DNA of 64,000 bases, from positions 124,001-188,000 of the forward strand of contig JAFTVF010000013.1 in assembly GCA_017465865.1 (NCBI GenBank), in the 5' to 3' direction. Origin of the DNA: Clostridia bacterium. GTDB taxonomy: Bacteria > Bacillota > Clostridia > Christensenellales > Borkfalkiaceae. Position 1 is the stretch's first letter. The number at the start of each line of letters is the position of its first letter. A program made the translations under genes and the position numbers. Below the pieces are notes generated by a model. It was not told where the DNA came from and ran no database searches. It was given only the letters and a program-made list of their open reading frames with translations. Shown in pieces: positions 1-64,000 of this stretch.

Positions 1-2
1 TC

Positions 3-716
3 GCGATCAATCCCGCGGCAAAGACCAAACTCAATCAAAGCGGCGACGTAACGCAAAAACCGATACAAACCGCAAGCACGGCACGGGGCTACGAGCTTGT
101 CAATAAAAAGATTTCGCTGAAAATCATGACGTTGAACAACAATCGTCAGAAGATCAACGATTGTCTTGGCAACCCCGTAGAGATCGGCATTGCAGTCATG
201 TGGCGGGTAGTTGACACCGCAAAAGCGGCGTTTAACGTGGATAATTATAAGGAATACCTTTCCTTGCAATGCGACAGCGCGCTGCGGAATATCGTGCGCA
301 TATACCCCTACGACGTTGCGCCCGGGGTAGACACGACGGGCGACGGCGTGGAAGACGACGGAAGTTTGCGCGGTTCGAGCGAAGTGGTTGCTTCGCGTAT
401 CCGCGACGAGATCCAAAAACGGGTAGACGAAGCGGGCATTGAAATTATCGAAGCCCGTATCACCTATCTTGCGTACGCGCCCGAGATCGCCGCGGTCATG
501 CTGCAACGCCAGCAGGCTTCCGCGATCATCGACGCAAGAAAAATGATCGTAGACGGCGCGGTGGGTATGGTTGAAATGGCGCTCGAACGCTTGAACGACA
601 ACGGTCTTGTCCAGCTCGACGAGGAGCGCAAAGCGGCGATGGTGTCTAATTTGTTGGTGGTGCTTTGCGGCAACCACGACGCACAGCCCATCGTCAACGC
701 AGGCAGTCTGTACTGA
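3..716 (+). CDS. SPFH/band-7 domain protein, C-terminal part (5' end outside window)
   Basis: The reading frame is open to the left edge, so the start lies outside the window; about 237 codons are visible. The sequence around [14 protein letters not shown], followed by a helical stretch rich in E, R and A (residues ending [16 protein letters not shown]), is the core of an SPFH (stomatin/prohibitin/flotillin) domain. Such proteins form membrane-associated oligomers that scaffold or protect membrane complexes. The usual N-terminal membrane segment would be in the missing part. The gene is followed 81 bp later by a small DNA-binding protein, probably in the same transcript. Family is well supported; specific function is unknown. 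Confidence 0.85.
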
Positions 717-797
717 TAACGGATAAAGAATTTTTTGCGGCGTACGCCGCACTGCGTTTTGGAAAAACGCAGAAAAAACGGAGGCAGGTATAAAACT

Positions 798-1001
798 ATG
801 AACGATAATCAGAAAAAACAAGTCCCCTTGCGTTTATCGCCGAAACTGTATAACGCGATCGCGGCGTGGGCGGAGGACGATTTCCGCTCGGTCAACGGAC
901 AGATCGAATACCTGCTTTCGGAATGCGTACGCCAACGCAAAAAGAACGGGAAATACGTTTCCGACGAGATCGACGTACCGCCTGAGTTGGATATTGAGTA
1001 A
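798..1001 (+). CDS. Arc/MetJ-like ribbon-helix-helix small protein
   Basis: A 67-residue protein beginning [20 protein letters not shown]. The pattern [14 protein letters not shown] then a helix ending in [11 protein letters not shown] is typical of ribbon-helix-helix repressors of the Arc type, where the strand residues contact DNA and the protein works as a dimer. The start at 798 is chosen because the sequence ggaggcagg sits about 10 bases upstream; a longer frame from 735 has no such site. It follows the SPFH gene and is closed by a hairpin terminator, so the two are probably co-transcribed. Its target is unknown. Confidence 0.75.
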
Positions 1002-1010
1002 ATGGATAAA

Positions 1011-1047
1011 AATCCTTTCCGAAGTATACGGAGAGGATTTTTGTTTT
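1011..1047 (+). terminator. Rho-independent terminator after the RHH gene
   Basis: Ten-base stem AATCCTTTCC / GGAGAGGATT (one G-U pair) with a 9-base loop, running into a T-rich tract. It ends the SPFH-RHH transcript just before the tRNA promoter. Confidence 0.85.
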
Positions 1048-1061
1048 GGACTGAAATTTTA

Positions 1062-1090
1062 TTGACAATTTTCTTTTTGTAGTTTATAAT
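1062..1090 (+). promoter_or_regulatory. Consensus sigma-A promoter of tRNA-Ser
   Basis: TTGACA at 1062-1067 and TATAAT at 1085-1090, separated by exactly 17 bases. The tRNA begins 15 bases after the -10 box. Confidence 0.92.
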
Positions 1091-1104
1091 AATATGGTAA
1101 ATAC

Positions 1105-1193
1105 GCAGGCGTATCGAAGCGGTCATAACGAGGCGGTCTTGAAAACCGTTTGGGTGAAAGCCCACGGGGGTTCGAATCCCTCCGCCTGCGCCA
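1105..1193 (+). tRNA. tRNA-Ser(TGA)
   Basis: An 89-base gene with a 7-bp acceptor stem GCAGGCG/CGCCTGC, discriminator G and encoded CCA at 1191-1193. The anticodon loop CTTGAAA carries anticodon TGA at 1140-1142, which reads UCA serine codons. The long variable arm around TGGGTGAAAGCCCA and the T arm GGGGGTTCGAATCCC fit class II serine tRNAs. A consensus promoter precedes it and a perfect hairpin follows. The last bases of this gene are repeated twice downstream (1356 and 1554). Confidence 0.96.
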
Positions 1194-1194
1194 T

Positions 1195-1231
1195 ACACAA
1201 AAGGACAGACCTCACGTCTGTCCTTTTGTGT
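1195..1231 (+). terminator. Hairpin terminator of tRNA-Ser
   Basis: Sixteen-bp perfect stem (acacaaaaggacagac and its complement) with a CTCAC loop. The right arm contains TTTTGTGT. Confidence 0.8.
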
Positions 1232-1355
1232 ATGGCACAGAACGAGGTTCGCACGGTTCGCCGACTTATCGGGGGTTCGCGCGAGGAGCGAAAAGCGATT
1301 ATGTTGTTTTATCCTCTCGGTGCGCGAGCGACGACGCTTTGGCGAAAGCCAATCT

Positions 1356-1371
1356 CCCTCCGCCTGCGCCA
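1356..1371 (+). repeat. Second copy of the tRNA-Ser 3' end
   Basis: ccctccgcctgcgcca repeats the last 16 bases of the tRNA, including CCA. A 'gaaagcc' a few bases upstream recalls the variable arm. The rest of the tRNA is absent. As with the true tRNA, a strong hairpin follows directly. Confidence 0.8.
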
Positions 1372-1411
1372 AAAACCACAAGAGGACATTTTGTTCCTCT
1401 TGTGGTTTTTT
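1371..1411 (+). terminator. Hairpin after tRNA-3' copy 2
   Basis: Sixteen-bp perfect stem aaaaaccacaagagga with its complement ending in a run of Ts. It is a good intrinsic terminator although no gene precedes it. Confidence 0.75.
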
Positions 1412-1553
1412 ACACCGCTATTCGGAGGGATTCGAGGGTGGGAGCCGTTTTGCGAGAGCAAAACGCTTTGCCACAAAAAAGTCGGATAGCGATAAACTTA
1501 ACGGCAAAGGCGGCAATTGATAATTGCCGAGCGGGGCGCGCTGCTAAAGGCGA
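1412..1553. other. Region without recognisable gene between tRNA-3' copies 2 and 3
   Basis: Several overlapping reading frames run through 1094-1632, but they cross the tRNA, its terminator and the repeated tRNA ends, lack ribosome binding sites and resemble no protein family. A short inverted repeat (gcggcaattg/taattgccg) is present around 1510-1530. I see no gene. Confidence 0.6.
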
Positions 1554-1573
1554 GAATCCCTCCGCCTGCGCCA
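1554..1573 (+). repeat. Third copy of the tRNA-Ser 3' end
   Basis: gaatccctccgcctgcgcca matches the last 20 bases of tRNA-Ser exactly, including the end of the T arm, the acceptor strand and CCA. It is followed by another hairpin with a T tract. Confidence 0.85.
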
Positions 1574-1578
1574 CAGAT

Positions 1579-1613
1579 AAAAAACGGGCATTAGTCCTGT
1601 TTTTTTATTTTTA
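1579..1613 (+). terminator. Hairpin after tRNA-3' copy 3
   Basis: Stem AAAACGGG / CCTGTTTT (with a G-U pair) followed by a long T tract. Confidence 0.65.
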
Positions 1614-1626
1614 TACTGAAAAATTA

Positions 1627-1655
1627 TTGTAAAAAGACTTTTTTTGTGTTATAAT
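1627..1655 (+). promoter_or_regulatory. Sigma-A promoter upstream of the PH-domain gene
   Basis: TTGTAA at 1627-1632 and TATAAT at 1650-1655 with a 17-base spacer. The nearest gene with a ribosome binding site starts at 1917, leaving an untranslated leader of about 255 bases in which I recognise no known regulatory RNA. Confidence 0.65.
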
Positions 1656-1916
1656 AAACTTGCCAAACAAACTAAATATACAGTCAATGGGTTTATTTTC
1701 TTTTTTAAGGATAATTACGCCCTTTTTCGCTCATACTTTTACTGCGATGAATTTGATAAAATGCAAATTCCGTGCAGTAAGAGTATTGTAATATGCCCAT
1801 CTGTATATGGTTTGTTTGGCGACGACTGGAATTTGCGTTTTTGTGCGCTGATTTCGGTCGGCGCACTTTTTTTAGGAGCAAAGCGCGCGTTAAATTTATA
1901 TCATTTAGGAGGTCTT

Positions 1917-2309
1917 ATGCAACCCAAGTATACTGCAAGGAAGAGTGCAATCGGCTCGTTATCCTTTTGGCTGATTGTATCGTGTATCTTAATCATACCT
2001 ATTTTTATCGTTATTTTCAAAATTATTGCGGCAAAAAATTATATAATAGAATTTTATGACGATAAAATCATCACGCGTAGCGGTGTCATTAACAAAAATA
2101 AAAAACAAAGTATTTTTATGGGCGTTACCGCAACCAACGTAGAACAAACACTTTTTGGACGACTGTTCAATTACGGAAACGTAAACGTCGATTGCGTAGG
2201 CAAATGGGATATTGATACAACGAATATAAAAAATCCCGAAGCGTTAGAACGCTATTTGCAAACGAAGATCGTTAAAACTTCGACGACAAATCAATTCGTT
2301 CATCTTTAA
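1917..2309 (+). CDS. Small membrane protein with bacterial PH (DUF304-like) domain
   Basis: A 130-residue protein beginning MQPKYTARKSAIGS. One strong hydrophobic segment (about residues 13-35, WLIVSCILIIPIFIVIF) is followed by a soluble domain with the pattern of bacterial PH domains: a strand ending IIEFYDDKIITRSGVI, then the region FMGVTATNVEQTLFGRLFNYGNV, which resembles the loop where such proteins describe how the domain is built. The start at 1917 is set by TAGGAGG 5 bases upstream; the frame extends further up without a ribosome site. It is monocistronic, followed by a hairpin terminator. Function is unknown; such proteins are membrane-associated and often linked to stress. Confidence 0.7.
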   Translation: MQPKYTARKSAIGSLSFWLIVSCILIIPIFIVIFKIIAAKNYIIEFYDDKIITRSGVINKNKKQSIFMGVTATNVEQTLFGRLFNYGNVNVDCVGKWDIDTTNIKNPEALERYLQTKIVKTSTTNQFVHL

Positions 2310-2315
2310 TCATTA

Positions 2316-2348
2316 GGCTGGACAGCTCCTAGTCCAGCCTTGTTTTTT
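2316..2348 (+). terminator. Terminator of the PH-domain gene
   Basis: Eight-bp stem GGCTGGAC/GTCCAGCC with an 8-base loop, followed by TTGTTTTTT. Confidence 0.88.
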
Positions 2349-2379
2349 GGGCGTTCACTTTTCTTCCTTTGAAAACGCA

Positions 2380-2408
2380 TTGACAAAACCGAAAAAAGAT
2401 GCTATAAT
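2380..2408 (+). promoter_or_regulatory. Consensus sigma-A promoter of the PLP decarboxylase gene
   Basis: TTGACA (2380-2385), 17-base spacer, TATAAT (2403-2408). Its position excludes upstream start codons and supports the GTG start at 2440. Confidence 0.92.
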
Positions 2409-2439
2409 CAAAACGAATTTACCAAAGCGAGGAAGAAGC

Positions 2440-3606
2440 GTGCACAAACTGTTTTCACATCTGCCAAAAGAACTCACCGATACCTTTGCAAAAACGGAAA
2501 TCTCCGTCGAAGCGTCGGAATTCTATTCGCAAAACCGCGAAAAGGCACGGTATATGTTCGGGTACCCGTCCTATAACTATCCCCTTTCTCCGCTCACGCA
2601 ATACCTTTTGTTAGAGCATTACACCTCGCCCTTTTCCAACAACTGCGGGGATATCGAGGAGCGCGGGAACTACGCCATAGACACCAAAGCCGTGGAAAAA
2701 CGCATCGTCGGGCTGTATGCCGAGAAATTCGGTATGGGTGAAAATTTCTGGGGATATATCACGAGCGGCGGCTCGGAAAGCAATTCCTGCGGAATTACCA
2801 ACGCGTTTTTGAAAAACCCGCACGCGATCCTCTATTATTCCGCCGCGGCGCATTATTCCGTGGAAAAATACGCAAGGTACTATCCGCGCGTGGAAATCCC
2901 TACCCTTGAAAACGATATCCTCGACCTGAACGCGCTGTTTGCCGAGATCCTCAAAAATTACGAAGCGACGGGCGCGGGCGCAAACCTCGTTCTCACCCAC
3001 GGCACGACGAAATGCGGGGCTTGCGACGATATAGACGGGATCGTGAAGTTTTTGAAAAACCGTAATATCCCCTATTTTATTCACGTGGACGCGGCGTTGT
3101 TCGGCGGCATCCCCAACAACCAAACGAACGCGCCCGTATTGACGGACTGCAAGGCGCGCGGTATCCATTCCGTGTGCGTGAGCTTGCATAAATACGTCGG
3201 CTTTCCCGACGTGCACTCGGTATTCGTAGCCGTGGAAAAGCCCGACGGGCAAGAGATCGCGTATATCGGTCAGCACGATACCACGGTGTCAGGCTCGCGC
3301 TCGTTCCCTGCCTTTGCGCTGTATAATCATATCCGCGAACAGCTTAATGAACCGCAAACGGATTTGTATTCGAGAAATATCGAATATTTCGAAACCGCGC
3401 TGGTAAAAAACGGCGTTTGGTATTACAAAGCGCCTCGATCGAATATTTTTGTTATCGGCTGTCCAAGTCCCGAAATCTGTAAAAAATACCAGCTTTCCAC
3501 TTTCGACGAGGACGAACGCGGCATCCCCCAACGCGCGCACGCGATCATCTTCCCCAGCCATAGGCAAAAGGAAATGGACGAGCTGATTTCCGACTTAAAA
3601 CAGTAA
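2440..3606 (+). CDS. Group II PLP-dependent decarboxylase (histidine decarboxylase-like)
   Basis: A 388-residue cytoplasmic enzyme, the usual length of bacterial pyridoxal-dependent histidine decarboxylases. The motif ITSGGSESNSCGI (about residues 107-119) is the phosphate-binding turn, HVDAALFGG holds the aspartate that contacts the pyridine nitrogen, and SLHKYVGFPD carries the Schiff-base lysine. The likely reaction is removal of CO2 from an amino acid to give an amine; histidine is the best guess from overall resemblance. GTG at 2440 is chosen because GAGGAAG lies just upstream and the promoter ends at 2408. It stands alone with its own terminator: no amine antiporter lies beside it, unlike acid-resistance operons. 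Another amino acid substrate is possible. Confidence 0.8.
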   Translation: MHKLFSHLPKELTDTFAKTEISVEASEFYSQNREKARYMFGYPSYNYPLSPLTQYLLLEHYTSPFSNNCGDIEERGNYAIDTKAVEKRIVGLYAEKFGMGENFWGYITSGGSESNSCGITNAFLKNPHAILYYSAAAHYSVEKYARYYPRVEIPTLENDILDLNALFAEILKNYEATGAGANLVLTHGTTKCGACDDIDGIVKFLKNRNIPYFIHVDAALFGGIPNNQTNAPVLTDCKARGIHSVCVSLHKYVGFPDVHSVFVAVEKPDGQEIAYIGQHDTTVSGSRSFPAFALYNHIREQLNEPQTDLYSRNIEYFETALVKNGVWYYKAPRSNIFVIGCPSPEICKKYQLSTFDEDERGIPQRAHAIIFPSHRQKEMDELISDLKQ

Positions 3607-3610
3607 ATAT

Positions 3611-3638
3611 CCCCCACTAAAGTGGGGGCTTTATTTTG
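3611..3638 (+). terminator. Terminator of the decarboxylase gene
   Basis: Seven-bp GC stem CCCCCAC/GTGGGGG with a TAAA loop, followed by CTTTATTTT. It lies at the edge of the IS200-type element. Confidence 0.85.
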
Positions 3639-3717
3639 CGCACTAAAGTGCGTGGCTACTGGCGCAGGCGTCCCAACGCCATCTTAACTCGCCTACCGCA
3701 CACAAGCAAGCGGTAAT

Positions 3718-4212
3718 TTATTTTTTCTTATTCCGATTTGATTCCAACCATTTTTTGAATGGGTCGTAATATTCCACCATACTTATTTGGTTGGAGATCA
3801 AATCTTCGGTTTCTTGGTGTTGGATATACTTCTGTACCGCTTGCTTGTTCACACCTACGGTGCTTACATAATATCCGCGACTCCAAAAATGCCTATTCCC
3901 TACTTTGTATTTCATGTGAGCATACCGCTCAAAGATTATCATTGTGCTTTTACCTTTAAGATATCCCATAAATGAGGATACTCTCTCGTTCGGCGGTATG
4001 CTCACCAACATATGTATGTGGTCGGGCATTGCGTGCGCTTCTATGATTTCCACTTCTTTTCGTTGACAAAGCTCTCTCAATATTTTTCCTATATCCTCAC
4101 GCAATGCCCCATAAATTATTTTTCTATGATATTTTGGTGTGAATACAATATGATATTGACATTTCCATGTCGTATGTGCTAAACTGTATGTGTCGTTATT
4201 TTGGTTTTTCAA
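3718..4212 (-). CDS. tnpA: IS200/IS605-family TnpA transposase (Y1 HUH)
   Basis: A 164-residue Y1 transposase. It has the HUH metal-binding motif in MPDHIHMLVSIPP (residues 62-74) and the catalytic tyrosine region in FWSRGYYVSTVG (about residues 109-120). The enzyme works as a dimer, cutting single-stranded DNA at hairpins and joining itself to the 5' end. The start is a TTG at 4212, preceded by AGGAGG at a 9-base distance. No TnpB partner is present, as expected for the IS200 subgroup. The mRNA leader can pair with the first codons through a 17-bp inverted repeat, which would hide the ribosome site. The frame is intact, so the element may be active. Confidence 0.92.
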   Translation of the reverse strand: MKNQNNDTYSLAHTTWKCQYHIVFTPKYHRKIIYGALREDIGKILRELCQRKEVEIIEAHAMPDHIHMLVSIPPNERVSSFMGYLKGKSTMIIFERYAHMKYKVGNRHFWSRGYYVSTVGVNKQAVQKYIQHQETEDLISNQISMVEYYDPFKKWLESNRNKKK

Positions 4213-4275
4213 TTTTAACGTCCTCCTTTGTGCTTACTTGTGTACGGTTGCGAGCCTTACATACAGTTTAGCACA
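4175..4275 (-). promoter_or_regulatory. Long-range inverted repeat enclosing the tnpA start
   Basis: The 17-mer tgtgctaaactgtatgt (4175-4191) is exactly complementary to acatacagtttagcaca (4259-4275). The AGGAGG and TTG start of tnpA lie between the arms, so the mRNA can fold with its translation start in a closed loop. In Salmonella IS200 a comparable leader structure lowers transposase synthesis; that the same happens here is inferred. Confidence 0.7.
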
Positions 4276-4391
4276 GAGGAGCTTTTTTGTATAGCAAATG
4301 GTTGGCTTGAAGCTAAAGCTATTTGCCACCAGCACAGCTGGTGGTTCTTGACAACCGCGCATTTCCACGCGCGGTTGTTGCTGTATAATAG

Positions 4392-4425
4392 AAAAAACAG
4401 ACGGCGCACCGTCTGTTTTTTATTT
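4392..4425. terminator. Bidirectional terminator between IS200 element and uxaB
   Basis: Thirteen-bp stem aaaaaacagacgg/ccgtctgtttttt with a short loop. It gives a T tract on both strands and lies just beyond the stop of uxaB. Confidence 0.88.
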
Positions 4426-4436
4426 CGTTTTTACGC

Positions 4437-5810
4437 TTAGATAAGCACTTTGCCTTTCTTGATCTCTTCCACGTACGAGGATACAAGATCGTAGAAGCCT
4501 GCGTACTGCGTGAGGTCCTCACCCCAGATCTTCTTATCCGCCATAAAGCCGCCGACGGGCTTTTTCGCCGCGAAATATTCAAGGTAAGGCAGATCGTCCT
4601 GCAAGCGGACTTCTCTGTTTGCAAGCTGTACCGTATACTGATCGCCCTTTTTCTCTACCTTGGAATACAACGCCATAAGGTATGCAAAGCCGATCGTCAA
4701 ATACTGAGGGACTTTCCCGTATTTCGCGTAATAATCCTTGAAGCTGGGCAATACGCGCGCTCTCCATTTGGAAATGCTGTTGAGCGAAATGCTGATAAGC
4801 TGATGATTGAGATACGGGTTCATAAACCGTTCTTTTACGCTGTCCGCAAACGCCGTCGTCGCCGCGATATCGTCGGAAACGAAAGGAATGATCTCTTCTT
4901 TGAGCGCGTTGTCTACAAACGCCGAAAGCTTTTTATCGTTCATGCAATCGTATACCGTTTCCGCACCGAGCATAAGCCCTGCGGGTACGAGGTTGGTATG
5001 GCTGCCGTTGAGCACGCGTACCTTTCTCTTTTTGTAATACCCGATATTGTCCGTGAGCACGACCTCGATATTATGTACGCCTTCTTTCACGTACTTCGCG
5101 ATGTCGCCTTTCTTTTCCACAGCCCAAAGCCCGAACGGCTCGCCGATGGAAACCAGCTCGTCCTTTTTACCGATAAGCTCTTCCAAATGCGCTTTGGTCT
5201 GTTCGTCGCGGGGATAGCCCGATACGATACGGTCTACCAGCGTGTTGCAATAGAAGTTCTTTTCGTCGTTCCATTTCTTGAACGCTTCGGGCAAATTCCA
5301 AAGCTCGATATACTGATCCACGCACTTTTTCAGCTCGTTCGCGTTGTTGTCGATCAGCTCCACGGGCATAAGGTATACGCCGTCAAGCCCCGCTTCGTAT
5401 CTGGTATACAGGAATTTCGTGAGTTTCGCGGGATAGGTGATCGTTTCAAAACCGTCGAATTTATCCTCGCCGTTATAGCAGATCCCCGCTTCCGTCGTGT
5501 TGGAAACGATGATCTTCAATTCTTCGTCTTTTGCAAGCGCATAATACTTTTCAGGGCATGCAAACGGATCGATGACCGCCGACAATACGTTGATCGCCTT
5601 TACGTTCTCCACCGCTTCGCCCTTTTCCACACCGCGCAGAACGATATGATATTTGTTGTTCTGCTTTTCAAACCGTTCCAACGTGCCGAACGTGATCGGC
5701 TTTACGATATTCACTTCGTATTCGCCGCCCTCGTCGCAGAGCGTGTCGAAATACGCGTCTACGAACGTACGCAAAAAGTTGCCTTCGCCGTACTGTAATA
5801 CTTTAACCAT
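4437..5810 (-). CDS. uxaB: Tagaturonate reductase (altronate oxidoreductase)
   Basis: A 457-residue enzyme of the mannitol/altronate dehydrogenase family. It is expected to reduce tagaturonate to altronate with NADH in galacturonate breakdown. The N-terminal QYGEGNFLRTF (residues 5-15) is the altered dinucleotide-binding motif of this family, and the block KRKVRVLNGSHTNLVPAG is the conserved active-site region with catalytic lysine and histidine. Length is normal. The ATG at 5810 has AGGAGAAAAGA just upstream. It is transcribed alone from a near-consensus promoter; uxaA and uxaC are not in the window, so the other steps must be encoded elsewhere. Fructuronate reductase (UxuB) is a related alternative. 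Confidence 0.85.
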   Translation of the reverse strand: MVKVLQYGEGNFLRTFVDAYFDTLCDEGGEYEVNIVKPITFGTLERFEKQNNKYHIVLRGVEKGEAVENVKAINVLSAVIDPFACPEKYYALAKDEELKIIVSNTTEAGICYNGEDKFDGFETITYPAKLTKFLYTRYEAGLDGVYLMPVELIDNNANELKKCVDQYIELWNLPEAFKKWNDEKNFYCNTLVDRIVSGYPRDEQTKAHLEELIGKKDELVSIGEPFGLWAVEKKGDIAKYVKEGVHNIEVVLTDNIGYYKKRKVRVLNGSHTNLVPAGLMLGAETVYDCMNDKKLSAFVDNALKEEIIPFVSDDIAATTAFADSVKERFMNPYLNHQLISISLNSISKWRARVLPSFKDYYAKYGKVPQYLTIGFAYLMALYSKVEKKGDQYTVQLANREVRLQDDLPYLEYFAAKKPVGGFMADKKIWGEDLTQYAGFYDLVSSYVEEIKKGKVLI

Positions 5811-5891
5811 TCTTTTCTCCTCTTTGCCCACTAATAGGCAGATATTTTTTTCAAAAACCCGACGTTTTCCCGCCCGCGACTCTTCCCTCTA

Positions 5892-5920
5892 ATCATACCC
5901 CATTTTTTGTTTTTTGTCAA
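5892..5920 (-). promoter_or_regulatory. Promoter of uxaB
   Basis: Read on the minus strand: TTGACA (5920-5915), 17 bases, TATGAT (5897-5892). The leader to the ATG is about 75 bases. Confidence 0.85.
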
Positions 5921-5968
5921 CTTTTTCAAGAAACATTCACGAAAATATAGTCTTTTTCTGTAAATTAT

Positions 5969-5980
5969 GCTATAATGTAT
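5969..5980 (+). promoter_or_regulatory. Extended -10 promoter of the QueG-like gene
   Basis: TGCTATAAT without a recognisable -35 box, about 30 bases before the ATG. It diverges from the uxaB promoter. Confidence 0.6.
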
Positions 5981-6008
5981 ACGATTTAGATAAATTCAGG
6001 TGTCTTTT

Positions 6009-6689
6009 ATGCAAAATATTCCCGATCTCCAAAACCTCCTCACCGCCTGCGCCAAAGACTGGGGCGCAGACCTTATCGGCTTTTGCGATCTCCACGGCGA
6101 AGCTCCCGACCTGCCCGAGCTACCTTACGGCGTTTCCCTCGCCGTCAAACTCTCGGACGCGGTGCTTAAAACGATTGACGGCACGCCGTCGTACGTGTAC
6201 TTTCAGCACTACCGCACCGCCAACGCTCTGCTGGATAGTATCGCGTTCCGCCTCGCAAGAAAGATCGAGGAGCTTGGCTATTCCGCGTTGCCGATCGCCG
6301 CTAGCCAGAGTTTAGGCAAAAACAACCCCTATCGCGGAATATTGCCGCACAAGACCGCGGCGGTAAAATCGGGGCTGGGCTTCGTAGGCAAAAGCGGTCT
6401 GTTTTTATCTAAAAACTACGGCAGCAAGGTCCGTCTTGCCACCGTTTTGACAGACCTGCCCGTGCAAGCGGAATTGCCTATAATCGAAAACGGTTGCGGG
6501 GCTTGCGAGCGCTGTAAAAAAGCCTGTCCCGCGGGCGCGATCTTCGGAGAACTGCCCAAAGCCAACGGCGAACGCAATTTCGACCCCGAAAAATGCTCGC
6601 GGTATATGAAAGAGCATTTTCAGGATATCGGCAGAGGGAGCGTGTGCGGGGTTTGTATCAAAGTCTGCCCGAAAAATAAATTACAATAA
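6009..6689 (+). CDS. QueG-like double [4Fe-4S] cluster protein
   Basis: A 226-residue protein related to epoxyqueuosine reductase but shorter than the usual ~300-380 residues. The C-terminal third carries two four-cysteine sets: CGACERCKKACPAGA, and a second set combining the later CSRYM cysteine with CGVCIKVCPK. The N-terminal part has the short family block LPHKTAAVKSGLGFVGKSGL, which contacts the cofactor or substrate in QueG. True QueG binds cobalamin and makes queuosine in tRNA; because of its length this may instead be one of the clostridial paralogues of unknown role. The start at 6009 was preferred to GTG at 6000 because the promoter is close and the ATG is better placed. Ribosome site is weak. 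Not in an operon. Confidence 0.75.
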   Translation: MQNIPDLQNLLTACAKDWGADLIGFCDLHGEAPDLPELPYGVSLAVKLSDAVLKTIDGTPSYVYFQHYRTANALLDSIAFRLARKIEELGYSALPIAASQSLGKNNPYRGILPHKTAAVKSGLGFVGKSGLFLSKNYGSKVRLATVLTDLPVQAELPIIENGCGACERCKKACPAGAIFGELPKANGERNFDPEKCSRYMKEHFQDIGRGSVCGVCIKVCPKNKLQ

Positions 6690-6701
6690 CCATTTACGAG
6701 A

Positions 6702-6742
6702 AAAGCATTGCGGATGAATAATCCGCAGTGCTTTGTCTTTTG
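6702..6742. terminator. Terminator between the QueG-like gene and hairpin array A
   Basis: Fourteen-bp stem aaagcattgcggat/atccgcagtgcttt (one mismatch-like wobble), followed by TGTCTTTTG on plus and TTTTCTCG on minus. It can serve both the plus-strand gene and the minus-strand ABC transcript after it crosses array A. Confidence 0.8.
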
Positions 6743-6754
6743 GAGATTATAGAA

Positions 6755-7015
6755 GTGAATTGTGTTTGCCTACGGCAAACGCGATATACTGCGTGCGATA
6801 TAACTGCGTTGCGATATACTCGCTGTCGCTCGTGCGATATGCTTAGCGTTGCTAAGCGTTGTGGCTGTTATTTACAATTATTATTGTATAAATCTTACCG
6901 CTACGTTTTGGCGTACTTATACGACAAAACATATCGCGCCCGTTAGGGCATATCGCTTGCCACAGGCAAATATCGTGCCAAAGGCATATCGCGCCGTTAG
7001 GCTTTTCACTGGCGA
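6755..7015. repeat. Hairpin array A (gcgatat / atatcgc type)
   Basis: One gtgaattg linker (6755), then the palindrome GTTTGCctacGGCAAAC, then short palindromes separated by the linker gcgatat at about 6781, 6795, 6811 and 6834. The core at 6870-6895 is itself palindromic (ttacaattattattgtataa). To its right the inverted linker atatcgc recurs at about 6931, 6950, 6969 and 6986, separating GCCCgttaGGGC, TTGCCacaGGCAA, GCCaaaGGC and GCCgttaGGC. The array fills the gap between the stop codon of the ABC transporter (7024) and the terminator at 6702. No gene is present; frames here are chance. Closest relative in the window is array F. Confidence 0.85.
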
Positions 7016-7023
7016 TAGCCTAC

Positions 7024-8910
7024 TTATACAACTTGCTCCTGCGCTTCCGATTCGCGGATACGGCTGAGCCGTTCCAGCTCGCTGAACTTTCCGCCGAGCG
7101 CCATCAGTTCTTCGTACGTGCCGACTTCGACCATTCTACCCTCTTCCATCACGACGATCCTGTCGGCGTTTCGAATGGTGGAAAGACGGTGAGCCACGAT
7201 AAAGGTCGTACGCTCTTTCACAAGACGGTCGATGGCTTTTTGCACGTGGTATTCCGCAACGTTGTCGAGCGCGGAGGTTGCCTCGTCCATAATGAGAATT
7301 CGGGGATTGCGGATAAGCGCGCGCGCAATGCTCACGCGCTGTTTTTGACCGCCCGAGAGCTTGTCGCCGTGCTCGCCCACCTGCGAATCCAAGCCGTTTG
7401 GAAGCGAGGGTAAAAATTCGGGGATATCCGCGTCGGCAACGGCGCGCTGGAATTGTTCCTCGCTGTAATGATCGAGTCCGTAGGTGATATTCTCACGGAT
7501 CGTGCCCGAGAACAGAATACTGTTTTGAGGCACGACGGACAGGAAACGGCGGTAGCTTTGCATGGGGATCTCGTTGAGGGGTTTGTCGTCGATGAGTATT
7601 CTGCCCTCCGTCGGGGATAAAAGCCCGATGATCAAGTTCATTACCGTACTCTTGCCCGAGCCTGACGAACCGACGATCGCAATGCGTTCCCCTTGTTTTA
7701 CGTGCAGATCGAAGTCCTTGACGACGTTTTTGTCCTCGCCCGGATAGTGATAGGAAACGTTGCAAAAATCCACTTTGCCTTTGACGGAGCGGAGTTTTCT
7801 GCGCCCGTCGTCGCGTTCTACGTCCTCCGCGCAGACGATTTCGGACAGGGAATGTACCGCTTCTTTGCCCGTCATCAGCGAGGGATAGATATTGATAAGG
7901 GAAAGCACCGAACCGCTGATCGACGAGAACAACGATTGAAACAGCACGACCTCGCCCGCGGTAATGTAGCCTTTTAAGGCAAGGAACACGCAGAAGAACA
8001 GGCAAAGCCCCGACATTAACTGACCCGACGCCCACATCATCGAGCCGAAAATGCTGTGCGTTTTGTCGAGCTTCAAGCCCGCCCGCGTAACCGAATCGAT
8101 CTTCTCGTTTACCGCCGATTCTTCGGTTGCGACAAGTCCGTGCGCCTTGGTGAGCTGCATCATCTGCAAGGTCGTGGTGAGCTTGCTCGACAGCTTTTCG
8201 TTTTCCTTGCGGTATTCCGAGCTGTCTTTACGTATACGCTTGGAAAACAGGCGTTTGAGCAAGACGTTGATCGGGATAATCACCACAAAAAACAGCGTAA
8301 CACCGGGGCTTTTGAGAAGCGCGATCACCACGGATACGACAAGCCCGATGATATTCGGTATGTACGCTATCATATAGTTACGGTAATAGCCTTCTACGCT
8401 CTCGATGTCGCGCAGAAATTTCGACTGTATTCTGCCCTCTTCGATCTCCTTATGATAAGTGATCGAAAGGCGTTGTAATTTTCTTACCACGCCGCTTTTG
8501 ATTTCGGCGGTGGTGGTACGGATCATACGGTTGGTGATAGAAAGCCGCCAAGTCGTCGTCGGTACGTTTTGTAAAACGAGTACGGCAAGCAAGATCCCGT
8601 CGATAACCAGCCTCGTCATATACCCGTCGGGACGGACGGTGATCACGTCGATAACGTCGCTGGTGATCAAAGGCAAAATCCATACGGGCGAGGCTTGCAA
8701 AAGATAAATGAGCGTAGAATACAAGACCTGTACCCAATTCTTGCGTAACAGCTTTTGCATGAACAGCTCGTTATTTTCGCCCTGCTTGCGCTTTTTCTTT
8801 TTCCCGTCCTCGCTGAACAGCCATTCAAGGTCGGGAATTTTGTTGATGCTTCGGAGTTTCTCTTCGTCTTTCCGCCGTGGAACGGCTTTTTCGGAATTCT
8901 GTTTCGACAT
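7024..8910 (-). CDS. ABC transporter, fused permease and ATPase (exporter type)
   Basis: A 628-residue half-transporter. About 70 charged N-terminal residues precede six membrane segments (roughly residues 60-340) and a C-terminal nucleotide-binding domain with Walker A VGSSGSGKST, signature LSGGQKQR, Walker B ILIMDEATSALD and the switch histidine in VAHRLST. It should act as a homodimer exporting lipids, peptides or drugs across the cell membrane. The long charged N-terminus is unusual. A ribosome site (agaggtaatagt) precedes the ATG and a consensus promoter lies at 8977-9005. It is a single-gene unit; the substrate cannot be told from sequence. Confidence 0.93.
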   Translation of the reverse strand: MSKQNSEKAVPRRKDEEKLRSINKIPDLEWLFSEDGKKKKRKQGENNELFMQKLLRKNWVQVLYSTLIYLLQASPVWILPLITSDVIDVITVRPDGYMTRLVIDGILLAVLVLQNVPTTTWRLSITNRMIRTTTAEIKSGVVRKLQRLSITYHKEIEEGRIQSKFLRDIESVEGYYRNYMIAYIPNIIGLVVSVVIALLKSPGVTLFFVVIIPINVLLKRLFSKRIRKDSSEYRKENEKLSSKLTTTLQMMQLTKAHGLVATEESAVNEKIDSVTRAGLKLDKTHSIFGSMMWASGQLMSGLCLFFCVFLALKGYITAGEVVLFQSLFSSISGSVLSLINIYPSLMTGKEAVHSLSEIVCAEDVERDDGRRKLRSVKGKVDFCNVSYHYPGEDKNVVKDFDLHVKQGERIAIVGSSGSGKSTVMNLIIGLLSPTEGRILIDDKPLNEIPMQSYRRFLSVVPQNSILFSGTIRENITYGLDHYSEEQFQRAVADADIPEFLPSLPNGLDSQVGEHGDKLSGGQKQRVSIARALIRNPRILIMDEATSALDNVAEYHVQKAIDRLVKERTTFIVAHRLSTIRNADRIVVMEEGRMVEVGTYEELMALGGKFSELERLSRIRESEAQEQVV

Positions 8911-8976
8911 ACTATTACCTCTTGGCGAAACGCTCTATCCTCTTTCCAAAGATTTTTTCCTTTTCAGGTTGTCTGC

Positions 8977-9005
8977 ATTATAGCACACCCGTTCCGCGTT
9001 GTCAA
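8977..9005 (-). promoter_or_regulatory. Promoter of the ABC transporter gene
   Basis: Minus strand TTGACA (9005-9000), 17 bases, TATAAT (8982-8977). The leader is about 60 bases. Confidence 0.88.
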
Positions 9006-9068
9006 CGGTTGGAGCAAAATTTCTTGCAATAAAAAAAGGGATTGTACGTATTCGTTTTTTCGATAGTT

Positions 9069-9281
9069 TCACTCCACGGGCGTAAAACGGCGGTAGGTTA
9101 CCCCCTCGCGGGTTACTGTATCGTTCCACATCGCAAGCGGGCGCACCCAAGTTTCCCCCTCGCCGTACAAGGCGCGGTACACCACCATTTTTTCTTGCGT
9201 TTCCGAGTGTTTCGCAACGCAAAGCACTTCGTATTCTCCGCCCTTGAAATGGCGGTATTTCCCGATTTTGATCTCGTCCAT
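9069..9281 (-). CDS. DUF1653 family protein
   Basis: A 70-residue protein, normal length for the family. The characteristic block KYRHFKGGEYEVLCVAKHSE near the N-terminus and the later MVVYRALYGEGETWVRPL match DUF1653, a small all-beta domain of unknown function found alone or fused to NUDIX and other enzymes. The sequence aaggagtttgtt precedes the ATG. It lies between the ABC transporter and a divergent permease and shows no clear terminator. No function can be assigned. Confidence 0.85.
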   Translation of the reverse strand: MDEIKIGKYRHFKGGEYEVLCVAKHSETQEKMVVYRALYGEGETWVRPLAMWNDTVTREGVTYRRFTPVE

Positions 9282-9392
9282 AACAAACTCCTTGAAAATT
9301 TTATCGAATATTGCCCAAAAAAGATAGATTTTTTATGAAAAAAGTATTATAATAATTCCCGTTGTGAAAAAATACGAGGAGCGCAGTCGGAT

Positions 9393-10559
9393 ATGAGCGT
9401 ACACGCAAAACGGCATTTTCATTGGCATTTCCCCATACGGGCACTGCTCGGGCATTTTTTGGCGTTCGTGAAAAAGAACGTCGTTTTGTGCGTGGCGGTC
9501 GTCGCCGCTCTGCTTACTTCCTTTATCGTACCGCCCGACAAGGCGTATCTTGCGTATTTCGATTGGAAAACGCTGACCTGTCTTTTCTGCGTGCTTGCGG
9601 TCGTATGCGCGTTTAAGAATATCGATTTCTTTTTCGTGCTCGCAAAACAGATCGTCCGCGCTTTTAAGAATACGCGCGCCTGCGTACTTGCGCTTGCGTA
9701 CGTTACCTTTATCGGCTCGATGCTGATTGCCAACGATATGGCGCTTCTTACCTTTCTGCCCCTCGGATATTTCGTACTGTCCTCCACGGGCAAGAAAAAA
9801 TATATGGCGTTCACCTTTATTATGCAGAATATCGCCGCCAACCTCGGCGGTATGCTCACCCCGTTCGGCAACCCGCAAAATTTGTATCTGTACACGAAAT
9901 TCCATATCCCTACGGGCGAGTTTATGTTGGTGATGCTGCCGCCTTTCGTGCTCTCCGTCGCGCTCATCACCCTCAGCTGTTTCCTGTTCGTCAAAAAAGA
10001 ACCGTTGGAGATAGCGGACGAAAAAATCCGTCTTCCCAAATGGCGAACGATTGTATACGGAATTTTATTCGCCTTATCCATCGTGATCGTATTCCGTGTA
10101 ATTCCCTTTTGGATCGGTTTAATCGTTATTCCCGTCGCCCTGCTTTTCCTCGATAGAAAAGCCCTGAAAGACGTGGATTACGGGTTGCTGTTTACCTTCG
10201 TCGCGTTCTTTATCTTTGCGGGGAATATGTCGAGAATACCGCTTGTGGAAAAACTGCTCGGCTCGTTAATGACGAAACAGCCGTTGCTCGTGTCCGTACT
10301 CTCCTGTCAAGTCATCAGTAACGTTCCGTCCGCGATCCTTTTATCGCAATTCACGGGCGACTACGCGCCCTTACTTCTCGGCGTGAATATCGGCGGGGTG
10401 GGCACGCTGATCTCCTCGCTGGCGAGCCTGATTACCTTCCGTGAATACGCCTCGCACGACCGCGCGGGAACGAAGAAATATATCCTGCTGTTCTCGGCGT
10501 TCAATTTCGGGTTTTTGTTTCTCCTTACGGGAGTACAAATGTTGATCTTATATTGCTAA
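9393..10559 (+). CDS. SLC13/ArsB-NhaD type anion permease
   Basis: A 388-residue integral membrane protein with about 10 hydrophobic segments. The sequences FIGSMLIANDMALLTFLPL and ANLGGMLTPFGNPQNLYLY are the half-repeat signature of the ion-transporter superfamily that includes citrate/dicarboxylate carriers and arsenite pumps; the second half shows QVISNVPSAILLSQF and NIGGVGTLISSLASLI. It therefore probably moves an organic or inorganic anion coupled to sodium or protons. AGGAGCG lies upstream of the ATG, and a TATAAT at 9348-9353 with a weak -35 may drive it. It is monocistronic and ends at a strong terminator. The substrate is unknown. Confidence 0.82.
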   Translation: MSVHAKRHFHWHFPIRALLGHFLAFVKKNVVLCVAVVAALLTSFIVPPDKAYLAYFDWKTLTCLFCVLAVVCAFKNIDFFFVLAKQIVRAFKNTRACVLALAYVTFIGSMLIANDMALLTFLPLGYFVLSSTGKKKYMAFTFIMQNIAANLGGMLTPFGNPQNLYLYTKFHIPTGEFMLVMLPPFVLSVALITLSCFLFVKKEPLEIADEKIRLPKWRTIVYGILFALSIVIVFRVIPFWIGLIVIPVALLFLDRKALKDVDYGLLFTFVAFFIFAGNMSRIPLVEKLLGSLMTKQPLLVSVLSCQVISNVPSAILLSQFTGDYAPLLLGVNIGGVGTLISSLASLITFREYASHDRAGTKKYILLFSAFNFGFLFLLTGVQMLILYC

Positions 10560-10570
10560 CGGTAAAACTT

Positions 10571-10612
10571 ACGCCCTTTCGCAAAATCCTTGCGAAAGGG
10601 CGTTTTTTATTT
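10571..10612. terminator. Bidirectional terminator between the permease and argF
   Basis: Thirteen-bp stem acgccctttcgca/tgcgaaagggcgt followed by TTTTTTATTTT on plus. It also closes the arginine operon on minus. Confidence 0.88.
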
Positions 10613-10615
10613 TGC

Positions 10616-11524
10616 TTATTTCCCGCCGAGGCATTTCACGAGGACTGCCTTTTGCGCGTGCAGTCTGTTTTCCGCTTCGTCGAAAATCTCGTTTGCGTGC
10701 GCTTCGAATACTTCCGCCGTGATCTCCTCTTCGCGGTGCGCGGGCAGACAGTGCAATACCATCGCGCCGTCGCTCGCTACGCTCATTACCTTTGGGTTTA
10801 CCTGATAGCCTTGGAATATCTTCTTTCTTTCCTCCGCTTCGCCCTCTTGACCCATAGACGCCCATACGTCGGTATACAGAACGTCCGCGCCTTTCGCCGC
10901 TTCCAAAACGTCCTCGGTGCATGTGAATTTGCCGTTCTTTTTCGCCCAAGCCATGATCTCCGCGTCAGGCTCGTAGCCTTTCGGGCAAGCCACTGCGACT
11001 TCCATACCCATTTTGATACCGCCGACGATCAACGAGTTCGTCATATTATTGCCGTCGCCGATATAGCAGAGCTTATTCCCCGCGATCGCGCCTTTGTATT
11101 CGCGAATGGTCATAAGGTCGGCGAGCACCTGACAGGGATGACAGTAGTCGGTAAGCCCGTTGATGATGGGGATAGAGCCGTGTTTTGCGAGGTCTTCGAC
11201 TTCCTTTTGCGCAAAGGTACGGATCATGATCCCGTCGAGATAGCGCGAAAGCACGCGCGCGGTGTCCTCGACAGGCTCGCCTCTGCCGATCTGTAAATCG
11301 CGGGAGCTTAAAAACAGCGCGCTGCCGCCGAGGTCGTACATACCCACTTCGAAAGATACGCGGGTACGCGTAGAGGATTTTTCAAAGATCATACCCAGCG
11401 TTTTCCCTGCCAAAAGGTGGTGTTTGATCCCGTTCTTTTTCTCGAATTTGAGTTGATCTGCCAAGTTCAGGATCTCGTTGATCTCTTTCGCCGACAAATC
11501 CATAAGTTTCAATAAATGTTTCAT
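10616..11524 (-). CDS. argF: Ornithine carbamoyltransferase
   Basis: A 302-residue enzyme, normal length, joining carbamoyl phosphate and ornithine to make citrulline. The carbamoyl-phosphate motif FEKSSTRTRVSFE (about 46-58), the HPCQVLADLMTI block and the ornithine-loop HCLPAHREEEI are all intact. It is the last gene of the arginine operon. The ATG at 11524 overlaps the argD stop (ATGA), and a ribosome site (ggaagtaat) lies inside argD, so translation is probably coupled. A longer frame starting at 11575 lies within argD and is not used. A biosynthetic rather than catabolic role is inferred from the operon. Confidence 0.96.
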   Translation of the reverse strand: MKHLLKLMDLSAKEINEILNLADQLKFEKKNGIKHHLLAGKTLGMIFEKSSTRTRVSFEVGMYDLGGSALFLSSRDLQIGRGEPVEDTARVLSRYLDGIMIRTFAQKEVEDLAKHGSIPIINGLTDYCHPCQVLADLMTIREYKGAIAGNKLCYIGDGNNMTNSLIVGGIKMGMEVAVACPKGYEPDAEIMAWAKKNGKFTCTEDVLEAAKGADVLYTDVWASMGQEGEAEERKKIFQGYQVNPKVMSVASDGAMVLHCLPAHREEEITAEVFEAHANEIFDEAENRLHAQKAVLVKCLGGK

Positions 11525-12684
11525 TCCGATATTACTTCCTTTAAGATTTTTATTGCCGATTTCAATTCCGTCCAAGGGATATTCAGGGCAGGGAGCAGCC
11601 TTACTTTCTGTTTCGCTTTAATGACCAGCACCCCTTTTTCCATACACTTTGCAATCACTTCTCCCGCGTCCTTTTCACAGTCCACGCCGATCATAAGCCC
11701 TTTGCCCGAAACGCTTTTTACGCCTTTCGCGTTTTCCAGCTCCGCAAAGATATACGCGCTCTTTTCACGCACTTCCGCGAGTAGTTTTTCATCGATACGG
11801 CGCAGGATACTCAACGCGCCCGCGCAAGCGACGGGGTTACCGCCGAACGTCGAGCCGTTCAGCCCCGCCGTAAACAAACCCTCTGCCTTTTCGCCGAGCA
11901 TGGTCGCGCCGATCGGCAAACCGCCGCCAAGACCTTTCGCCGTCGTTACGACGTCGGGCGTTACGCCGTAGTCCATAAACGCGTACAGCGCTCCCGTTCT
12001 GCCGTTGCCCGTCTGTACCTCGTCGATGACCAGCAGTAAATCTTCTTGCTTTGCAAGCTCCGCCACGCCTTTTACGTAGTCTTTATCAAGCGCCGTAACG
12101 CCGCCCTCGCCTTGCACGAGCTCGATCATAATTCCGCAGCATTTGTGTTCCTTGACGAGCCGACGCATATCCTCGATATCGTTCGCCTGCGCGAATACGA
12201 AGCCCTCCGTCATGGGCGTGAAATGCTCGTGGAAAACGTCCTGTCCCGTTGCCGAAAGGGTGGTGATCGTTCTGCCGTGGAAGCTGTTTTTCAGGGTTAT
12301 AATCGTGTAATACTCCTTGCCCTTTTTCAGTTCGCCGTATTTACGGGCGGCTTTGATCGCACATTCGTTGGCTTCCGCGCCCGAGTTGGAAAAGAACACC
12401 TTTTTCAGCCCCGTACGCGTGCAAAGCTCCTTTGCAAGCAACGCGCAGGGCTCGCTGTAATACAAATTAGAGGTGTGCTGAATCTTATCCAGCTGTGCGA
12501 TCACGGCGTTTTTCCAGTCGGTATCGCCGATCCCGAACCCGTTGACGGCGATCCCCGTGCCGAGGTCGATATATTCTTTCCCCGCCGCGTCGCAAACGCG
12601 CGAGCCTTTGCCCGAAACGAGCTGCACGGGAAAGCGCGCGTACGTGCCCGCGATATATTGTTTGTCAAGTTCGATAACGTTCAT
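11521..12684 (-). CDS. argD: Acetylornithine aminotransferase
   Basis: A 387-residue PLP enzyme of aminotransferase class III. It transfers an amino group from glutamate to N-acetylglutamate semialdehyde, giving N-acetylornithine. The pyridoxal lysine lies in VVTTAKGLGGGLPIGA (about 240-255), IDEVQTGNGRTG holds the cofactor-binding aspartate, and NSGAEANECAIKAARK is the phosphate-binding region. It starts 25 bases after argB and overlaps argF by 4 bases at its end. In some bacteria the same enzyme also serves lysine synthesis, which cannot be judged here. Confidence 0.96.
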   Translation of the reverse strand: MNVIELDKQYIAGTYARFPVQLVSGKGSRVCDAAGKEYIDLGTGIAVNGFGIGDTDWKNAVIAQLDKIQHTSNLYYSEPCALLAKELCTRTGLKKVFFSNSGAEANECAIKAARKYGELKKGKEYYTIITLKNSFHGRTITTLSATGQDVFHEHFTPMTEGFVFAQANDIEDMRRLVKEHKCCGIMIELVQGEGGVTALDKDYVKGVAELAKQEDLLLVIDEVQTGNGRTGALYAFMDYGVTPDVVTTAKGLGGGLPIGATMLGEKAEGLFTAGLNGSTFGGNPVACAGALSILRRIDEKLLAEVREKSAYIFAELENAKGVKSVSGKGLMIGVDCEKDAGEVIAKCMEKGVLVIKAKQKVRLLPALNIPWTELKSAIKILKEVISE

Positions 12685-12709
12685 ACTATATACCTTCTAT
12701 GCAAACCGC

Positions 12710-13585
12710 TCAGAGTTTATTCCCCGAAACGAACATCGTACCGATCCCCTCGTCCGTCAGCGTTTCGATCAGGATCGAGTGCGGGATACGCCCGTCGATG
12801 ATAAACACCTTGCGTACGCCGCGGCGGATCGCTTCGATACAGCAGTTGATCTTCGGGATCATACCCCCGCTGATCACGCCGTCGCGAATGAGCTTGGGCG
12901 CTTCGGATACGAGTACCTTGGATATGAGCGTAGACGGGTCGTCTTTATCGTAGCAAAGCCCGACGGTATCCGTCATGGAAATCAGGCTTTCCGCTTTCAG
13001 CTCGCCCGCGATACGCGCCGCTACCGTGTCCGCGTTGATGTTGTACACGTTGTTGTCGTTGTCGTAGCCGACCGTGGAAATGACGGGAATATACCCCTTT
13101 TCCAGCACGTCGAGAATAGGCGAAACGTTGACTTTCGTGATATCCCCGACAAAGCCCAGCCGTTCGTCTGCTTTTTTCGCCTCGATCATGTGCCCGTCGA
13201 TACCGCAAAGCCCGATCGCCTTGCCGCCCTTGCTCTGTAAGAGATTGACGAGGTTTTTATTCACCTTGCCCGCAAGCACCATCTGCACGATATCCACCGT
13301 CTCTTTATCGGTAACGCGAAGCCCGTCTACGAACTCCGACTTTTTGCCGATTTTGCCGAGCATTTCGGTGATCTCAGGCCCGCCGCCGTGCACGAGCACG
13401 ACTTTCACGCCGATCAGCGACAACAGCACGATGTCGCCCATTACGGCTTCTTTCAGTTCCTCGTTGATCATCGCGTTTCCGCCGTATTTGACGACGACGA
13501 TTTTGTTATAGTATTTTTGGATATACGGCAACGCCTGCGTGAGGATCTCCGCGCGTTGCGCCATCGTGGGTTTACTCGTTTCCAT
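12710..13585 (-). CDS. argB: Acetylglutamate kinase
   Basis: A 291-residue amino-acid kinase that phosphorylates N-acetylglutamate. Key blocks are VVVKYGGNAM (residues 29-38) with the transition-state lysine, VLVHGGGPEITEML for substrate binding, and NINADTVAARIAGELKA and SGGMIPKINCC near the C-terminus. About 20 residues precede the first strand, the N-terminal helix usual for the arginine-inhibited hexameric form, so feedback inhibition by arginine is likely though not proven. Fourth of five acetyl-cycle genes in the operon, 18 bases after argJ. Confidence 0.96.
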   Translation of the reverse strand: METSKPTMAQRAEILTQALPYIQKYYNKIVVVKYGGNAMINEELKEAVMGDIVLLSLIGVKVVLVHGGGPEITEMLGKIGKKSEFVDGLRVTDKETVDIVQMVLAGKVNKNLVNLLQSKGGKAIGLCGIDGHMIEAKKADERLGFVGDITKVNVSPILDVLEKGYIPVISTVGYDNDNNVYNINADTVAARIAGELKAESLISMTDTVGLCYDKDDPSTLISKVLVSEAPKLIRDGVISGGMIPKINCCIEAIRRGVRKVFIIDGRIPHSILIETLTDEGIGTMFVSGNKL

Positions 13586-13603
13586 AATCTTGATTTCCTT
13601 TGT

Positions 13604-14818
13604 TTAAGTTCTGTAATCGCCGTTGATCTTCACGTAATCGTAGGTAAGATCGCAGCCCCAAGCCGTCGCTTTGCCCTCTCCGTCGTTCAAGGAGATAATC
13701 ACCTCGATCTCGCTTTCCAAGAGTATCTCTTTGGCTTTTTCTTCCGAGAACGGCACGCCCGCGCCGTCCTTGCAAACGAGGATCTCGCCTTTTGCCGAAC
13801 GGAACGCAACGTCTACTTTTTGTACGTCCACGTCCGCGCCCGAATACCCGATCGCGCAAAGCACGCGCCCCCAGTTCGCGTCCGCGCCGAACATCGCCGC
13901 TTTGAACAGGGAAGAACAGATCACCGATTTCGCGACCGTTTTCGCAGCCTTTTCGTCTTTCGCGCCGTCTACCTTACATTCGAGGAGCTTGGTCGCGCCC
14001 TCGCCGTCGCCTGCGATCTTACGGCAAAGATAGGTCGTTACCGCGTTCAGCGCCGCGCAGAACGCGTCGTAGTCTTCGCCGTCGGAGTTGATTTCAGCGT
14101 TCTCTGCCATACCGTTGGCAAGCACGGACACCATGTCGTTGGTCGAAGTGTCGCCGTCGATACTAATCATATTGAACGAATTTTTTACGTCCGCGGATAA
14201 CGCTTTTTGGAGCATTGCGGGAGAGATTGCGCAGTCCGTCGTTACGAACACGAGCATCGTCGCCATATTCGGGTGGATCATACCGCTGCCCTTGGCGATC
14301 CCGCCGATACGGCAGGTTTTACCGCCTGCGGTAAATTCGAACGCGATTTCTTTTTTAACAACGTCCGTCGTCATAATCCCCTCGCAGGCAAAACCGCTGT
14401 TGTCGCCAAGACCTTTGACAAGCTCGGGAATACCGTTTTGAATGGGGGTAATATCCAAAGGTTGACCGATAACGCCCGTGGAAGCCACGACGATATCTTT
14501 TTCGGAAATACCCAGCTCTTTTGCAACGAGCGCACAGGTTTGCTGTGCGATCTCGATACCGTTCGCGTTGCAGGTATTTGCGTTACCGCTGTTGCAGATC
14601 ACCGCCTGCGCCTTGCCGTCGGAGATATTGTTCTTCGTTACGGTAAGCGGCGCGCCTTTCACGAGGTTTTGCGTATACACCGCCGCCGCGCTTGCGGGCT
14701 TTTCGCTGTAAATGAGCGCGAGGTCGCGCTTGGTTTTATTTTTACGGATACCGCAATGCACGCCGTTTGCGGTAAAGCCTTTTGCGGCGCATACGCCGCC
14801 TTCGATTTGTTTCAACAT
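13604..14818 (-). CDS. argJ: Bifunctional ornithine acetyltransferase / N-acetylglutamate synthase
   Basis: A 404-residue member of the ArgJ family. It transfers the acetyl group from acetylornithine to glutamate, so the pathway can run as a cycle. The self-cleavage site is visible in KGSGMIHPNMATMLVFVTTD (the chain is cut before the T of ATML, leaving that threonine as nucleophile). ASTGVIGQPLD and ISIDGDTSTNDM are further conserved blocks. No separate argA is needed if ArgJ also accepts acetyl-CoA, but whether this copy is mono- or bifunctional cannot be read from sequence. It is 29 bases after argC. Confidence 0.95.
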   Translation of the reverse strand: MLKQIEGGVCAAKGFTANGVHCGIRKNKTKRDLALIYSEKPASAAAVYTQNLVKGAPLTVTKNNISDGKAQAVICNSGNANTCNANGIEIAQQTCALVAKELGISEKDIVVASTGVIGQPLDITPIQNGIPELVKGLGDNSGFACEGIMTTDVVKKEIAFEFTAGGKTCRIGGIAKGSGMIHPNMATMLVFVTTDCAISPAMLQKALSADVKNSFNMISIDGDTSTNDMVSVLANGMAENAEINSDGEDYDAFCAALNAVTTYLCRKIAGDGEGATKLLECKVDGAKDEKAAKTVAKSVICSSLFKAAMFGADANWGRVLCAIGYSGADVDVQKVDVAFRSAKGEILVCKDGAGVPFSEEKAKEILLESEIEVIISLNDGEGKATAWGCDLTYDYVKINGDYRT

Positions 14819-14847
14819 AATTTTTTCCTTTTACTATTTTTCTGTGT

Positions 14848-15774
14848 TCAGAGCACCAGACCTTCCGTCTTTTTCGCGCCGATCGCCATATTCATACACT
14901 CGATCGCCGCGCCGCTCGCGCCTTTGCCAAGATTATCGTAGCAAGCGATTAGAAGTATCCGTTCGTCGTTGCCCGCTACGGTGATTTTCATACCGTCCTT
15001 TCTCGACAGCGCCGCACCCGAAACGAACCCGTTCTCGTCTGCGCTTTCCGTATATTGTACGATCTCGCCGTTATATTTTGCTCTATATACCGCTTTAATC
15101 TCGTCCACGCTACCCTTAACCTGCTTTGCAAACAGGGGCACGGTTACGGTCATACCGCTGTAAAAATCGGATACGATCGGGCAGAACACGGGCGCGTTCT
15201 CCACGCCGCTGATCGCTTTCATTTCCTTTAAGTGCTTGTGCTGTTGGGTCAGCCCGTACTGACGGGGCGCGCCGAGCAATTCGCTCCGCTCCTCCGCTTC
15301 GTAGTCCGCGATCATTTTCTTACCGCCGCCCGAATAGCCCGTAATCGAATGACAGGTCAAAAGATCCTCTTTATCCAAAAGCCCCGCCTCGATCAAAGGA
15401 TACACGAGCGCGATAAACCCGCTGGCATGACACCCGGGTACGGCGATACGCTTGGAAGATAAAATCTTCTGTTCGTGCGCCGAAGATAACTCGGGAAAGC
15501 CGTACGCCCAATCGGGCAGAGTACGGTGCGCCGTGCTCGCATCGATAACGACCGTATTCGGGTTCTCGACGAGGGAAACGGATTCTCTCGCCGCGTCGTC
15601 GGGCAAGCACAGAAATACGATATCCGCGGCGTTGATCATTTGCTTTCTCGCCGTCGGGTCTTTTCTCTTTTCTTCGGGCAGGGAGAGTATCTCGATATCT
15701 TCTCGCGCGGACAGGCGTTCGTAGATCCGAAGCCCCGTCGTGCCCGCACTGCCGTCTATAAATACTTTCTTCAT
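14848..15774 (-). CDS. argC: N-acetyl-gamma-glutamyl-phosphate reductase (type 2)
   Basis: A 308-residue NADPH-dependent dehydrogenase, the length of the shorter type 2 subfamily (type 1 is about 340). It reduces acetylglutamyl phosphate to the semialdehyde. FIDGSAGTTGLRIYERL (residues 5-21) is the dinucleotide-binding turn and VPGCHASGFIALVYPL holds the catalytic cysteine. HSITGYSGGGKKM is the conserved glycine-rich loop. It begins 5 bases after the argH stop, its ribosome site lying in the end of argH. Confidence 0.95.
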   Translation of the reverse strand: MKKVFIDGSAGTTGLRIYERLSAREDIEILSLPEEKRKDPTARKQMINAADIVFLCLPDDAARESVSLVENPNTVVIDASTAHRTLPDWAYGFPELSSAHEQKILSSKRIAVPGCHASGFIALVYPLIEAGLLDKEDLLTCHSITGYSGGGKKMIADYEAEERSELLGAPRQYGLTQQHKHLKEMKAISGVENAPVFCPIVSDFYSGMTVTVPLFAKQVKGSVDEIKAVYRAKYNGEIVQYTESADENGFVSGAALSRKDGMKITVAGNDERILLIACYDNLGKGASGAAIECMNMAIGAKKTEGLVL

Positions 15775-15779
15775 TTTTG

Positions 15780-17168
15780 TTACATTAGCTCCGTTTTCAA
15801 AATCTCTGCCCGCACCCGTTCGATCTGCTTTTTCACGGACGCAGGCGACGCGCCGCCCTCACTCAAACGCTTCTCCACGCAAGTCTTTAACGAAATTTCT
15901 TCGTATAAATCGGCATCGAACAGCTCGCTGTGTTTCTTGTATTCCTCGATAGGATAGGTATCCAAAACGCAGTCCTTGGCGATACAGTCCGCAACGATCG
16001 TGCCGACGATCTTATACGCCGCGCGGAACGGCATACCTTTCTTTACGAGATAGTCCGCAAGGTCGGTGGCGTTGATAAAGCCTTTTTGCGCCGCGCGGTA
16101 GGTCGTTTCCGCGTTGACTTTCATCGTCGCGAGCATGGGCGCGAGCACTTCCAAACACATTTTCACCGTGTCGATGGAATCAAAAATCGCTTCTTTGTCC
16201 TCTTGCATGTCCTTGTTGTACGCAAGGGGCAAGCCTTTTAAGGTGGTAAGCAGCGCCATCAAATTCCCGTATACCCGACCCGTCTTACCGCGGATCAGCT
16301 CCGCCATATCGGGGTTTTTCTTTTGGGGCATGATCGACGAGCCCGTGGTATAGCTGTCGTCCAGCTCGATAAACTTAAATTCCCAGCTCGACCAAAGAAT
16401 GATCTCCTCGGACAGACGGGAAAGATGCATCATCAGCACGGAAAACGCACTCATAAGCTCCAAACAGAAATCACGGTCGGAAACGCCGTCGATACTGTTT
16501 TCCGTAATCCCGTCAAACCCAAGCTCTTTTGCCACGAACGCGCGGTCGGTACGGTAAGTCGTACCCGCGAGCGCACAGCTTCCAAGCGGAGAATAGTTCA
16601 TACGCTTTACGGCGTCCTGTATCCTGCCGATATCTCGAAGCAGCATCATCGCGTACGCCATCAGCTGATGCCCGAACGAAATGGGCTGTGCGCGCTGTAA
16701 ATGGGTATACCCCGGCGCGATCACTTCGGCGTTTTCTTCGGCTTTGTCTACGATCGCAACCACGACCGCTTTCACAAGCGCAATAATCTCTTTCGCCTCG
16801 TCGCGCAGATACAGACGGATATCCAGCGCCACCTGATCGTTACGGCTGCGCGCGGTGTGCAAACGCTTGCCCGCGTCGCCGATACGCTTGGTCAGCTCCG
16901 CCTCGATAAACATGTGAATATCCTCGGCGTTCAAATCGAAAGGCAGTTTCCCCTCGTCGATATCCTTTTTAATCTCCTGCAATCCGTTTACGATGAGTTC
17001 TTTGTCCGCTTTGGATAAAATGCCTACGCTTTCGAGCATCGTCGCGTGCGCGATCGAGCCGCGAATATCCTGCGCGTACATTCTGCAATCAAACCGTATA
17101 GAGGAATTAAAATCGTCCGCTTTTTTGTCGAGGGTCTTCAAAAACCGACCCGCCCACATTTTTTCCAT
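15780..17168 (-). CDS. argH: Argininosuccinate lyase
   Basis: A 462-residue member of the fumarase/aspartase superfamily that splits argininosuccinate into arginine and fumarate. The superfamily signature GSSIMPQKKNPDMAELIRG (about 279-297) is complete, with the catalytic serine in its mobile loop, and HTARSRNDQVALD and GYTHLQRAQPISFGH are the other substrate-binding blocks. Length is normal. It is separated from argG by the 200-bp hairpin array B, the only large gap in the operon. No strong promoter is evident in the gap, so read-through from argG is assumed. Confidence 0.96.
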   Translation of the reverse strand: MEKMWAGRFLKTLDKKADDFNSSIRFDCRMYAQDIRGSIAHATMLESVGILSKADKELIVNGLQEIKKDIDEGKLPFDLNAEDIHMFIEAELTKRIGDAGKRLHTARSRNDQVALDIRLYLRDEAKEIIALVKAVVVAIVDKAEENAEVIAPGYTHLQRAQPISFGHQLMAYAMMLLRDIGRIQDAVKRMNYSPLGSCALAGTTYRTDRAFVAKELGFDGITENSIDGVSDRDFCLELMSAFSVLMMHLSRLSEEIILWSSWEFKFIELDDSYTTGSSIMPQKKNPDMAELIRGKTGRVYGNLMALLTTLKGLPLAYNKDMQEDKEAIFDSIDTVKMCLEVLAPMLATMKVNAETTYRAAQKGFINATDLADYLVKKGMPFRAAYKIVGTIVADCIAKDCVLDTYPIEEYKKHSELFDADLYEEISLKTCVEKRLSEGGASPASVKKQIERVRAEILKTELM

Positions 17169-17232
17169 AATTCAAAATACGCACTTTGCCTGCCGCGTCG
17201 TGTGGCAGGCAAAAGTTCTCCTTATGTTTTGA

Positions 17233-17430
17233 GTGAATTGACGGCTACTCCGTCGTGAATTTTCGCTAACGCTCAGTGAATTGGGCTTCGCCCGTGAATT
17301 GCGTTGCTTTGCAACGCGTTGATTGAATTATTCCACAACGCAACGCTGTGCGTTGCATTTCACGAAAAACGAAGTTTTTCATTTCACGCGCTATAAGGCG
17401 CATTTCACGCAACCGTAGGTTGCAATTCAT
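17233..17430. repeat. Hairpin array B (gtgaattg / catttcac type)
   Basis: Left arm: linker gtgaattg at 17233 and in three further, partly varied copies, alternating with the palindromes ACGGctactCCGT, a ttcgctaacgctca unit, GGGCttcGCCC and CGTTGCtttGCAACG. Core: about 24 AT-rich bases around gattgaattattcc. Right arm: CAACGCtgtGCGTTG, GAAAAACgaaGTTTTTC, GCGCtataaggCGC-like and GCAACCgtaGGTTGC, separated by the inverted linker atttcac. It occupies the gap between argG and argH and starts 6 bases beyond the argG stop codon. The left arm closely matches array E. Confidence 0.88.
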
Positions 17431-17435
17431 TTTTC

Positions 17436-18662
17436 TTATTTCCCGTTCTTTTCGTTGACCTGCGCCTGTACCTTGATAGGCAGCCCGAACAAGTTGATAA
17501 AGCCCGTTGCGTCCGCTTGGTTGTAAACGTGGTCTTCGCCGAACGTCGCGATCTCTTCCGAATACAGCGAGTAATCGCTCCATGCGCCCGCTTTGATGAT
17601 ATTGCCCTTGTAGAGCTTCAACTTCACCTTACCCGTTACGTTCTCCTGCGTCTTTTCGACAAACGCCGACAGCGCTTCGCGAAGGGGAGTGAACCACTGA
17701 CCGTTATATACGAGCTCTGCAAAGCATACGGACAATTCCTGTTTCTTGTGCGAGGTGTATTTATCCAGACACAGCGTTTCGAGATAGCTGTGCGCCGCGT
17801 ACAAAATCTCGCCGCCCGGGGTTTCGTATACGCCGCGGCACTTCATACCGACAAGACGGTTTTCTACGATATCGAGTAGCCCGATGCCGTTTTCCCCGCC
17901 AACCTTGTTCAGCGCAAGAATGATCTCTTTCGCGCTCATCTTCTTACCGTCCAGCGCTACGGGCTTGCCCTTTTCGAAATCGAGAGTGATATAGGTGGGT
18001 TTGTCGGGCGCTTGCAAAGGCGAAACGCCGAGTTCGAGGAAGCCCTCCTTTTCATACAACGGCTCGTTGCCCGCGTCTTCGAGGTCAAGCCCCTCGTGGC
18101 TCAAATGCCAAAGGTTTTTGTCCTTGGAATAGTTGGTTTCGCGGTTGATCTTCAAAGGCACGTTGTGCGCTTCCGCGTAATCGATCTCCTCTTCACGGGA
18201 TTTGATCGACCATTCGCGCCAAGGCGCGATAATCGGCATATCGGGAGCAAAAGCCTTGATCGTCAGCTCGAAACGCACCTGATCGTTCCCCTTACCCGTA
18301 CAGCCGTGGCAGATCGCGTCCGCACCCTCTTTCTTTGCGATCTCTACCATACGCTTTGCGATCACGGGACGGGCAAATGACGTACCCAAAAGATATTCTT
18401 CGTATTTCGCGCCCGCCATCATGGTAGGGATTACGTAATCGTCTACGAATTCGTCCGTTAAGTCCTCGATATAGATCTTGGACGCGCCCGTTTTGATCGC
18501 CTTTTCTTCCAAGCCTTCCAGCTCGTCTGCCTGACCGACGTTCGCGCTCACCGCGATTACTTCGCAGTTGTTATAGTTTTCTTTCAGCCACGGAATGATA
18601 ATCGAAGTATCGAGTCCGCCCGAATACGCAAGCACTACTTTTTTGATGTCTTTCTTATCCAT
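17436..18662 (-). CDS. argG: Argininosuccinate synthase
   Basis: A 408-residue ATP pyrophosphatase joining citrulline and aspartate. The PP-loop [15 protein letters not shown] (residues 13-27), [13 protein letters not shown] and the later [14 protein letters not shown] are intact. It is the first gene of the arginine operon, read from a consensus promoter with a short leader of about 50 bases, too short for a T-box or similar element. Groups resembling half arginine-repressor boxes (tgaat) occur around 18690-18835 but no clean 18-bp box is visible, so repressor control is only possible. Placing the last two enzymes first is a less common operon order. Confidence 0.97.
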
Positions 18663-18717
18663 ATTTCTTTTCTCCTTTTTTGGTGAAGTTTTGTATTTCT
18701 ATTCACTTTATGCATTC

Positions 18718-18746
18718 ATTATACGCCCAAAAAAACCCTTTGTCAA
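18718..18746 (-). promoter_or_regulatory. Promoter of the arginine operon
   Basis: Minus strand TTGACA (18746-18741), 17 bases, TATAAT (18723-18718). Confidence 0.92.
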
Positions 18747-18837
18747 ATTATTTTAATCCTTTATTTTATAATTCTTTGAGATATTTACGGATATTTTTTG
18801 AATATTTTGTATAAATGAATAAAAAGCTGAATATTTT

Positions 18838-21255
18838 TTACTTTTTGCATAAATCTTTGTATAAACTTTCAGCAAACCTTACCGAAGCCATACCGTCCTT
18901 GCCGTAGCCGTCCGCGCCGATTTTTTTGGCGTATTCCTCGGTGAGCACCGCCCCGCCGACGAGGATTTTCACGCTTGGCACGCGCGCACGCAAAAGCGCA
19001 ATCGTTTCCGCCATAGACGGTACGGTGGTGGTCATAAGCGCGGAAAGCCCGACGAGGGGCGCGCCCGTTTCCTGCGTTTTCTCCACGATCGTTTCAGGGG
19101 CTACGTCCCTGCCGAGGTCGATCACTTCAAAGCCGTAATTTTCAAGCAGCGTACCGACGATATTTTTACCGATATCGTGGATATCCCCTTTCACGGTCGC
19201 GAGCACGATCTTGCATTTTTTCTCCGTTTTTCCGCCCGTTTTCAAAAGGTGTAAACGGATTTTTTCAAACGCCGCTTTCGCCGCCTCCGCGCTCATAAGT
19301 AGCTGTGGCAGATAGGCGCGTTTTTCCTCGTACGCTTTGCCCACCAGATCGAGCGCGGGCACGATCTCCTTTTCCACGGTATCGAGTGCGGACGAGGTTT
19401 TCAGCGTTTCCTCGCAAGCGGACGAAGCAAGCTCTTTCAAGCCTTTTACGATCGCCGTTTGCAAGGGCGTTTCGCCCTGCGTTTGGGGGGATACCGACGA
19501 AACCGCGGTCGTTGCGGGCGTGAATTTCGGTAACGTTTCGGTGGCGAAACGGATATATTCCGCACAGTTTTCGTCCTGCGCCGTCAGCGCGAGATAGGCG
19601 TAATAGGTTTTCAGCATTTCCGCGGAATTCGGGTTCAGGATCGCCGCGGACAAGCCGTTTTCGAGCGCGAGCGCAAAGAACGCCGCGTTTACGACCTCGC
19701 GCACGGGCAACCCGAACGATACGTTGGACACCCCGAGCGAGGTATGCACGCCGAGCTGCGTTTTGATCTCGCGCAAGGCTTGCAGGGTGGTCCTCGCGGC
19801 GTTTGGATCCGCGCTGACCGTCATTGCGAGCGGGTCTACGATCATATCCTTTTTCGAAATCCCGTATTTCTCCGCCTCGGCAACGATTTTTTTCGCGATC
19901 TCTACTCTGCCGTCCGCGGTATCAGGAATACCCTTTTCGTCCAAAGTAAGCGCGACCACGACCCCGCCGTATTTTTTAACGAGCGGAAACACCGCCGACA
20001 TACTCTCTCGTTTCCCGTTGACGGAATTGACGAGCGGTTTGCCGTTATAACGGCGCATTGCGCGTTCCATCGCCGCGGGGTCGGAAGTATCGATCTGCAA
20101 CGGCAGGTCGATCACCGCCTGTAATTCCTCGATATAGCGGGGCAGTTCCGTTTTCTCGTCGATATCGGGCAAGCCGACGTTGACGTCGAGGATATGCGCG
20201 CCCTTTTCCTGTTGCGCGATCCCCTCGCCGAGGATATACCCCGTATCTCTTTCTATGAGCGCTTGCTTGAACCGCTTTTTCCCCGTCGGATTGATCCGTT
20301 CCCCGATCAGCACGGGCTTGGAAAACTCCACCGCGTGCGTGTACGAGGACACGCAGGTTATATTTTTATCGGTTACGGGCAACGGCTGTATCCCTTTCGT
20401 CGCCTCTACTACCGCCGCGATATACGCAGGGGTCGTTCCGCAGCACCCGCCGACGAGCCTTGCGCCCTGTTTCAAAAACTCCGCGATATATTCCGCAAAC
20501 GCGTTCTCGTCGATATCGTAGCGGGTCGTATCCCCGTCCGCGATCGGCAGCCCCGCGTTGGGCTTAACGAGCACGGGCACGGAGGCTTTTTCCAAAAGCT
20601 CCTTTACCACGCCGCGCATCTGCGCAGGTCCGACCGAGCAGTTCACGCCTAGCGCGTCCACGCCCAAGCCTTCGAGCATCGCGACCATGGCGGCGGGATT
20701 TGCGCCCGTCATCAGCTTCCCGTCCGCGCCGTACGCGCAGGAAACGAACACGGGCAGATCAGAATTCTCTTTCACGGCAAGCACCGCGGCTTTGGTTTCC
20801 AAGCTGTCGCTCATCGTTTCGATAAACACGAGGTCCGCGCCGTATTTCACACCGAGCTTGACCGTTTCGGCGAATACTTTCACCGCCTCTTCGAAATCGA
20901 AATCCCCGTACGGCTTTAACAGCTTGCCCGTAGGCCCGATATCCAAAGCGACGAATTTTTCCTGTTTCCCATTCGAGCTATTCCCAGCCTCGCGCGCGTT
21001 TTCCACCGCCGCGCGGATAATGCCGTCCAGCTCGGAAGCGGAAAATTTCAAACGGTTTGCGCCGAACGTGTTCGTGCAAACGACGTTGCTGCCCGCGTTA
21101 TAATACGCGCGGTGGATCTTGCGTATCTCTTCCGCGTGCGAAAGATTCCACCGCTCGGGCAGCTCGCCCAAGGGCAGACCCGCCTCTTGTAAAAGAGTGC
21201 CCGTACCGCCGTCTAAATATACGATATGATTTTGTAAAAATTCCCGTATCTTCAT
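18838..21255 (-). CDS. metH: Cobalamin-dependent methionine synthase lacking the reactivation domain
   Basis: An 805-residue protein with three of the four modules of E. coli MetH (1227 residues). The homocysteine module (about 1-300) ends with the zinc cysteines in VGGCCGTTPAY; the methyltetrahydrofolate module (about 310-560) contains IGERINPTG and DVNVG; a four-helix cap leads into the B12 module with GDIHDIGKNIVG, whose histidine coordinates cobalt. The S-adenosylmethionine reactivation module is absent and encoded by the gene just upstream, whose stop overlaps this start (ATGA). The protein makes methionine from homocysteine in the cytoplasm. Confidence 0.96.
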   Translation of the reverse strand: MKIREFLQNHIVYLDGGTGTLLQEAGLPLGELPERWNLSHAEEIRKIHRAYYNAGSNVVCTNTFGANRLKFSASELDGIIRAAVENAREAGNSSNGKQEKFVALDIGPTGKLLKPYGDFDFEEAVKVFAETVKLGVKYGADLVFIETMSDSLETKAAVLAVKENSDLPVFVSCAYGADGKLMTGANPAAMVAMLEGLGVDALGVNCSVGPAQMRGVVKELLEKASVPVLVKPNAGLPIADGDTTRYDIDENAFAEYIAEFLKQGARLVGGCCGTTPAYIAAVVEATKGIQPLPVTDKNITCVSSYTHAVEFSKPVLIGERINPTGKKRFKQALIERDTGYILGEGIAQQEKGAHILDVNVGLPDIDEKTELPRYIEELQAVIDLPLQIDTSDPAAMERAMRRYNGKPLVNSVNGKRESMSAVFPLVKKYGGVVVALTLDEKGIPDTADGRVEIAKKIVAEAEKYGISKKDMIVDPLAMTVSADPNAARTTLQALREIKTQLGVHTSLGVSNVSFGLPVREVVNAAFFALALENGLSAAILNPNSAEMLKTYYAYLALTAQDENCAEYIRFATETLPKFTPATTAVSSVSPQTQGETPLQTAIVKGLKELASSACEETLKTSSALDTVEKEIVPALDLVGKAYEEKRAYLPQLLMSAEAAKAAFEKIRLHLLKTGGKTEKKCKIVLATVKGDIHDIGKNIVGTLLENYGFEVIDLGRDVAPETIVEKTQETGAPLVGLSALMTTTVPSMAETIALLRARVPSVKILVGGAVLTEEYAKKIGADGYGKDGMASVRFAESLYKDLCKK

Positions 21256-21908
21256 ACAATCCTCAATGCGCAGTCCGCTTTTTCGCAATCCGCGCAGCCC
21301 GTTTCACATTCCTGCGGTTTTTCCGAAGCTCTCGTAAAACCCACCGCCGCCGTTACCGATTTCGTCGGGCTCATCAGCAAGCTGTCGCTAAGGGTCAGCC
21401 CGATCTTTCTCGGGCAATCGAGCGCGCGAAAAAACTCCGTTTGCTTTTCCAAGGGAAAATCCCCGTAGCCGGGGCTGAACCGTTGCCGCGCGTATAACCC
21501 GCGCTTTTCGTACTCGCCCGCGATATCCGCGCAGAACGCGTTGCAAAGGCTCTCGATCCGCTCCGCGCCGATCGCCTGAAACAGCAACGCTTTCGCCGTT
21601 GAAACCTCTGCGTATCTCGCGATCAGTCGGTCTATCGAAAGCCCCACCGTCGCCGCGAAGATCACCGAAAACTCGCAACCGTCCAGCCGTTTTTTCGCCG
21701 TTTGGCTATCCCCGAAAAAGTTTTCGTCGGGCGCAAGCTCGCGATAGCACACCCGATAGGAAAATACTTCCTCACATTCCGCGATACATTCACCAAGCAG
21801 CGTATTCAGCCGTTCGTCCGCACTTCCAAGACAGCCTGCATAGCGCAAGATCTCGCGGATATTAAACGGGGGCGCGGGATAGGTTTTCACGAATACGGTA
21901 TCAAGCAT
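21252..21908 (-). CDS. Stand-alone methionine synthase reactivation (B12 activation) protein
   Basis: A 218-residue protein whose C-terminal block ARQRFSPGYGDFPLEKQTEFF contains the RxxPGY signature of the MetH activation domain, which binds S-adenosylmethionine to remethylate oxidised cobalamin. E. coli carries this as the C-terminal module of MetH; split forms occur in Thermotoga and clostridia. It lies between metF and metH, overlapping metF by 8 bases (ATGCTTGA) and metH by 4, so the three proteins are probably translated together. The C-terminus has five cysteines in about 20 residues (CETGCADCEKADC), which may bind metal; that is an inference. Confidence 0.88.
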   Translation of the reverse strand: MLDTVFVKTYPAPPFNIREILRYAGCLGSADERLNTLLGECIAECEEVFSYRVCYRELAPDENFFGDSQTAKKRLDGCEFSVIFAATVGLSIDRLIARYAEVSTAKALLFQAIGAERIESLCNAFCADIAGEYEKRGLYARQRFSPGYGDFPLEKQTEFFRALDCPRKIGLTLSDSLLMSPTKSVTAAVGFTRASEKPQECETGCADCEKADCALRIV

Positions 21909-22785
21909 TTTTGCCCAAAATGTCCGACAGACTGCTCTGTATCTTTTCCGCAACGTCGGGTTTATTCATCGAATATACGTGCACGTTGGTAATGCCGTTT
22001 GCAAACAGATCGATGATCTGATCGGTGGCGTACGCAATACCTGCCTGCTTCATCGCCGCGGGATCGCTCCCGAATTTATCCACGAGGCTCTTAAACCGTT
22101 GGGGCATAAACGAGCCCGACAGTTTTATAGCGCGCTCGACCTGCTTGGCGTTCGTGATCGGCATGATCCCCGCAATAACGGGCACGGTGATCCCCGCTTC
22201 GCGAATCTTATACAGGAAATTATACAACAGATTGTTGTCGAAAAACATCTGCGTAGTCAAAAATTCACAACCCGCCTCGACCTTTTCTTTTAAGCGAAGA
22301 ATATCCTCTCTTTGCGTTGCGCTTTCGGGATGCACCTCGGGATAACACGCCCCGCCGATACAAAACTGAGCACCGCTTTCTTTAAGCTCTCTAATCAATT
22401 CCGAGGCGTGCCGATACGCCCAGCCCGAGCGGTCGGCATTTTTCATATCCGCAGGAATATCCCCGCGAAGCGCCATGACGTTTTCAATACCCGCGGCTTT
22501 GAAATCCGCGATCCGCTTGTTCACCGTCTCTCGCGTTGACGACACACAGGTCAGATGCGCCAACGATTCCACGCCGAACTCCTCTCGGATATTCTTTGCG
22601 ATATTCAGAGTATGCTTACTCGTCCCCCCGCCCGCGCCGTAGGTAACGCTCATAAACGCAGGCGAAAGTCGCGCGATCTGCTCCGTCGCCGTCTTTACAC
22701 TGTCGTATAAATCGTCCGTTTTCGGTGGAAACACCTCAAAGGACAAGGAATACTTGTTTTGCTTAAAAATCTCCGTGAGTTTCAT
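21901..22785 (-). CDS. metF: Methylenetetrahydrofolate reductase
   Basis: A 294-residue flavoenzyme, normal for bacterial MetF, reducing methylene- to methyl-tetrahydrofolate, the methyl donor of MetH. SFEVFPPKTDDL (about 15-26) carries the catalytic glutamate; SVTYGAGGGTSKHT and MALRGDIP are FAD- and folate-binding blocks. First gene of a three-gene operon with the reactivation protein and metH. GGAGGAAAAAAT precedes the ATG, and the leader is only about 25 bases, so no S-adenosylmethionine riboswitch or T-box is present. Confidence 0.96.
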   Translation of the reverse strand: MKLTEIFKQNKYSLSFEVFPPKTDDLYDSVKTATEQIARLSPAFMSVTYGAGGGTSKHTLNIAKNIREEFGVESLAHLTCVSSTRETVNKRIADFKAAGIENVMALRGDIPADMKNADRSGWAYRHASELIRELKESGAQFCIGGACYPEVHPESATQREDILRLKEKVEAGCEFLTTQMFFDNNLLYNFLYKIREAGITVPVIAGIMPITNAKQVERAIKLSGSFMPQRFKSLVDKFGSDPAAMKQAGIAYATDQIIDLFANGITNVHVYSMNKPDVAEKIQSSLSDILGKNA

Positions 22786-22817
22786 ATTTTTTCCTCCGCG
22801 TAGGAATATACGTAATT

Positions 22818-22846
22818 ATTATAGTATAAAACCACGGTTTTTTCAA
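22818..22846 (-). promoter_or_regulatory. Promoter of the metF operon
   Basis: Minus strand TTGAAA (22846-22841), 17 bases, TATAAT (22823-22818). Confidence 0.88.
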
Positions 22847-22889
22847 TCGTTTTCTTATCCGTACGCAAAATTCCCTAATATTTTTTTAC

Positions 22890-22919
22890 TTGACAAGCTC
22901 TCCCAAAACGAGCTATAAT
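22890..22919 (+). promoter_or_regulatory. Promoter of trmO, placed for a leaderless transcript
   Basis: TTGACA (22890-22895), 18 bases, TATAAT (22914-22919). The ATG is at 22929, so the transcript would begin about 3 bases before it. Confidence 0.85.
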
Positions 22920-22928
22920 AATCATACT

Positions 22929-23615
22929 ATGAACGATACGCTTACCATACGCCCCGTTGCGTATATCCGCAACGATTTCAAAGAAAAATTCGGTATCCCC
23001 CGCCAGAGCGGAAGAGCCCCCTCTCTCACTTCCAAGATCGTGTTTTTGCCTGAATATCGCAACCTTGACGCACTCCGCGAGATAGCGGGATTTTCCCATC
23101 TTTGGCTACTCTTCGACTTTTCCAAAGCCCACAAAACGGCTTGGTCGGCAACCGTGCGTCCGCCAAGACTTGGAGGAAACAAGCGCGTGGGCGTGTTTGC
23201 GAGCCGTTCCCCGTTCCGCCCCAACCCGATCGGGCTGTCCTGCGTGCGCCTTGTACGCGTAGAGAACCGCGAGGATGAGGGCTGTGTATTGATCGTGTCG
23301 GGCGCAGATTTGTTGGACGGAACGCCTATTTTCGATATTAAACCCTATCTGCCCTTTGCCGACTGTCAGCCAAGCGCAACGGCAGGCTACGCTACGCAGG
23401 GCGAACGGCATTGCCTGCAAGTCGATTTCCCCGAACCGTTATTGCAAAAGATCGAAGAGGAAAAACGCGACGGACTGATAGAATGTCTTGCGGACGATCC
23501 CCGACCCTCCTATCAGGACGACGGCAGAATATACGGTATGCGCTTTGCCGATTACGAAATTAAATTCAAGGTAGAAAACGATACCCTTACGGTACTATCC
23601 GTTACAGACGTTTGA
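22929..23615 (+). CDS. trmO: tRNA (adenine37-N6)-methyltransferase TrmO
   Basis: A 228-residue protein of the TrmO (YaeB/TsaA) family, which methylates t6A37 of some tRNAs. The N-terminal beta-barrel domain has PVAYIRNDFKEKFGIPRQSG and the most conserved block FASRSPFRPNPIGLSCVRL (about 88-106), which binds S-adenosylmethionine; SGADLLDGTPIFDIKPYLP is the second signature. The ATG at 22929 is set by the promoter just upstream. No ribosome site is visible, consistent with leaderless translation. Its stop codon overlaps the -35 box of ktrB. Confidence 0.92.
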   Translation: MNDTLTIRPVAYIRNDFKEKFGIPRQSGRAPSLTSKIVFLPEYRNLDALREIAGFSHLWLLFDFSKAHKTAWSATVRPPRLGGNKRVGVFASRSPFRPNPIGLSCVRLVRVENREDEGCVLIVSGADLLDGTPIFDIKPYLPFADCQPSATAGYATQGERHCLQVDFPEPLLQKIEEEKRDGLIECLADDPRPSYQDDGRIYGMRFADYEIKFKVENDTLTVLSVTDV

Positions 23616-23640
23616 CAACGCCTTATAAAAATGTTATAAT
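23612..23640 (+). promoter_or_regulatory. Promoter of ktrBA, placed for a leaderless transcript
   Basis: TTGACA (23612-23617) overlapping the trmO stop, 17 bases, TATAAT (23635-23640). The ktrB ATG begins 7 bases after the -10 box, where transcription itself is expected to start. Confidence 0.88.
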
Positions 23641-23646
23641 ACCCGT

Positions 23647-25014
23647 ATGAAATTGAAAAAACGGACAAAGATGACGGTTTGGCAATTTCTTGCCGTAGGA
23701 TTTCTCCTCGTCATTATATTAGGCGCATTATTACTTCTTTTACCTATATCGGTAAAAGAGGGCAAAAGCACCACGTTCATCAACGCGCTGTTCACCTCTA
23801 CCTCCGCTACCTGCGTTACGGGGTTAGTGCCTTACGATACCAACACGCATTGGAGCGTGTTTGGTCAAAGTGTAATCCTGTGTCTAATTCAAATCGGTGG
23901 TTTGGGCTTTATGACGTTCGTTACCGTAATCTTCCGTCTCGTCGGAAAGAATATGAGCATGACGAAAGAAAAGGTCCTCATGGTTTCCGCCGGTCAAGAA
24001 CACCGCGTCGATATGCGTCGCTTATTCCATAGAATTCTAATCGGTACGCTGATTTTCGAGGTCTTGGGCGCAAGTCTGCTCTCCGTGCGGTTTATCCAAG
24101 AATTCGGCGTTGGAAAGGGCTTATATTACGCCGTGTTCCATTCCGTTTCCGCGTTTTGCAACGCAGGCTTCGACCTCATGGGCGGTACGTTTGGCGAAGG
24201 CTCGTTCGTTTCCCTCACTCGTTACGCCACCGATCCTTTGGTGTCCTTGACCGTCGCAGGCTTGATTGTAATCGGCGGTTTGGGCTTTTGCGTATGGGAC
24301 GACCTTTTGGAATGTCGTGGCAACCCGAAAAAATTCCGCTTGCACACAAAAATCGTACTCGCGGTTACTCTCGTATTGTTGCTTGGTTCAACGCTGTTGT
24401 TCTTACTGTTCGAGCGCGGAAACCCCGACTACGCACAGTATTCCCTCGGCGATAAACTACTCGTGTCGTTTTTCAGTGCAGTTACTCCCCGAACGGCAGG
24501 CTTTAACACCGTTGAGCTTTCCGCTTTGTCGGACAGCGGTTATCTACTTACCGTGATATTGATGTTTATCGGCGGTAGCTCCGCCTCCACCGCAGGCGGT
24601 ATCAAGATCACTACTTTTTTCGTGATTATCGTCGGTATGATCTCCGTGTTCCGTGGCAAGTCGGATATCGAGATCGGCAACCGTCGTGTGCACAACGCCT
24701 TGCTCCGTCAGGCGCTCGCCGTGTTCACCTCCTGCCTTATAATCGTTATGACGGCGACTCTCGTCATTTGCGCGTTAGAGCGGGATAACGACGTAGCAAC
24801 GCTACAAGCGGTGCTTTTCGAAACGGTATCCGCCATGGGCACGGTAGGGCTTTCGCTCAGCCTCACCCCTACCCTTTGCACCGCTTCTAAGATCATTTTG
24901 ATTTTGTTAATGTACGCAGGTCGAGTAGGTATTTTGACGATCGGGCTTGCGTTCGCAGAAACGAAAACCACCGCAAAAATCAAAAAACCCGTTGACAGCC
25001 TTTTAATCGGGTAA
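23647..25014 (+). CDS. ktrB: KtrB/TrkH-type potassium uptake channel subunit
   Basis: A 455-residue membrane protein with four repeated membrane-pore-membrane units. Pore loops are seen as STSATCVTGLVPYDT (first), SVSAFCNAGFDLMGG (second), AVTPRTAGFNTVELS (third) and SAMGTVGLSLSLT (fourth), each with the selectivity glycine. Length suits KtrB rather than the longer TrkH. It forms a dimer on a cytoplasmic ring of KtrA, encoded 17 bases downstream, and imports K+ using the sodium or membrane potential. There is no ribosome site because the ATG lies at the predicted 5' end of the mRNA. Confidence 0.94.
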   Translation: MKLKKRTKMTVWQFLAVGFLLVIILGALLLLLPISVKEGKSTTFINALFTSTSATCVTGLVPYDTNTHWSVFGQSVILCLIQIGGLGFMTFVTVIFRLVGKNMSMTKEKVLMVSAGQEHRVDMRRLFHRILIGTLIFEVLGASLLSVRFIQEFGVGKGLYYAVFHSVSAFCNAGFDLMGGTFGEGSFVSLTRYATDPLVSLTVAGLIVIGGLGFCVWDDLLECRGNPKKFRLHTKIVLAVTLVLLLGSTLLFLLFERGNPDYAQYSLGDKLLVSFFSAVTPRTAGFNTVELSALSDSGYLLTVILMFIGGSSASTAGGIKITTFFVIIVGMISVFRGKSDIEIGNRRVHNALLRQALAVFTSCLIIVMTATLVICALERDNDVATLQAVLFETVSAMGTVGLSLSLTPTLCTASKIILILLMYAGRVGILTIGLAFAETKTTAKIKKPVDSLLIG

Positions 25015-25031
25015 CGGGAAAGAGGTATTTT

Positions 25032-25679
25032 ATGAAATCTGTATTATTAATCGGTATGGGCAAATTCGGGCAAACGCTCGGCGAAAAGCTCCTTAATATG
25101 GGCGACGAGGTAATGATCGTCGATAAAAACGAAGATAAAATCAATCAGCTTGCACAAAAATATACCGACGCACTCATTGCAAATTGTATGAACGCAGACA
25201 ATCTGCGCGCGCTGAATATCCCCTCTTTTGACGCCTGCATAGTGGCAATCGGCGACGATTTCCAATCCTCGTTGGAAATCACTTCACTCCTCAAAGACCT
25301 CGGCGCGAAATGGGTAGTTTCCAAAGCCACGACGGAGATTCAACGCAAATTCCTTCTCCGTAACGGTGCGGACGAGGTCGTCTACCCCGACCGCGATATT
25401 GCGGAAAAATTAGCTGTAAAACTCAACTCGGCAAAGGTATTCGATTATATCGAACTCAATTCAGAATACTCCATTTTCGAAATCGCCGTCCCCGACAAAT
25501 GGGCAGGCAAACGGCTTGCCGACGTAAATCCCCGTAAGAAATACGGCTTAAACCTGCTTACGGTTAAAAAAGAAACGACGGTCGTTGCTAATTTAGACGC
25601 CAACTACGTTTTCGAAACGGGAGATCATATGCTGGTTTTCGGTAACACCGAAAAAATACTCGCCTTTTCTAATAAATAA
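25032..25679 (+). CDS. ktrA: KtrA/TrkA potassium channel regulator (RCK protein)
   Basis: A 215-residue cytoplasmic regulator. The N-terminal nucleotide-binding fold begins VLLIGMGKFGQTLGEKL and ends its second strand at MIVDKNEDKIN, a GxGxxG pattern ending in an acidic residue; the C-terminal half is an RCK_C domain. ADEVVYPDRDIAEKLA is the usual linker block. ATP and c-di-AMP binding control the partner KtrB in relatives. The sequence gaaagaggtattt provides a ribosome site. Ends at a strong terminator. Confidence 0.94.
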   Translation: MKSVLLIGMGKFGQTLGEKLLNMGDEVMIVDKNEDKINQLAQKYTDALIANCMNADNLRALNIPSFDACIVAIGDDFQSSLEITSLLKDLGAKWVVSKATTEIQRKFLLRNGADEVVYPDRDIAEKLAVKLNSAKVFDYIELNSEYSIFEIAVPDKWAGKRLADVNPRKKYGLNLLTVKKETTVVANLDANYVFETGDHMLVFGNTEKILAFSNK

Positions 25680-25685
25680 TTTATA

Positions 25686-25730
25686 ACCGCGCCCCGAAAG
25701 TTTTTCAACTTTCGGGGCGCGGTATCTTTC
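25686..25730. terminator. Terminator between ktrA and the degV gene
   Basis: Fifteen-bp GC-rich stem accgcgccccgaaag/ctttcggggcgcggt with loop tttttcaa. It serves the converging transcripts. Confidence 0.88.
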
Positions 25731-25742
25731 AAACTTTTCCGT

Positions 25743-26618
25743 TTATCTCTTTTTGCTCTTGCAGAACACGGCGACAACGCCGCAGCCCGCGTGCGTGCCG
25801 ATGACCGAGCCTACGTAGTTTACCTTGATCTCGACGTTCGGCATTCTCGCCAAAATCAGGGATTTCACGTATTCCACGTCCGCGATACAATCGCCGTGGC
25901 TGATGAAAATCGGATCGCCCTCTTGCATATCCGCGTTTTCCATAAGATTGTCTACAAGCGTGTTCAAGGCTTTCTTTCTGCCCATCGCTTTGCCGATAGA
26001 GACGAGCTTGCCGTTATCGTCCACGTGCAACAGGGGCTTGATCTTCAAGATCGAACCGACGATCGCCGTCGTCGTGGACACTCTGCCGCCGCGTTTTAAG
26101 TGGAAAAGACTGTCTACGGTGAAGTGGTGCGCGATCTTGCCTTTCAGCTCGTCGGCGTATTTCGCCGTTTCGTCGATGCTCGCGCCCGTAGCCGCTTTTT
26201 TCACGACGTAATCGAGAAGCAGACCCTGCCCCATCGAAGCGCAAAGGCTGTCTACCACGCGGATCTTGCGCTTGGGGTATTTTTTCGTCAGCTCGCGCGC
26301 GGCGACCATAAAGCTGCCCGCCGTACCCGAAAGCGCGGACGAGAAGGTAACCACCAGCACGTCGTTGCCCTTTTCGAGGCTCTTTTCGATATGCTGTTTC
26401 GCCATTTCGCCCGTTACCTGATAGGTGGTCGGCATACTGCCCTCGCGGAGCTTCGCGTAAAATTCAGGCTCGCTGATCTTTTCGCCGTTTTCGCCCTCGT
26501 AGTTGACGTTGTTCATGGTAAAGCCGAGGCTGACCACGTCGATCTCGTGTTCTGCGTAGTATTCCGCAGGCATATCGCAAGCCGAGTCGGTTACGATATC
26601 AAACAGTCTTTTTTCCAT
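25743..26618 (-). CDS. DegV-family fatty-acid-binding protein (FakB-like)
   Basis: A 291-residue DegV protein. VTDSACDMPAEYY (residues 10-22) and the TTYQVTGEMAKQHIE and VVTFSSALSGTAGSF blocks form the fatty-acid pocket and phosphoryl-transfer site; SLFHLKRGGRVSTTTAIVGS is the typical second-domain motif. In Gram-positive bacteria such proteins present fatty acids to the kinase FakA, a candidate for which lies at 35249. It is third in the minD operon, 18 bases after the small gene upstream. Which acyl chain it prefers cannot be told. Confidence 0.93.
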   Translation of the reverse strand: MEKRLFDIVTDSACDMPAEYYAEHEIDVVSLGFTMNNVNYEGENGEKISEPEFYAKLREGSMPTTYQVTGEMAKQHIEKSLEKGNDVLVVTFSSALSGTAGSFMVAARELTKKYPKRKIRVVDSLCASMGQGLLLDYVVKKAATGASIDETAKYADELKGKIAHHFTVDSLFHLKRGGRVSTTTAIVGSILKIKPLLHVDDNGKLVSIGKAMGRKKALNTLVDNLMENADMQEGDPIFISHGDCIADVEYVKSLILARMPNVEIKVNYVGSVIGTHAGCGVVAVFCKSKKR

Positions 26619-26636
26619 TGTTCTTTCTCCTTTGAT

Positions 26637-26867
26637 TTATTTGAGTACGTTGAATTTTTTAATGCGTTCGGCGCGGAATGCGACCGTTACGCTATATATG
26701 CCGTTTTTGCACGCGATCTCCATTCGAGGCAAGCCCATAAGATCGAAATATTCGTTGAATTTTTCCGCAAAGTCCTGTAAAACCAAGCTCTTGCACGCGT
26801 CGGTCATTACCGATTTATCCGCTTGCAGCAGGTTGTTCACCCGTTCGAATCCGTCCGTTCTTTCCAT
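26637..26867 (-). CDS. Small protein after minD, possible divergent MinE
   Basis: A 76-residue protein coupled to minD: its ATG overlaps the minD stop (TGATG), with AAAGGAG inside the end of minD. It has no clear family match by eye. Position directly after minD, size, and a segment KSLVLQDFAEKFNEYF followed by an amphipathic strand EIACKNGIYSVTVAF recall MinE, whose KLVLVHDRA helix is followed by beta strands. This is a weak resemblance, so the call is a hypothesis. GTG at 26870 is an alternative start. Confidence 0.45.
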   Translation of the reverse strand: MERTDGFERVNNLLQADKSVMTDACKSLVLQDFAEKFNEYFDLMGLPRMEIACKNGIYSVTVAFRAERIKKFNVLK

Positions 26868-27637
26868 CACAAACTCCTTTTGAGCACACGGCGGATATTT
26901 CCAAGCAAACCGCTGTATTTTTTCGTCGTATCGTACAGCCTGCGCTTGCCCGTCAACAGGTTGCTTGCCAGCATCTTGAACGCAGGGTGGATATCCGTCA
27001 GATCTCCCCCGTAAATGCGGTATTCCTCGGGCAATACCCCCAACAGCGGAGTTTTCAAAAGCTCAGCAATCTCTTTTGGGGAAAGGCAATCCCCCGACAA
27101 AAGCAGATCACCGCGGAGCATATTCACCGCCACGGACAGCTCGGTAAGGCGATAGCTTTTCAGCATCGTGATGATCTTATCCGCGTCGCGGAGCGCCGAG
27201 ATATGCGGCGTAGTTACGACGATCGCCTCGTCCGCCGTCGCCACGGCGCGGTGAAATCCGTCGTCTATCCCCGCGGGACAATCGATCAGGATAAAATCGA
27301 AATTCGGCGCAAGCGCGTCGAGCACCACTTTCACCGCTTGCGGGGATACGTACCGTTCGGGCGAGGAATGACTGCTCGTCAAAAGATACAAATTTCCATA
27401 GCGCGGATGCTTTACGAGCGCTTGTTTTGCGCGGCATCTGCCCTCGATCGCGTCGATGATATCGTAGGAAACGAGGTTTTCCACACCCGCCGCGACGTCC
27501 ACGTTGTTGAGTCCGAAATCCCCGTCGCACAGCACCACCCGCTGACCCTTTTTCGAGAGCTGGGCGGCGAGATTGACGGCGACCGTGGTTTTGCCCACGC
27601 CGCCTTTACCGCTCGTTATTACGATCTTTCTTGCCAT
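26867..27637 (-). CDS. minD: Septum-site ATPase MinD
   Basis: A 256-residue member of the MinD/ParA family. It starts MARKIVITSGKGGVGKTTVA, the deviant Walker A box with two lysines, and contains LCDGDFGLNNVD and FILIDCPAGIDDGF (switch II/Walker B). The C-terminus NIRRVLKRSL is a short basic amphipathic helix like the membrane-targeting sequence of MinD, so it should cycle between cytoplasm and membrane to place the division site. The start at 27637 has AAGGAG upstream; the frame extends 21 codons further without a site. No minC is nearby. FlhG is excluded by the lack of flagellar neighbours and of its typical N-terminus. Confidence 0.88.
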   Translation of the reverse strand: MARKIVITSGKGGVGKTTVAVNLAAQLSKKGQRVVLCDGDFGLNNVDVAAGVENLVSYDIIDAIEGRCRAKQALVKHPRYGNLYLLTSSHSSPERYVSPQAVKVVLDALAPNFDFILIDCPAGIDDGFHRAVATADEAIVVTTPHISALRDADKIITMLKSYRLTELSVAVNMLRGDLLLSGDCLSPKEIAELLKTPLLGVLPEEYRIYGGDLTDIHPAFKMLASNLLTGKRRLYDTTKKYSGLLGNIRRVLKRSL

Positions 27638-27963
27638 ACCGCGCGCTCCTTGCCCTAAACGCAGAAAATTTTGCCGTGCGTTTTCAGCATAGAAGATCAT
27701 ACCATAAAGTATAGCGGAAAATTTTGTCGGTTTTGCGAAAATTACAGAAAATTTCCGCGAAAACTTACAGGAATGTGGAAAAACTTATTACTGACATTTT
27801 ATACCATTTGCAAAAAAATTTCAAACGCTTTTTTATCAAAAGCGTTCTACTACCCGAAAAATCCGCTCTACCGCGTGATTTTCTTTCTCTACCGAGAGTA
27901 GAATTGGGGTTTTTTAATAAAAATACGGCTCGGATCTCTCCGAGCCGCGTTTCGTTTATGTAC
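27638..27963 (-). other. Intergenic region between minD and hisIE
   Basis: AT-rich, no gene. On the minus strand TGGTATGAT (about 27704-27696) is an extended -10 promoter candidate for minD, without a good -35. Repeated gaaaattt words occur around 27717-27775. The hisIE terminator fills the far end. Confidence 0.5.
27911..27947 (-). terminator. Terminator of hisIE
   Basis: Nine-bp stem CGGCTCGGA/TCCGAGCCG, followed on minus by TATTTTTATT. Confidence 0.85.
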
Positions 27964-28602
27964 TTATCTGTTGCGTTTGCAAAGCTCCGCACAAACCTCG
28001 GAAATCTTGACTTCCTTTGCATTCAAAAGTACCATTACGTGGTACAAAAGGTCTGCCGCTTCGTTGACAACGCCCACCTTTTCCGCGTTCTTCGCCGCGA
28101 TAACGAGCTCCACCGCTTCTTCCCCGACTTTTTTGCCGATACGGTCTACACCGCGTGCGAACAGGAAACTGGTATACGCGCCGTCTTCGGGGTTGGCTTT
28201 CACGTCCGCGATGATACGCTGCAAACGTCCGAACATTTCCCCGCCGATATCGTTATACGCGCCCTTGATCTGTTGCGGGAAGCAGGTATACGTGTTGTTT
28301 TCCATATCCGCTTTCGCTCTCTGTTTTACTTTCAAGAGCAGCGTGTCGCTGTCGTGGTCTAAGAACGCCGCGCAGACCTTTTGGGTATTGCCGAGCGTTT
28401 CGCCGTACTTGGTTACCGTCTTTTTCGAACGGCTGTAATAATGCGCGTAGCCCGTGGCAAACGTTTTTTCCGCGGCTTCCGCGTTCATGTATACGAGCAT
28501 CAGCACTTCGCCGCTCTCGTAATCCTGTACGACGACGGGAATCAAGCCGTCTTTCCCGAACTTAAACTTGCCGATATCGATAATTTCCTGTTTGATTGCC
28601 AT
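27964..28602 (-). CDS. hisIE: HisIE: phosphoribosyl-AMP cyclohydrolase / phosphoribosyl-ATP pyrophosphatase fusion
   Basis: A 212-residue fusion for the second and third steps of histidine synthesis. The HisI half (about 1-120) keeps MLVYMNAEA, YYSRSKKTVTKYGETLGNTQ and the aspartate triad, but the zinc ligands are altered: the family DCD is DHD, the ACH cysteine is replaced (ADM), and only the last cysteine (TCF) remains. The HisE half (about 123-212) with GAYTSFLFARGVDRIGKKVG and EEAVELVIAAKNAE is typical. GGAGGTGTAGCT precedes the ATG. It is a single gene; hisK is at 61032 but no other his gene is present in the window. Confidence 0.88.
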   Translation of the reverse strand: MAIKQEIIDIGKFKFGKDGLIPVVVQDYESGEVLMLVYMNAEAAEKTFATGYAHYYSRSKKTVTKYGETLGNTQKVCAAFLDHDSDTLLLKVKQRAKADMENNTYTCFPQQIKGAYNDIGGEMFGRLQRIIADVKANPEDGAYTSFLFARGVDRIGKKVGEEAVELVIAAKNAEKVGVVNEAADLLYHVMVLLNAKEVKISEVCAELCKRNR

Positions 28603-28635
28603 AGCTACACCTCCGTTAAAGCATCTTACGTATCT

Positions 28636-28664
28636 ATTATACAATATTTTTTTTATTCCGTCAA
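28636..28664 (-). promoter_or_regulatory. Promoter of hisIE
   Basis: Minus strand TTGACG (28664-28659), 17 bases, TATAAT (28641-28636). Confidence 0.85.
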
Positions 28665-28755
28665 TAATACGGCGGAAATTTTTTTGTTTTTTTACCGCAT
28701 TTTTACATTTATTCACAAAAAACTCCCGTTTTCACGAGAGTTTTTGAAAAATTCG

Positions 28756-29709
28756 TCAATTTACCGTATACGAAACGGACGTACCGCCGCTGATCACGAA
28801 ATAATACTTCGTATTTCGGCTTGCCGACCAAGAAATCGTAAGGCTGTCTTGCGCGCCCGCCGTCGCTGTTACCTGTTGACGGCTTGCGTTATATACGCGC
28901 ACCTTGTACTTGGTATCCTCGGTATTTAGAGTGATCGTTCTCGTACCCGCCGTCGCGTTCGTGAACGTATAATACACTTCTTCCGTCGCCGTTTGCGCGT
29001 ACATGGTATTCGTTTGCCCCAAATACGAATTGATCGCGTCGTCAAAGCCAGTTCCGCGTTTTCCCGCCACCCAGCTCTCGGGATCGAACGAGGGGTATTG
29101 CAGCCAAGTACCCGTAATGGGGTTGGAATAATACGCCGACTCGGCGTAACCCAGCTCGCTTTTTACCGCTTCGTAATCGCCCGTTTCCGCGTTCTTTTCC
29201 AACGTAGTACGATAGATAGGGTAAATAATCTTGCCCACTTCGATATTCGCACTGTCGCTACCAAGCTCTACGCTGGTCGTATACAGATAATAGGTAGTGC
29301 CGTAACCGTCGGGGAAATGGATTAGGAAAGAAAGATTTTCCGTTTCAAGATCGAAATAGTTCTTAATCTCTTCCCGCTCCCAAAAGTCCATACTTCCCAA
29401 GGTCTCCGAGGTGATCCAACCCGAAGATCGATCTTGTATCGTTTGGTTGAGATAGGACCCGGGCGTATTCAAGCCGTAATCCCCGTCTACGATCTCCGAG
29501 ATCAAGGTGTAATGGTCTTCGCCCGTGCTCGTCGTCAAATCCTCCGCGCCGTCCCATTTGAAATCTTGCAGTTGTACGGCGATCGTTGTTTCCGTAGGCG
29601 TAGGCGCGGTATTACTGTACGACCACGTCGCGTATACGCCCGCCACCGTTGCCACCGATACCACGCCCGTCGTTATCAACAGCATTTTCAGAAAGAGTTT
29701 ACTTTTCAT
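28756..29709 (-). CDS. Secreted TasA/SipW-substrate-like protein 1
   Basis: A 317-residue exported protein. The N-terminus (MKSKLFLKMLLITTGVVSV) leads into VAGVYATWSYSN, the pattern of SipW-processed proteins such as TasA, where cleavage falls shortly before the TWSYF-like stretch. The middle part is mostly polar with many aromatic residues; the last 75 residues (EEVYYTFTNATAGTRTITL to the end) look like a small beta-sandwich of the PPC type. It overlaps the signal peptidase gene by 11 bases, GGAGGGAGTGA serving as ribosome site. It probably forms matrix fibres or a surface structure, by analogy only. Confidence 0.7.
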   Translation of the reverse strand: MKSKLFLKMLLITTGVVSVATVAGVYATWSYSNTAPTPTETTIAVQLQDFKWDGAEDLTTSTGEDHYTLISEIVDGDYGLNTPGSYLNQTIQDRSSGWITSETLGSMDFWEREEIKNYFDLETENLSFLIHFPDGYGTTYYLYTTSVELGSDSANIEVGKIIYPIYRTTLEKNAETGDYEAVKSELGYAESAYYSNPITGTWLQYPSFDPESWVAGKRGTGFDDAINSYLGQTNTMYAQTATEEVYYTFTNATAGTRTITLNTEDTKYKVRVYNASRQQVTATAGAQDSLTISWSASRNTKYYFVISGGTSVSYTVN

Positions 29710-31840
29710 TCACTCCCTCCAAAACGCTCAGAGCGTTTCTCTTCGCGATCTCCTCGACGAGCTCTTTGACCCATCTGGTTTTCCGCGCCGAGGTTACTTT
29801 CACGCGCATCGGATACCGCGCGTATTTCTTGCTGTTCGATACGTCGGTGTAAATATATTTCGTATTCTCAAAATCGGTGGGCGGTAACGCAAGATATACG
29901 TTCAGGGTTTTTCCGCGAATGGCAAACCGCGCCACGGGCACGTTTCCGCATTTGAACGTCCGCCCTTTCTTGCCCTCGATCACGCGTACGCCTTTCAAGG
30001 CTTTCAATGCGTTTTCAATGTCCGCATAACGCGCTTTCACTTCCTCTCTCGCATCCGCGAGCTTTTCCGCAAAGCTACGCATATCCCGCGCACCAAAGCC
30101 CGCAAATCTCGATACCGCAACTTCTTCCGTTACGGGTTCGTCCTCGTTAGGGATTTCCTCTACCGCAAATTCGCGCCAGCCTAAACCGTATTTTTCTACG
30201 ATATCCGTGATCAGTTCTTTCGTCCAGCGCACCTGCCGAGCCGAGGTTACTTTCACGCGCATGGGGAACGATTTCGCAGATTTTACCTGCGTTTCGTCCT
30301 TGAACACGTACTTGCTTTCCGTATATTCCGCAGGGTCTAACCCGAGCGAAGCGTTCAGGGTCTTTCCGCGGATCGCGCACCGCGCCACCGCCACTCTGCC
30401 ACGACGGAACGTACGGTATTTCCTGCTGTCGCGCACCGTAAGGTCTTCGATATGACGGAGATGCTCTTCGATCTCCGCGTATTCGGCTTTGAGCTCCTCG
30501 TCCGCGTCCGCGAGCTTCTCCGCAAAGCTACGCATATCCCGCGCGCCAAAGCCCGCAAATCTCGATACCGCAACTTCTTCCGTTACGAATTCTTCTTCGT
30601 TAGGGATTTCCTCTACTGCAAATTCACGCCAGCCTAAACCGTATTTTTCTACGATATCCGTGATAAGTTCTTTCGTCCAGCGCACCTGCCGAGCCGAGGT
30701 TACTTTCACGCGCATGGGGAACGCTTTCGCAGATTTTACCTGCGTTTCGTCCTTGAATACGTACTTGCTTTCCGCGTATTCCGCAGGGTCTAACCCGAGC
30801 GAAGCGTTCAGGGTCTTTCCGCGGATCGCGCACCGCGCCACCGCCACTCTGCCCCGACGGAACGTACGGTATTTCCTGCTGTCGCGCACCGTAAGGTCTT
30901 CGATATGTCGCAGGTGCTCTTCGATCTCCGCGTATTCGGCTTTGAGCTCCTCGTCCGCGTCCGCGAGCTTCTCCGCAAAGCTGCGCATATCCCGCGCTCC
31001 AAAGCCCGCGAAAGGATGCGTTTGAGGAATTTCTTCCGTTTCGGGAAGGGGTTCCTCGGCATTGTCGAGCAAGCCGAGCACCGCCAAACGCTTGCGTTTT
31101 TCTTTCTCGATGAGTTTTTCCACAATCGGCGTGGCAATCATGCTGACCACGATGAGGAAAATACAAAGCCAACCCGCAGGCGATTGCATAAAGGTAACGA
31201 AACTACCGATAAAAGGCACTCTTTGCCCACGGTAGATCGCTTTCATCTGCGAATACAGCACGGGGAAGCGGTCGGGATTTTCTACGTTATCACCCTGCAA
31301 CAGGAAATGCCGATGCTCGGGATGTCTTTCGTTGGGCTCTTCGATACCGACGATACGGTGTAACACCATCATATCGTCTACCTCGTACAATACAACGTCG
31401 TACAGCTCCAACTCGAACTCATCGGGTACTTGATACACCAAAATCAAATCGAACGTTTGAATTTGGTCGTTGATATCGTTTTCGTAGAGATAGGTATTTT
31501 TTTCGTGTTTTTTTGACATGGAACCGCTCTGCACTACTTTGATCGTAGGCGAGGTTGCGGAATACGCGTTTTTTTGGCAGTTGATATACGTGGAAAAGCC
31601 GAAAAAGCCCAAAAGAACGGCGCAAAAAATCACGGTAACGATCGTATCGATCACTCCGCACTTGTGCTTTTTCTTCAAAGCCTTTTCATATTCCGATATA
31701 ATTTTTTCATCCTCTGCGCCGTGGCGGATCAACCGTAAACTAAGTTTTACGATATAGGTCAGCATCACCACGGAAAGTACCGTCAATAAGACAAATACGA
31801 TCAAACAGAGTAAGAATACGTAAATATCATACTGCGACAT
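29699..31840 (-). CDS. SipW-type signal peptidase I with three C-terminal repeat domains
   Basis: A 713-residue protein. Two N-terminal membrane segments (about 5-32 and 65-90) precede a signal-peptidase domain: VVQSGSMSK carries the catalytic serine, and YDVVLYEVDDMMVLHRIVG has histidine in place of the usual lysine, as in SipW and ER-type enzymes; FLLQGDNVENPD is the last box. A third membrane segment (WLCIFLIVVSMIATPIV) is followed by about 450 probably cytoplasmic residues: three copies of a 151-residue unit, the first two nearly identical. The unit is not recognised. SipW is normally about 190 residues. ATG at 31840 is preferred; TTG at 31861 is possible and has a slightly better ribosome site. 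Confidence 0.82.
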   Translation of the reverse strand: MSQYDIYVFLLCLIVFVLLTVLSVVMLTYIVKLSLRLIRHGAEDEKIISEYEKALKKKHKCGVIDTIVTVIFCAVLLGFFGFSTYINCQKNAYSATSPTIKVVQSGSMSKKHEKNTYLYENDINDQIQTFDLILVYQVPDEFELELYDVVLYEVDDMMVLHRIVGIEEPNERHPEHRHFLLQGDNVENPDRFPVLYSQMKAIYRGQRVPFIGSFVTFMQSPAGWLCIFLIVVSMIATPIVEKLIEKEKRKRLAVLGLLDNAEEPLPETEEIPQTHPFAGFGARDMRSFAEKLADADEELKAEYAEIEEHLRHIEDLTVRDSRKYRTFRRGRVAVARCAIRGKTLNASLGLDPAEYAESKYVFKDETQVKSAKAFPMRVKVTSARQVRWTKELITDIVEKYGLGWREFAVEEIPNEEEFVTEEVAVSRFAGFGARDMRSFAEKLADADEELKAEYAEIEEHLRHIEDLTVRDSRKYRTFRRGRVAVARCAIRGKTLNASLGLDPAEYTESKYVFKDETQVKSAKSFPMRVKVTSARQVRWTKELITDIVEKYGLGWREFAVEEIPNEDEPVTEEVAVSRFAGFGARDMRSFAEKLADAREEVKARYADIENALKALKGVRVIEGKKGRTFKCGNVPVARFAIRGKTLNVYLALPPTDFENTKYIYTDVSNSKKYARYPMRVKVTSARKTRWVKELVEEIAKRNALSVLEGVNEK
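30068..30973 (-). repeat. 453-bp near-identical direct repeat inside the SipW-like gene
   Basis: The sequence cgcaaagctacgcatatccc at 30068 recurs at 30521 and, with one change, at 30974: a period of exactly 453 bp (151 codons). The units 30068-30520 and 30521-30973 differ at only a handful of bases by eye; the unit downstream towards the protein C-terminus is diverged. This marks a recent duplication or gene conversion and a site prone to copy-number change. Confidence 0.9.
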
Positions 31841-31867
31841 TATTTTTTTATACCTAAACAAAACATT

Positions 31868-31897
31868 CTATCCCTCTGCATTTGCACAGAGGGATAG
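31868..31897 (-). terminator. Intercistronic hairpin between TasA-like 2 and the signal peptidase
   Basis: Eleven-bp perfect stem ctatccctctg/cagagggatag with loop catttgca. On the minus strand it is followed by aatgttttgttt, a weak T tract, so it may act as a partial terminator that lowers peptidase relative to substrate. Confidence 0.6.
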
Positions 31898-31916
31898 ACG
31901 TCAATCGCATTTTTAA

Positions 31917-32618
31917 TTATTGCGTTACTATAACACCGTCGCTGACGTGCAATTGCATTTTCGTACTATTCACAGCCGTCGAAAATTCGTCGTGCTCCGC
32001 TTTCGTATCCAAATAGAATACGTTCATGCCGATCTCCTGTTGCAGCATTGTCTTATCCATCGTATACGTAAAGCTCTTACCGTCTGCGCTCGGCGTCCAT
32101 TTAGCACCCTCGCCCGTATAATCGGCACGGTGGATCGTCGCGCGGGTATCCTCCCCGACGGTGTGCGCAAACGTAAAGATATCCACTTTCACCGCTTCGT
32201 CCTTAGTCGCCGCAACCGTGCCCGCCGCGTTCAAATAATCGCCGTTTGCATCCATTTTATAATATGTAGCCGTCGTATCTACCATTCCGAAATAGAAATA
32301 CGATTCGATACCGTTCTCACAAATATCAAAGCCCATCGTCGAAACAGGCGTAAAGGTAATGGTGATCTCCGCGTCGTCGTTAAATACGAGCGCCGTCTTA
32401 TACGAACCCGCGCTTTCCTCATCGATCGTCAACGAAACGTTCGAATCGATCTTATAAGTACCCGTGCTCGTCGTCCATTGCGCAGAGGGTACGCTTACGG
32501 TAATATTTTGCGAAACGTCTATGATATCCGTACCCTCTTTTTGATACGTCCACGTTGCGTATACGCCTCCGATCGTTACCACCGTTGCCAATGCAATTAA
32601 TCCGCCTACTTTTTTCAT
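31917..32618 (-). CDS. Secreted TasA/SipW-substrate-like protein 2
   Basis: A 233-residue exported protein beginning MKKVGGLIALATVVTIGGVYATWTY, a signal peptide ending in the same GGVYATWTY pattern as protein 1 and TasA relatives. The mature part is beta-rich and acidic with few lysines and a single cysteine. GGAGGCTGTT precedes the ATG at 32618; the longer frame from 32663 lacks a site. First gene of the locus, followed by the signal peptidase and protein 1, an order like tapA-sipW-tasA of Bacillus. A role as a secreted matrix or surface protein is inferred. Confidence 0.7.
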   Translation of the reverse strand: MKKVGGLIALATVVTIGGVYATWTYQKEGTDIIDVSQNITVSVPSAQWTTSTGTYKIDSNVSLTIDEESAGSYKTALVFNDDAEITITFTPVSTMGFDICENGIESYFYFGMVDTTATYYKMDANGDYLNAAGTVAATKDEAVKVDIFTFAHTVGEDTRATIHRADYTGEGAKWTPSADGKSFTYTMDKTMLQQEIGMNVFYLDTKAEHDEFSTAVNSTKMQLHVSDGVIVTQ

Positions 32619-32770
32619 AACAGCCTCCTTGTTGTTATAAAGTTTTATTTTATTAAAAAACAATCAATGTTTTTTTACTAGGTTATTCAAGGCGCGAAAC
32701 GTCAGTTTCGCGCCTTCCTCTTTGAAGTATGAAAAGAGGGAGGCTCCCGTCTTTTATCTATCTTATGCAT
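32619..32770 (-). promoter_or_regulatory. Structured leader of the TasA/SipW-like operon
   Basis: About 145 bases lie between the promoter and the ATG. They contain a 10-bp GC-rich hairpin GGCGCGAAAC/GTTTCGCGCC (32691-32714), and before it in the transcript a stem CCTCTTT/AAAGAGG. I compared it with c-di-GMP riboswitch consensus elements by eye and found no match. A role in transcript control is possible but unproven. Confidence 0.45.
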
Positions 32771-32799
32771 ATTATAACACAGGAATTTGAAATTTGCAA
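32771..32799 (-). promoter_or_regulatory. Promoter of the TasA/SipW-like operon
   Basis: Minus strand TTGCAA (32799-32794), 17 bases, TATAAT (32776-32771). Confidence 0.82.
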
Positions 32800-32852
32800 T
32801 ACCTTTTTTGGAAAAATATGAAAAAATTTTTTATTTTTTACTAAACAAAAAC

Positions 32853-34859
32853 TCAATTCAGCACCACGTCTTTCAAGCTCTCGTATTTCCTGATCGCCGC
32901 CGTGCGCAGCCGCTCGTCGTCAAACCGCCCCTCGAACGCGTCGTCGGAAAGCCGTTTCGCCGTGAAAATCACGCTCGTGGGATACCGCAAATTTTTAATA
33001 TCCGACAGCATTTTCCCCGATTGCCGCGTGCCGAAGAAATCCCCGCTACCGCGCATTTCGAGGTCCTTTTCCGCAATCTTGAACCCGTCGGTATTGTTTT
33101 TTAAGGTCAATAACCGCTCTCTTGCCACTTCGCCGTCCGCGCCCATCAATAAAAAGCAATAGCTCTTTTCCGCGCCTCTGCCTACCCGCCCGCGAAGCTG
33201 GTGGAGCTGGGACAGCCCGAAACGCTCGGCATTGTAAATGATCATGATCGTGGCGTTCGGCACGTCCACGCCCACTTCGATTACCGTCGTGGAAACGAGG
33301 CAGTCGTATTCCTTATTCTTGAACGCGGTCATGACCTCTGCTTTTTCCTTGTCTTTCATTCTGCCGTGGAGCAGCGCAAACCGCACGGCGGGAAGCCTGC
33401 CTTTCAGTTCCTCGTACAGCTCGGTTACGCTCATGATCGAGCCTTCTTCATCGTCGTCGATCTTCGCGCAGACGAAATACGCCTGTTTGCCCGCCGCCGT
33501 TTCACGGCGCACGTAGTCGAGCATATCCTCGTATTTGCTTTCGGGGATAATGCTCGTGGATATCTCCTGCCTTGCCTTGGGTTTGTCCGTGATTGTCGTT
33601 ACGTCCAGATCCCCGTAGAAGATCAGCGACAGCGTTCTGGGGATCGGCGTCGCGCTCATAACGAGCATATCCGTTCCCACGCCCTTTTCCGCAAGCGCGT
33701 TGCGCTGCGCCACGCCGAAACGGTGTTGCTCGTCGCACACGATAAAGGACAAACGGGGTATCTCCACGTCGCCTTGTAAAATGGCGTGCGTACCGCAAAG
33801 AATATCGATCTCTCCGTTTTTCAAAGCCGTTTTCATTTCCCGCTTTTCTTTCGCGGTCATACCGCCCGCGAGATACCCGACCTTATAATCGGGGAAATAT
33901 TTTTTCAGCACTGCGTAGTTTTGCGCGGCAAGCACTTCGGTCGGCGAGAGATACGCCGCGGTAAAACCGCTCTTCACCGCCATAAAGATTCCGCAAAGCG
34001 CGACCGCCGTTTTTCCGCTCCCCACGTCGCCCTGCACGAGCCTGTTCATACGCGAGGGCGCGTATAAATTTTCAAATATCTCGTTCACCGCCCGTTTTTG
34101 TCCGTCGGTAAACTCGAACCCGAACCGCTGAGAAAACGTCTTGACCTCGGAAGCGGTTACCGTATAATTATGCAATCGGACTTCCTCTTTTCCGCCCTTG
34201 ATGAGCTTGAACGCGGAAATGAGGGTAAAATATTCCTCCAAAGCAATCCGCTCCGCCGCCTCGTCCTTTTTCTGATTCGAAGTGGGGTTATGGATCTCGA
34301 AATACGCTTTATCGAGTGGCGGCAGGCGGTATTTTTGCACGATCTGCCAAGGGATCACGCTGTCCAAATCGGCTTTTTGCAACGCCTCTTTCACCGCCGC
34401 GCGGACGATTTTTTGGCTGAGCTTGCCCCTGAGCGAATACACGGGCACGATACCCTTTAAGCGGTAGTTTTGATCGAGCGGTTCAAAGGTGGGGTTGACG
34501 AGGGATATCTGACCGTATTTGTTCTGCACCCGTCCGTAAAACAGGTATTCCCCCGCTTTGAGCTTTTGCGCGACGTACGGCTGATTGAACCAAACGACGG
34601 AAAACGGCAGTCCGTCCTGATTGCAAAAAGCGCGAACGACTTTCAGCCGACTTCCGTAATTGACGGGCGCGAGCCGTGTAAGCTCGCACGCGACGAGCAC
34701 CATATCGTTATGATACGCAGTTTTTAAGGACGAACGCGCGGTGAGATCGAGATAGGCGCGCGGATAAAACCTTACGAGATCCTCGACCTCGTAAATACCG
34801 AGTTTATTAAAATCCTTTTCCCGTTTTTCCCCGATTGCACGGAGTGAAGAAAGTTTCAT
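32853..34859 (-). CDS. recG: ATP-dependent DNA helicase RecG
   Basis: A 668-residue branch-migration helicase that remodels stalled forks and Holliday junctions. The N-terminal wedge domain is present, then helicase motifs: VQGDVGSGKTAVAL (Walker A, about 277-290), VCDEQHRFGV (DEQH box), MSATPIPRTL, STTVIEVGVDVPNA and QLRGRVGRGAEKSYC. Length is typical. A ribosome site (acaggagtt) lies before the ATG. It follows array C, whose core contains an extended -10 promoter that may drive it. It belongs to the conserved ylo-type gene block ending in recG. Confidence 0.96.
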   Translation of the reverse strand: MKLSSLRAIGEKREKDFNKLGIYEVEDLVRFYPRAYLDLTARSSLKTAYHNDMVLVACELTRLAPVNYGSRLKVVRAFCNQDGLPFSVVWFNQPYVAQKLKAGEYLFYGRVQNKYGQISLVNPTFEPLDQNYRLKGIVPVYSLRGKLSQKIVRAAVKEALQKADLDSVIPWQIVQKYRLPPLDKAYFEIHNPTSNQKKDEAAERIALEEYFTLISAFKLIKGGKEEVRLHNYTVTASEVKTFSQRFGFEFTDGQKRAVNEIFENLYAPSRMNRLVQGDVGSGKTAVALCGIFMAVKSGFTAAYLSPTEVLAAQNYAVLKKYFPDYKVGYLAGGMTAKEKREMKTALKNGEIDILCGTHAILQGDVEIPRLSFIVCDEQHRFGVAQRNALAEKGVGTDMLVMSATPIPRTLSLIFYGDLDVTTITDKPKARQEISTSIIPESKYEDMLDYVRRETAAGKQAYFVCAKIDDDEEGSIMSVTELYEELKGRLPAVRFALLHGRMKDKEKAEVMTAFKNKEYDCLVSTTVIEVGVDVPNATIMIIYNAERFGLSQLHQLRGRVGRGAEKSYCFLLMGADGEVARERLLTLKNNTDGFKIAEKDLEMRGSGDFFGTRQSGKMLSDIKNLRYPTSVIFTAKRLSDDAFEGRFDDERLRTAAIRKYESLKDVVLN

Positions 34860-34880
34860 AGCCTAACTCCTGTACCTTGG

Positions 34881-35160
34881 CAACGCACAGCGTTGCAGTG
34901 AAATGCAACCTTGCGTTTGCGTGAAATGCGCCTGTCGGTGCGTGAAATGAAAAACTTCGTTTTTCGTGAAATGCAACGCACAGCGTTGCGTTGTGGCAAT
35001 ATTATAACACCTTGGTAGGCTTTACAAGTATACTTGTATAAATTCTACAATAACGCATTTCGGAGAAATGCATTTCACGACGACGCAAGCCGTCATTTCA
35101 CGCGCGGTACGCGCATTTCACGAATTGCGACAGCAATTCATTTCACGGGCGCAAGCCCCC
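34881..35160. repeat. Hairpin array C (gtgaaatg / catttcac type)
   Basis: Left arm palindromes CAACGCacaGCGTTG, CAACCttgcGTTTG, CGCCtgtcggtGCG, AAAAACttcGTTTTT and CAACGCacaGCGTTG are separated by gtgaaatg. The core (about 34990-35055) contains an extended -10 promoter and the palindrome acaagtatacttgt followed by ataaatt. Right arm palindromes CATTTCggaGAAATG, GACGacgcaagcCGTC, GCGCGgtaCGCGC, GAATTGCgacaGCAATTC and GGGCgcaaGCCC are separated by atttcac. It lies between fakA and recG. Confidence 0.88.
35001..35027 (-). promoter_or_regulatory. Possible recG promoter inside the core of array C
   Basis: Minus strand TGTTATAAT (extended -10, about 35009-35001) with TTGTAA 15 bases upstream. The short spacer makes it uncertain. 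Confidence 0.5.
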
Positions 35161-35187
35161 TTTACTGACTTTGCCACAGATAGCATA

Positions 35188-35222
35188 AAGCGGAAAGCGC
35201 CGCCGCCCTTCCCGCTTTCGTG
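35188..35222. terminator. Hairpin between fakA and array C
   Basis: Ten-bp stem AAAGCGGGAA/TTTCCGCTTT (one G-U pair). The T tract is good on plus (gatattttttt) and weak on minus, so termination of fakA here may be partial. Confidence 0.5.
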
Positions 35223-35248
35223 ATATTTTTTTGTTGTATAAATATGCG

Positions 35249-36895
35249 TTATTCCAAAGACATAATGTAATAATATACCGCTTGACCGCCGTTGTGGAAA
35301 TCCACGTCGCAGTCGGGGTATTTTTCCGCGATGGTTTCGCAGAGCGCCGCCGCTTCTTCCTCTTTCACGTCCTCGCCGTAGTACAGCGTGATGACCTGAT
35401 GGAAGTCCTCTTTCATTCTGCCGATGAGTTTCAAAACCGTCTCTTCGAGCGAATGGGATTTCGCCAAGATCTTCTTATCGTCAAGCCCGATGATATCCCC
35501 CTCTTTGATCGAGAAACCGTTCAACGAGGTGTTGCGGACCGCATAAGTAACCTGACCGACCTTTACGTTGTCGAGCGCGTGGATCATGTTCGCCTTGTTT
35601 TCTTCCGCGCTGACCTCGGGGTTGAATTCAAGCGCCGCCGCAAAGCCCTGCGGTACGTTTTTCGTAGGGATAACGTGGATCTGCTTGTTCTCCACCAAAT
35701 TTCTCGCCTGCTCCGCCGCGAGGATAATGTTCTTGTTGTTAGGGAATACGAAAATGTGTTCCGCGTTGATCTTCTGCGCCGCGCCCGCGATATCGCTTGC
35801 CGACGGGTTCATCGTCTGCCCGCCTTCGATAATACGGTCTACGAACAAGTCCTTGAAGATCTCCGAAAGCCCTGCGCCCGTACAGATCGCGAGCATGCCC
35901 ATTTCCTTTCTTTCCGCTTCCAGCTTGGCTTTCAACTGACGGTTCTGTTCGAGCATATTCTCGATTTTCGGTCTTTCCAGCTCGCCCAGCTCTAACGCAT
36001 AGGTCAAAGCCTTGCCGGGTTGGTTGGTATGCACGTGGACTTTGACAAGCTCCAAGTCCCCGATACAGATTACGCTGTCGCCGATCGCCATCAGTTTTTC
36101 TCTCAAACGGTCGATCGCCGAAAGGGTCGTGCTCTTTTTCAGATTGATAATAAAGAACTCGGTACAATACGCGTATTGGATATCCCCGATATCCATGGAC
36201 AAAATCGCGGAATTGTCGCCGAATTCCGATTCGCCGTCCGACGATTGTACTTCGCCGTAGTTGCTCTCGACGATCTCCTCGCCCGTGAGCGCCGCGTGGA
36301 AGCCCTTGATAATCGTCATAAGCCCGACGCCGCCAGAGTCCACTACGCCTGCTTTTTTAAGTACGGGAAGAAGCTCGGGCGTGAGCGCGAGCGCTCTTTC
36401 CCCCTCTTCGATAACGTCCTCGAAAAACTCCTCGAAGTTCTTTTTCTTGGACGCGATTTTCACCGCGTGTTCGCTCATCATGCGGATAACGGTAAGGATC
36501 GTACCTTCCTTGGGCACGGACACTGCGCCGTAAGCGACTTTCGTGCCTGCCTCTAACGCTTTTGCAAACGTTTTGGTATCTACTTCTTTTTCGGCTTTGC
36601 GGACGACGCTGCAAATGCCTTTGAGGATCTGGGACATGATAACGCCAGAGTTACCTCTTGCGCCTTTGAGCGCGCCTTTGGATACGCTGTCGCATACCTC
36701 GGTAAACGCGCTGGACTGACAAGCCGTCAAGTCCTTTACCGCCGACTGCATCGTCAGCGACATGTTCGTACCCGTGTCGCCGTCGGGTACGGGGAATACG
36801 TTCAGCGCGTCTACTTTCGCGCGGTTGAGTTCGAGTTGTTTCGCTCCGACCAGAATCATTTTCCGAAATTCGGTACTGTTGATCGTTTTATGCAT
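35249..36895 (-). CDS. fakA: Fatty acid kinase A (DAK1/DegV-domain protein, YloV)
   Basis: A 548-residue kinase. The N-terminal DhaL-type ATP-binding domain contains NVFPVPDGDTGTNMSLTM, whose aspartates hold magnesium, and KGARGNSGVIMSQILKG; a central linker (VHVHTNQPGKALTYAL) leads to a C-terminal DegV-like domain. With a FakB protein it phosphorylates fatty acids for phospholipid synthesis; a candidate partner is the DegV protein at 25743. ATG at 36895 is set by AAGGAG upstream. It follows asp23 as in Bacillus (yloU-yloV), with a terminator-like hairpin between them. Confidence 0.93.
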   Translation of the reverse strand: MHKTINSTEFRKMILVGAKQLELNRAKVDALNVFPVPDGDTGTNMSLTMQSAVKDLTACQSSAFTEVCDSVSKGALKGARGNSGVIMSQILKGICSVVRKAEKEVDTKTFAKALEAGTKVAYGAVSVPKEGTILTVIRMMSEHAVKIASKKKNFEEFFEDVIEEGERALALTPELLPVLKKAGVVDSGGVGLMTIIKGFHAALTGEEIVESNYGEVQSSDGESEFGDNSAILSMDIGDIQYAYCTEFFIINLKKSTTLSAIDRLREKLMAIGDSVICIGDLELVKVHVHTNQPGKALTYALELGELERPKIENMLEQNRQLKAKLEAERKEMGMLAICTGAGLSEIFKDLFVDRIIEGGQTMNPSASDIAGAAQKINAEHIFVFPNNKNIILAAEQARNLVENKQIHVIPTKNVPQGFAAALEFNPEVSAEENKANMIHALDNVKVGQVTYAVRNTSLNGFSIKEGDIIGLDDKKILAKSHSLEETVLKLIGRMKEDFHQVITLYYGEDVKEEEAAALCETIAEKYPDCDVDFHNGGQAVYYYIMSLE

Positions 36896-36985
36896 TGTGT
36901 GAATGCTCCTTATGCTCTTTTTATGTCCGCAAAGCGGACGGTATACGCGGCGTATTTCTTCGCATCCCGAAATATGCCGCACACG

Positions 36986-37027
36986 CAAAAAAGCGCAGGG
37001 TCGGAAGTTTTCCCCCGACTTGCGCTT
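36986..37027 (-). terminator. Terminator of asp23
   Basis: Long stem with AAGCGCA/TGCGCTT ends and an inner GTCGG pairing, followed on minus by TTTTTTGCG. Confidence 0.75.
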
Positions 37028-37034
37028 GGGGTAG

Positions 37035-37385
37035 TTACAGTTTTACGCCGATGACGTTTACGTTGACCGTATCCACGATCATACCCGTAAACACTTCGAC
37101 TTTGTATTTGATCGCTTCTTTGAGCGATTCCGCAACGGCGTTAATGGACACGCCGTACTTGACGATGACGTATACGTCAACGTAGATCCTATTCCCGGAG
37201 GTGGTTACTTTAATACCGCGACCGCCCCCCTCTTTTTTGAAGAGAAGGGAAAGACTGTCGGTAAAACGGCGAGAAACCATTTCCACGATACCGTACGATT
37301 CCATCGCAGTATGAGAAGCGACCTTGGCGATCGCCAGATCGGATATGGATATTTTTCCGTATGCGTTATTTGTATTAACTGACAT
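37035..37385 (-). CDS. Asp23/Gls24 family protein (YloU-like)
   Basis: A 116-residue protein with the family's central alpha/beta fold: [24 protein letters not shown] near the N-terminus and the strand-helix [26 protein letters not shown] later. In Staphylococcus Asp23 is membrane-anchored and linked to cell-envelope stress; YloU-type copies sit before the FakA gene, as here. It has its own promoter diverging from rpmB and the ribosome site cttggagaaagatt. Specific role unknown. Confidence 0.9.
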
Positions 37386-37408
37386 AATCTTTCTCCAAGT
37401 TCTTTTTC

Positions 37409-37437
37409 ATTGTACACTATTTCCCCGTATTTTGCAA
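37409..37437 (-). promoter_or_regulatory. Promoter of asp23
   Basis: Minus strand TTGCAA (37437-37432), 17 bases, TACAAT (37414-37409). Confidence 0.8.
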
Positions 37438-37496
37438 GCATATTTTCAATTTTTTTGGAAATTTTTTATTTTTGGCTTTTTTAGGCGCATTTTTAA

Positions 37497-37525
37497 TTGC
37501 TTTTTCTTATTAAAAATGATATATT
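37497..37525 (+). promoter_or_regulatory. Promoter of rpmB
   Basis: TTGCTT (37497-37502), 17 bases, TATATT (37520-37525). The leader is about 105 bases, with no recognised element. Confidence 0.65.
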
Positions 37526-37638
37526 ATTTATGCTTGTTTTTGACGGCGGGCTTTTTTCGCGAGGAAAAGAACGGCTCTATAACGGCAATACGCAGTATCA
37601 CTACGGCAAAATTATTCCACAAATTCGGAGGTGTCAAT

Positions 37639-37830
37639 ATGTCCAGAGTATGCAACATTTGCGGTAAAGGTCAGGCTTCGGGTAACAACGTCAGCCACTC
37701 CAACCGTAAGACGAGAAGAACTTTCAAAGTAAACGTACAGAAAATTTCCTACGTGGAAGACGGTAAGGAAATGAACGGCTACGTTTGCGCTAGATGCATC
37801 AGAACTCTTAAAAAAGCGGACGCTGAATAA
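37639..37830 (+). CDS. rpmB: 50S ribosomal protein L28
   Basis: A 63-residue ribosomal protein, normal for L28. [21 protein letters not shown] and the later [10 protein letters not shown] and [10 protein letters not shown] blocks fit. Two CxxC pairs (CNIC near the start, CARC near the end) would bind zinc, the C+ form. The start at 37639 follows GGAGGTGTCAAT; upstream codons in the same frame are not used. Divergent from asp23, as in many Bacillota. Confidence 0.97.
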
Positions 37831-37858
37831 TTTCGCCGCTTTTTTCAAACGCGCCTTA

Positions 37859-37886
37859 AAAGCCGACTTTTTAGTCGGTTTTTTGC
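37859..37886 (+). terminator. Terminator of rpmB
   Basis: Stem CCGACT/AGTCGG followed by TTTTTTGC. Confidence 0.85.
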
Positions 37887-37894
37887 ATATACGG

Positions 37895-37923
37895 AAAAGA
37901 GCCGACAAACAGTCGGCTCTTTT
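37895..37923 (-). terminator. Terminator of the yicC-rpe operon
   Basis: Twelve-bp stem aaaagagccgac/gtcggctctttt with loop aaaca, adjoining the rpe stop codon. Confidence 0.85.
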
Positions 37924-37924
37924 A

Positions 37925-38578
37925 TTACGCTTTCAAACTCGCGATCATTGCCGCTCTATCCTCGGCTTTGAACACCGCGCTGCCCGCGACGATCACGTTC
38001 GCGCCCGCGGCTTTGATTTCCGCGACGTTTTCCGCCGTTACCCCGCCGTCGATCTCTAAATCGATCTCCTTACCGCTCGCGTCGATGATCGCGCGGATTT
38101 CACGAAGTTTATCGAGTGCGGACGGAATGAATTTCTGACCGCCAAACCCGGGGAATACGCTCATGACCAGCACCATATCGCAAAGCAAAATCACGTCTTT
38201 GATCTTGTCCACGGGGGTATCGGGATTGATGACCGCGCCGCATTTCACGCCCGTGGATTTGATAAGTTCAAGCACTTCTTTCAAATTGTCTTGACACGCC
38301 TCGTAATGCACGGTGATCATATCCGCGCCCGCTTTTGCAAAGCGTTCGACGTATTTTTCGGGGTGTACGATCATCAAATGGCAATCGAGGGGGAGCTTTG
38401 TGATCTTACGCAGGTCCTCTACCATTTTAATCCCGAACGTGATGTTGTTGACGAACACGCCGTCCATCACGTCGCAGTGCACGAGATCCGCACCGCTTTT
38501 TTCGAGGGACTGTACCTCTTCGCCCATTTTTGCAAAGTTTGCCGACAGGATCGACGGCGCGATTTTAACGTTTTTCAT
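37925..38578 (-). CDS. rpe: Ribulose-phosphate 3-epimerase
   Basis: A 217-residue TIM-barrel enzyme that interconverts ribulose 5-phosphate and xylulose 5-phosphate. KIAPSILSANFAKMGEEV starts the barrel, VHCDVMDGVFVNNITFG carries a metal histidine and the catalytic aspartate, CHLMIVHPEKY and VMSVFPGFGGQKF follow, and LEIDGGVTAENV holds the second aspartate. The start at 38578 has AAGGAG 7 bases before it and overlaps the upstream ygjV-like gene by 14 bases. It is the last gene of the housekeeping operon. Confidence 0.96.
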   Translation of the reverse strand: MKNVKIAPSILSANFAKMGEEVQSLEKSGADLVHCDVMDGVFVNNITFGIKMVEDLRKITKLPLDCHLMIVHPEKYVERFAKAGADMITVHYEACQDNLKEVLELIKSTGVKCGAVINPDTPVDKIKDVILLCDMVLVMSVFPGFGGQKFIPSALDKLREIRAIIDASGKEIDLEIDGGVTAENVAEIKAAGANVIVAGSAVFKAEDRAAMIASLKA

Positions 38579-39146
38579 ATGCATTCTCCTTTGAAACGCT
38601 CTGCGTTTCTTTTTTATTTGGTTTGATATGGTATTTATAAATAGAAACGACGTTGGCGGCAAGCTCGAACACGTACGTAAGACTTGCAAACAGCGCGGCG
38701 TGCGTGAGGGCGTTGAATAAAATCGAAAGCACCGTCGGTACGAGCATCAAAAAGCGTACGGTTTTCAAATCGCGGATACGGAAGATAAACGCGTACAGCA
38801 CGAGCGCGACGACACAGAGAATATCCAGCGGTTGCGCCGTTTTGAGTATCCCGAAATTCACGATAAAATACGAAGCGATCGTCGCGCCTGCAAGCGCGCA
38901 GGAAACCCACAGCGGAGAGATCTTGTCTTTCCGTTCGTAAGCGAAAAACACGAGTGCGCGGACGAGCCCTATCGCCAAGCCGATCATCGCGAAAAATTGT
39001 ACGGTAAAGAAATAGGATACCACCAAAAACACGATACACAGCGATTGAAAGAGCAGATACAGGCTCTTCTTTTTCACGAAATAAGAGGTCGCGACGAACA
39101 CCATCGCGATAAAGCTCGCAGTCAAGGACAAAGGATAATTATACAC
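38565..39146 (-). CDS. YgjV-family inner membrane protein
   Basis: A 193-residue membrane protein with about five or six hydrophobic segments (first at residues 4-22, last near 155-175). The arrangement, including an N-terminal SFIAMVFVATSYFVKKK and a charged C-terminal tail, fits the YgjV family, whose function is unknown. It starts with GTG, 8 bases inside the end of rlmN, with GGAGGAAG as ribosome site. It replaces the phosphatase-kinase-GTPase genes found at this point in Bacillus. Confidence 0.7.
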   Translation of the reverse strand: MYNYPLSLTASFIAMVFVATSYFVKKKSLYLLFQSLCIVFLVVSYFFTVQFFAMIGLAIGLVRALVFFAYERKDKISPLWVSCALAGATIASYFIVNFGILKTAQPLDILCVVALVLYAFIFRIRDLKTVRFLMLVPTVLSILFNALTHAALFASLTYVFELAANVVSIYKYHIKPNKKETQSVSKENAYEKR

Positions 39147-40203
39147 GTCTATCTTCCTCCATATAGCTTGCTCTAAGCTGTCCGCAAGCCCCGCCGATAT
39201 CCACGCCGATTTGCCGACGGAGCGTAGCCGAAAGCCCGCCCTTTTCCAAAAAGCCCAAGAAACGGTAAGCGTCTTTATCGCCCGTTGCGCGCAAGCTGCG
39301 CTCTTTCACTTCGTTGAGCCGTATCAAATTCACGTGGCAGGGCTTGCCTTTGAGCAGGTTTATCAGCCCTTTGGCGTGTTCCTCGTCGCAATTTTCACCC
39401 TCGATAAGCGTGTATTCGAAATAATACCGTCTGCCCGTTTTTTTGAAATAATAATCGCAGGCTTTTAGTATTTCGTTAATCTTATACGCCTTTGCGACGG
39501 GCATGACCCTTGCGCGCGTTTCGTCGTCGGTTGCGTGCAGGGAAACGGTAAGGTTGAGCGGTATCCCCTCGTCCGCCAAACGGTACATTTTCGGCACGAT
39601 ACCGCAGGTGGAAAGGGAGATATTCCGCGCGCTGATACACACGCCGCCCTCCGCCGTAACGCTACGTAAAAACTTCAACACCTCGTCGTAATTATCCAAC
39701 GGCTCGCCGCTGCCCATCAGCACGACGTTGGTAACTGCGCGCGCCTGCGCGCCCTGACCTGCGACCTCGTTTTTATGCAACGCGTTGACGAGCAATATCT
39801 GCGATAATATCTCGCCCGCCGTTAAATTCCGTATCAATCCGCCGAGCGTAGAAGCACAGAATTTACAGCCCATTCTGCACCCGACCTGCGTGGAAACACA
39901 TTGCGTATACCCGTATTTGTATTTCATCAACACGCCCTCGACGAGGTTGCCGTCGGCGTACTCGAACAGGTATTTTTCCGTGCCGTCCGCAGAATAAAAG
40001 GTTTCCTTAATCTTCACGGGCGCGTCCTCGTATTCCTCGCAAAGCCGCTCCTTAAAGGCTTTGGAAAGCGAGGTGATCTGCGTGATCGCCTTGCCCTGCG
40101 TCAAGCCGTCGTACAGCTGTTTGGCTCGGAATTTCTTTTCGCCCATACTAAGCACCAGCGTTTCAAGCTCGGCATAGGATAAATCTTGTAAAATCTTTTT
40201 CAT
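39139..40203 (-). CDS. rlmN: Dual-specificity rRNA/tRNA adenine-C2 methyltransferase RlmN
   Basis: A 354-residue radical SAM enzyme that methylates A2503 of 23S rRNA and A37 of some tRNAs. The iron-sulfur motif is GCRMGCKFCAST (CxxxCxxC), with GSGEPLDNYDEV and SLHATDDETR as further signatures and the C-terminal cysteine in VDIGGACGQLRA for the methyl-cysteine intermediate. The ATG at 40203 was chosen over the GTG one codon earlier. It lies within the conserved fmt-rsmB-rlmN block, after the 200-bp palindrome run G. Confidence 0.96.
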   Translation of the reverse strand: MKKILQDLSYAELETLVLSMGEKKFRAKQLYDGLTQGKAITQITSLSKAFKERLCEEYEDAPVKIKETFYSADGTEKYLFEYADGNLVEGVLMKYKYGYTQCVSTQVGCRMGCKFCASTLGGLIRNLTAGEILSQILLVNALHKNEVAGQGAQARAVTNVVLMGSGEPLDNYDEVLKFLRSVTAEGGVCISARNISLSTCGIVPKMYRLADEGIPLNLTVSLHATDDETRARVMPVAKAYKINEILKACDYYFKKTGRRYYFEYTLIEGENCDEEHAKGLINLLKGKPCHVNLIRLNEVKERSLRATGDKDAYRFLGFLEKGGLSATLRRQIGVDIGGACGQLRASYMEEDRRV

Positions 40204-40222
40204 CACGTTTCCACTCCCGTTT

Positions 40223-40420
40223 GGAAGTCGAGGAACTCAGTTCCTCGTGGGGCGCAGGGGCAACGCCCCGCTTTTTAGCCTAAATATAAGCAAGCTCTGC
40301 TTGCGTTTACGCCTTTTGGCGTTGATCGCTTCGCGATATTGCGCAACCGAAGGTTGCTTTCAGGGGGGCTTTCTTTTGCAGGGCTACGCGCCCTGCACCG
40401 CGTAAGAGGCAATGCCTCTT
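40223..40420. repeat. Palindrome run G between rsmB and rlmN
   Basis: A run of about eight short palindromes: GAGGAACtcaGTTCCTC, GGGGCgcaggggcaacGCCCC, AAGCAagcTCTGCTT-like, ACGCCttttGGCGT, TCGCttcGCGA, GCAACCgaaGGTTGC, GCAGGGctacgcgCCCTGC and AAGAGGCaatGCCTCTT. There is no constant linker as in the other arrays, but the hairpin GCAACC..GGTTGC is shared with arrays B and E. The last hairpin overlaps the rsmB stop codon. No gene is present. Confidence 0.8.
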
Positions 40421-41654
40421 AACTCCTTTTTATCATCTTACAAACGTAAAACCCTGCGCCGTAGGCGGTATCGGGCAAGAACTGTAAGCCGTAGTGTTTC
40501 TTGTCGTGCGCGAGCGGGCTGTCGAGTGCTTCCACCGTAAATTCGGGGTGCGTTTTCAAAAACGCGGCCACCGTGCCGTCGTTTTCGCAAGCGAACAGCG
40601 AGCAGGTGGAATAGTACAGCGCGCCGCCTTTTTTTACGTACCGCGAAACGTTGGATAAGATCGAAAGCTGGGTCTTGGCAAGCGCCGCAAGGTCTTCTTG
40701 TTTACGGAATAATTTGATATCGGGGTTTTCGCTGACCGTGCCGTAGCCAGAGCACGGCGCGTCGCAAAGTACCGCGTCGAACGCTTCCGCATACGCGGGG
40801 TCGTATACCGCGCTGTCTTTTTGGGTTTCCGTGATATTCTCCGCGCCCATACGCGTTTTATACTGCCGTATCAGCTCCACCCTGTGGGCGTGCAATTCAA
40901 AAGCCGTTACGCTTCCGCATTTTTTGGAAAGCAGCACCGATTTCCCGCCCGGTGCGGCGCAACAATCGAGCAAGCTCTCGCAGGGCGAAACGCAGTCGCA
41001 GATCGCGATACTGCCCACCGACTGAAAGGTGTACTCGCCCTCGTCAAAGCCCTCGTCGCGCGTGAAATTTTCAAAGATATAATTCCCCTTAAACGGGGTT
41101 TTGATATGCGGTCTGTTTTCGTATTTTTCCGTGCCCTTTTCAAAGCGTACGGACACGCCCGCCGACCGCGCCCCTGCGATCGCTTTCGCGCGCGCGCCGT
41201 ATTCCTCGCGCAATAATTTATACGCGAATACGGGATACGAAACGCTTATCGCTTCGCCCTCTATACCGCTTGGCAAAGCCTCGTCCACGTCCTTTTTATC
41301 AAACCTACGCAAAAACGCGTTGACGAACCCGCTCACACCGCTCTTGCCCAGCTTTTTGCAAAGCCCGACGGCGCAGTCGGTTACCATATACCGTTTCTTG
41401 TCCATAAACAGGAGCATATACAGCGAAATTTTCAAAATGATCCTGACGGCGAGCTTGGGGGATTTCGGCGCGTAGTGCTTGATACAAAAATCGAAATACC
41501 CGTCGTTTTCCAGCACCCCGTACACGATCCGCACGGTACGCGAACGGTACTGTTCCTCGATATACGTATCCGCGATCGCCTGTTTTACGTGCGCGCCGTC
41601 CGAATAGATTTTCGTTAAGATCAGAAAAGGATCGTAAACGGGATTGCTCAGCAT
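40419..41654 (-). CDS. rsmB: 16S rRNA (cytosine967-C5)-methyltransferase RsmB
   Basis: A 411-residue enzyme with an N-terminal NusB-like RNA-binding domain (about 1-135) and a C-terminal Rossmann methyltransferase. LLDCCAAPGGKSVLL binds S-adenosylmethionine, DAVLCDAPCSGYGTVSENPD has the product-release cysteine and YYSTCSLFACEND the catalytic cysteine. Slightly shorter than E. coli RsmB (429). Its start overlaps the fmt stop by 7 bases, and its stop codon is covered by the last palindrome of run G. Confidence 0.95.
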   Translation of the reverse strand: MLSNPVYDPFLILTKIYSDGAHVKQAIADTYIEEQYRSRTVRIVYGVLENDGYFDFCIKHYAPKSPKLAVRIILKISLYMLLFMDKKRYMVTDCAVGLCKKLGKSGVSGFVNAFLRRFDKKDVDEALPSGIEGEAISVSYPVFAYKLLREEYGARAKAIAGARSAGVSVRFEKGTEKYENRPHIKTPFKGNYIFENFTRDEGFDEGEYTFQSVGSIAICDCVSPCESLLDCCAAPGGKSVLLSKKCGSVTAFELHAHRVELIRQYKTRMGAENITETQKDSAVYDPAYAEAFDAVLCDAPCSGYGTVSENPDIKLFRKQEDLAALAKTQLSILSNVSRYVKKGGALYYSTCSLFACENDGTVAAFLKTHPEFTVEALDSPLAHDKKHYGLQFLPDTAYGAGFYVCKMIKRS

Positions 41655-42598
41655 GTAAACACCTGCCCTTTTTTCGCCTTTCTGCCGTTGATAAAATCCC
41701 CGCCGCTTATCCGTTTCCCCCCCGAGGCCTGCACTTCAGTCAGCTTCACCGCCCCGTCCGCGCATTTCACAAGCAGTCCGCGCTTGGGTCTATCCGACAG
41801 CACCTCGCCAAAGGCCGCGGTTTCCAGCGCCGTTTGTTCCTCATCGTTCAGCACGGCTTTTTCCGCGCGGTATACGTTGACGGTATTCCCGTCTAATTGC
41901 GTAAAAGCCACGGGCGCGGGGTTCATGCCGCGCACGAGATCGACGATCTCCGTTGCCGTTTTGAAAAAATCGATCTTCGCGTGTTCTTTGCCGATTTTCC
42001 GAACGATATTCACGCCCTCGTCCCCTTGCGGAGTTAAGGTGTATTCGCCCGATTTCAGCGCGTTTAACGCCCGTACGATCAGCTCCGCGCCGATTACGGA
42101 AAGCCTATCCGACAGCTCGCCGTAGGTTTCCGCCTCCCCGATCGGGGTTTCTTCTACCGCGAGAATATCCCCGCAATCCAAGCCCAGCTCCGTTTTCATA
42201 ACGGAAACGCCCGTTTTCGTTTCGCCGTTTAAGATACAGCTTTGGATCGGCGAAGCGCCACGATAGGCGGGCAACAACCCCGCGTGGATATTCCAAACGC
42301 CCATAGAAAAACTATCGAGCACCGCCTGCGTTAAAATTTGACCGTACGCACAGGTGATCATAATATCCCCGCCGAGCGCGCGTACGCTTTCTACTTCGTC
42401 GCGGATTTTATCGGGCTGTAACACGGGAATACCGAGCGTTTCCGCAAGCACTTTCACGGGCGGTGGCGTAAGAACGCCTTTCCTGCCCTGCGGTTTGTCC
42501 GCTTGCGTAATTACCCCGACGACTTCAAAGCCGTTGTCTACGATATGTTGTAAGGGCGCGACCGCAAATTCGGGCGTACCCGCAAAGACGATTTTCAT
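41648..42598 (-). CDS. fmt: Methionyl-tRNA formyltransferase
   Basis: A 316-residue enzyme that formylates the initiator tRNA. KIVFAGTPEFAVAPL starts the catalytic fold; VNIHAGLLPAYRGASPIQ, actually WNIHAGLLPAYRGASPIQS, holds the catalytic asparagine and histidine, and GLDCGDIL the aspartate. The C-terminal OB-fold domain for tRNA binding is present. It lies between def and rsmB as in most Bacillota. Confidence 0.96.
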   Translation of the reverse strand: MKIVFAGTPEFAVAPLQHIVDNGFEVVGVITQADKPQGRKGVLTPPPVKVLAETLGIPVLQPDKIRDEVESVRALGGDIMITCAYGQILTQAVLDSFSMGVWNIHAGLLPAYRGASPIQSCILNGETKTGVSVMKTELGLDCGDILAVEETPIGEAETYGELSDRLSVIGAELIVRALNALKSGEYTLTPQGDEGVNIVRKIGKEHAKIDFFKTATEIVDLVRGMNPAPVAFTQLDGNTVNVYRAEKAVLNDEEQTALETAAFGEVLSDRPKRGLLVKCADGAVKLTEVQASGGKRISGGDFINGRKAKKGQVFTC

Positions 42599-42617
42599 AA
42601 GCCTGCTCCTACGGTCT

Positions 42618-43070
42618 TTACGCTTTTTCGATATGGGTTGCTTTGTCGATGTACAAGATCCCGTCGAGATGATCGAGCTCGTGGCAGATCGCGCGCGCGA
42701 AAAAGCCTTTGGCTTTGAGGATATGCTTTTCGCCGTTTCGGTCCTGATAGGAAAGGGTTACTTTCATAGGCCGCGAAACGATACCGCTCTTTCCGCGGAC
42801 GGAAAGACAGCCCTCCCAGCCCGACTGTTCGCCTTTTTGCAACAGAATAACGGGGTTGATAAATTCAAAATACCCCTCCTCGACGTCCACGACGACGACC
42901 CGACGGAGCACGCCGACCTGCGGCGCGGCAAGCCCTGCGCCCTCTTCCTTTTTCACCGTGTCTTTCATATCGTCGAGAAGCGCCCGTAATTTATCGTCGA
43001 ACTCCTCTACGGGGAAACATTTTTGTCTTAATACGTCGTCGCCGACCTGTACTACGTTCCGAATTGCCAT
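42618..43070 (-). CDS. def: Peptide deformylase
   Basis: A 150-residue metalloenzyme removing the formyl group from nascent proteins. The three motifs are complete: GAGLAAPQVG (residues 42-51), WEGCLSV with the metal cysteine and ICHELDHLDGILY with the HExxH metal histidines and catalytic glutamate. Short length suits type 1 deformylases. Nineteen bases before fmt, forming the usual def-fmt pair. Confidence 0.96.
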   Translation of the reverse strand: MAIRNVVQVGDDVLRQKCFPVEEFDDKLRALLDDMKDTVKKEEGAGLAAPQVGVLRRVVVVDVEEGYFEFINPVILLQKGEQSGWEGCLSVRGKSGIVSRPMKVTLSYQDRNGEKHILKAKGFFARAICHELDHLDGILYIDKATHIEKA

Positions 43071-43080
43071 ACTCTTCTCC

Positions 43081-45255
43081 TTAACTCAAATTCGCGGGAT
43101 TTTCTTCCACGCTCACCAACACGTCGCGCGTCCTCGCCTCGGCGCAAGCCCCGTAAATTTCGGGCAATACCGAAGTATCCGACAGCCGCATCAGCACCTG
43201 ATAACGGAATTTATTCTGTATCCGCTTGATCGGCGCGCGCATTTTATTGAAAAACAGGAACTTTTCGGGATGGTCGGTATACAGCTTTTCCAAAGCCACG
43301 TACACCTCCCGAAGCGCCTCTATCGTCTTTTTATCGTCCTCGCCCGTAACCAGCACCCGCACGATCTTGGAAAAGGGCGGGAACGCCATCGCCGCGCGCA
43401 GGGAAACCTCGTTCTCGTAAAACCCCTCGTAATCGTAAGAGGTCGCAAACCGCAGCACCTCGTTTTCGGGGTCGAAAGTCTGTAACACCACTTTGCCTTT
43501 CTCCTCCGCTCTGCCGCTTCTGCCCGCTACCTGCGTCAACAGCTGAAAGGTGCGTTCGCCGCTGCGGTAATCGGAAAAATGCAGGCTCATATCCGCGTCG
43601 AGTATCCCCACGAGGGTAACGGACGGGAAATCGTGGCCTTTTGCGATCATTTGCGTACCGACGAGGATATCCGCTTTTTTCTCCGCAAAGGCTTTCAGGA
43701 TCTTGTAATGCCCCTCTTTCCCGCTCGTCGTGTCGTTGTCCATACGCAAAATCCGAGCGTTCGGATACAGCTTTTGCAGGTCGGCTACGATCCTCTGCGT
43801 GCCCGTGCCCGCGTACGAGAGCTTTCTGCCCCCGCAATCGGGACACGCCGAAAGCATATTGTATTTCATACCGCAATAATGGCATTTCAAACAGTTCTCG
43901 TCGCGGTGATATGTGAGCGAAACGTCGCACGCCTCGCACCTTGCCACGTACCCGCATTCCTTACAGATCACCGTCTGCGAATACCCGCGGCGGTTGAGGA
44001 ACAGGATCGCCTGTTTCTCCGCCGAAAGACATTTTTCGATCTCCTCTTTGAGAGCCCCCGAAAACGCGGAATTGTTCCCGCGCCGCACCTCTCTCCGCAT
44101 ATCCGCGATCACGATTTCGGGAAGCGGGCGCTGATTGATACGCTTTTCCAAACGGATCAGAGAAAATTCTCCCTCTTTCGCCCGTTTATACGTTTCCACC
44201 GACGGCGTCGCGCTGCCCAAAACCAGCTTACAGCCGTTGCGTTTCGCACGCAGCAAAGCCACGTCAAAGGTATTATACCGCGGCGCGGTTTCGCTGGAAT
44301 AACTTGAATCGTGTTCCTCGTCGATAATGATCACGCCGAGATTTTCCAAGGGCGCAAAGACCGCGCTTCTCGCGCCGATCGCGATTTTCGCCTCGCCCGT
44401 GCGCAGCCGCCACCATTCGTCGAACCGCTCGCCTGCGGATAACCCGCTGTGCAGTATCGCCGCGTTTTTCCCAAACCTCGCGCGGAGCTGAGAAAGCATC
44501 TGCGGGGTCAGAGAAATTTCGGGCACGAGGAAGATCGAGCTTTTCCCCTGCGCCAAGCACTCGGCGATCAAGGTCAGATAGATCTCCGTTTTTCCGCTCC
44601 CCGTTACGCCGTGCAAAAGCTGTACCGTGCGGTTGTCGGTGTTGATCATATCCACCGCGCGTTCCTGATCGGGCGTGAGCGTACGCGCAACGCGCTCCGC
44701 CGTTACCGTCTTATACGGGTCGCGCAGGATCTGTTCTTTGAAGATCCGCACGTAGCCTTTCTTTTCGAGTGCCGTTACGCCCGCAGGGTAAACGCTATTG
44801 AGATACGCGCAATCCGTCTTGCCGTTCTTTTCGAGATACTCCGCAACGCCGATCTGGTTTTTCGCGGATTTCACGAGCTTCATTTCCGAAACGGGCACGG
44901 TAAGCTCCGCGTAATTTCTCATAAGCTCCCGCACCTTGCCCGTACGCATTTCCGAGGGCAAAAACAACCGCAACGCAAGCGCCTTGGGCACGCGATACCG
45001 CGCCGTCAATTTCTCCGCGAGCGCAAGACACTCGGAATTTAACGCAGGCAATTCGTCGGGGCAGGGAAACACCCGTTTCAAACGCTGCTTAGGCAGGTCG
45101 GAAGTTTCCTTGACCCGCATCACGAACCCGGGCACGGTCTTGCCCCCGAACGGCGCGCGAACGCGGCTGCCGACGATAACCGTATCGTCGCAGAGATAAT
45201 CGTATATTCTGTCCGTTTCGCTTGCCGCGATGTCTACGATAACTTCCGCAATCAC
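43081..45255 (-). CDS. priA: Primosomal protein N' (replication restart helicase PriA)
   Basis: A 724-residue helicase that reloads replication at broken forks. The N-terminal DNA-binding region is followed by helicase motifs LLHGVTGSGKTEIYL, IIDEEHDSSY and GSATPSVETY. Eight zinc cysteines lie in CKECGYVARCEACD and the following CLKCHYCG...CPDCGG; motif V/VI is seen in LVGTQMIAKGHDFPSV and QVAGRSGRAEEKG. Start: GTG at 45255 (VIAEVIVDIA), preceded by GGAGGAAAC; the longer frame from 45309 enters a hairpin and is not used. Confidence 0.94.
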   Translation of the reverse strand: MIAEVIVDIAASETDRIYDYLCDDTVIVGSRVRAPFGGKTVPGFVMRVKETSDLPKQRLKRVFPCPDELPALNSECLALAEKLTARYRVPKALALRLFLPSEMRTGKVRELMRNYAELTVPVSEMKLVKSAKNQIGVAEYLEKNGKTDCAYLNSVYPAGVTALEKKGYVRIFKEQILRDPYKTVTAERVARTLTPDQERAVDMINTDNRTVQLLHGVTGSGKTEIYLTLIAECLAQGKSSIFLVPEISLTPQMLSQLRARFGKNAAILHSGLSAGERFDEWWRLRTGEAKIAIGARSAVFAPLENLGVIIIDEEHDSSYSSETAPRYNTFDVALLRAKRNGCKLVLGSATPSVETYKRAKEGEFSLIRLEKRINQRPLPEIVIADMRREVRRGNNSAFSGALKEEIEKCLSAEKQAILFLNRRGYSQTVICKECGYVARCEACDVSLTYHRDENCLKCHYCGMKYNMLSACPDCGGRKLSYAGTGTQRIVADLQKLYPNARILRMDNDTTSGKEGHYKILKAFAEKKADILVGTQMIAKGHDFPSVTLVGILDADMSLHFSDYRSGERTFQLLTQVAGRSGRAEEKGKVVLQTFDPENEVLRFATSYDYEGFYENEVSLRAAMAFPPFSKIVRVLVTGEDDKKTIEALREVYVALEKLYTDHPEKFLFFNKMRAPIKRIQNKFRYQVLMRLSDTSVLPEIYGACAEARTRDVLVSVEENPANLS

Positions 45256-45274
45256 GCGTGTTTCCTCCGATAAC

Positions 45275-45310
45275 AAAAAGTAATTGCCCCGAAGTACGTT
45301 TCGAGGCAAC
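45275..45310 (-). terminator. Hairpin between rpoZ and priA
   Basis: Stem TTGCCTCGAA/TTCGGGGCAA followed on minus by TTACTTTTTG. It is possibly a partial terminator inside the operon. Confidence 0.6.
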
Positions 45311-45315
45311 TCTTT

Positions 45316-45537
45316 TCAGTCTTTTGCAACAACGACTTTACCGTCTGCAATATCCTTGCAGGCGGACAGCAGTTCTTTGTCCTTGCCCGTCGAATCGTGT
45401 ATGCCGAGGTTTCTTTCCGTCTCGATGATCTGTCTTGCGCGCTTGGACGCGATCGTGCACAGCGCGTAACGGCTGATCGGGTCTTCTTCCGTACCCAGTT
45501 TTCTGATCATTTCGTCTACCGAAGGTTCGTTAATCAT
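45316..45537 (-). CDS. rpoZ: RNA polymerase omega subunit
   Basis: A 73-residue protein, typical of short Bacillota omega subunits. The block RYALCTIASKRARQIIETER contains the conserved KRARQI helix that clasps the end of the beta-prime subunit. Position between gmk and priA matches the usual order (coaBC, often found next, is absent). AGGAGTGTAAAAAAAT lies before the ATG. Confidence 0.93.
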   Translation of the reverse strand: MINEPSVDEMIRKLGTEEDPISRYALCTIASKRARQIIETERNLGIHDSTGKDKELLSACKDIADGKVVVAKD

Positions 45538-45571
45538 ATTTTTTTACACTCCTTTTCGTGTTTTTCTTATC

Positions 45572-46132
45572 TTATTTCTTACAGGCAGAGCCGTCTAAAA
45601 TCCCCTCTACCTCGCTTATCGCCCGCTCCAACTCGTCGTTCACTACGACGAAATCGTATTTCTCCTTTTGCGAAAGCTCGTATTCCAGCCTCGAAAGCCT
45701 GTTTTGTATCTGCTCCGCCGTTTCCGTTTCTCTGCCCTCTAACCGCCGTTTCAGCTCCTCTATGCTCGGCGGAACGATCATTACGAGCACCGCTTCGGGC
45801 AACCGTTTTTTTACGTTCAGCGCGCCTACCACGTCGATTTCCAAAATTACTGACTTCGTTTTCAGCGTTTCTTCCACGAAACTGATCGGCGTGCCGTAGT
45901 AGTTCCCGAAATGCTCGTCGTACTCTAAAAAGTCCTGCTTTTCCAGCCTTTCCAAGAACTCCGCTTTCGTCAAGAAGAAATATTCCTTGCCGTGCGTTTC
46001 GCCCTCGCGCGGGGCTCTCGTCGTGCACGACACCGATTCCACCACGTCGCTGCGGCGTTTGATCAGCGTTTTTACGATCGTGCCCTTGCCCACGCCCGAC
46101 GGACCGGAAACCACCATCAATTTATGCTTCAT
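45572..46132 (-). CDS. gmk: Guanylate kinase
   Basis: A 186-residue enzyme that phosphorylates GMP to GDP. The P-loop is VVSGPSGVGKGTIV (residues 7-20), and the GMP-binding region is SVSCTTRAPREGETHGKEYFF; LEIDVVGALNVKK follows. The start at 46132 is chosen because AAGGAG stands 5 bases before it; GTG two codons earlier would leave no spacing. Nine bases after yicC. Confidence 0.96.
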   Translation of the reverse strand: MKHKLMVVSGPSGVGKGTIVKTLIKRRSDVVESVSCTTRAPREGETHGKEYFFLTKAEFLERLEKQDFLEYDEHFGNYYGTPISFVEETLKTKSVILEIDVVGALNVKKRLPEAVLVMIVPPSIEELKRRLEGRETETAEQIQNRLSRLEYELSQKEKYDFVVVNDELERAISEVEGILDGSACKK

Positions 46133-46141
46133 TGCCACTCC

Positions 46142-47017
46142 TTATTCGAGGTTCTGCACCTGCTCGCGGATCTTCTCGATCTCATTCTTTAAGGCAAGCC
46201 CTGCGCGCGTGATTTCCACGTCGTTACTCTTGGAACAGGTCGTGTTCGCTTCGCGGTTGAACTCCTGCACCAAAAAGTCGAGCTTTCTGCCCACGACCCC
46301 CTCTTCGCAAATACTGCGGAACTGTCCGATATGCGATTTCAAGCGGGTCAGCTCCTCGTCGATATTGCTCTTGTCCGTGAACACCGCCACTTCGTTCAAG
46401 ATACGGTTTTCGTCTATCGCCGCACCGCCCAAGTATTCCTTGACCCGCGCCGTCAGCTTGTCTTTATACTCCGTCGCAACAAGCGGCGCGCGCAAAGAGA
46501 TCTCTTGCACAAGCCCCTCAATCGTCTGCATACGGCAAAGCATATCCGTTTTCAGCTTCTCGCCCTCTACCGCGCGCATCGCGTTGAGATTTTCCAACGC
46601 CCCGTTCAAAGCGGTTTCCAGCGCAGTCGTCAGCGCCTCGTCCAAGCCCTGCGTTTCTTCCTGTTTGAGCACCTCGGGATAACGGAGCACGGAAGAAAGC
46701 GTAACGTCGTCTACAAGCTCGGGGAACGTCGCTTTCAGCGTTTTTGCCGCGGCAACGTAGGAGGTAGCCAACGCAAGATCGCAGGTAAGCGCGGTCGGGC
46801 GTTCGCGTTTGTCCTTTAAGGACACGAACACGTCCGCGTGTCCGCGCGTGAGCTTTTTGCGTACGGTGGCGCGAATGACTTCCTCGTACGCCGCAAAAAT
46901 CCGTGGCGCTTTGATGGAAACGTCCAGATAACGGTTGTTCACCGTCTTGATCTCGCAGGTCAGCTCGATGCCGTCCGCGCTGTATTCGCCTTTTCCGTAA
47001 CCCGTCATGCTCAGCAT
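46142..47017 (-). CDS. yicC: YicC-family endoribonuclease
   Basis: A 291-residue protein starting MLSMTGYGKGEYS, the signature N-terminus of the YicC/YloC family, with the usual C-terminal DUF1732 block containing IDEELTRLKSHIGQF and GRKLDFLVQEFNREANT. Members are RNases acting on small RNAs and stress transcripts. The promoter -10 box at 47069-47074 places the transcript start after the upstream in-frame ATG at 47065, so ATG 47017, with gagg upstream, must be the start. First gene of the long housekeeping operon. Confidence 0.93.
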   Translation of the reverse strand: MLSMTGYGKGEYSADGIELTCEIKTVNNRYLDVSIKAPRIFAAYEEVIRATVRKKLTRGHADVFVSLKDKRERPTALTCDLALATSYVAAAKTLKATFPELVDDVTLSSVLRYPEVLKQEETQGLDEALTTALETALNGALENLNAMRAVEGEKLKTDMLCRMQTIEGLVQEISLRAPLVATEYKDKLTARVKEYLGGAAIDENRILNEVAVFTDKSNIDEELTRLKSHIGQFRSICEEGVVGRKLDFLVQEFNREANTTCSKSNDVEITRAGLALKNEIEKIREQVQNLE

Positions 47018-47068
47018 ACGTTTTTTCCTCGTATTCCCTTTTTTACGACCGACATTTTCAGTCATATC

Positions 47069-47097
47069 ATTATAGCAGATTTTTTCAAAAATTACAA
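47069..47097 (-). promoter_or_regulatory. Promoter of the yicC-gmk-rpoZ-priA operon
   Basis: Minus strand TTGTAA (47097-47092), 17 bases, TGCTATAAT (-10 at 47074-47069, extended). Confidence 0.85.
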
Positions 47098-47169
47098 GTG
47101 GTATTGCTGGCTTTTTTGCTGTTTTTTACAAAAAAAAGAAAAAATGGGGAAATCCCCATTCTTTCGCTA

Positions 47170-48459
47170 TTATTGCGCCGTTAGTTTATCAAAAAGTTTT
47201 TCTCCGTTGGGTTTTATATAATACAAAACGTACCAATCATCTTTTACAACCCCTATATTCTCACTAAACTTTACAAACCACGTAATATCTGTTTTCATAG
47301 AATTTCCATTTTTATCGATAATATAATAATAATCGTCTTGCTTGTAATATGCGTACCCGTCGGGTGCTAATATAAAATCATCCACCTCTTTCCCTTTTAT
47401 CGGCTCTATCAGCTCATTTCCTTGCGTGTCTATCATAGTAACGTATTTTTCTTCGTCTAAACCACGGATTTGAACCAATCCATAATCACCGTTAAAGGTA
47501 AAGTCCTCTATGCGAGAAGCAGGATATGCCGTAAATTGAGTTGTAATCGGCGTTGTTTGCGTATAATCTGTTATTCCAAGATATTGTTCATTTTCTCGCG
47601 TTACAACCTTTCCGTCATAAAATGCCCAATCGTAATCCAGCTGGGCTACCGAAAATCCTATATTTACTACCCTTCCGTCTTCATAAATAATGCAATTATC
47701 TTTGATATTCTCATATACTTCCGTAACGCTTTCCCCGTCCTCATTTCTCTTTGTTACCGTAATAGAAATTCCATTTTTCATACTAGCAAAACGTACGTGG
47801 CAAGACAGGGGAATAAATGCCATACCATTAGAAAATTCAGCATGCCAATCGCTAAACACTCCATTCAACGTTATTGCAATACTATTATCGCCCTTATAAA
47901 TTGGATATACTATATCTTTTCGCCCTATTTCACCAACAAAACCGTTACCTATGTGCTTTATTTTATCATATAAGTCATCTTCTTCAAGGTTCACCAAAGG
48001 TTTAACCCAATTCCCTTGATAATCGATAACACCGTACAAATGTTCTAAATCTGTTATAGTGCTTTTATTTTGATAAACCCAAGCATATCCCCCGCCGTAC
48101 GCCTTGATTTCCGTCTTTTCGTCAATGGTAAGAACTATTTCCCCTTTTGCATTTATCAATTTGCAGGTTTCTTCCGTAACAATTAACCCGCTTCCTTTTC
48201 CGATATTATAAGTTTTTTGGTTTTCTAAGGTTTCAGAATATAAAATCTTCCCTGTGGTATCAATAAATCCCAAATATTCATTATACTTACCAGCATTATA
48301 TTTTACCCAAGCGCGACTGTCGATAAAATTTTCTCCGTCTTCCATTTTATAATTAGACGTGCCTATACCTTTATTTTCACCCAACTGAATACACGAAGAA
48401 AATGTAAAGCAAAAAACACTAAACACAAGCATTAACACCGCTAAAATACACTTTTTCAT
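47170..48459 (-). CDS. WG-repeat lipoprotein
   Basis: A 429-residue predicted lipoprotein: the signal peptide MKKCILAVLMLVFSVFCFTF ends in a lipobox FSSC, so the cysteine at about 23 would be lipid-anchored outside the membrane. The mature part contains repeated short units of the WG type (YLGFIDTTGKIL, YGVIDYQGNWV, YYIIDKNGNSM, VTMIDTQGNEL). The gene is clearly more AT-rich than its neighbours, with codons ending in A or T, which suggests acquisition. It is read from a promoter whose spacer holds a palindrome and diverges from an XRE regulator. Function unknown. Confidence 0.72.
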   Translation of the reverse strand: MKKCILAVLMLVFSVFCFTFSSCIQLGENKGIGTSNYKMEDGENFIDSRAWVKYNAGKYNEYLGFIDTTGKILYSETLENQKTYNIGKGSGLIVTEETCKLINAKGEIVLTIDEKTEIKAYGGGYAWVYQNKSTITDLEHLYGVIDYQGNWVKPLVNLEEDDLYDKIKHIGNGFVGEIGRKDIVYPIYKGDNSIAITLNGVFSDWHAEFSNGMAFIPLSCHVRFASMKNGISITVTKRNEDGESVTEVYENIKDNCIIYEDGRVVNIGFSVAQLDYDWAFYDGKVVTRENEQYLGITDYTQTTPITTQFTAYPASRIEDFTFNGDYGLVQIRGLDEEKYVTMIDTQGNELIEPIKGKEVDDFILAPDGYAYYKQDDYYYIIDKNGNSMKTDITWFVKFSENIGVVKDDWYVLYYIKPNGEKLFDKLTAQ

Positions 48460-48513
48460 TCTTTTTTTCCTTTTTTGTAAACTTGTTTTTAGTCATTAAA
48501 AACGTTTTTCAAT

Positions 48514-48543
48514 ATTCTATCACGCCATTTGGTGTGATGTCAA
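48514..48543 (-). promoter_or_regulatory. Promoter of the WG-repeat lipoprotein gene
   Basis: Minus strand TTGACA (48543-48538), 18 bases, TAGAAT (48519-48514). The spacer is almost filled by operator 1. Confidence 0.78.
48521..48536. promoter_or_regulatory. Operator 1 (cacgccatttggtgtg)
   Basis: Imperfect palindrome CACgCC-ATTT-GGTGTG lying within the spacer of the lipoprotein promoter. Same half-site as operator 2. Confidence 0.7.
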
Positions 48544-48550
48544 TCAAAAT

Positions 48551-48564
48551 ACACCGTTTGGTGT
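48551..48564. promoter_or_regulatory. Operator 2 (acaccgtttggtgt)
   Basis: Perfect palindrome ACACC-GTTT-GGTGT directly upstream of the xre start, where it would cover that gene's promoter. Centres of the two operators are about 29 bp apart, close to three helical turns. Confidence 0.75.
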
Positions 48565-48575
48565 AAAATAATTAT

Positions 48576-48788
48576 ATGGAGAACAAATTTATCCTCTCTT
48601 TTGCCCAAAACCTAAAAGATCTGATAGGAGATATGTCGATTTCCGAATTTGCGAGAAAGGTAGACATTCCGCAACAAACAATCTCCCGTTATTTGCTATG
48701 CCAACGCGAGATCACTTTAACAAATCTTTGTAAAATAGCCGACTATTTCGATGAGGATATTGATTATTTGCTCGGAAGAAAAGATTGA
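48576..48788 (+). CDS. XRE-family HTH regulator
   Basis: A 70-residue single-domain protein. SISEFARKVDIPQQTISRYLLCQ is a helix-turn-helix of the Cro/C1 type, followed by REITLTNLCKIADYFDEDIDYLLG, the usual last helices. It probably binds as a dimer the two ACACC-type palindromes in the 117-bp gap to the divergent lipoprotein gene, repressing it and itself; that is inferred from geometry. No ribosome site is clear. It has its own terminator shared with ligA. Confidence 0.88.
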   Translation: MENKFILSFAQNLKDLIGDMSISEFARKVDIPQQTISRYLLCQREITLTNLCKIADYFDEDIDYLLGRKD

Positions 48789-48798
48789 TCGCAAAAAA

Positions 48799-48827
48799 CA
48801 AGGCTCCGCCACTTGCAGAGCCTTGTT
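48799..48827. terminator. Bidirectional terminator between xre and ligA
   Basis: Nine-bp stem ACAAGGCTC/GAGCCTTGT with an 11-base loop and A/T tracts on both sides. Confidence 0.85.
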
Positions 48828-50789
<1,962 letters not shown>

Positions 50790-50792
50790 TTA

Positions 50793-51013
50793 GTGAATTG
50801 CAAACTGTGTTTGCGTGAATTGAAATGGATTTCGTGAATTGCCCTTTCAGGGCGTGAATTGCACGCCGACGGCGTGCGTTATGGTTATTATTTACAATTA
50901 AAATTGTATAAATCTTCCCTCAACGCGTTTTGCAAAAACGCATTTCACGACGGCGTAGCCGTCATTTCACGGGCGCAAGCCCATTTCACGAATTGCGTAG
51001 TAATTCATTTCAC
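50793..51013. repeat. Hairpin array D (gtgaattg / atttcac type), overlapping the pcrA stop
   Basis: Left arm: CAAACtgtGTTTG, AAATggaTTTC-like, CCCTttcAGGG and CACGCCgacGGCGTG, separated by gtgaattg. The core (about 50880-50915) holds the palindrome ttacaattaaaattgtataa. Right arm: a GCGttttgcaaaaaCGC unit, GACGGCgtaGCCGTC, GGGCgcaaGCCC and GAATTgcgtagtAATTC, separated by atttcac. The last linker, read on minus as gtgaaatg, contains the TGA stop codon of pcrA. No gene is present. Confidence 0.88.
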
Positions 51014-53412
51014 TGTATTATCGTCAACGGCGCTAAGCTCGCGGATAATTGCTTGATCCCAAACCCCTCGAACGCGATATCGAGGATCATATTCGCCCCC
51101 GTACCGCGCACGCCTACGATCCTGCCGTTACCGAACTTCGGATGCCGAACGCCCACGCCGATACGGAAACCGCTCAAATCCTTGCCCCCCGCGGTCGGTC
51201 TTGTCGCCTTGCCTACCCCGCCGTATACGAACCCGCCGCTCTTTTGCGCGGTCGTATTGCGGTTGCCGTAAGTCGATCCGCTATACGAGGCGTTCCCGCC
51301 GTTCCAAGCCGAACGGGTAACGCCCGAATTGCTCCGCGCGCTATCGTTATAGCTCTTGTTATAACCGCCGTAACCACCGAAGCTCGTCCGTCTGCCGCCG
51401 TATTCGTTATCCGAATACCTGCCCCCGCCGTACGCCGAATTGCCGTAGCTTTCGGGGTCGTCGTAGCCGTCGTAGCCAAAGCTCGGACGGCGCGCTTCCT
51501 TGGGCAATTCCACTTCGGAAGCAAGCTCTTTCAAAAACCGCGACCGCGCCGTCGGCTCGCGTTTACCGTATAAGTATCGGCTCTTCGAACGGGTCATATA
51601 CAGCCGTTCTTTCGCGCGGGTGATCGCCACGTACATAAGCCGACGCTCTTCTTCCATATCGTCGTCGCTTTCCACCGCGCGGGATACGGGCAGGATATTT
51701 TCTTCCAAACCGCAAATGAACACGCAACGGAATTCCAAGCCCTTGACCGAATGTACCGTGGCAAGCGTTACGTAATTCCCGTCGTCCATATCGTCCGTGT
51801 CCGAGGCCAGCGTTACTTGGTTGAGATAATCGGTAAGGCTCGCGCCGGGGTTGAGCTTACAGTACTCCTCTACGGAATTAAGAAATTCGTCGATATTCGC
51901 GCGCTTATTGATACTCTCGTCGCTCTCGTCCGCGTACGCCTCGCGCATGCGCGTGTCTGCAATTATCTTTTTCACCAGCTCGTTGACGGGCAGATCCTGA
52001 CTGTCGATAATCCATATCTTTACCAAATCTCGGAAACCCACGAGTTTTTCCCGCGTCGCGCCCGTAAACCCGATCTCGTCAATATCCAAAAGGGCGTCGT
52101 ATACCGAGCTTTCGTTTTGAAAGGCGTAATCCTGCAACGCGTCCACCGTCTTCGCGCCGATACCGCGTTTGGGGAAATTGATAATACGCAGTGCCGCTTC
52201 GCTGTCGAACGGGTTGTTAACGAGCCGTAAATACGCGAGCAAATCCTTAATTTCTTTTCTCTCATAGAACTTAAACCCGCCGAACACCTTGTAGGGTATC
52301 CCGTCGCCCGTGAACTCTTGTTCGAACGAGCGCGTGAGCGCGTTCAAACGCATTAAAATCGCGAAATCGGAGTATTTATAGCCCTGACGGAGCAAGCCTG
52401 CGATCGTCTGCGCGATATACCGCGCCTCACCGCTTTCCTCGTCCGCTTCGTATACCTTTGCGGGCGCGCCCTCGTCGTTCTCCGTCCAAAGGGTCTTGTC
52501 TTTGCGGTGTCCGTTGTTTTTGATGACGGTGTTCGCGAGCTTTAAGATCCGTTTCGTTGAACGGTAATTGCGTTCGAGCTTGAACACTTTCGCGTTTTTG
52601 AAATCCTTTTCAAAATGTAAAATATTCTCAATCTTCGCGCCCCGCCAACCGTAAATGGACTGGTCGTCGTCGCCCACGGCAAACAGGTTGCCGTGCACCG
52701 AGGCAAGCGAACGGACGATCTCGTACTGTACCGCGTTGGTGTCTTGGAACTCGTCCACGAGAATATACCGAAACCGACCGCCAAGATAGTTTCGCGCATC
52801 CTCGTTGGTTTTAAGAAGATTGCGCGTTTCATTCAAAAGATCGTCAAAATCCAGCGCGTTGTTCTCGCGCAGGTGTTTTTGATACCGACGGTAGACCTTT
52901 ACGATCTCGTCTATTTGGTATTCGCCCGCGTATTCCTCGGCGTAGCGGTCGGGATCAAAGCCCAACATCTTCGCATTCCCGATATGGTATTTCACCGATT
53001 TTAACAGCTTTTCGTCGTCAAAATCACATTCCTGAAAGGATTTTTTGATAATGTTATTTCTCTCCGTTTCGCTGTAAATGGAGAAGTTTGAGCTAATCCC
53101 TACTTCGCCGGAATACATACGCAAAATCCGCACGCACATGCTGTGGATCGTGCATACCCAACTACGCGAAACGTCCACGATCCGACCCAAGCGTTCTTTC
53201 ATTTCGTTGGCGGCTTTGTTGGTGAACGTGATCGCGAGAATTGCCTCCGCAGGCACGCCCTTTTCCTCGATCAGATACGCGATACGCGAGGTAAGCACCC
53301 GCGTTTTACCGCTACCTGCGCCCGCAAGCACGAGCACAGCCCCCTCCGTTTGCAGAACGGGCTTGATCTGTTCGTCGTTTAATTTGTCTAAAAGTTCGTC
53401 GATTTCTATCAT
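51010..53412 (-). CDS. pcrA: DNA helicase PcrA/UvrD with low-complexity linker
   Basis: An 800-residue superfamily 1 helicase. Motifs: LAGAGSGKTRVLTSRIAYL (about 25-43), ILAITFTNKAA, DEFQDTNAVQYE, VGDDDQSIYGWRGA, LERNYRS, VHSVKGLEFRCVF and YVAITRAKERL. Between the helicase core and a C-terminal Tudor-like domain (HPKFGNGRIVGV) lies a stretch of about 110 residues rich in G, Y, S and N, longer and more repetitive than in typical PcrA. It acts in repair and replication. The -10 box lies 9 bases before the ATG, so the mRNA is nearly leaderless. Confidence 0.95.
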   Translation of the reverse strand: MIEIDELLDKLNDEQIKPVLQTEGAVLVLAGAGSGKTRVLTSRIAYLIEEKGVPAEAILAITFTNKAANEMKERLGRIVDVSRSWVCTIHSMCVRILRMYSGEVGISSNFSIYSETERNNIIKKSFQECDFDDEKLLKSVKYHIGNAKMLGFDPDRYAEEYAGEYQIDEIVKVYRRYQKHLRENNALDFDDLLNETRNLLKTNEDARNYLGGRFRYILVDEFQDTNAVQYEIVRSLASVHGNLFAVGDDDQSIYGWRGAKIENILHFEKDFKNAKVFKLERNYRSTKRILKLANTVIKNNGHRKDKTLWTENDEGAPAKVYEADEESGEARYIAQTIAGLLRQGYKYSDFAILMRLNALTRSFEQEFTGDGIPYKVFGGFKFYERKEIKDLLAYLRLVNNPFDSEAALRIINFPKRGIGAKTVDALQDYAFQNESSVYDALLDIDEIGFTGATREKLVGFRDLVKIWIIDSQDLPVNELVKKIIADTRMREAYADESDESINKRANIDEFLNSVEEYCKLNPGASLTDYLNQVTLASDTDDMDDGNYVTLATVHSVKGLEFRCVFICGLEENILPVSRAVESDDDMEEERRLMYVAITRAKERLYMTRSKSRYLYGKREPTARSRFLKELASEVELPKEARRPSFGYDGYDDPESYGNSAYGGGRYSDNEYGGRRTSFGGYGGYNKSYNDSARSNSGVTRSAWNGGNASYSGSTYGNRNTTAQKSGGFVYGGVGKATRPTAGGKDLSGFRIGVGVRHPKFGNGRIVGVRGTGANMILDIAFEGFGIKQLSASLAPLTIIQ

Positions 53413-53421
53413 AACGCTATC

Positions 53422-53450
53422 ATTATAACATACTCCGCTTTTTTTTGCAA
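53422..53450 (-). promoter_or_regulatory. Promoter of pcrA, placed for a nearly leaderless transcript
   Basis: Minus strand TTGCAA (53450-53445), 17 bases, TATAAT (53427-53422). ATG at 53412. Confidence 0.85.
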
Positions 53451-53471
53451 GTGCTACCGCCTTTCCCAAAA

Positions 53472-53507
53472 CAAAAAAAGCATGATACTTTTTACGAAGT
53501 ACCATGC
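53472..53507 (-). terminator. Terminator between array E and pcrA
   Basis: Eleven-bp stem GCATGGTACTT/AAGTATCATGC (one G-U pair), followed on minus by TTTTTTTG. Confidence 0.85.
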
Positions 53508-53510
53508 AAA

Positions 53511-53711
53511 GTGAATTGAACGCTATGAAGCGTTCGTGAATGTTCGCTAACGCTCAGTGAATTGGGCTTACGCCCGTGAATTGCATTTCTCCGAAATGCG
53601 TTGCGGTATAAATTTTACAATAATGCAACGCTATGCGTTGCAATTCACGCGCCGACAGGCGCAATTCACGAAATTTATTTCAATTCACGCAACCGCAAGG
53701 TTGCAATTCAC
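53511..53711. repeat. Hairpin array E (gtgaattg / caattcac type)
   Basis: Left arm: AACGCtatgaaGCGTT, a ttcgctaacgctca unit, GGGCttacGCCC and CATTTCtccGAAATG, separated by gtgaattg (one copy varied). Core: about 25 bases, ggtataaattttacaata. Right arm: CAACGCtatGCGTTG, GCGCCgacaGGCGC, GAAATttATTTC and GCAACCgcaaGGTTGC, separated by aattcac. It lies between two terminators, downstream of the PH-TM gene pair and upstream of the pcrA promoter. The left arm is close to array B. Confidence 0.88.
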
Positions 53712-53743
53712 AAAAAAAGAGCAACCACGCTTTGTGTTTGCTC
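53712..53743 (-). terminator. Terminator of the PH-TM paralogue operon
   Basis: Ten-bp stem GAGCAAACAC/GTGGTTGCTC (one G-U pair), followed on minus by TTTTTTT. Confidence 0.88.
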
Positions 53744-53763
53744 CTTTTTATGTAGACTTTTTC

Positions 53764-54315
53764 TTAGCCTCTGTACTCGGTGATGATCGCACCAAGCTCT
53801 TCTACGATCTCTCTTGCAACGAGGTTGTTGAGCTTGATCTTCATCGCCGCCGCGGGTTTCTTCTTCGCAAGCAAACGCGAAGCCGCAAGCGTAAGGGATT
53901 CACCCTCGATTTCGGTAGAAGTTACCTTTGCCATAAACTCGCCTTGGTTCAAACGGATAATACCTTTGATTACCAGATATCCACCAGCGAATACCGCAGC
54001 ACACATAATGAGTACACCTGCACCACCAAGCTTCATACCCAAAATAGCACCGACAACGACAATCAGGATACCGAAAATAATCAGTAAGAATGCGCCGAGC
54101 TTGGAAACGGTTTCATGCGTACCGTAAACGGATTTCGCAAGGTCCATAGGCATTTCCTGACGAGTGATCTTTCTCTCGTTTTCTGCGGTATAAACGATTC
54201 TTTTGTTCGTTACCGTAAGATTGCACTGCGTGTGAAGTTTGTTGAAAAACTTGCCCGATTTACCGGTCGCGTAGTCCCAATCTTTGATGATTTGTTCATC
54301 TTTTGCCAATACCAT
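53764..54315 (-). CDS. PH-like domain membrane protein, paralogue 1
   Basis: A 183-residue protein similar along its whole length to the next gene upstream. The N-terminal 65 residues (MVLAKDEQIIKDWDYATG, then LTVTNKRIVYTAENERKI) resemble a bacterial PH-type domain; two membrane segments follow (about 70-95 and 98-118), then a soluble strand-rich domain ending VAREIVEELGAIITEYR. The shared opening MVLAKDE and shared C-terminus EIVEE.GAII mark them as tandem duplicates. TAGGAGG lies before the ATG, 25 bases after its paralogue. Function unknown; probably exposed to the cytoplasm. Confidence 0.7.
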   Translation of the reverse strand: MVLAKDEQIIKDWDYATGKSGKFFNKLHTQCNLTVTNKRIVYTAENERKITRQEMPMDLAKSVYGTHETVSKLGAFLLIIFGILIVVVGAILGMKLGGAGVLIMCAAVFAGGYLVIKGIIRLNQGEFMAKVTSTEIEGESLTLAASRLLAKKKPAAAMKIKLNNLVAREIVEELGAIITEYRG

Positions 54316-54340
54316 AATTTACCTCCTATGGTACAACCGA

Positions 54341-54880
54341 TTATCTGTTTTCTGCAATGATCGCGCCGATCTCTTCTACGATCTCTCTTGCTACGTCGTT
54401 GTGAATTTTAACCTTCATAACGGGCGCCTGTCTCTTACCAAGCATACGGCTTGCGGAAACTGCCATCGATTCGCCTTCGATACCGCAGGTCGTGATCGTC
54501 AGCGAGAACGCGCCTTGGTTCAAACGGGTATAACCCAACCAAACGACAACTGCGCCAAGCACGAGTGCAACAACGCCCAAAATGGTCATAACGCTGCCCT
54601 GCAACATAAGCACGATGCCTGCAACGGCGAGGATAACGCCGAGGATCATGAGCATGATCGCGCCGAGTTTGGAAACGGTTTCGTGGGACGAATAAACGGA
54701 TTTAGCCGCTTTCAGGGGGATTTCCTGACGAGCGATCTTTCTCTCGTTTTCCGCGGTGTAGATAACGCGCTTGTTCGTTACCGCGATCTTTGCTTCCGTG
54801 TGAAGCCCGAACAGCAAACCGGTTTTACCGCTTGCATAGTTCCAGTCTTTGATGAGTACTTCATCTTTTGCCAATACCAT
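54341..54880 (-). CDS. PH-like domain membrane protein, paralogue 2
   Basis: A 179-residue protein, first gene of the pair. It has the same plan as paralogue 1: MVLAKDEVLIKDWNYASG, a block IAVTNKRVIYTAENERKIARQ identical in large part to its neighbour, two membrane segments (about 72-95, 97-117) and a soluble C-terminus. In the soluble part IEGESMAVSASRMLGKRQ matches IEGESLTLAASRLLAKKK in paralogue 1. AAGGAGAAAAGTGTT gives the ribosome site. A promoter lies about 165 bases upstream. Function unknown. Confidence 0.7.
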   Translation of the reverse strand: MVLAKDEVLIKDWNYASGKTGLLFGLHTEAKIAVTNKRVIYTAENERKIARQEIPLKAAKSVYSSHETVSKLGAIMLMILGVILAVAGIVLMLQGSVMTILGVVALVLGAVVVWLGYTRLNQGAFSLTITTCGIEGESMAVSASRMLGKRQAPVMKVKIHNDVAREIVEEIGAIIAENR

Positions 54881-55045
54881 AACACTTTTCTCCTTGTTAT
54901 ATAAATTTTTTTATAATACGGCGTTATCGCCGTTATTACCATATTCGCCGCCGTTTGCCGATAGCACCGATTTCGCGATATTTTCACGGGAAATTTTCGA
55001 CAATCTTTCACAGCTTTGGCACAATTTTCTTATGCTTTCGACATA

Positions 55046-55074
55046 ATTGTACAACATTCTCATTTTTTTGTCAA
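55046..55074 (-). promoter_or_regulatory. Promoter of the PH-TM paralogue operon
   Basis: Minus strand TTGACA (55074-55069), 17 bases, TACAAT (55051-55046). It leaves a leader of about 160 bases containing a hairpin AATACGGCG..CGCCGTTATT near 54915-54940. Confidence 0.82.
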
Positions 55075-55120
55075 GCAATCTGAAAACAAATATCGCCTAA
55101 AATATAAAATTTTACAAATG

Positions 55121-55146
55121 AATAAAAAAAGCCCCCTTGCGGGGGA
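55121..55146 (-). terminator. Terminator after array F
   Basis: Stem CCCCCGC/GGGGGC with a short loop, followed on minus by TTTTTTTATTC. It ends the transcript of the gene at 55467 after array F. Confidence 0.8.
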
Positions 55147-55162
55147 GAAAAGGAGCTGTGTG

Positions 55163-55462
55163 GTGAATTGCAACTTTGCGGTTGCGTGAATTATGTTTGC
55201 CTATGGCAAACGCGATATACTGACGTGCGATATAACTGCGTTGCGATATACTCGCTAACGCTCGTGCGATATGCTTGCTTCGCAAGCGTTGTGGCTGTAT
55301 TTTATAAACATTTCCACTACGTTTTGGCTTGTTTACAAGACAAAACATATCGCGCCCGTCAGGGCATATCGTTTGCCAAAAAGCAAATATCGCGCCAACG
55401 GCATATCGCTACTATGCTGAGCGCTAGCGAAAATTCACGAATTGCGACAGCAATTCAATTCA
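55163..55462. repeat. Hairpin array F (two nested linker layers)
   Basis: From the outside in: gtgaattg, CAACtttgcgGTTG, gtgaatta, GTTTGCctatGGCAAAC, then gcgatat linkers separating a short GACGT/GCGTT stretch, CTCGCtaacgctcg and CTTGCttcGCAAG; a core ggctgtattttataaac; then TTTTGgcttgtttacaagaCAAAA, atatcgc linkers separating GCCCgtcaGGGC, TTTGCcaaaaaGCAAA and GCCaacGGC; and finally the outer inverted linker aattcac with GAATTGCgacaGCAATTC. Inner and outer linkers are thus nested symmetrically. It starts 4 bases beyond the stop codon of the gene at 55467. Confidence 0.88.
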
Positions 55463-55466
55463 CCGC

Positions 55467-55883
55467 CTACGCTTTATGCAATATCTCGAACTCGTATTCT
55501 GCGCGGAAACGCTCTAAGGCGCGGAGATATTTTTCGCTCAAAGTCAGATTATACCGCTGTTTTTCCTCGTAAGTCAGCGTTTCGTAATACGCCTTATCCG
55601 TCAGTCTGCCGATGGCGTCGCTCACTTCCCCTTCGCTCGTTAAGAGTTCTTTTACGCGCAGATAAAACTCGTCCTCTTGCCTGCCGTTTATCTTGGCTTC
55701 GACCTGCGTTTTGAAATAGCGTCCCGCCTTGCTTTCGTTCAGACCGTTCTCCCGAGCGCGTTCCATTTTCTGACCCATATCCTCTTTACATTCCGACCAA
55801 AACCCGCTCTTGATCCTGCTTTTTGCACGGCGCGCCTCGTCGCGCAGGGTGCGCGTTTTTCCGTTATGCGTTTCTTTCGACAT
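55467..55883 (-). CDS. Hypothetical protein, charged and helical
   Basis: A 138-residue soluble protein with no family recognised. It is rich in E, K and R (about a third charged), begins MSKETHNGKTRTLRDEARRA and ends in long predicted helices (LSEKYLRALERFRAEYEFEIL). There is no signal peptide or membrane segment. A strong ribosome site (AAGGAGGTAGGAAT) precedes the ATG. It lies just after rpsU, separated by the rpsU terminator, and its 3' side carries array F and a terminator, so it is probably a single-gene unit or read through from rpsU. Confidence 0.6.
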   Translation of the reverse strand: MSKETHNGKTRTLRDEARRAKSRIKSGFWSECKEDMGQKMERARENGLNESKAGRYFKTQVEAKINGRQEDEFYLRVKELLTSEGEVSDAIGRLTDKAYYETLTYEEKQRYNLTLSEKYLRALERFRAEYEFEILHKA

Positions 55884-55924
55884 ATTCCTACCTCCTTAGC
55901 TTCTTTTCCGACAATCTTCGCATG

Positions 55925-55953
55925 AAAAAAGCTCACGTTCCCGTGAGCTTTTC
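55925..55953 (-). terminator. Terminator of rpsU
   Basis: Stem AGCTCACG/CGTGAGCT with loop GGAA, followed on minus by TTTTTTC. Confidence 0.88.
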
Positions 55954-55958
55954 TTTCG

Positions 55959-56135
55959 TTAGTTTCTACTTCTCTTGCGTGCCGCTTCGGACTTCTTCTT
56001 TCTTCTTACGGAAGGCTTTTCATAGAATTCCTTCTTGCGAAGATCGCCGATGATCCCGTCGCGAGAGCACTTTCTCTTGAAACGGCGCAATGCGCTTTCA
56101 ACGTTTTCGTTTTCTCCTACTTTTACCGTAGACAT
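55959..56135 (-). CDS. rpsU: 30S ribosomal protein S21
   Basis: A 58-residue ribosomal protein, read on the minus strand from ATG at 56135 to TAA at 55961-55959. It begins [20 protein letters not shown] and continues with [19 protein letters not shown] and the arginine/lysine-rich tail typical of S21, which binds near the mRNA entry of the small subunit. aggtgggtgaaaaggt provides the ribosome site and a consensus promoter precedes it. Normal length; single-gene unit with its own terminator. Confidence 0.96.
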
Positions 56136-56180
56136 ACCTTTTCACCCACCTTTGCCGACGCGTTTTTTATTTACCCCGTA

Positions 56181-56209
56181 ATTATAGCAAGTTGAAAATC
56201 TTCTGTCAA
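56181..56209 (-). promoter_or_regulatory. Promoter of rpsU
   Basis: Minus strand TTGACA (56209-56204), 17 bases, TATAAT (56186-56181). Leader about 40 bases. Confidence 0.92.
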
Positions 56210-56308
56210 GTCTTTTTTCGGCGTTTTTACAACCTTTTTGAAGTTTTTTCCTCTTTTTTCCAACCCTTTCCAAAAGTATTTGTCGGGTTTTGTCAAAGGA
56301 AATATTTT

Positions 56309-56941
56309 TTAAGCGATTTTCTCAAAATCCTCGGCGGGGTGCTTACACCAAGGGCAAACGAAATCCTCGGGCAGTTCCTCTCCCTCGTGCACGTAACCGC
56401 AGATCTTGCACACCCATTTCCCGCCCTTTTTCTCCTGCGCGGTATCTTCCGATTTCGGCGCTTCGGGCTTGGGTTTGATATTGCTTTGATAGTATTCGTA
56501 GGTAACCGATTTATCCTCATTCAGCGTTTTCGCCTCGGTAACTTCCGCTACGAACAGGGTATGCGTGCCGTAATCGTACGCGTCAACAACTTTCGCGGAC
56601 AGCACCGCGTTGGCGTATTCAGGCAGATAGTACAGCCCGTTCTCCGTCTTGGGATATTCCTTTCCCGCGAATTTGTCCGTATCCCGTCCCGAACAGAACC
56701 CAAACTGCTTAAATACCTCGAACGGCGTTTTTTCCGTCAATACGGATACGTTGAATACCCCCGTTTTACGGAGCAGTTCTTCGCTGTAATTCGCTTTATT
56801 CACGAACACGGTAATCCGCTTGGGCGAGTCCGTGATCATCGACACCGTATTCACGATACAGCCGTTTTGTTTCCCGCCGTCCGTCGTCGTCAAAACGAAC
56901 AACCCGTAAGTCAGCTTATACATAGCCTGTTTTTCTATCAT
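56309..56941 (-). CDS. High-molecular-weight rubredoxin (flavin reductase-rubredoxin fusion)
   Basis: A 210-residue fusion. Residues 1-155 are a flavin-reductase-like FMN domain (LTYGLFVLTTTDGGKQNGCIVNTV and KQFGFCSGRDTDKFAG); the last 45 residues are a rubredoxin with WVCKICGYVHEGEELPEDF and VCPWCKHP, whose four cysteines bind one iron. Such Hrb proteins pass electrons from NADH to oxygen- or NO-reducing flavoproteins in anaerobes. It follows the superoxide reductase gene by 35 bases in one operon, which fits oxidative-stress defence. GAGGAGG precedes the ATG. Confidence 0.88.
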   Translation of the reverse strand: MIEKQAMYKLTYGLFVLTTTDGGKQNGCIVNTVSMITDSPKRITVFVNKANYSEELLRKTGVFNVSVLTEKTPFEVFKQFGFCSGRDTDKFAGKEYPKTENGLYYLPEYANAVLSAKVVDAYDYGTHTLFVAEVTEAKTLNEDKSVTYEYYQSNIKPKPEAPKSEDTAQEKKGGKWVCKICGYVHEGEELPEDFVCPWCKHPAEDFEKIA

Positions 56942-56976
56942 AGCCTTTTCCTCCTCGGCTTTCTATGAATTTATTT

Positions 56977-57336
56977 TCAAATATCCGCTTTCCAAAGCCC
57001 GTGCAGGTTGCAATACGCGTACACCGCGACGAGCTTATCCCCGTCCGCAAGCGAGAAATTGCATACGGGCGCGCTATCTGCCGACAGGTATTTCACTTGA
57101 TACCCCTGCTCCGTTTCGATCGCCACCCATTCGATCAGATGCTCCGCAGTCATCGGGTGCGCCACGCTTCCTACGTCCACTTTCACCTGCTTGCACTTCT
57201 TCGTTACCACGGGCACGTGCTTTTCCTGCGCCGCGTCCGTGCTCCCTGCTACCAGCTCTTTCCAGCCCGCAATCGCAAGCGCCTCTTTGCCTACCACCGT
57301 CTTTTTGCAGTTTTCACATTGATATACTCTTAACAT
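56977..57336 (-). CDS. Superoxide reductase (desulfoferrodoxin-like, degenerate centre I)
   Basis: A 119-residue iron protein reducing superoxide to peroxide without making oxygen. The centre II ligands are present: histidines in QEKHVPV, VAHPMTAEH and, at the C-terminus, cysteine and histidine of YCNLHGLW. The N-terminal domain keeps only the first CxxC (CENC); the second CC pair of desulfoferrodoxin is missing (ALAIAGWKEL), so the rubredoxin-like centre I cannot form normally. Own promoter; followed by the rubredoxin fusion, a likely electron donor. Confidence 0.9.
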   Translation of the reverse strand: MLRVYQCENCKKTVVGKEALAIAGWKELVAGSTDAAQEKHVPVVTKKCKQVKVDVGSVAHPMTAEHLIEWVAIETEQGYQVKYLSADSAPVCNFSLADGDKLVAVYAYCNLHGLWKADI

Positions 57337-57371
57337 ACTTTTTCTCCTTATTGAGATTTAATCCTATTTAT

Positions 57372-57400
57372 ACTATACCATATAAATTCGGACTTGTCAA
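57372..57400 (-). promoter_or_regulatory. Promoter of the superoxide reductase operon
   Basis: Minus strand TTGACA (57400-57395), 17 bases, TATAGT (57377-57372). An inverted sequence tatactataccatata overlaps the -10. Confidence 0.85.
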
Positions 57401-57439
57401 CAGTTTTTGCAAAAAAACAGAAAAAATTTACCAAAAGGT

Positions 57440-58252
57440 TTATCCGTTCAAACAGCCGTGTTTATATAAAAGTTCGTTGAGATAGTCGCAGGCGGTTTTC
57501 AGCTCGGTTTCCGCGCCGTAATCGCCGTTGTAGACCTCGATAAGTAGCGCGCCGTCAAAGCCCACGTCCCGTAAGCGTTTGATCAGGGTGTCGTAATCGA
57601 AAACGCCTTGCCCGGGCAGACGGATCTTGCCGTTTTTATCAATGTCGGAAACGTGCGCGTACGCTAATTTTTCGCCCATTTCCTCTATGTATTTTTCGTA
57701 CGGGTATTCGGAGATACGCGCCTGCTTGATATCGAGCACGCCGCGAAGAGCCGGGATCGAGTCCGATAGTTTTTTGAATACGCCGGGACGGTTGTACGTG
57801 GACCATTCCACGTTTTCAAGACACAGCGTAACCCCTCGTTTTCGGCAGTATTCCGTCAACGCCGAAAAGCCCTTGATCATCGCGTTGAAATCGTCGTGTT
57901 CTCCCGAACGGGAGGCGCGTTTTACCCGCGACGTGCCGTGAAAGGTATAGTACGGCGCGCCGAGCGCGTTTGCGCTTTGTAATACCTTGTCGAGCCAGCC
58001 GTACGCATCCTCGCGCACGCGAGGGTGGTTGCTGAAAAGCTGGGGTTCGAATTCGGTATTGAGATCGTGCACGGAATTGACGGTCAAGCTCCCCTTTTTC
58101 GCGGCAAGCACTTCCGCAAACGGATAGCCGTATTCGGAAAAGGACGTCAAAAACACCTCGGCGACGGACACGCCGAGTTCGTTCAAAAGAGGCAACGCCT
58201 CCTCGTTATTTTTCCGCATAAACAGCGAAGCCGTCGATACGCCTGCCCGCAT
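57440..58252 (-). CDS. Sugar phosphate isomerase/epimerase-like TIM-barrel protein
   Basis: A 270-residue protein of the xylose isomerase-like AP2EC family. Metal-site glutamates and histidines are seen in TLCLENVEWS, RGVLDIKQAR, LAYAHVSDIDKNGK and the C-terminal GALLIEVYNGDYG. PYYTFHGTSRVKRAS is the usual third-strand motif. It is the last gene of the operon rluA-like / luxS / nitroreductase, 10 bases after the previous gene. The substrate is not predictable; relatives act on sugars, inositols or hydroxypyruvate. Confidence 0.82.
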   Translation of the reverse strand: MRAGVSTASLFMRKNNEEALPLLNELGVSVAEVFLTSFSEYGYPFAEVLAAKKGSLTVNSVHDLNTEFEPQLFSNHPRVREDAYGWLDKVLQSANALGAPYYTFHGTSRVKRASRSGEHDDFNAMIKGFSALTEYCRKRGVTLCLENVEWSTYNRPGVFKKLSDSIPALRGVLDIKQARISEYPYEKYIEEMGEKLAYAHVSDIDKNGKIRLPGQGVFDYDTLIKRLRDVGFDGALLIEVYNGDYGAETELKTACDYLNELLYKHGCLNG

Positions 58253-58262
58253 TTTTTCCTCC

Positions 58263-58781
58263 TTAGTCTATATAATATACGCGGTTTTCTTTTCTGGGTT
58301 TTTTCTCGGGGTCGATATCCGCGTAGCCGACGATACAGTTCCCGATCCCCTCGTATTCGCCCTCGATGCCGAGGTTTTTCAATATCGCCTTGCCCTCGGG
58401 GCGGTTAAAGGTTTCCCTTGCACGGTGAATCCAACACGCGCCAAGCCCCAGCGAGTGCGCCGCAAGCAACAGATTTTCCATTACCAAGCTACCGTCGTAC
58501 AAGTAGGTGGGTACACTCTTATCCGCGAGCACGACGAGCACGCACGGCGCACCGTAAAAGGGATCGGCGCGGAAAAACGGATCGTCGCCCGCGTTCAGGC
58601 GCGAAAGCTCGTCGCGCACTTCCTTGTTCGTTACCGCGAGAATGATCGGGGATTGCTTATTTAAGCCCGACGGCGCGTTCAGCCCCGCCTCTATGATCTT
58701 GTCAATGAGTTCTTTTTCCACGGGTTGGGGTTTGTACTTTTTCACGCTCTTACGCGTGAGCATTGCTTGCATTGCTTCCAT
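58263..58781 (-). CDS. Nitroreductase family flavoprotein
   Basis: A 172-residue FMN enzyme, short but usual for this group. The N-terminal MLTRKSVKKYKPQPV (FMN phosphate-binding RSxRxF pattern), APSGLNKQSP and the C-terminal IGNCIVGYADIDPEKKPRKEN match the family. LGLGACWIHRARE is the helix over the flavin. Probably reduces nitro or quinone compounds with NAD(P)H in the cytoplasm. It lies 11 bases after luxS. Confidence 0.9.
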   Translation of the reverse strand: MEAMQAMLTRKSVKKYKPQPVEKELIDKIIEAGLNAPSGLNKQSPIILAVTNKEVRDELSRLNAGDDPFFRADPFYGAPCVLVVLADKSVPTYLYDGSLVMENLLLAAHSLGLGACWIHRARETFNRPEGKAILKNLGIEGEYEGIGNCIVGYADIDPEKKPRKENRVYYID

Positions 58782-58792
58782 AATTCCTCTCC

Positions 58793-59251
58793 TTATTTAT
58801 ATTGCAGGTCGGTTTCCGACCAATTTTCCAGCACCTTGCACATATCCGCCGCTACTTTTTTCGCGCCGTCCAAATCGTGATCGAGATAATTCCCGCACTC
58901 TACCCGCGTATTCCCCGGTATTTCGCCCGTAAACTCCCTTACGAACACCATGCTTTGACGGACGAGCTCGATCGCTTGCGCGTGCGAAAGCGTATCGCGG
59001 ACGAGCAGATAAAAGCCCGTGCGACAGCCCATAGGCCCTACGTAGAGGATTTTTTCGGAATGTTCGCCGTTTCGCGCGTAGGTCGCGAACAGGTGCTCGA
59101 CCGTATGCGCCGCACTCGGGGTAAGATAATCCCCCGCGTTGGGTTTTTTCATACGGAGATCGTAGGTTACGACGTCGCCGTCGATACGGGAAATATACAT
59201 GCCCTTGTCAAGCGTATCGTGGTTGACGGTAAAACTTGCTATCTTTTTCAT
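58793..59251 (-). CDS. luxS: S-ribosylhomocysteine lyase
   Basis: A 152-residue metalloenzyme that splits S-ribosylhomocysteine to homocysteine and the autoinducer-2 precursor. Metal ligands are HTVEH (residues about 49-53) and the cysteine of VECGNYLDHDL; GPMGCRTGFYLL carries the catalytic cysteine. Homocysteine can feed the metF/metH operon at 18838-22785. Within the operon it is 9 bases after the pseudouridine synthase. Confidence 0.95.
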   Translation of the reverse strand: MKKIASFTVNHDTLDKGMYISRIDGDVVTYDLRMKKPNAGDYLTPSAAHTVEHLFATYARNGEHSEKILYVGPMGCRTGFYLLVRDTLSHAQAIELVRQSMVFVREFTGEIPGNTRVECGNYLDHDLDGAKKVAADMCKVLENWSETDLQYK

Positions 59252-59260
59252 AGTTTCTCC

Positions 59261-60232
59261 TTAAAACAGCTCCCGAAACGCCGACGGCACAGGCGCGGTG
59301 ATCGTGATAAGTTCCTTGCTCACGGGGTGGATAAATTCGAGCTTGGAGGCGTGTAAGCCTAATCTTCCCAGCGGGTCTTTCGTCGCGCCGTATTTCCCGT
59401 CGCCGACGACGGGATGACCCTGCGCTTTCATCTGCACGCGGATCTGGTTTTTCCGTCCCGTATCGATTTTCACGCGGAGCAGGGAATACTGCGCGTTCTC
59501 TTGCACCACTTCGTAGTGCGTGATCGCTTTTTGTCCCGTGGGGTCGCCCGTTGCGTATACGAGGTTGGTCGCGTTCTCTTTTAAGTAGTTGACGAGCGTA
59601 CCCGATTTCTCCTCGAAAACGCCCTCGACGACGGCGTAATATTCCCGCGTTTGCACCTGCTCGTTCCAGTGCATTTTCAGCATGGAATGGAGCTTGATAT
59701 TTTTCGCGAACACGAGCACGCCCGAGGTTTCCTTATCTATTCTGTGCAGAATAAACGGACGGCTGGTTTTGTCCTTGCTTTGCAGGTATTTCAGCATATA
59801 CCCGTACGCACATTCCGTTTGCTTGTCGTTCTCGACGGAAAGCAACCCCGCGGGCTTGTCGATCGCCACGAAATCCCCGTCCTCGTACACGGGCTTTACG
59901 GTAAACCGCATACGGGGCACAACCGTTTTCTTGTCCTTGGGCTGGGTTACGGGCGCGCCCTCTTTCACGGGACGGCGGGAGAGCTTCACCTCGTCGTCTT
60001 TGGCGAGCATGAAATTATACTGCGTTACCACGCTCCCGTTCACGAGCACCTGACGGCGCGCGAGCAGGGCTTTGACGTTGTTGCGCGAGGTGTTGCATTT
60101 GCGGAGCAAAAATTCAAGCAATTCGTCGCTGTGATTGACCTTATAAACGGCGGTATACACGGGCGCGCCGTTCACGCGTTCCGTTTTCTCCGCCGAGCGT
60201 TTTTTGTCGTTGTTCCAGAGCTTTCTTTGCAT
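59261..60232 (-). CDS. RluA-family pseudouridine synthase
   Basis: A 323-residue enzyme. An N-terminal S4-like RNA-binding region (about 20-85, LLEFLLRKCNTSRNNVKALL) precedes the catalytic domain, with LHRIDKETSGVLVFAKN carrying the aspartate of HRLDxxTSG, and VKIDTGRKNQIRVQMKAQGHP the last conserved block. It converts uridine to pseudouridine in rRNA or tRNA. ATG at 60232 has AAGGAAG upstream. It opens the operon with luxS, a nitroreductase and a TIM-barrel protein. The exact target site is unknown. Confidence 0.92.
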   Translation of the reverse strand: MQRKLWNNDKKRSAEKTERVNGAPVYTAVYKVNHSDELLEFLLRKCNTSRNNVKALLARRQVLVNGSVVTQYNFMLAKDDEVKLSRRPVKEGAPVTQPKDKKTVVPRMRFTVKPVYEDGDFVAIDKPAGLLSVENDKQTECAYGYMLKYLQSKDKTSRPFILHRIDKETSGVLVFAKNIKLHSMLKMHWNEQVQTREYYAVVEGVFEEKSGTLVNYLKENATNLVYATGDPTGQKAITHYEVVQENAQYSLLRVKIDTGRKNQIRVQMKAQGHPVVGDGKYGATKDPLGRLGLHASKLEFIHPVSKELITITAPVPSAFRELF

Positions 60233-60254
60233 ACTTATACTTCCTTTCCCGTAT

Positions 60255-60283
60255 ATAGTATACCTTTTTTCAAATTTTGTCAA
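60255..60283 (-). promoter_or_regulatory. Promoter of the rluA-like / luxS operon
   Basis: Minus strand TTGACA (60283-60278), 17 bases, TACTAT (60260-60255). Confidence 0.8.
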
Positions 60284-60287
60284 GAAA

Positions 60288-60316
60288 AAAGAACTCGCCT
60301 CGAAAGGACAAGTCCG
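60288..60316 (-). terminator. Terminator of the DUF554 operon
   Basis: Seven-bp stem ACTTGTC/GGCGAGT with two G-U pairs, followed on minus by TCTTTTTTC. Confidence 0.65.
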
Positions 60317-60322
60317 TTTTTC

Positions 60323-61018
60323 TCATATCCAAAACATAACGAGCGAGCCCAAAAGCGCGGGCAAGAAATTTGCGGTCTTGATTTTTTTGATACCCAGCAA
60401 ATTGATGCCGATACACAGCATAAACACGCCGCCGAGCGCCGTCAATTCGCCTAAAAACGCAGTCGTCAAATACCCCGACAGGGAATTTGCAAGCAACGCG
60501 AATACCGACTGTAAAACGAATACGGGGATTGCCGAAAGGGTAACGCCGTAGCCGAGCTTCATCGCAAGGAAAAAGGCGATCGTGCCGTCGAGAATAGATT
60601 TCGTCAATAAAATCTCGTGCTCGCCCATGCCCGCCATAATGCTCCCGAAAATCACCTGCGCGTCCACGCAGAAGAGGATCGTGGCGCTGATCACGCCCTC
60701 GCCGAAGGTGTTGGGAAGCGGATTGCCGTTTTCGTCGTATTTGGGTTTCGTCATTTTCTTTTGCAGGAAATTCCCAAACCGCTCCAAGCCGTCTTCGATA
60801 TGTAAAATTTCGCCCAAGATCCCGCCCAAGACCACGCTCAATACGAGGACGAGCACGTTTTGGATCTCGAACAGATCGATCACGCCGACGACCACGATCG
60901 CAAGCCCCAACGCGGTCATTGCCGCGTCGTTGATACGATCGCTTTTATATTTTTTCAGCATCGCGCCGAATGCGCCGCATAAAAATACCGCTAAGGTATT
61001 GACGATCACGCTAAACAT
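60323..61018 (-). CDS. DUF554 membrane protein (YdfK/YqgA-like)
   Basis: A 231-residue membrane protein with about seven hydrophobic segments. The blocks FSVIVNTLAVFLCGAFGAML at the start, LHIEDGLERFGNFLQKK, and EGVISATILFCVDAQVIFGSI are typical of DUF554. A transport role has been suggested for relatives, but substrate and mechanism are unknown. It is the last gene of a three-gene operon, 13 bases after the PHP phosphatase. Confidence 0.9.
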   Translation of the reverse strand: MFSVIVNTLAVFLCGAFGAMLKKYKSDRINDAAMTALGLAIVVVGVIDLFEIQNVLVLVLSVVLGGILGEILHIEDGLERFGNFLQKKMTKPKYDENGNPLPNTFGEGVISATILFCVDAQVIFGSIMAGMGEHEILLTKSILDGTIAFFLAMKLGYGVTLSAIPVFVLQSVFALLANSLSGYLTTAFLGELTALGGVFMLCIGINLLGIKKIKTANFLPALLGSLVMFWI

Positions 61019-61031
61019 TTTTCTCCTTTCC

Positions 61032-61832
61032 TTACAGCGGAACGCTCGTCCACTGTCCGTTTTTTAAGATATACCGCTCGGAAAAACCTACCTTTCGCAG
61101 CAATTCCTCCGTTTCGGCAAAACATCCGTTCAAGGTTTCCCGTTGATGGGAATCGGACGAAAGCGCGACCTTTCCGCCGTGCTCGTGAATGACGCGGAGC
61201 AGCCGCTCGTGCGGGCAGGGCGAAGAGCGGAAACCGCGCGTGATCATGCCCGTATTCACTTCGAAGATACAACCGCTTTTTAAGGCTTTCAGCGTATATT
61301 GCTCCGCGATCGCCCAGTAGTCTTCGTTATGTAAAAACCGAGCCTGTTCCTTTTCGTCGAACTTGGTCAAAAGATCGAAATGCCCGATAAGGTCGGGTTT
61401 CCGCGTTTGGATATACTCGCAGAAATGCCCGTAATACGCCTTTGCAAACGCCAGCTCGTCGTTTCCCGCCGCCGCCAAGGCTTTCGTGAAATACTCGCAA
61501 TTCGAATCGATGGAATAATACGCGCCGTTTGCGTACAGATAATGACACGAGCCTATAATATAATCAAAATCCTCGCGGCTGAGTAAGCTGTGGCTGTCCT
61601 CCTCCACGCCGAGATAGATCTCTATCTGATCTGCGTATTTTTCTTTCAGCCGTTTGATCTCCGCGATATACCCCGCGGTATCTTTCATACAGTACCGCCC
61701 ATCGTAAGCGGTGTAGCCGTGGTCGGAAAACCCCACCGCGGAAAATCCCTTTTCAATCGCATAGCGCACGACCTCCTCGGGCGTATTTTTGCCGTCGGAA
61801 AAGGTCGTATGCGTGTGAAAATTCGCCAACAT
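61032..61832 (-). CDS. hisK: PHP-family histidinol-phosphatase
   Basis: A 266-residue metal-dependent phosphatase. The metal-binding motifs of the PHP domain are visible: FHTHTTFSDG (residues 5-14), GFSDHGYT, GVEEDSH, IIGSCHYL, LIGHFDLL and SSDSHQ. It resembles HisK, which hydrolyses histidinol phosphate in histidine synthesis; together with hisIE at 27964 this suggests a scattered histidine pathway. Other PHP phosphoesterases remain possible. It lies 19 bases after the TIM-barrel gene. Confidence 0.85.
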   Translation of the reverse strand: MLANFHTHTTFSDGKNTPEEVVRYAIEKGFSAVGFSDHGYTAYDGRYCMKDTAGYIAEIKRLKEKYADQIEIYLGVEEDSHSLLSREDFDYIIGSCHYLYANGAYYSIDSNCEYFTKALAAAGNDELAFAKAYYGHFCEYIQTRKPDLIGHFDLLTKFDEKEQARFLHNEDYWAIAEQYTLKALKSGCIFEVNTGMITRGFRSSPCPHERLLRVIHEHGGKVALSSDSHQRETLNGCFAETEELLRKVGFSERYILKNGQWTSVPL

Positions 61833-61851
61833 TTTATTTTATTACCTCTTT

Positions 61852-62706
61852 TTACTCTTCTTGTAATCTTTTCTTGAAATACGCGCCGACCGCCGCCGTG
61901 ATCTTCGCCACCGACGGCACGAGCTCTACGGGGAAATTCAAGAAGAATTTATCCATTTCAAAGGTGATATCCCCTTGATATTGCACCCGTTTGAGCGCCG
62001 CGATAATCTCCTCAAAATCGTAATCCATGGTAAACGGCAGCCAATGCCGATCGTCCTTATAATTACTGTCGGACAAGTGCATCGCCTGCAATCTATCCCC
62101 CAGCGTATCGATGATTTCCACCGCGCTCGTTTCCAAGCCTTTCATTCCCGCGTGGCTGGTATCGACGCACCCGACGAACACGTCCGCGGGCAACAGATCC
62201 AAATGCCGTTTGAAATCCTCGTGTCCCGAACACGCCACGATTTTCGCGCAGTCGTTTTCGTGATCCCAATTCCATAAATTTTCCAACGCAATCTTAACGC
62301 CTGCCTCGCGCGCGTGCGGTTCTAATCTCTTGAAAAACGCCGCGTTCTCCTCGGGCGTAACGTTTTTCAGCTGATGCACCACGCAGATCTTCGCACCCAA
62401 AATCCCGCTGATCTCGATCGCGCGGATCAAAAGCGCTTCACCGCGTTCCCCGTATTCGTATTCTTTCAAGCGTTCACGGGTCAACGGCGCGTGGGTTTGA
62501 TTGCAAACGATCCCGATCGAATCCGCATACGCGCGAAGATTTTTCGCCTGTTCTTTATAATCGTCGGCACTGATCAGCTCGGAGGAGTCCCCCTCCCAAG
62601 ACATCGAGAAATCGTACGCCGTAAACCCGCTTTCTTTCAAAAGCGATAAGATCTGTTGATAGTTGCCCCATCTCAAAAAAGAGCCTACTTCGGTGGATAT
62701 TTCCAT
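61852..62706 (-). CDS. Sugar phosphate isomerase/epimerase-like TIM-barrel protein
   Basis: A 284-residue AP2EC-type barrel, distinct from the copy at 57440. IALENLWNWDHEND, GCVDTSHAGMKG, MHLSDSNYKDDRH and the final GDITFEMDKFF hold the expected metal glutamate, aspartate and histidines. The late block RHWLPFTMDYDFEEIIAAL is common in this family. First gene of an operon with hisK and a DUF554 gene. Substrate unknown. Confidence 0.83.
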   Translation of the reverse strand: MEISTEVGSFLRWGNYQQILSLLKESGFTAYDFSMSWEGDSSELISADDYKEQAKNLRAYADSIGIVCNQTHAPLTRERLKEYEYGERGEALLIRAIEISGILGAKICVVHQLKNVTPEENAAFFKRLEPHAREAGVKIALENLWNWDHENDCAKIVACSGHEDFKRHLDLLPADVFVGCVDTSHAGMKGLETSAVEIIDTLGDRLQAMHLSDSNYKDDRHWLPFTMDYDFEEIIAALKRVQYQGDITFEMDKFFLNFPVELVPSVAKITAAVGAYFKKRLQEE

Positions 62707-62738
62707 TGCCTTTCCTCTCCTGTTGTAAAAGTATCTAT

Positions 62739-62767
62739 ATTATAGCACTATTATAAGGTATATTCAA
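62739..62767 (-). promoter_or_regulatory. Promoter of the TIM-barrel / hisK / DUF554 operon
   Basis: Minus strand TTGAAT (62767-62762), 17 bases, TATAAT (62744-62739). Confidence 0.82.
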
Positions 62768-62836
62768 TAGATTATCCTTACTTTTCCCGTAAAAAATAGC
62801 ACGATTTTAAGAATTTATACGCAATGGTCTTATAGA

Positions 62837-63418
62837 TCAACCGTCTTTGAGTTCCTTCACGCTCGGCAACGCCTCTTGCGGGGCTTCGATATACGCAAAC
62901 AGCTTTTCGATATCCTCGCTCATTTCAAACAAATCCATACACCCGCCGCGAATGAAATTCTTTTCCGTCGCTTTCTCGATCGCGTGGATCAGCTCGTTAT
63001 AATAGCCTTTTAAGTTATAGATCGCAATCGGCTTATTATGCCGACAAAGCTGTTTGAGAGTGAGTATTTCGAAGAACTCCTCAAAAGTCCCGATCCCGCC
63101 CGGCACGACGATAAACGCGTCGGCGTTGTCTTCCATGATCTGCTTGCGCTCGCGCATGGTATCGGGCTGGATCAGCTCGTCGCAGAACGCAAAAATTTCT
63201 TCTACGTCCTCTTCGTCGAAAAATTTCGGGATCACGCCCAAAATATGCCCGCCGCCCGCGCGTACGCCTTTCGCCGCCGCGCCCATCAAGCCGTTCCCGC
63301 CGCCGCCGAATACCAGCGAATGCCCGCGCTTTGCCATTTGTAAGCCCATTTCTTCTACTTTTTCTTTATACTCGGGATCGATCGTCGGCGACGCCGCCCC
63401 GTATACGCATATTCTCAT
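62837..63418 (-). CDS. LOG-family protein (TIGR00730-type phosphoribohydrolase)
   Basis: A 193-residue Rossmann protein with the two signatures of the LOG family: the arginine before the conserved acid in MRERKQIM and PGGIGTFEEFFE. The nucleotide loop VFGGGGNGLMGAAAKG is also present. Relatives release adenine or cytokinin bases from nucleoside monophosphates; in bacteria the physiological role is often unclear. AAAGGAGAAAACG precedes the ATG, and TGCTATAAT at about 63466-63458 is a probable extended -10 promoter. Single gene. Confidence 0.9.
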   Translation of the reverse strand: MRICVYGAASPTIDPEYKEKVEEMGLQMAKRGHSLVFGGGGNGLMGAAAKGVRAGGGHILGVIPKFFDEEDVEEIFAFCDELIQPDTMRERKQIMEDNADAFIVVPGGIGTFEEFFEILTLKQLCRHNKPIAIYNLKGYYNELIHAIEKATEKNFIRGGCMDLFEMSEDIEKLFAYIEAPQEALPSVKELKDG

Positions 63419-63526
63419 ATCGTTTTCTCCTTTTCATAAGATAGACTTTACTTTTACATTATAGCACAAATGAATGAGAAATGTGTGATTTTTACGGAAA
63501 TATTTTTATAAAAAATTCCCCGCACG

Positions 63527-63566
63527 CAAAAAACAGAGCCTTTTCCGAAGAAAATGCTCTGCTTTT
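63527..63566 (-). terminator. Terminator of the partial gene at the right edge
   Basis: Long stem GCAGAGCATTTTC/GGAAAAGGCTCTGT (small mismatch), followed on minus by TTTTTTGC. Confidence 0.8.
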
Positions 63567-63587
63567 TGCTTTTTTACTTATTTCCGC

Positions 63588-63998
63588 TTATTTTGCGTAT
63601 ACGGGAATCACGAACACACCCTCGCACGCTCCAAGAGTGAGCGACAGCAAGCCGTTCGTGTCTTTCACGAACGTTCTTACGTTGTCGCCCGCGCGGTATA
63701 CGATAAACCCGTCCGCGCCGTCAAACGTCATGCTTACTTCGGTAGAAACGCCGTCAAACGGATCGTTATATCCGACCAGCATATAGCCGTGATTGCCGTG
63801 GTTATCCACCATTTCACCAACGACTAGCTCGCCGCTCGTCGTAACGCCCGAAACGTTCGTCAAAGCGCCAAGCTCGATATCGGCTACGCCCGCAATCGCC
63901 GTGGAAGCCGTAGCCCCGCTCGGGATAAACGTTTTCGCACCTACCCAAGTATCGAACGCCATAAACACGTGATCGAGCGTTGCAAGCTCGGCGTTGGT
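63588..63998 (-). CDS. C-terminal part of a probable carbohydrate-active protein (5' end outside window)
   Basis: The frame is open to the right edge, so only the last 136 codons are seen. The final 70 residues (NHGYMLVGYNDPFDGVSTEV, then a strand with FIVYRAGDNVRTFVK, ending GVFVIPVYAK) look like the small all-beta domain that closes many glycoside hydrolases, where a strand ends EGVFVIPL. The preceding part, with ALTNVSGVTTSGELVVGEM, includes the usual linker to the catalytic domain. The family is an inference from this domain; the catalytic part lies outside the window. Confidence 0.5.
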   Translation of the reverse strand, partial: TNAELATLDHVFMAFDTWVGAKTFIPSGATASTAIAGVADIELGALTNVSGVTTSGELVVGEMVDNHGNHGYMLVGYNDPFDGVSTEVSMTFDGADGFIVYRAGDNVRTFVKDTNGLLSLTLGACEGVFVIPVYAK

Positions 63999-64000
63999 TG

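Follow-up and report, generated by a model that had tools for sequence, protein, structure and literature searches.

Which kind of element is built from a constant linker and from hairpins that vary is the question raised by six arrays in the 64-kb stretch of DNA analysed here (the window). In each of them an exact 7-nt linker (GTGAATT/GTGAAAT or GCGATAT) alternates with flush hairpins, and a linker-hairpin arm is followed by an AT-rich core and then by an arm in mirror image (Table 1). The arrays were recognised both by direct reading, which bears out in all six the inverted symmetry past the core that the original prediction had described, and by a de novo detector that looks for flush hairpins with the same 7-nt spacer within one mismatch and is supplied with no sequence. 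This detector returned 7 chains in the window, all within the six arrays, and the proposed shuffle check gave 0 chains in 10 dinucleotide shuffles of the window. A seventh palindrome run, which had been counted as part of the family, has no linker, yielded nothing with the detector and does not belong to it, and the other six do make up a single family, as predicted; the total of about 1.6 kb claimed for seven runs becomes ~1.4 kb for six elements. The window copies are located between protein genes, not inside a 23S rRNA gene, and have inverted direct 7-nt repeats at both ends. By eye, they approach likely ribosome-binding sites of other genes.

Table 1. Hairpin arrays of the window, their matches to Rfam Gut-1, and the linker-free palindrome run.
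Feature	Position	Strand	Structure and basis
Element 1, GCGATAT family	6755..7009	.	Read directly; left: outer GTGAATT at 6755, then GCGATAT x4 (6781-6840); right, past the core: ATATCGC (6931-6992) and one mutated copy, outer TTCAC truncated
Element 2, GTGAAWT family, between argG and argH	17233..17430	.	Read directly; linkers 4+4, final one truncated
Right arm of element 2	17352..17432	-	Gut-1 match, 46.1 bits, below gathering
Element 3, GTGAAAT family, between yloV/fakA and recG	34881..35155	.	Read directly at 34881/34898; linkers 4+4, long core containing TTTACAAGTATACTTGTATAAAT, one additional hairpin beyond each end
Left arm of element 3	34896..34977	+	Gut-1 match, 53.5 bits, above gathering
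Right arm of element 3	35067..35148	-	Gut-1 match, 48.7 bits, below gathering
Palindrome run without linker, outside the array family	40223..40420	.	Read directly; nothing from the detector
Element 4, between ligA and pcrA	50793..51013	.	Left GTGAATT x4, right ATTTCAC x4
Right arm of element 4	50937..51015	-	Gut-1 match, 48.1 bits, below gathering
Element 5, GTGAATT/AATTCAC, short core	53511..53711	.	Linkers 4+4 including one mutated; right arm a weak Gut-1 match (33 bits)
Element 6, nested symmetry	55163..55463	.	Read directly; outer GTGAATT x2 / AATTCAC x2 enclosing inner GCGATAT x4 / ATATCGC x4, one mutated

The linker had been described as fixed and 7-8 bases long. It is indeed a fixed spacer within the arrays, but across genomes its sequence differs by family (GTGAATT, GCGATAT, GTGAAGT, GTTATAT, ATGAAAT and others) and what stays constant is the length of 7, not 8, because the hairpins begin and end flush with it. 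Among 160 chains from pattern hits and from relatives that had been fetched, the spacer measured 7 nt in 155, 6 nt in 3 and 8 nt in 2; the sample is biased, since GTGAAWTG or Gut-1 served to retrieve many of its loci, and it includes a few other repeats (e.g. L194, L204). The hairpins vary while the spacer is conserved, which sets the arrays apart from REP sequences as had been proposed. They are not each different, however: they recur as position-specific alleles, and two copies in the own genome, L114 and L131, form a recent pair, nearly identical over ~240 bp and with different flanks.

Pairing within the hairpins is kept despite sequence change, with internal mismatches on the structured strand being G-T in 10 cases versus A-C in 3, and the structured strand is opposite between the two arms. 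The loops are strand-specific, with 206 G..A versus 10 T..C among 445 distinct linker-hairpin pairs, while the two loop types are equal in terminator-like control hairpins. GNA triloops occur often, and in GNNA loops position three is a purine in 28 and a pyrimidine in 29 cases, unlike GNRA. In energy models of the tetraloops the outward strand was more stable in 84 versus 7 of 119 with DNA and in 61 versus 20 of 119 with RNA parameters; this support is weak, since triloops are hardly distinguished. Left and right linkers showed no paired variation at their A/T position (odds ratio 0.29, p 0.04), which argues against selected arm-to-arm pairing, and a 'fishbone' in which the linkers of the two arms pair was rejected on this ground.

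The arrays are dispersed insertions, because the argG-argH gap that holds element 2 is free of such arrays in 25 of the 26 genus-mates in which argH adjoins argG. These are the empty sites for which a comparison of relatives had been suggested. The sole genus-mate with an array there (L275) has a different linker family, and the type of element 2 occurs in the own genome only, among 27 loci with argH next. The stretches read of the 1.42-Mb draft genome contain at least 49 arrays (50 linker clusters were counted, and the irregular window 38097-38248 was removed). The copies are thus short, dispersed and bounded by terminal inverted repeats, as is classical for a MITE; by eye, no target-site duplication was seen at the copy ends, which were read without a closely alignable empty site.

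One arm of the arrays is already known, so that their novelty is only partial. Gut-1 (Rfam RF01706) was described in 2010 as a gut-only RNA of three hairpins joined by GUGAAAU, and was rated 'Y' as an RNA and not cis-regulatory by Weinberg et al. 2010 (PMC2864571). Its covariance model matches single arms, within the window best at the left arm of element 3; the gathering threshold of 50 bits is reached by 1 of 6 matches in the window and 8 of 25 in the own genome, the others lying below it. The claim that no described family fits therefore fails for one arm; the other linkers, the inverted partner, the core and the link to S23 proteins described below do not figure in the portion of PMC2864571 available to us, in which half of the element is read as a human-gut-only non-coding RNA. 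Each arm could accordingly be a transcribed, structured non-coding RNA that acts as RNA, its copies being gene duplicates, and the matches to single arms, the published rating, the maintained pairing and the mainly G-T mismatches would suit this. Yet what is repeated is, as a rule, a core between two inverted arms, the arms are structured on opposite strands, the loop rule suits DNA better, and the linker tracks a protein gene. We consider the RNA interpretation quite improbable.

The protein is S23/IVP (PF05635), a four-helix bundle of which a relative forms a pentameric ring and for which we know of no catalytic activity. The lead came from wide arm pairs, of which L220 and L226 were read among seven: L226 encloses an S23 gene. 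The ORFs of two further wide pairs, L176 and L237, include no mobility gene by eye. Gut-1 matches occur in 14 of 17 genomes with PF05635 versus 11 of 44 without (Fisher 8e-5), or 13/16 versus 12/45 if G005, whose sole PF05635 match lies below the family cut-off, is moved. We then compared 134 S23 loci (27 PF05635 matches, 28 supplied by a second search and 80 fetched from its longer list; the 135th, L332, was excluded, as it has no ORF by the S23 HMM, the seed of which omitted L330, L332 and L333) with 54 control loci of two genes, argG and yloV, from one genus, leaving out the own loci and L261, L303, L305 and L311. Heptamer arrays flank many of the S23 genes; they are either plain tandems or carry a hairpin inserted flush at every border between heptamers. 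Strict linker-hairpin chains lie near 41 of the 134 S23 genes (same order) versus 1 of 54 controls, plain tandems of period 7 near 33 versus 0 (in a test that used simple base shuffles), and the union of hairpin chains and tandem 7-mers near 74 versus 1. No signal came from any of three detectors at 46 of the 134 loci, some of these misses being contig ends or degenerate repeats by eye, and the loosest detector (gapped exact 7-mers) was also positive in 4/54 controls. In other phyla the best period was 7 or 14 in 15/15 plasmid S23 loci (15 of 25 records read) and in 12/15 viral ones; among 600 windows drawn at random from 6 of these plasmids, 20 reached the weakest score of the plasmid loci. 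The linker is one case of a heptamer rule, which is new here. An origin of the linkers as target duplications from serial tiny insertions, suggested by their exact 7-nt length, is not favoured because S23 loci also carry 7-mers in plain tandem.

The S23 gene lies within the element core at L226/L322, L319, L321 and L335, of which the first three are at one orthologous site by eye. S23-bearing relatives also share the window linkers, GTGAATT in L322 and L321 and GCGATAT in L331 and L337, and by eye the linker and core ends are common to arrays and S23-bearing elements; S23 is no known transposase. The window has no S23 ORF and the own genome (G000; 72.7% complete) no PF05635 match, and an S23 ORF was found in only 2 of 110 pattern-hit stretches, among the matches listed. 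The window copies are for this reason called gene-less relatives and not full members. PF05635 likewise gives no match in G030 (93% complete), a genome with 39 Gut-1 matches as well as Y1 and RT matches, so that arrays do not require a present-day S23.

Both the sequence of the heptamer and the type of array follow the S23 protein more closely than they follow the host. S23 distance correlates with linker distance (r 0.49), also for pairs from different host families only (r 0.48, p 2e-4), in a Mantel test on 45 of 46 loci, and the hairpin/tandem label changes 3 times on the S23 tree (77 of 79 loci; short rows omitted) versus a shuffled mean of 24.6. Five hairpin loci (L319, L321, L331, L338, L341) were labelled by hand in both tests, and MAG sequences and related copies in the sample are not independent. 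Such co-variation would suit any binding role, including that of a regulator with the arrays as operators or mRNA leaders of a dispersed regulon and those upstream of S23 autoregulatory. In favour of this role, 37 of the 134 loci have strict chains 5' of S23 and 10 have them 3' of it, and the window arrays come near likely ribosome-binding sites. However, insertions at housekeeping operons differ between sister species, some S23 genes sit between two arms, and arrays are kept in some hosts without detected S23, and we regard a regulatory role as unlikely.

Two other partners were considered and rejected, as neither is associated with Gut-1 genomes. Movement by a Y1/RAYT HUH transposase, as for REPINs, would fit the strand-specific loops, the inverted arms and the lack of visible target duplications, and the window itself has a Y1 ORF (3718-4212). 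Next to this ORF, as in IS200, STnc490 matches weakly (E 0.002, under the gathering threshold). Y1_Tnp is found in 7 of the 25 genomes that have Gut-1 and in 11 of the 36 others (p 1.0), and G045 has 52 Gut-1 matches without Y1_Tnp, which makes this partner extremely improbable. S23 and Avd are related, and S23 might thus be partnered with a reverse transcriptase, like Avd in diversity-generating retroelements; L332, the weak S23-like match, adjoins an RT in G005. By eye L332 has no heptamers, RT occurs in 5/25 genomes with Gut-1 versus 8/36 without, and G045 lacks it, so that retro-mobility appears very unlikely.

In our opinion the dispersed arrays are probably MITE-like and for the most part gene-less relatives of S23-heptamer elements; S23 would bind these copies and would probably spread them in trans. 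The defining unit of this family would be the heptamer, and other members have the S23/IVP gene inside the core or the array just upstream of it. An S23 oligomer may bind the heptamers. Flush hairpins folding out of a single strand would bring the heptamers side by side and so recreate a plain tandem array; since GNA/GNNA loops are stable as DNA mini-hairpins, the folded form is suggested to be single-stranded DNA. S23 acting in trans, together with host replication or recombination functions, might then spread or maintain the copies.

Known systems resemble the arrays in part. Cyanobacterial heptamer repeats have small hairpins embedded in the heptamers, and Mazel 1990 and Elhai 2008 reportedly described STRR and small dispersed repeats within heptamers. 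REPIN/BIME elements with RAYT are likewise dispersed, extragenic, non-autonomous inverted hairpin pairs with a protein partner in trans, but their hairpin sequence is fixed where ours is variable (as far as the available text of PMC3116915 goes), and their partner is a RAYT/Y1 transposase, with which the arrays do not co-occur. Intergenic direct heptamers are reported as TAACTGA in Beggiatoaceae, Cyanobacteria and Bacteroidetes (PMC4679880) and as GGGAATC in Xanthomonas and GGGGAYT in Nostoc (PMC4692102); in the accessible parts of both papers they differ from the arrays in having no regular arms of one hairpin per heptamer, and the words S23, four-helix and intervening are absent from the main texts. 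A published case outside our sample is the Coxiella 23S rRNA intervening sequence, called selfish, with two or three tandem GACAGAT heptamers just ahead of an S23 ORF; unlike the arrays it is located in rRNA and excised by RNase III, and the account, as available, has no mention of hairpins between heptamers or of dispersed gene-less copies (PMC4990558). In a literature search that reached few subscription papers, this was the only one to treat S23 and heptamers jointly; PMC5041132 proved unrelated. The solved S23 that PMC4990558 names is that of Xanthomonas campestris, which is among the hosts of GGGAATC.

More tentatively, and with some doubt, S23/IVP proteins and heptamer repeats may belong to a single class of mobile systems that is widespread, present in several phyla and so far unrecognised. 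Its ring-shaped four-helix bundle, in which no nuclease or transposase domain is known, would recognise 7-nt words, and its forms would comprise the hairpin arrays (Gut-1), the heptamer repeats of cyanobacteria and xanthomonads and the intervening sequences of 23S rRNA. A common partner would thereby be offered for three orphan observations, namely the Gut-1 'RNA', heptamer repeats without known origin and S23/IVP proteins without known function. The cheap and concrete prediction is that each S23 binds its own heptamer, in a system where array structure follows the tree of a protein across hosts.

The six window arrays share one architecture: on direct reading, a linker-hairpin unit is repeated inward to an AT-rich core and is followed by hairpin-linker units with the linker inverted. 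The core ends in GTTGTGG-like sequence on one side and CCACAAC/CAATAACG-like sequence on the other, and the hairpins lie flush with linkers of 7 nt. Chance is excluded as the origin of these arrays, since a detector given no sequence recovered 7 chains in the window and 0 in 10 shuffles, the comparison proposed with the original prediction. In relatives and pattern-search matches, this detector measured a spacer of 7 nt in 155/160 chains, the linkers being GTGAATT, GTGAAAT, GTGATAT, GTTATAT, GTGAAGT, GCGATAT, GCGAGAT, ATGAAAT, ATGAATT and TCGATAT. Linker sequence differs from family to family while its length is constant; where the first description gave 7-8 bases, the length is 7 nt. The commonest arm sizes in the window's own genome are 4+4 (17 GTGAAWT-family and 8 GCGATAT-family, of 48 pairs counted with a relaxed linker), and outermost GTGAAWT and AWTTCAC frequently enclose GCGATAT elements. 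Other genomes also have arms that follow one another in tandem or diverge, which makes the arm the module.

Features of the window by position
Feature	Window position	Strand	Remark
Y1 (IS200-type) transposase ORF	3718-4212	-	
STnc490-like RNA match	4222-4346		weak; beside Y1 ORF
About three direct repeat copies	29746-31012		453 bp spacing, within 720-aa ORF
Gut-1 match	34896-34977		above gathering score; single arm
Palindromes such as GAGGAACTCAGTTCCTC	40223-40420		without linkers
Tandem ORF pair (183 aa, 179 aa)	53764-54880		DNA repeated

The Y1 ORF and its STnc490-like neighbour look like an ordinary IS200 copy, and the two tandem ORFs are probable paralogues because their DNA is repeated.

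The arrays are known in part, as Rfam Gut-1 covers single arms; the earlier remark that they could not be matched to a described family fails for single arms, which are all that Gut-1 matches. The accessible part of the 2010 paper (PMC2864571) marks Gut-1 as RNA 'Y', not cis-regulatory and from human gut only. Five further window matches all fall below the gathering score. The own genome has 25 matches, 8 of them above it; across 61 genomes (own included) the count ranges from 0 to 52, with at least one match in 25. Among the matches listed in a pattern search, which also include unrelated tandem repeats from other phyla, named sequences with such arrays are largely Clostridia of animal guts, Christensenella and Candidatus Coproplasma among them.

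The arrays are insertions. The gaps comparable between species are argG-argH and yloV-recG, and here the comparison of empty and filled sites proposed with the original prediction shows empty sites in relatives. argH adjoins argG in 27/30 argG loci, the window's element being found in the own genome alone; of 26 mates, one (G006) carries another heptamer family (GTGAAGT) and 25 lack such an array, several of these gaps containing other inserts. recG adjoins yloV in 29/30 loci, with the element in the own genome and a partial GTGAAGT arm in one relative (G023). A pair of own-genome copies with different flanks is near-identical across ~240 bp. Inspection by eye showed no target duplication. Other material in these gaps includes a GDSL-like hydrolase ORF (by eye) as an argG-argH insert in several species (L265, L266, L269, L279) and, at yloV-recG in G029 (L294), an ORF inserted between TTCTCC/GGAGAA hairpins, which by eye we take to be DUF559-like. 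Palindromes such as GAGGAACTCAGTTCCTC, with no linkers, stand in two further yloV-recG gaps (L288 in G022, L302 in G024), and units resembling the linker-free palindromes of the window, with GACTTCC beside them, were seen by eye in relatives' gaps too.

In one database contig (L226) the array core contains a gene whose product is a four-helix-bundle member of the S23/IVP family (PF05635), for which 2RLD was the sole solved sequence matched. PF05635 is present in 75/297 genomes of the order and in 17/61 of those compared; Gut-1 occurs in 14/17 of the latter versus 11/44 genomes without PF05635. We fetched 135 S23 loci and obtained an ORF for 134. Strict hairpin chains lie <=450 bp from S23 in 41/134 loci versus 1/54 control loci (argG/yloV neighbourhoods in relatives), and of 30 among the remaining 93 read by eye, many have plain tandem 7-mers, often inverted on two sides. 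A lag scan of the 134 gave a best period of 7 in 33, 14 in 2 and 8 in 1, against 1/54 controls (at period 9) and no base shuffle; the hairpin and tandem sets are disjoint, with a union of 74/134. All 15 plasmid S23 loci read are periodic (period 7 in 13, 14 in 2; hosts in Cyanobacteria, Spirochaetota, Bacteroidota, Chloroflexota and Clostridia), as are 12/15 viral contigs with S23, some near-identical, while of 600 random plasmid windows 20 reach the weakest plasmid score and 5 reach score 14. A published 23S rRNA intervening sequence fits this link, with tandem GACAGAT heptamers ahead of its S23 ORF in the available portion of PMC4990558, which also describes Xanthomonas campestris S23 as a pentameric torus. 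For X. campestris, 186 GGGAATC heptamer patterns are reported in PMC4692102, the accessible text of which does not name S23. Plain tandem GTGAAAY-like heptamers with no S23 ORF in the stretches read were seen in contigs of Gallionella, Ignavibacteria, Nitrosomonadales, Desulfococcaceae and Flavobacterium (L155, L157, L159, L187, L202, L242). A weak S23-like ORF (L332, G005:C10:98052) adjoins a reverse transcriptase, an arrangement that resembles a diversity-generating retroelement; the ORF has no heptamers by eye and is therefore a contrast case to the S23-heptamer loci.

The array tracks the S23 protein more than the host. For 45 proteins with known linker, S23 distance correlates with linker distance (r 0.49, against at most 0.16 in 5000 permutations), and the correlation holds for the 833 pairs that cross host families (r 0.48). 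Among S23 pairs that cross host families, the linkers are equal within one mismatch in 28/41 close and 51/627 distant pairs; for distant pairs inside one family the figure is 6/129. The hairpin or tandem state requires 3 changes on the S23 tree versus a shuffled mean of 24.6, many forks of this tree being open because it rests on 116 columns; nearest neighbours in the S23 comparison agree in state in 75/77 cases, with host families mixed.

The loop pattern favours DNA over RNA, without proof. On the strand with the linker in the AATTCAC sense, which in the usual element runs away from the core, the loops of 445 distinct linker-hairpin pairs, many sharing descent, comprise 206 G..A, 99 A..A, 10 T..C, 17 T..T and 113 of other types, and this bias spans linker families. 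Triloops (n=205) include cGNAg 83 times and cANAg 50 times, where the complement has 6 and 9. Tetraloops (n=119) divide into 53 cGNNAg, 8 cGNABg, 9 gCNNGc and 49 others, with no purine preference at position 3 of GNNA. Terminator-like controls are unbiased (G..A and T..C 4 each in 57 triloops, 13 each in 106 tetraloops). According to the part of PMC4686876 available, loops of the GNA and GNNA types are the hallmark of DNA mini-hairpins with unusual stability.

Several results speak against the S23 reading: no S23 gene was detected in the own draft genome, G030 with its 39 Gut-1 matches gives no S23 match yet has Y1 and reverse transcriptase matches, 46/134 S23 loci gave no signal with any of three detectors, and linkers in one arm do not vary in step with those in the other; the controls are also limited. 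A Y1 transposase and a reverse transcriptase were each considered as partner and rejected, as the presence of neither tracks the arrays among the genomes compared.

The arrays are dispersed, linked to S23 and co-vary with it. We propose that S23 binds the heptamers, that the flush hairpins, when folded, would bring the heptamers next to one another, as they stand in tandem arrays, and that S23 may assist the spread of copies.
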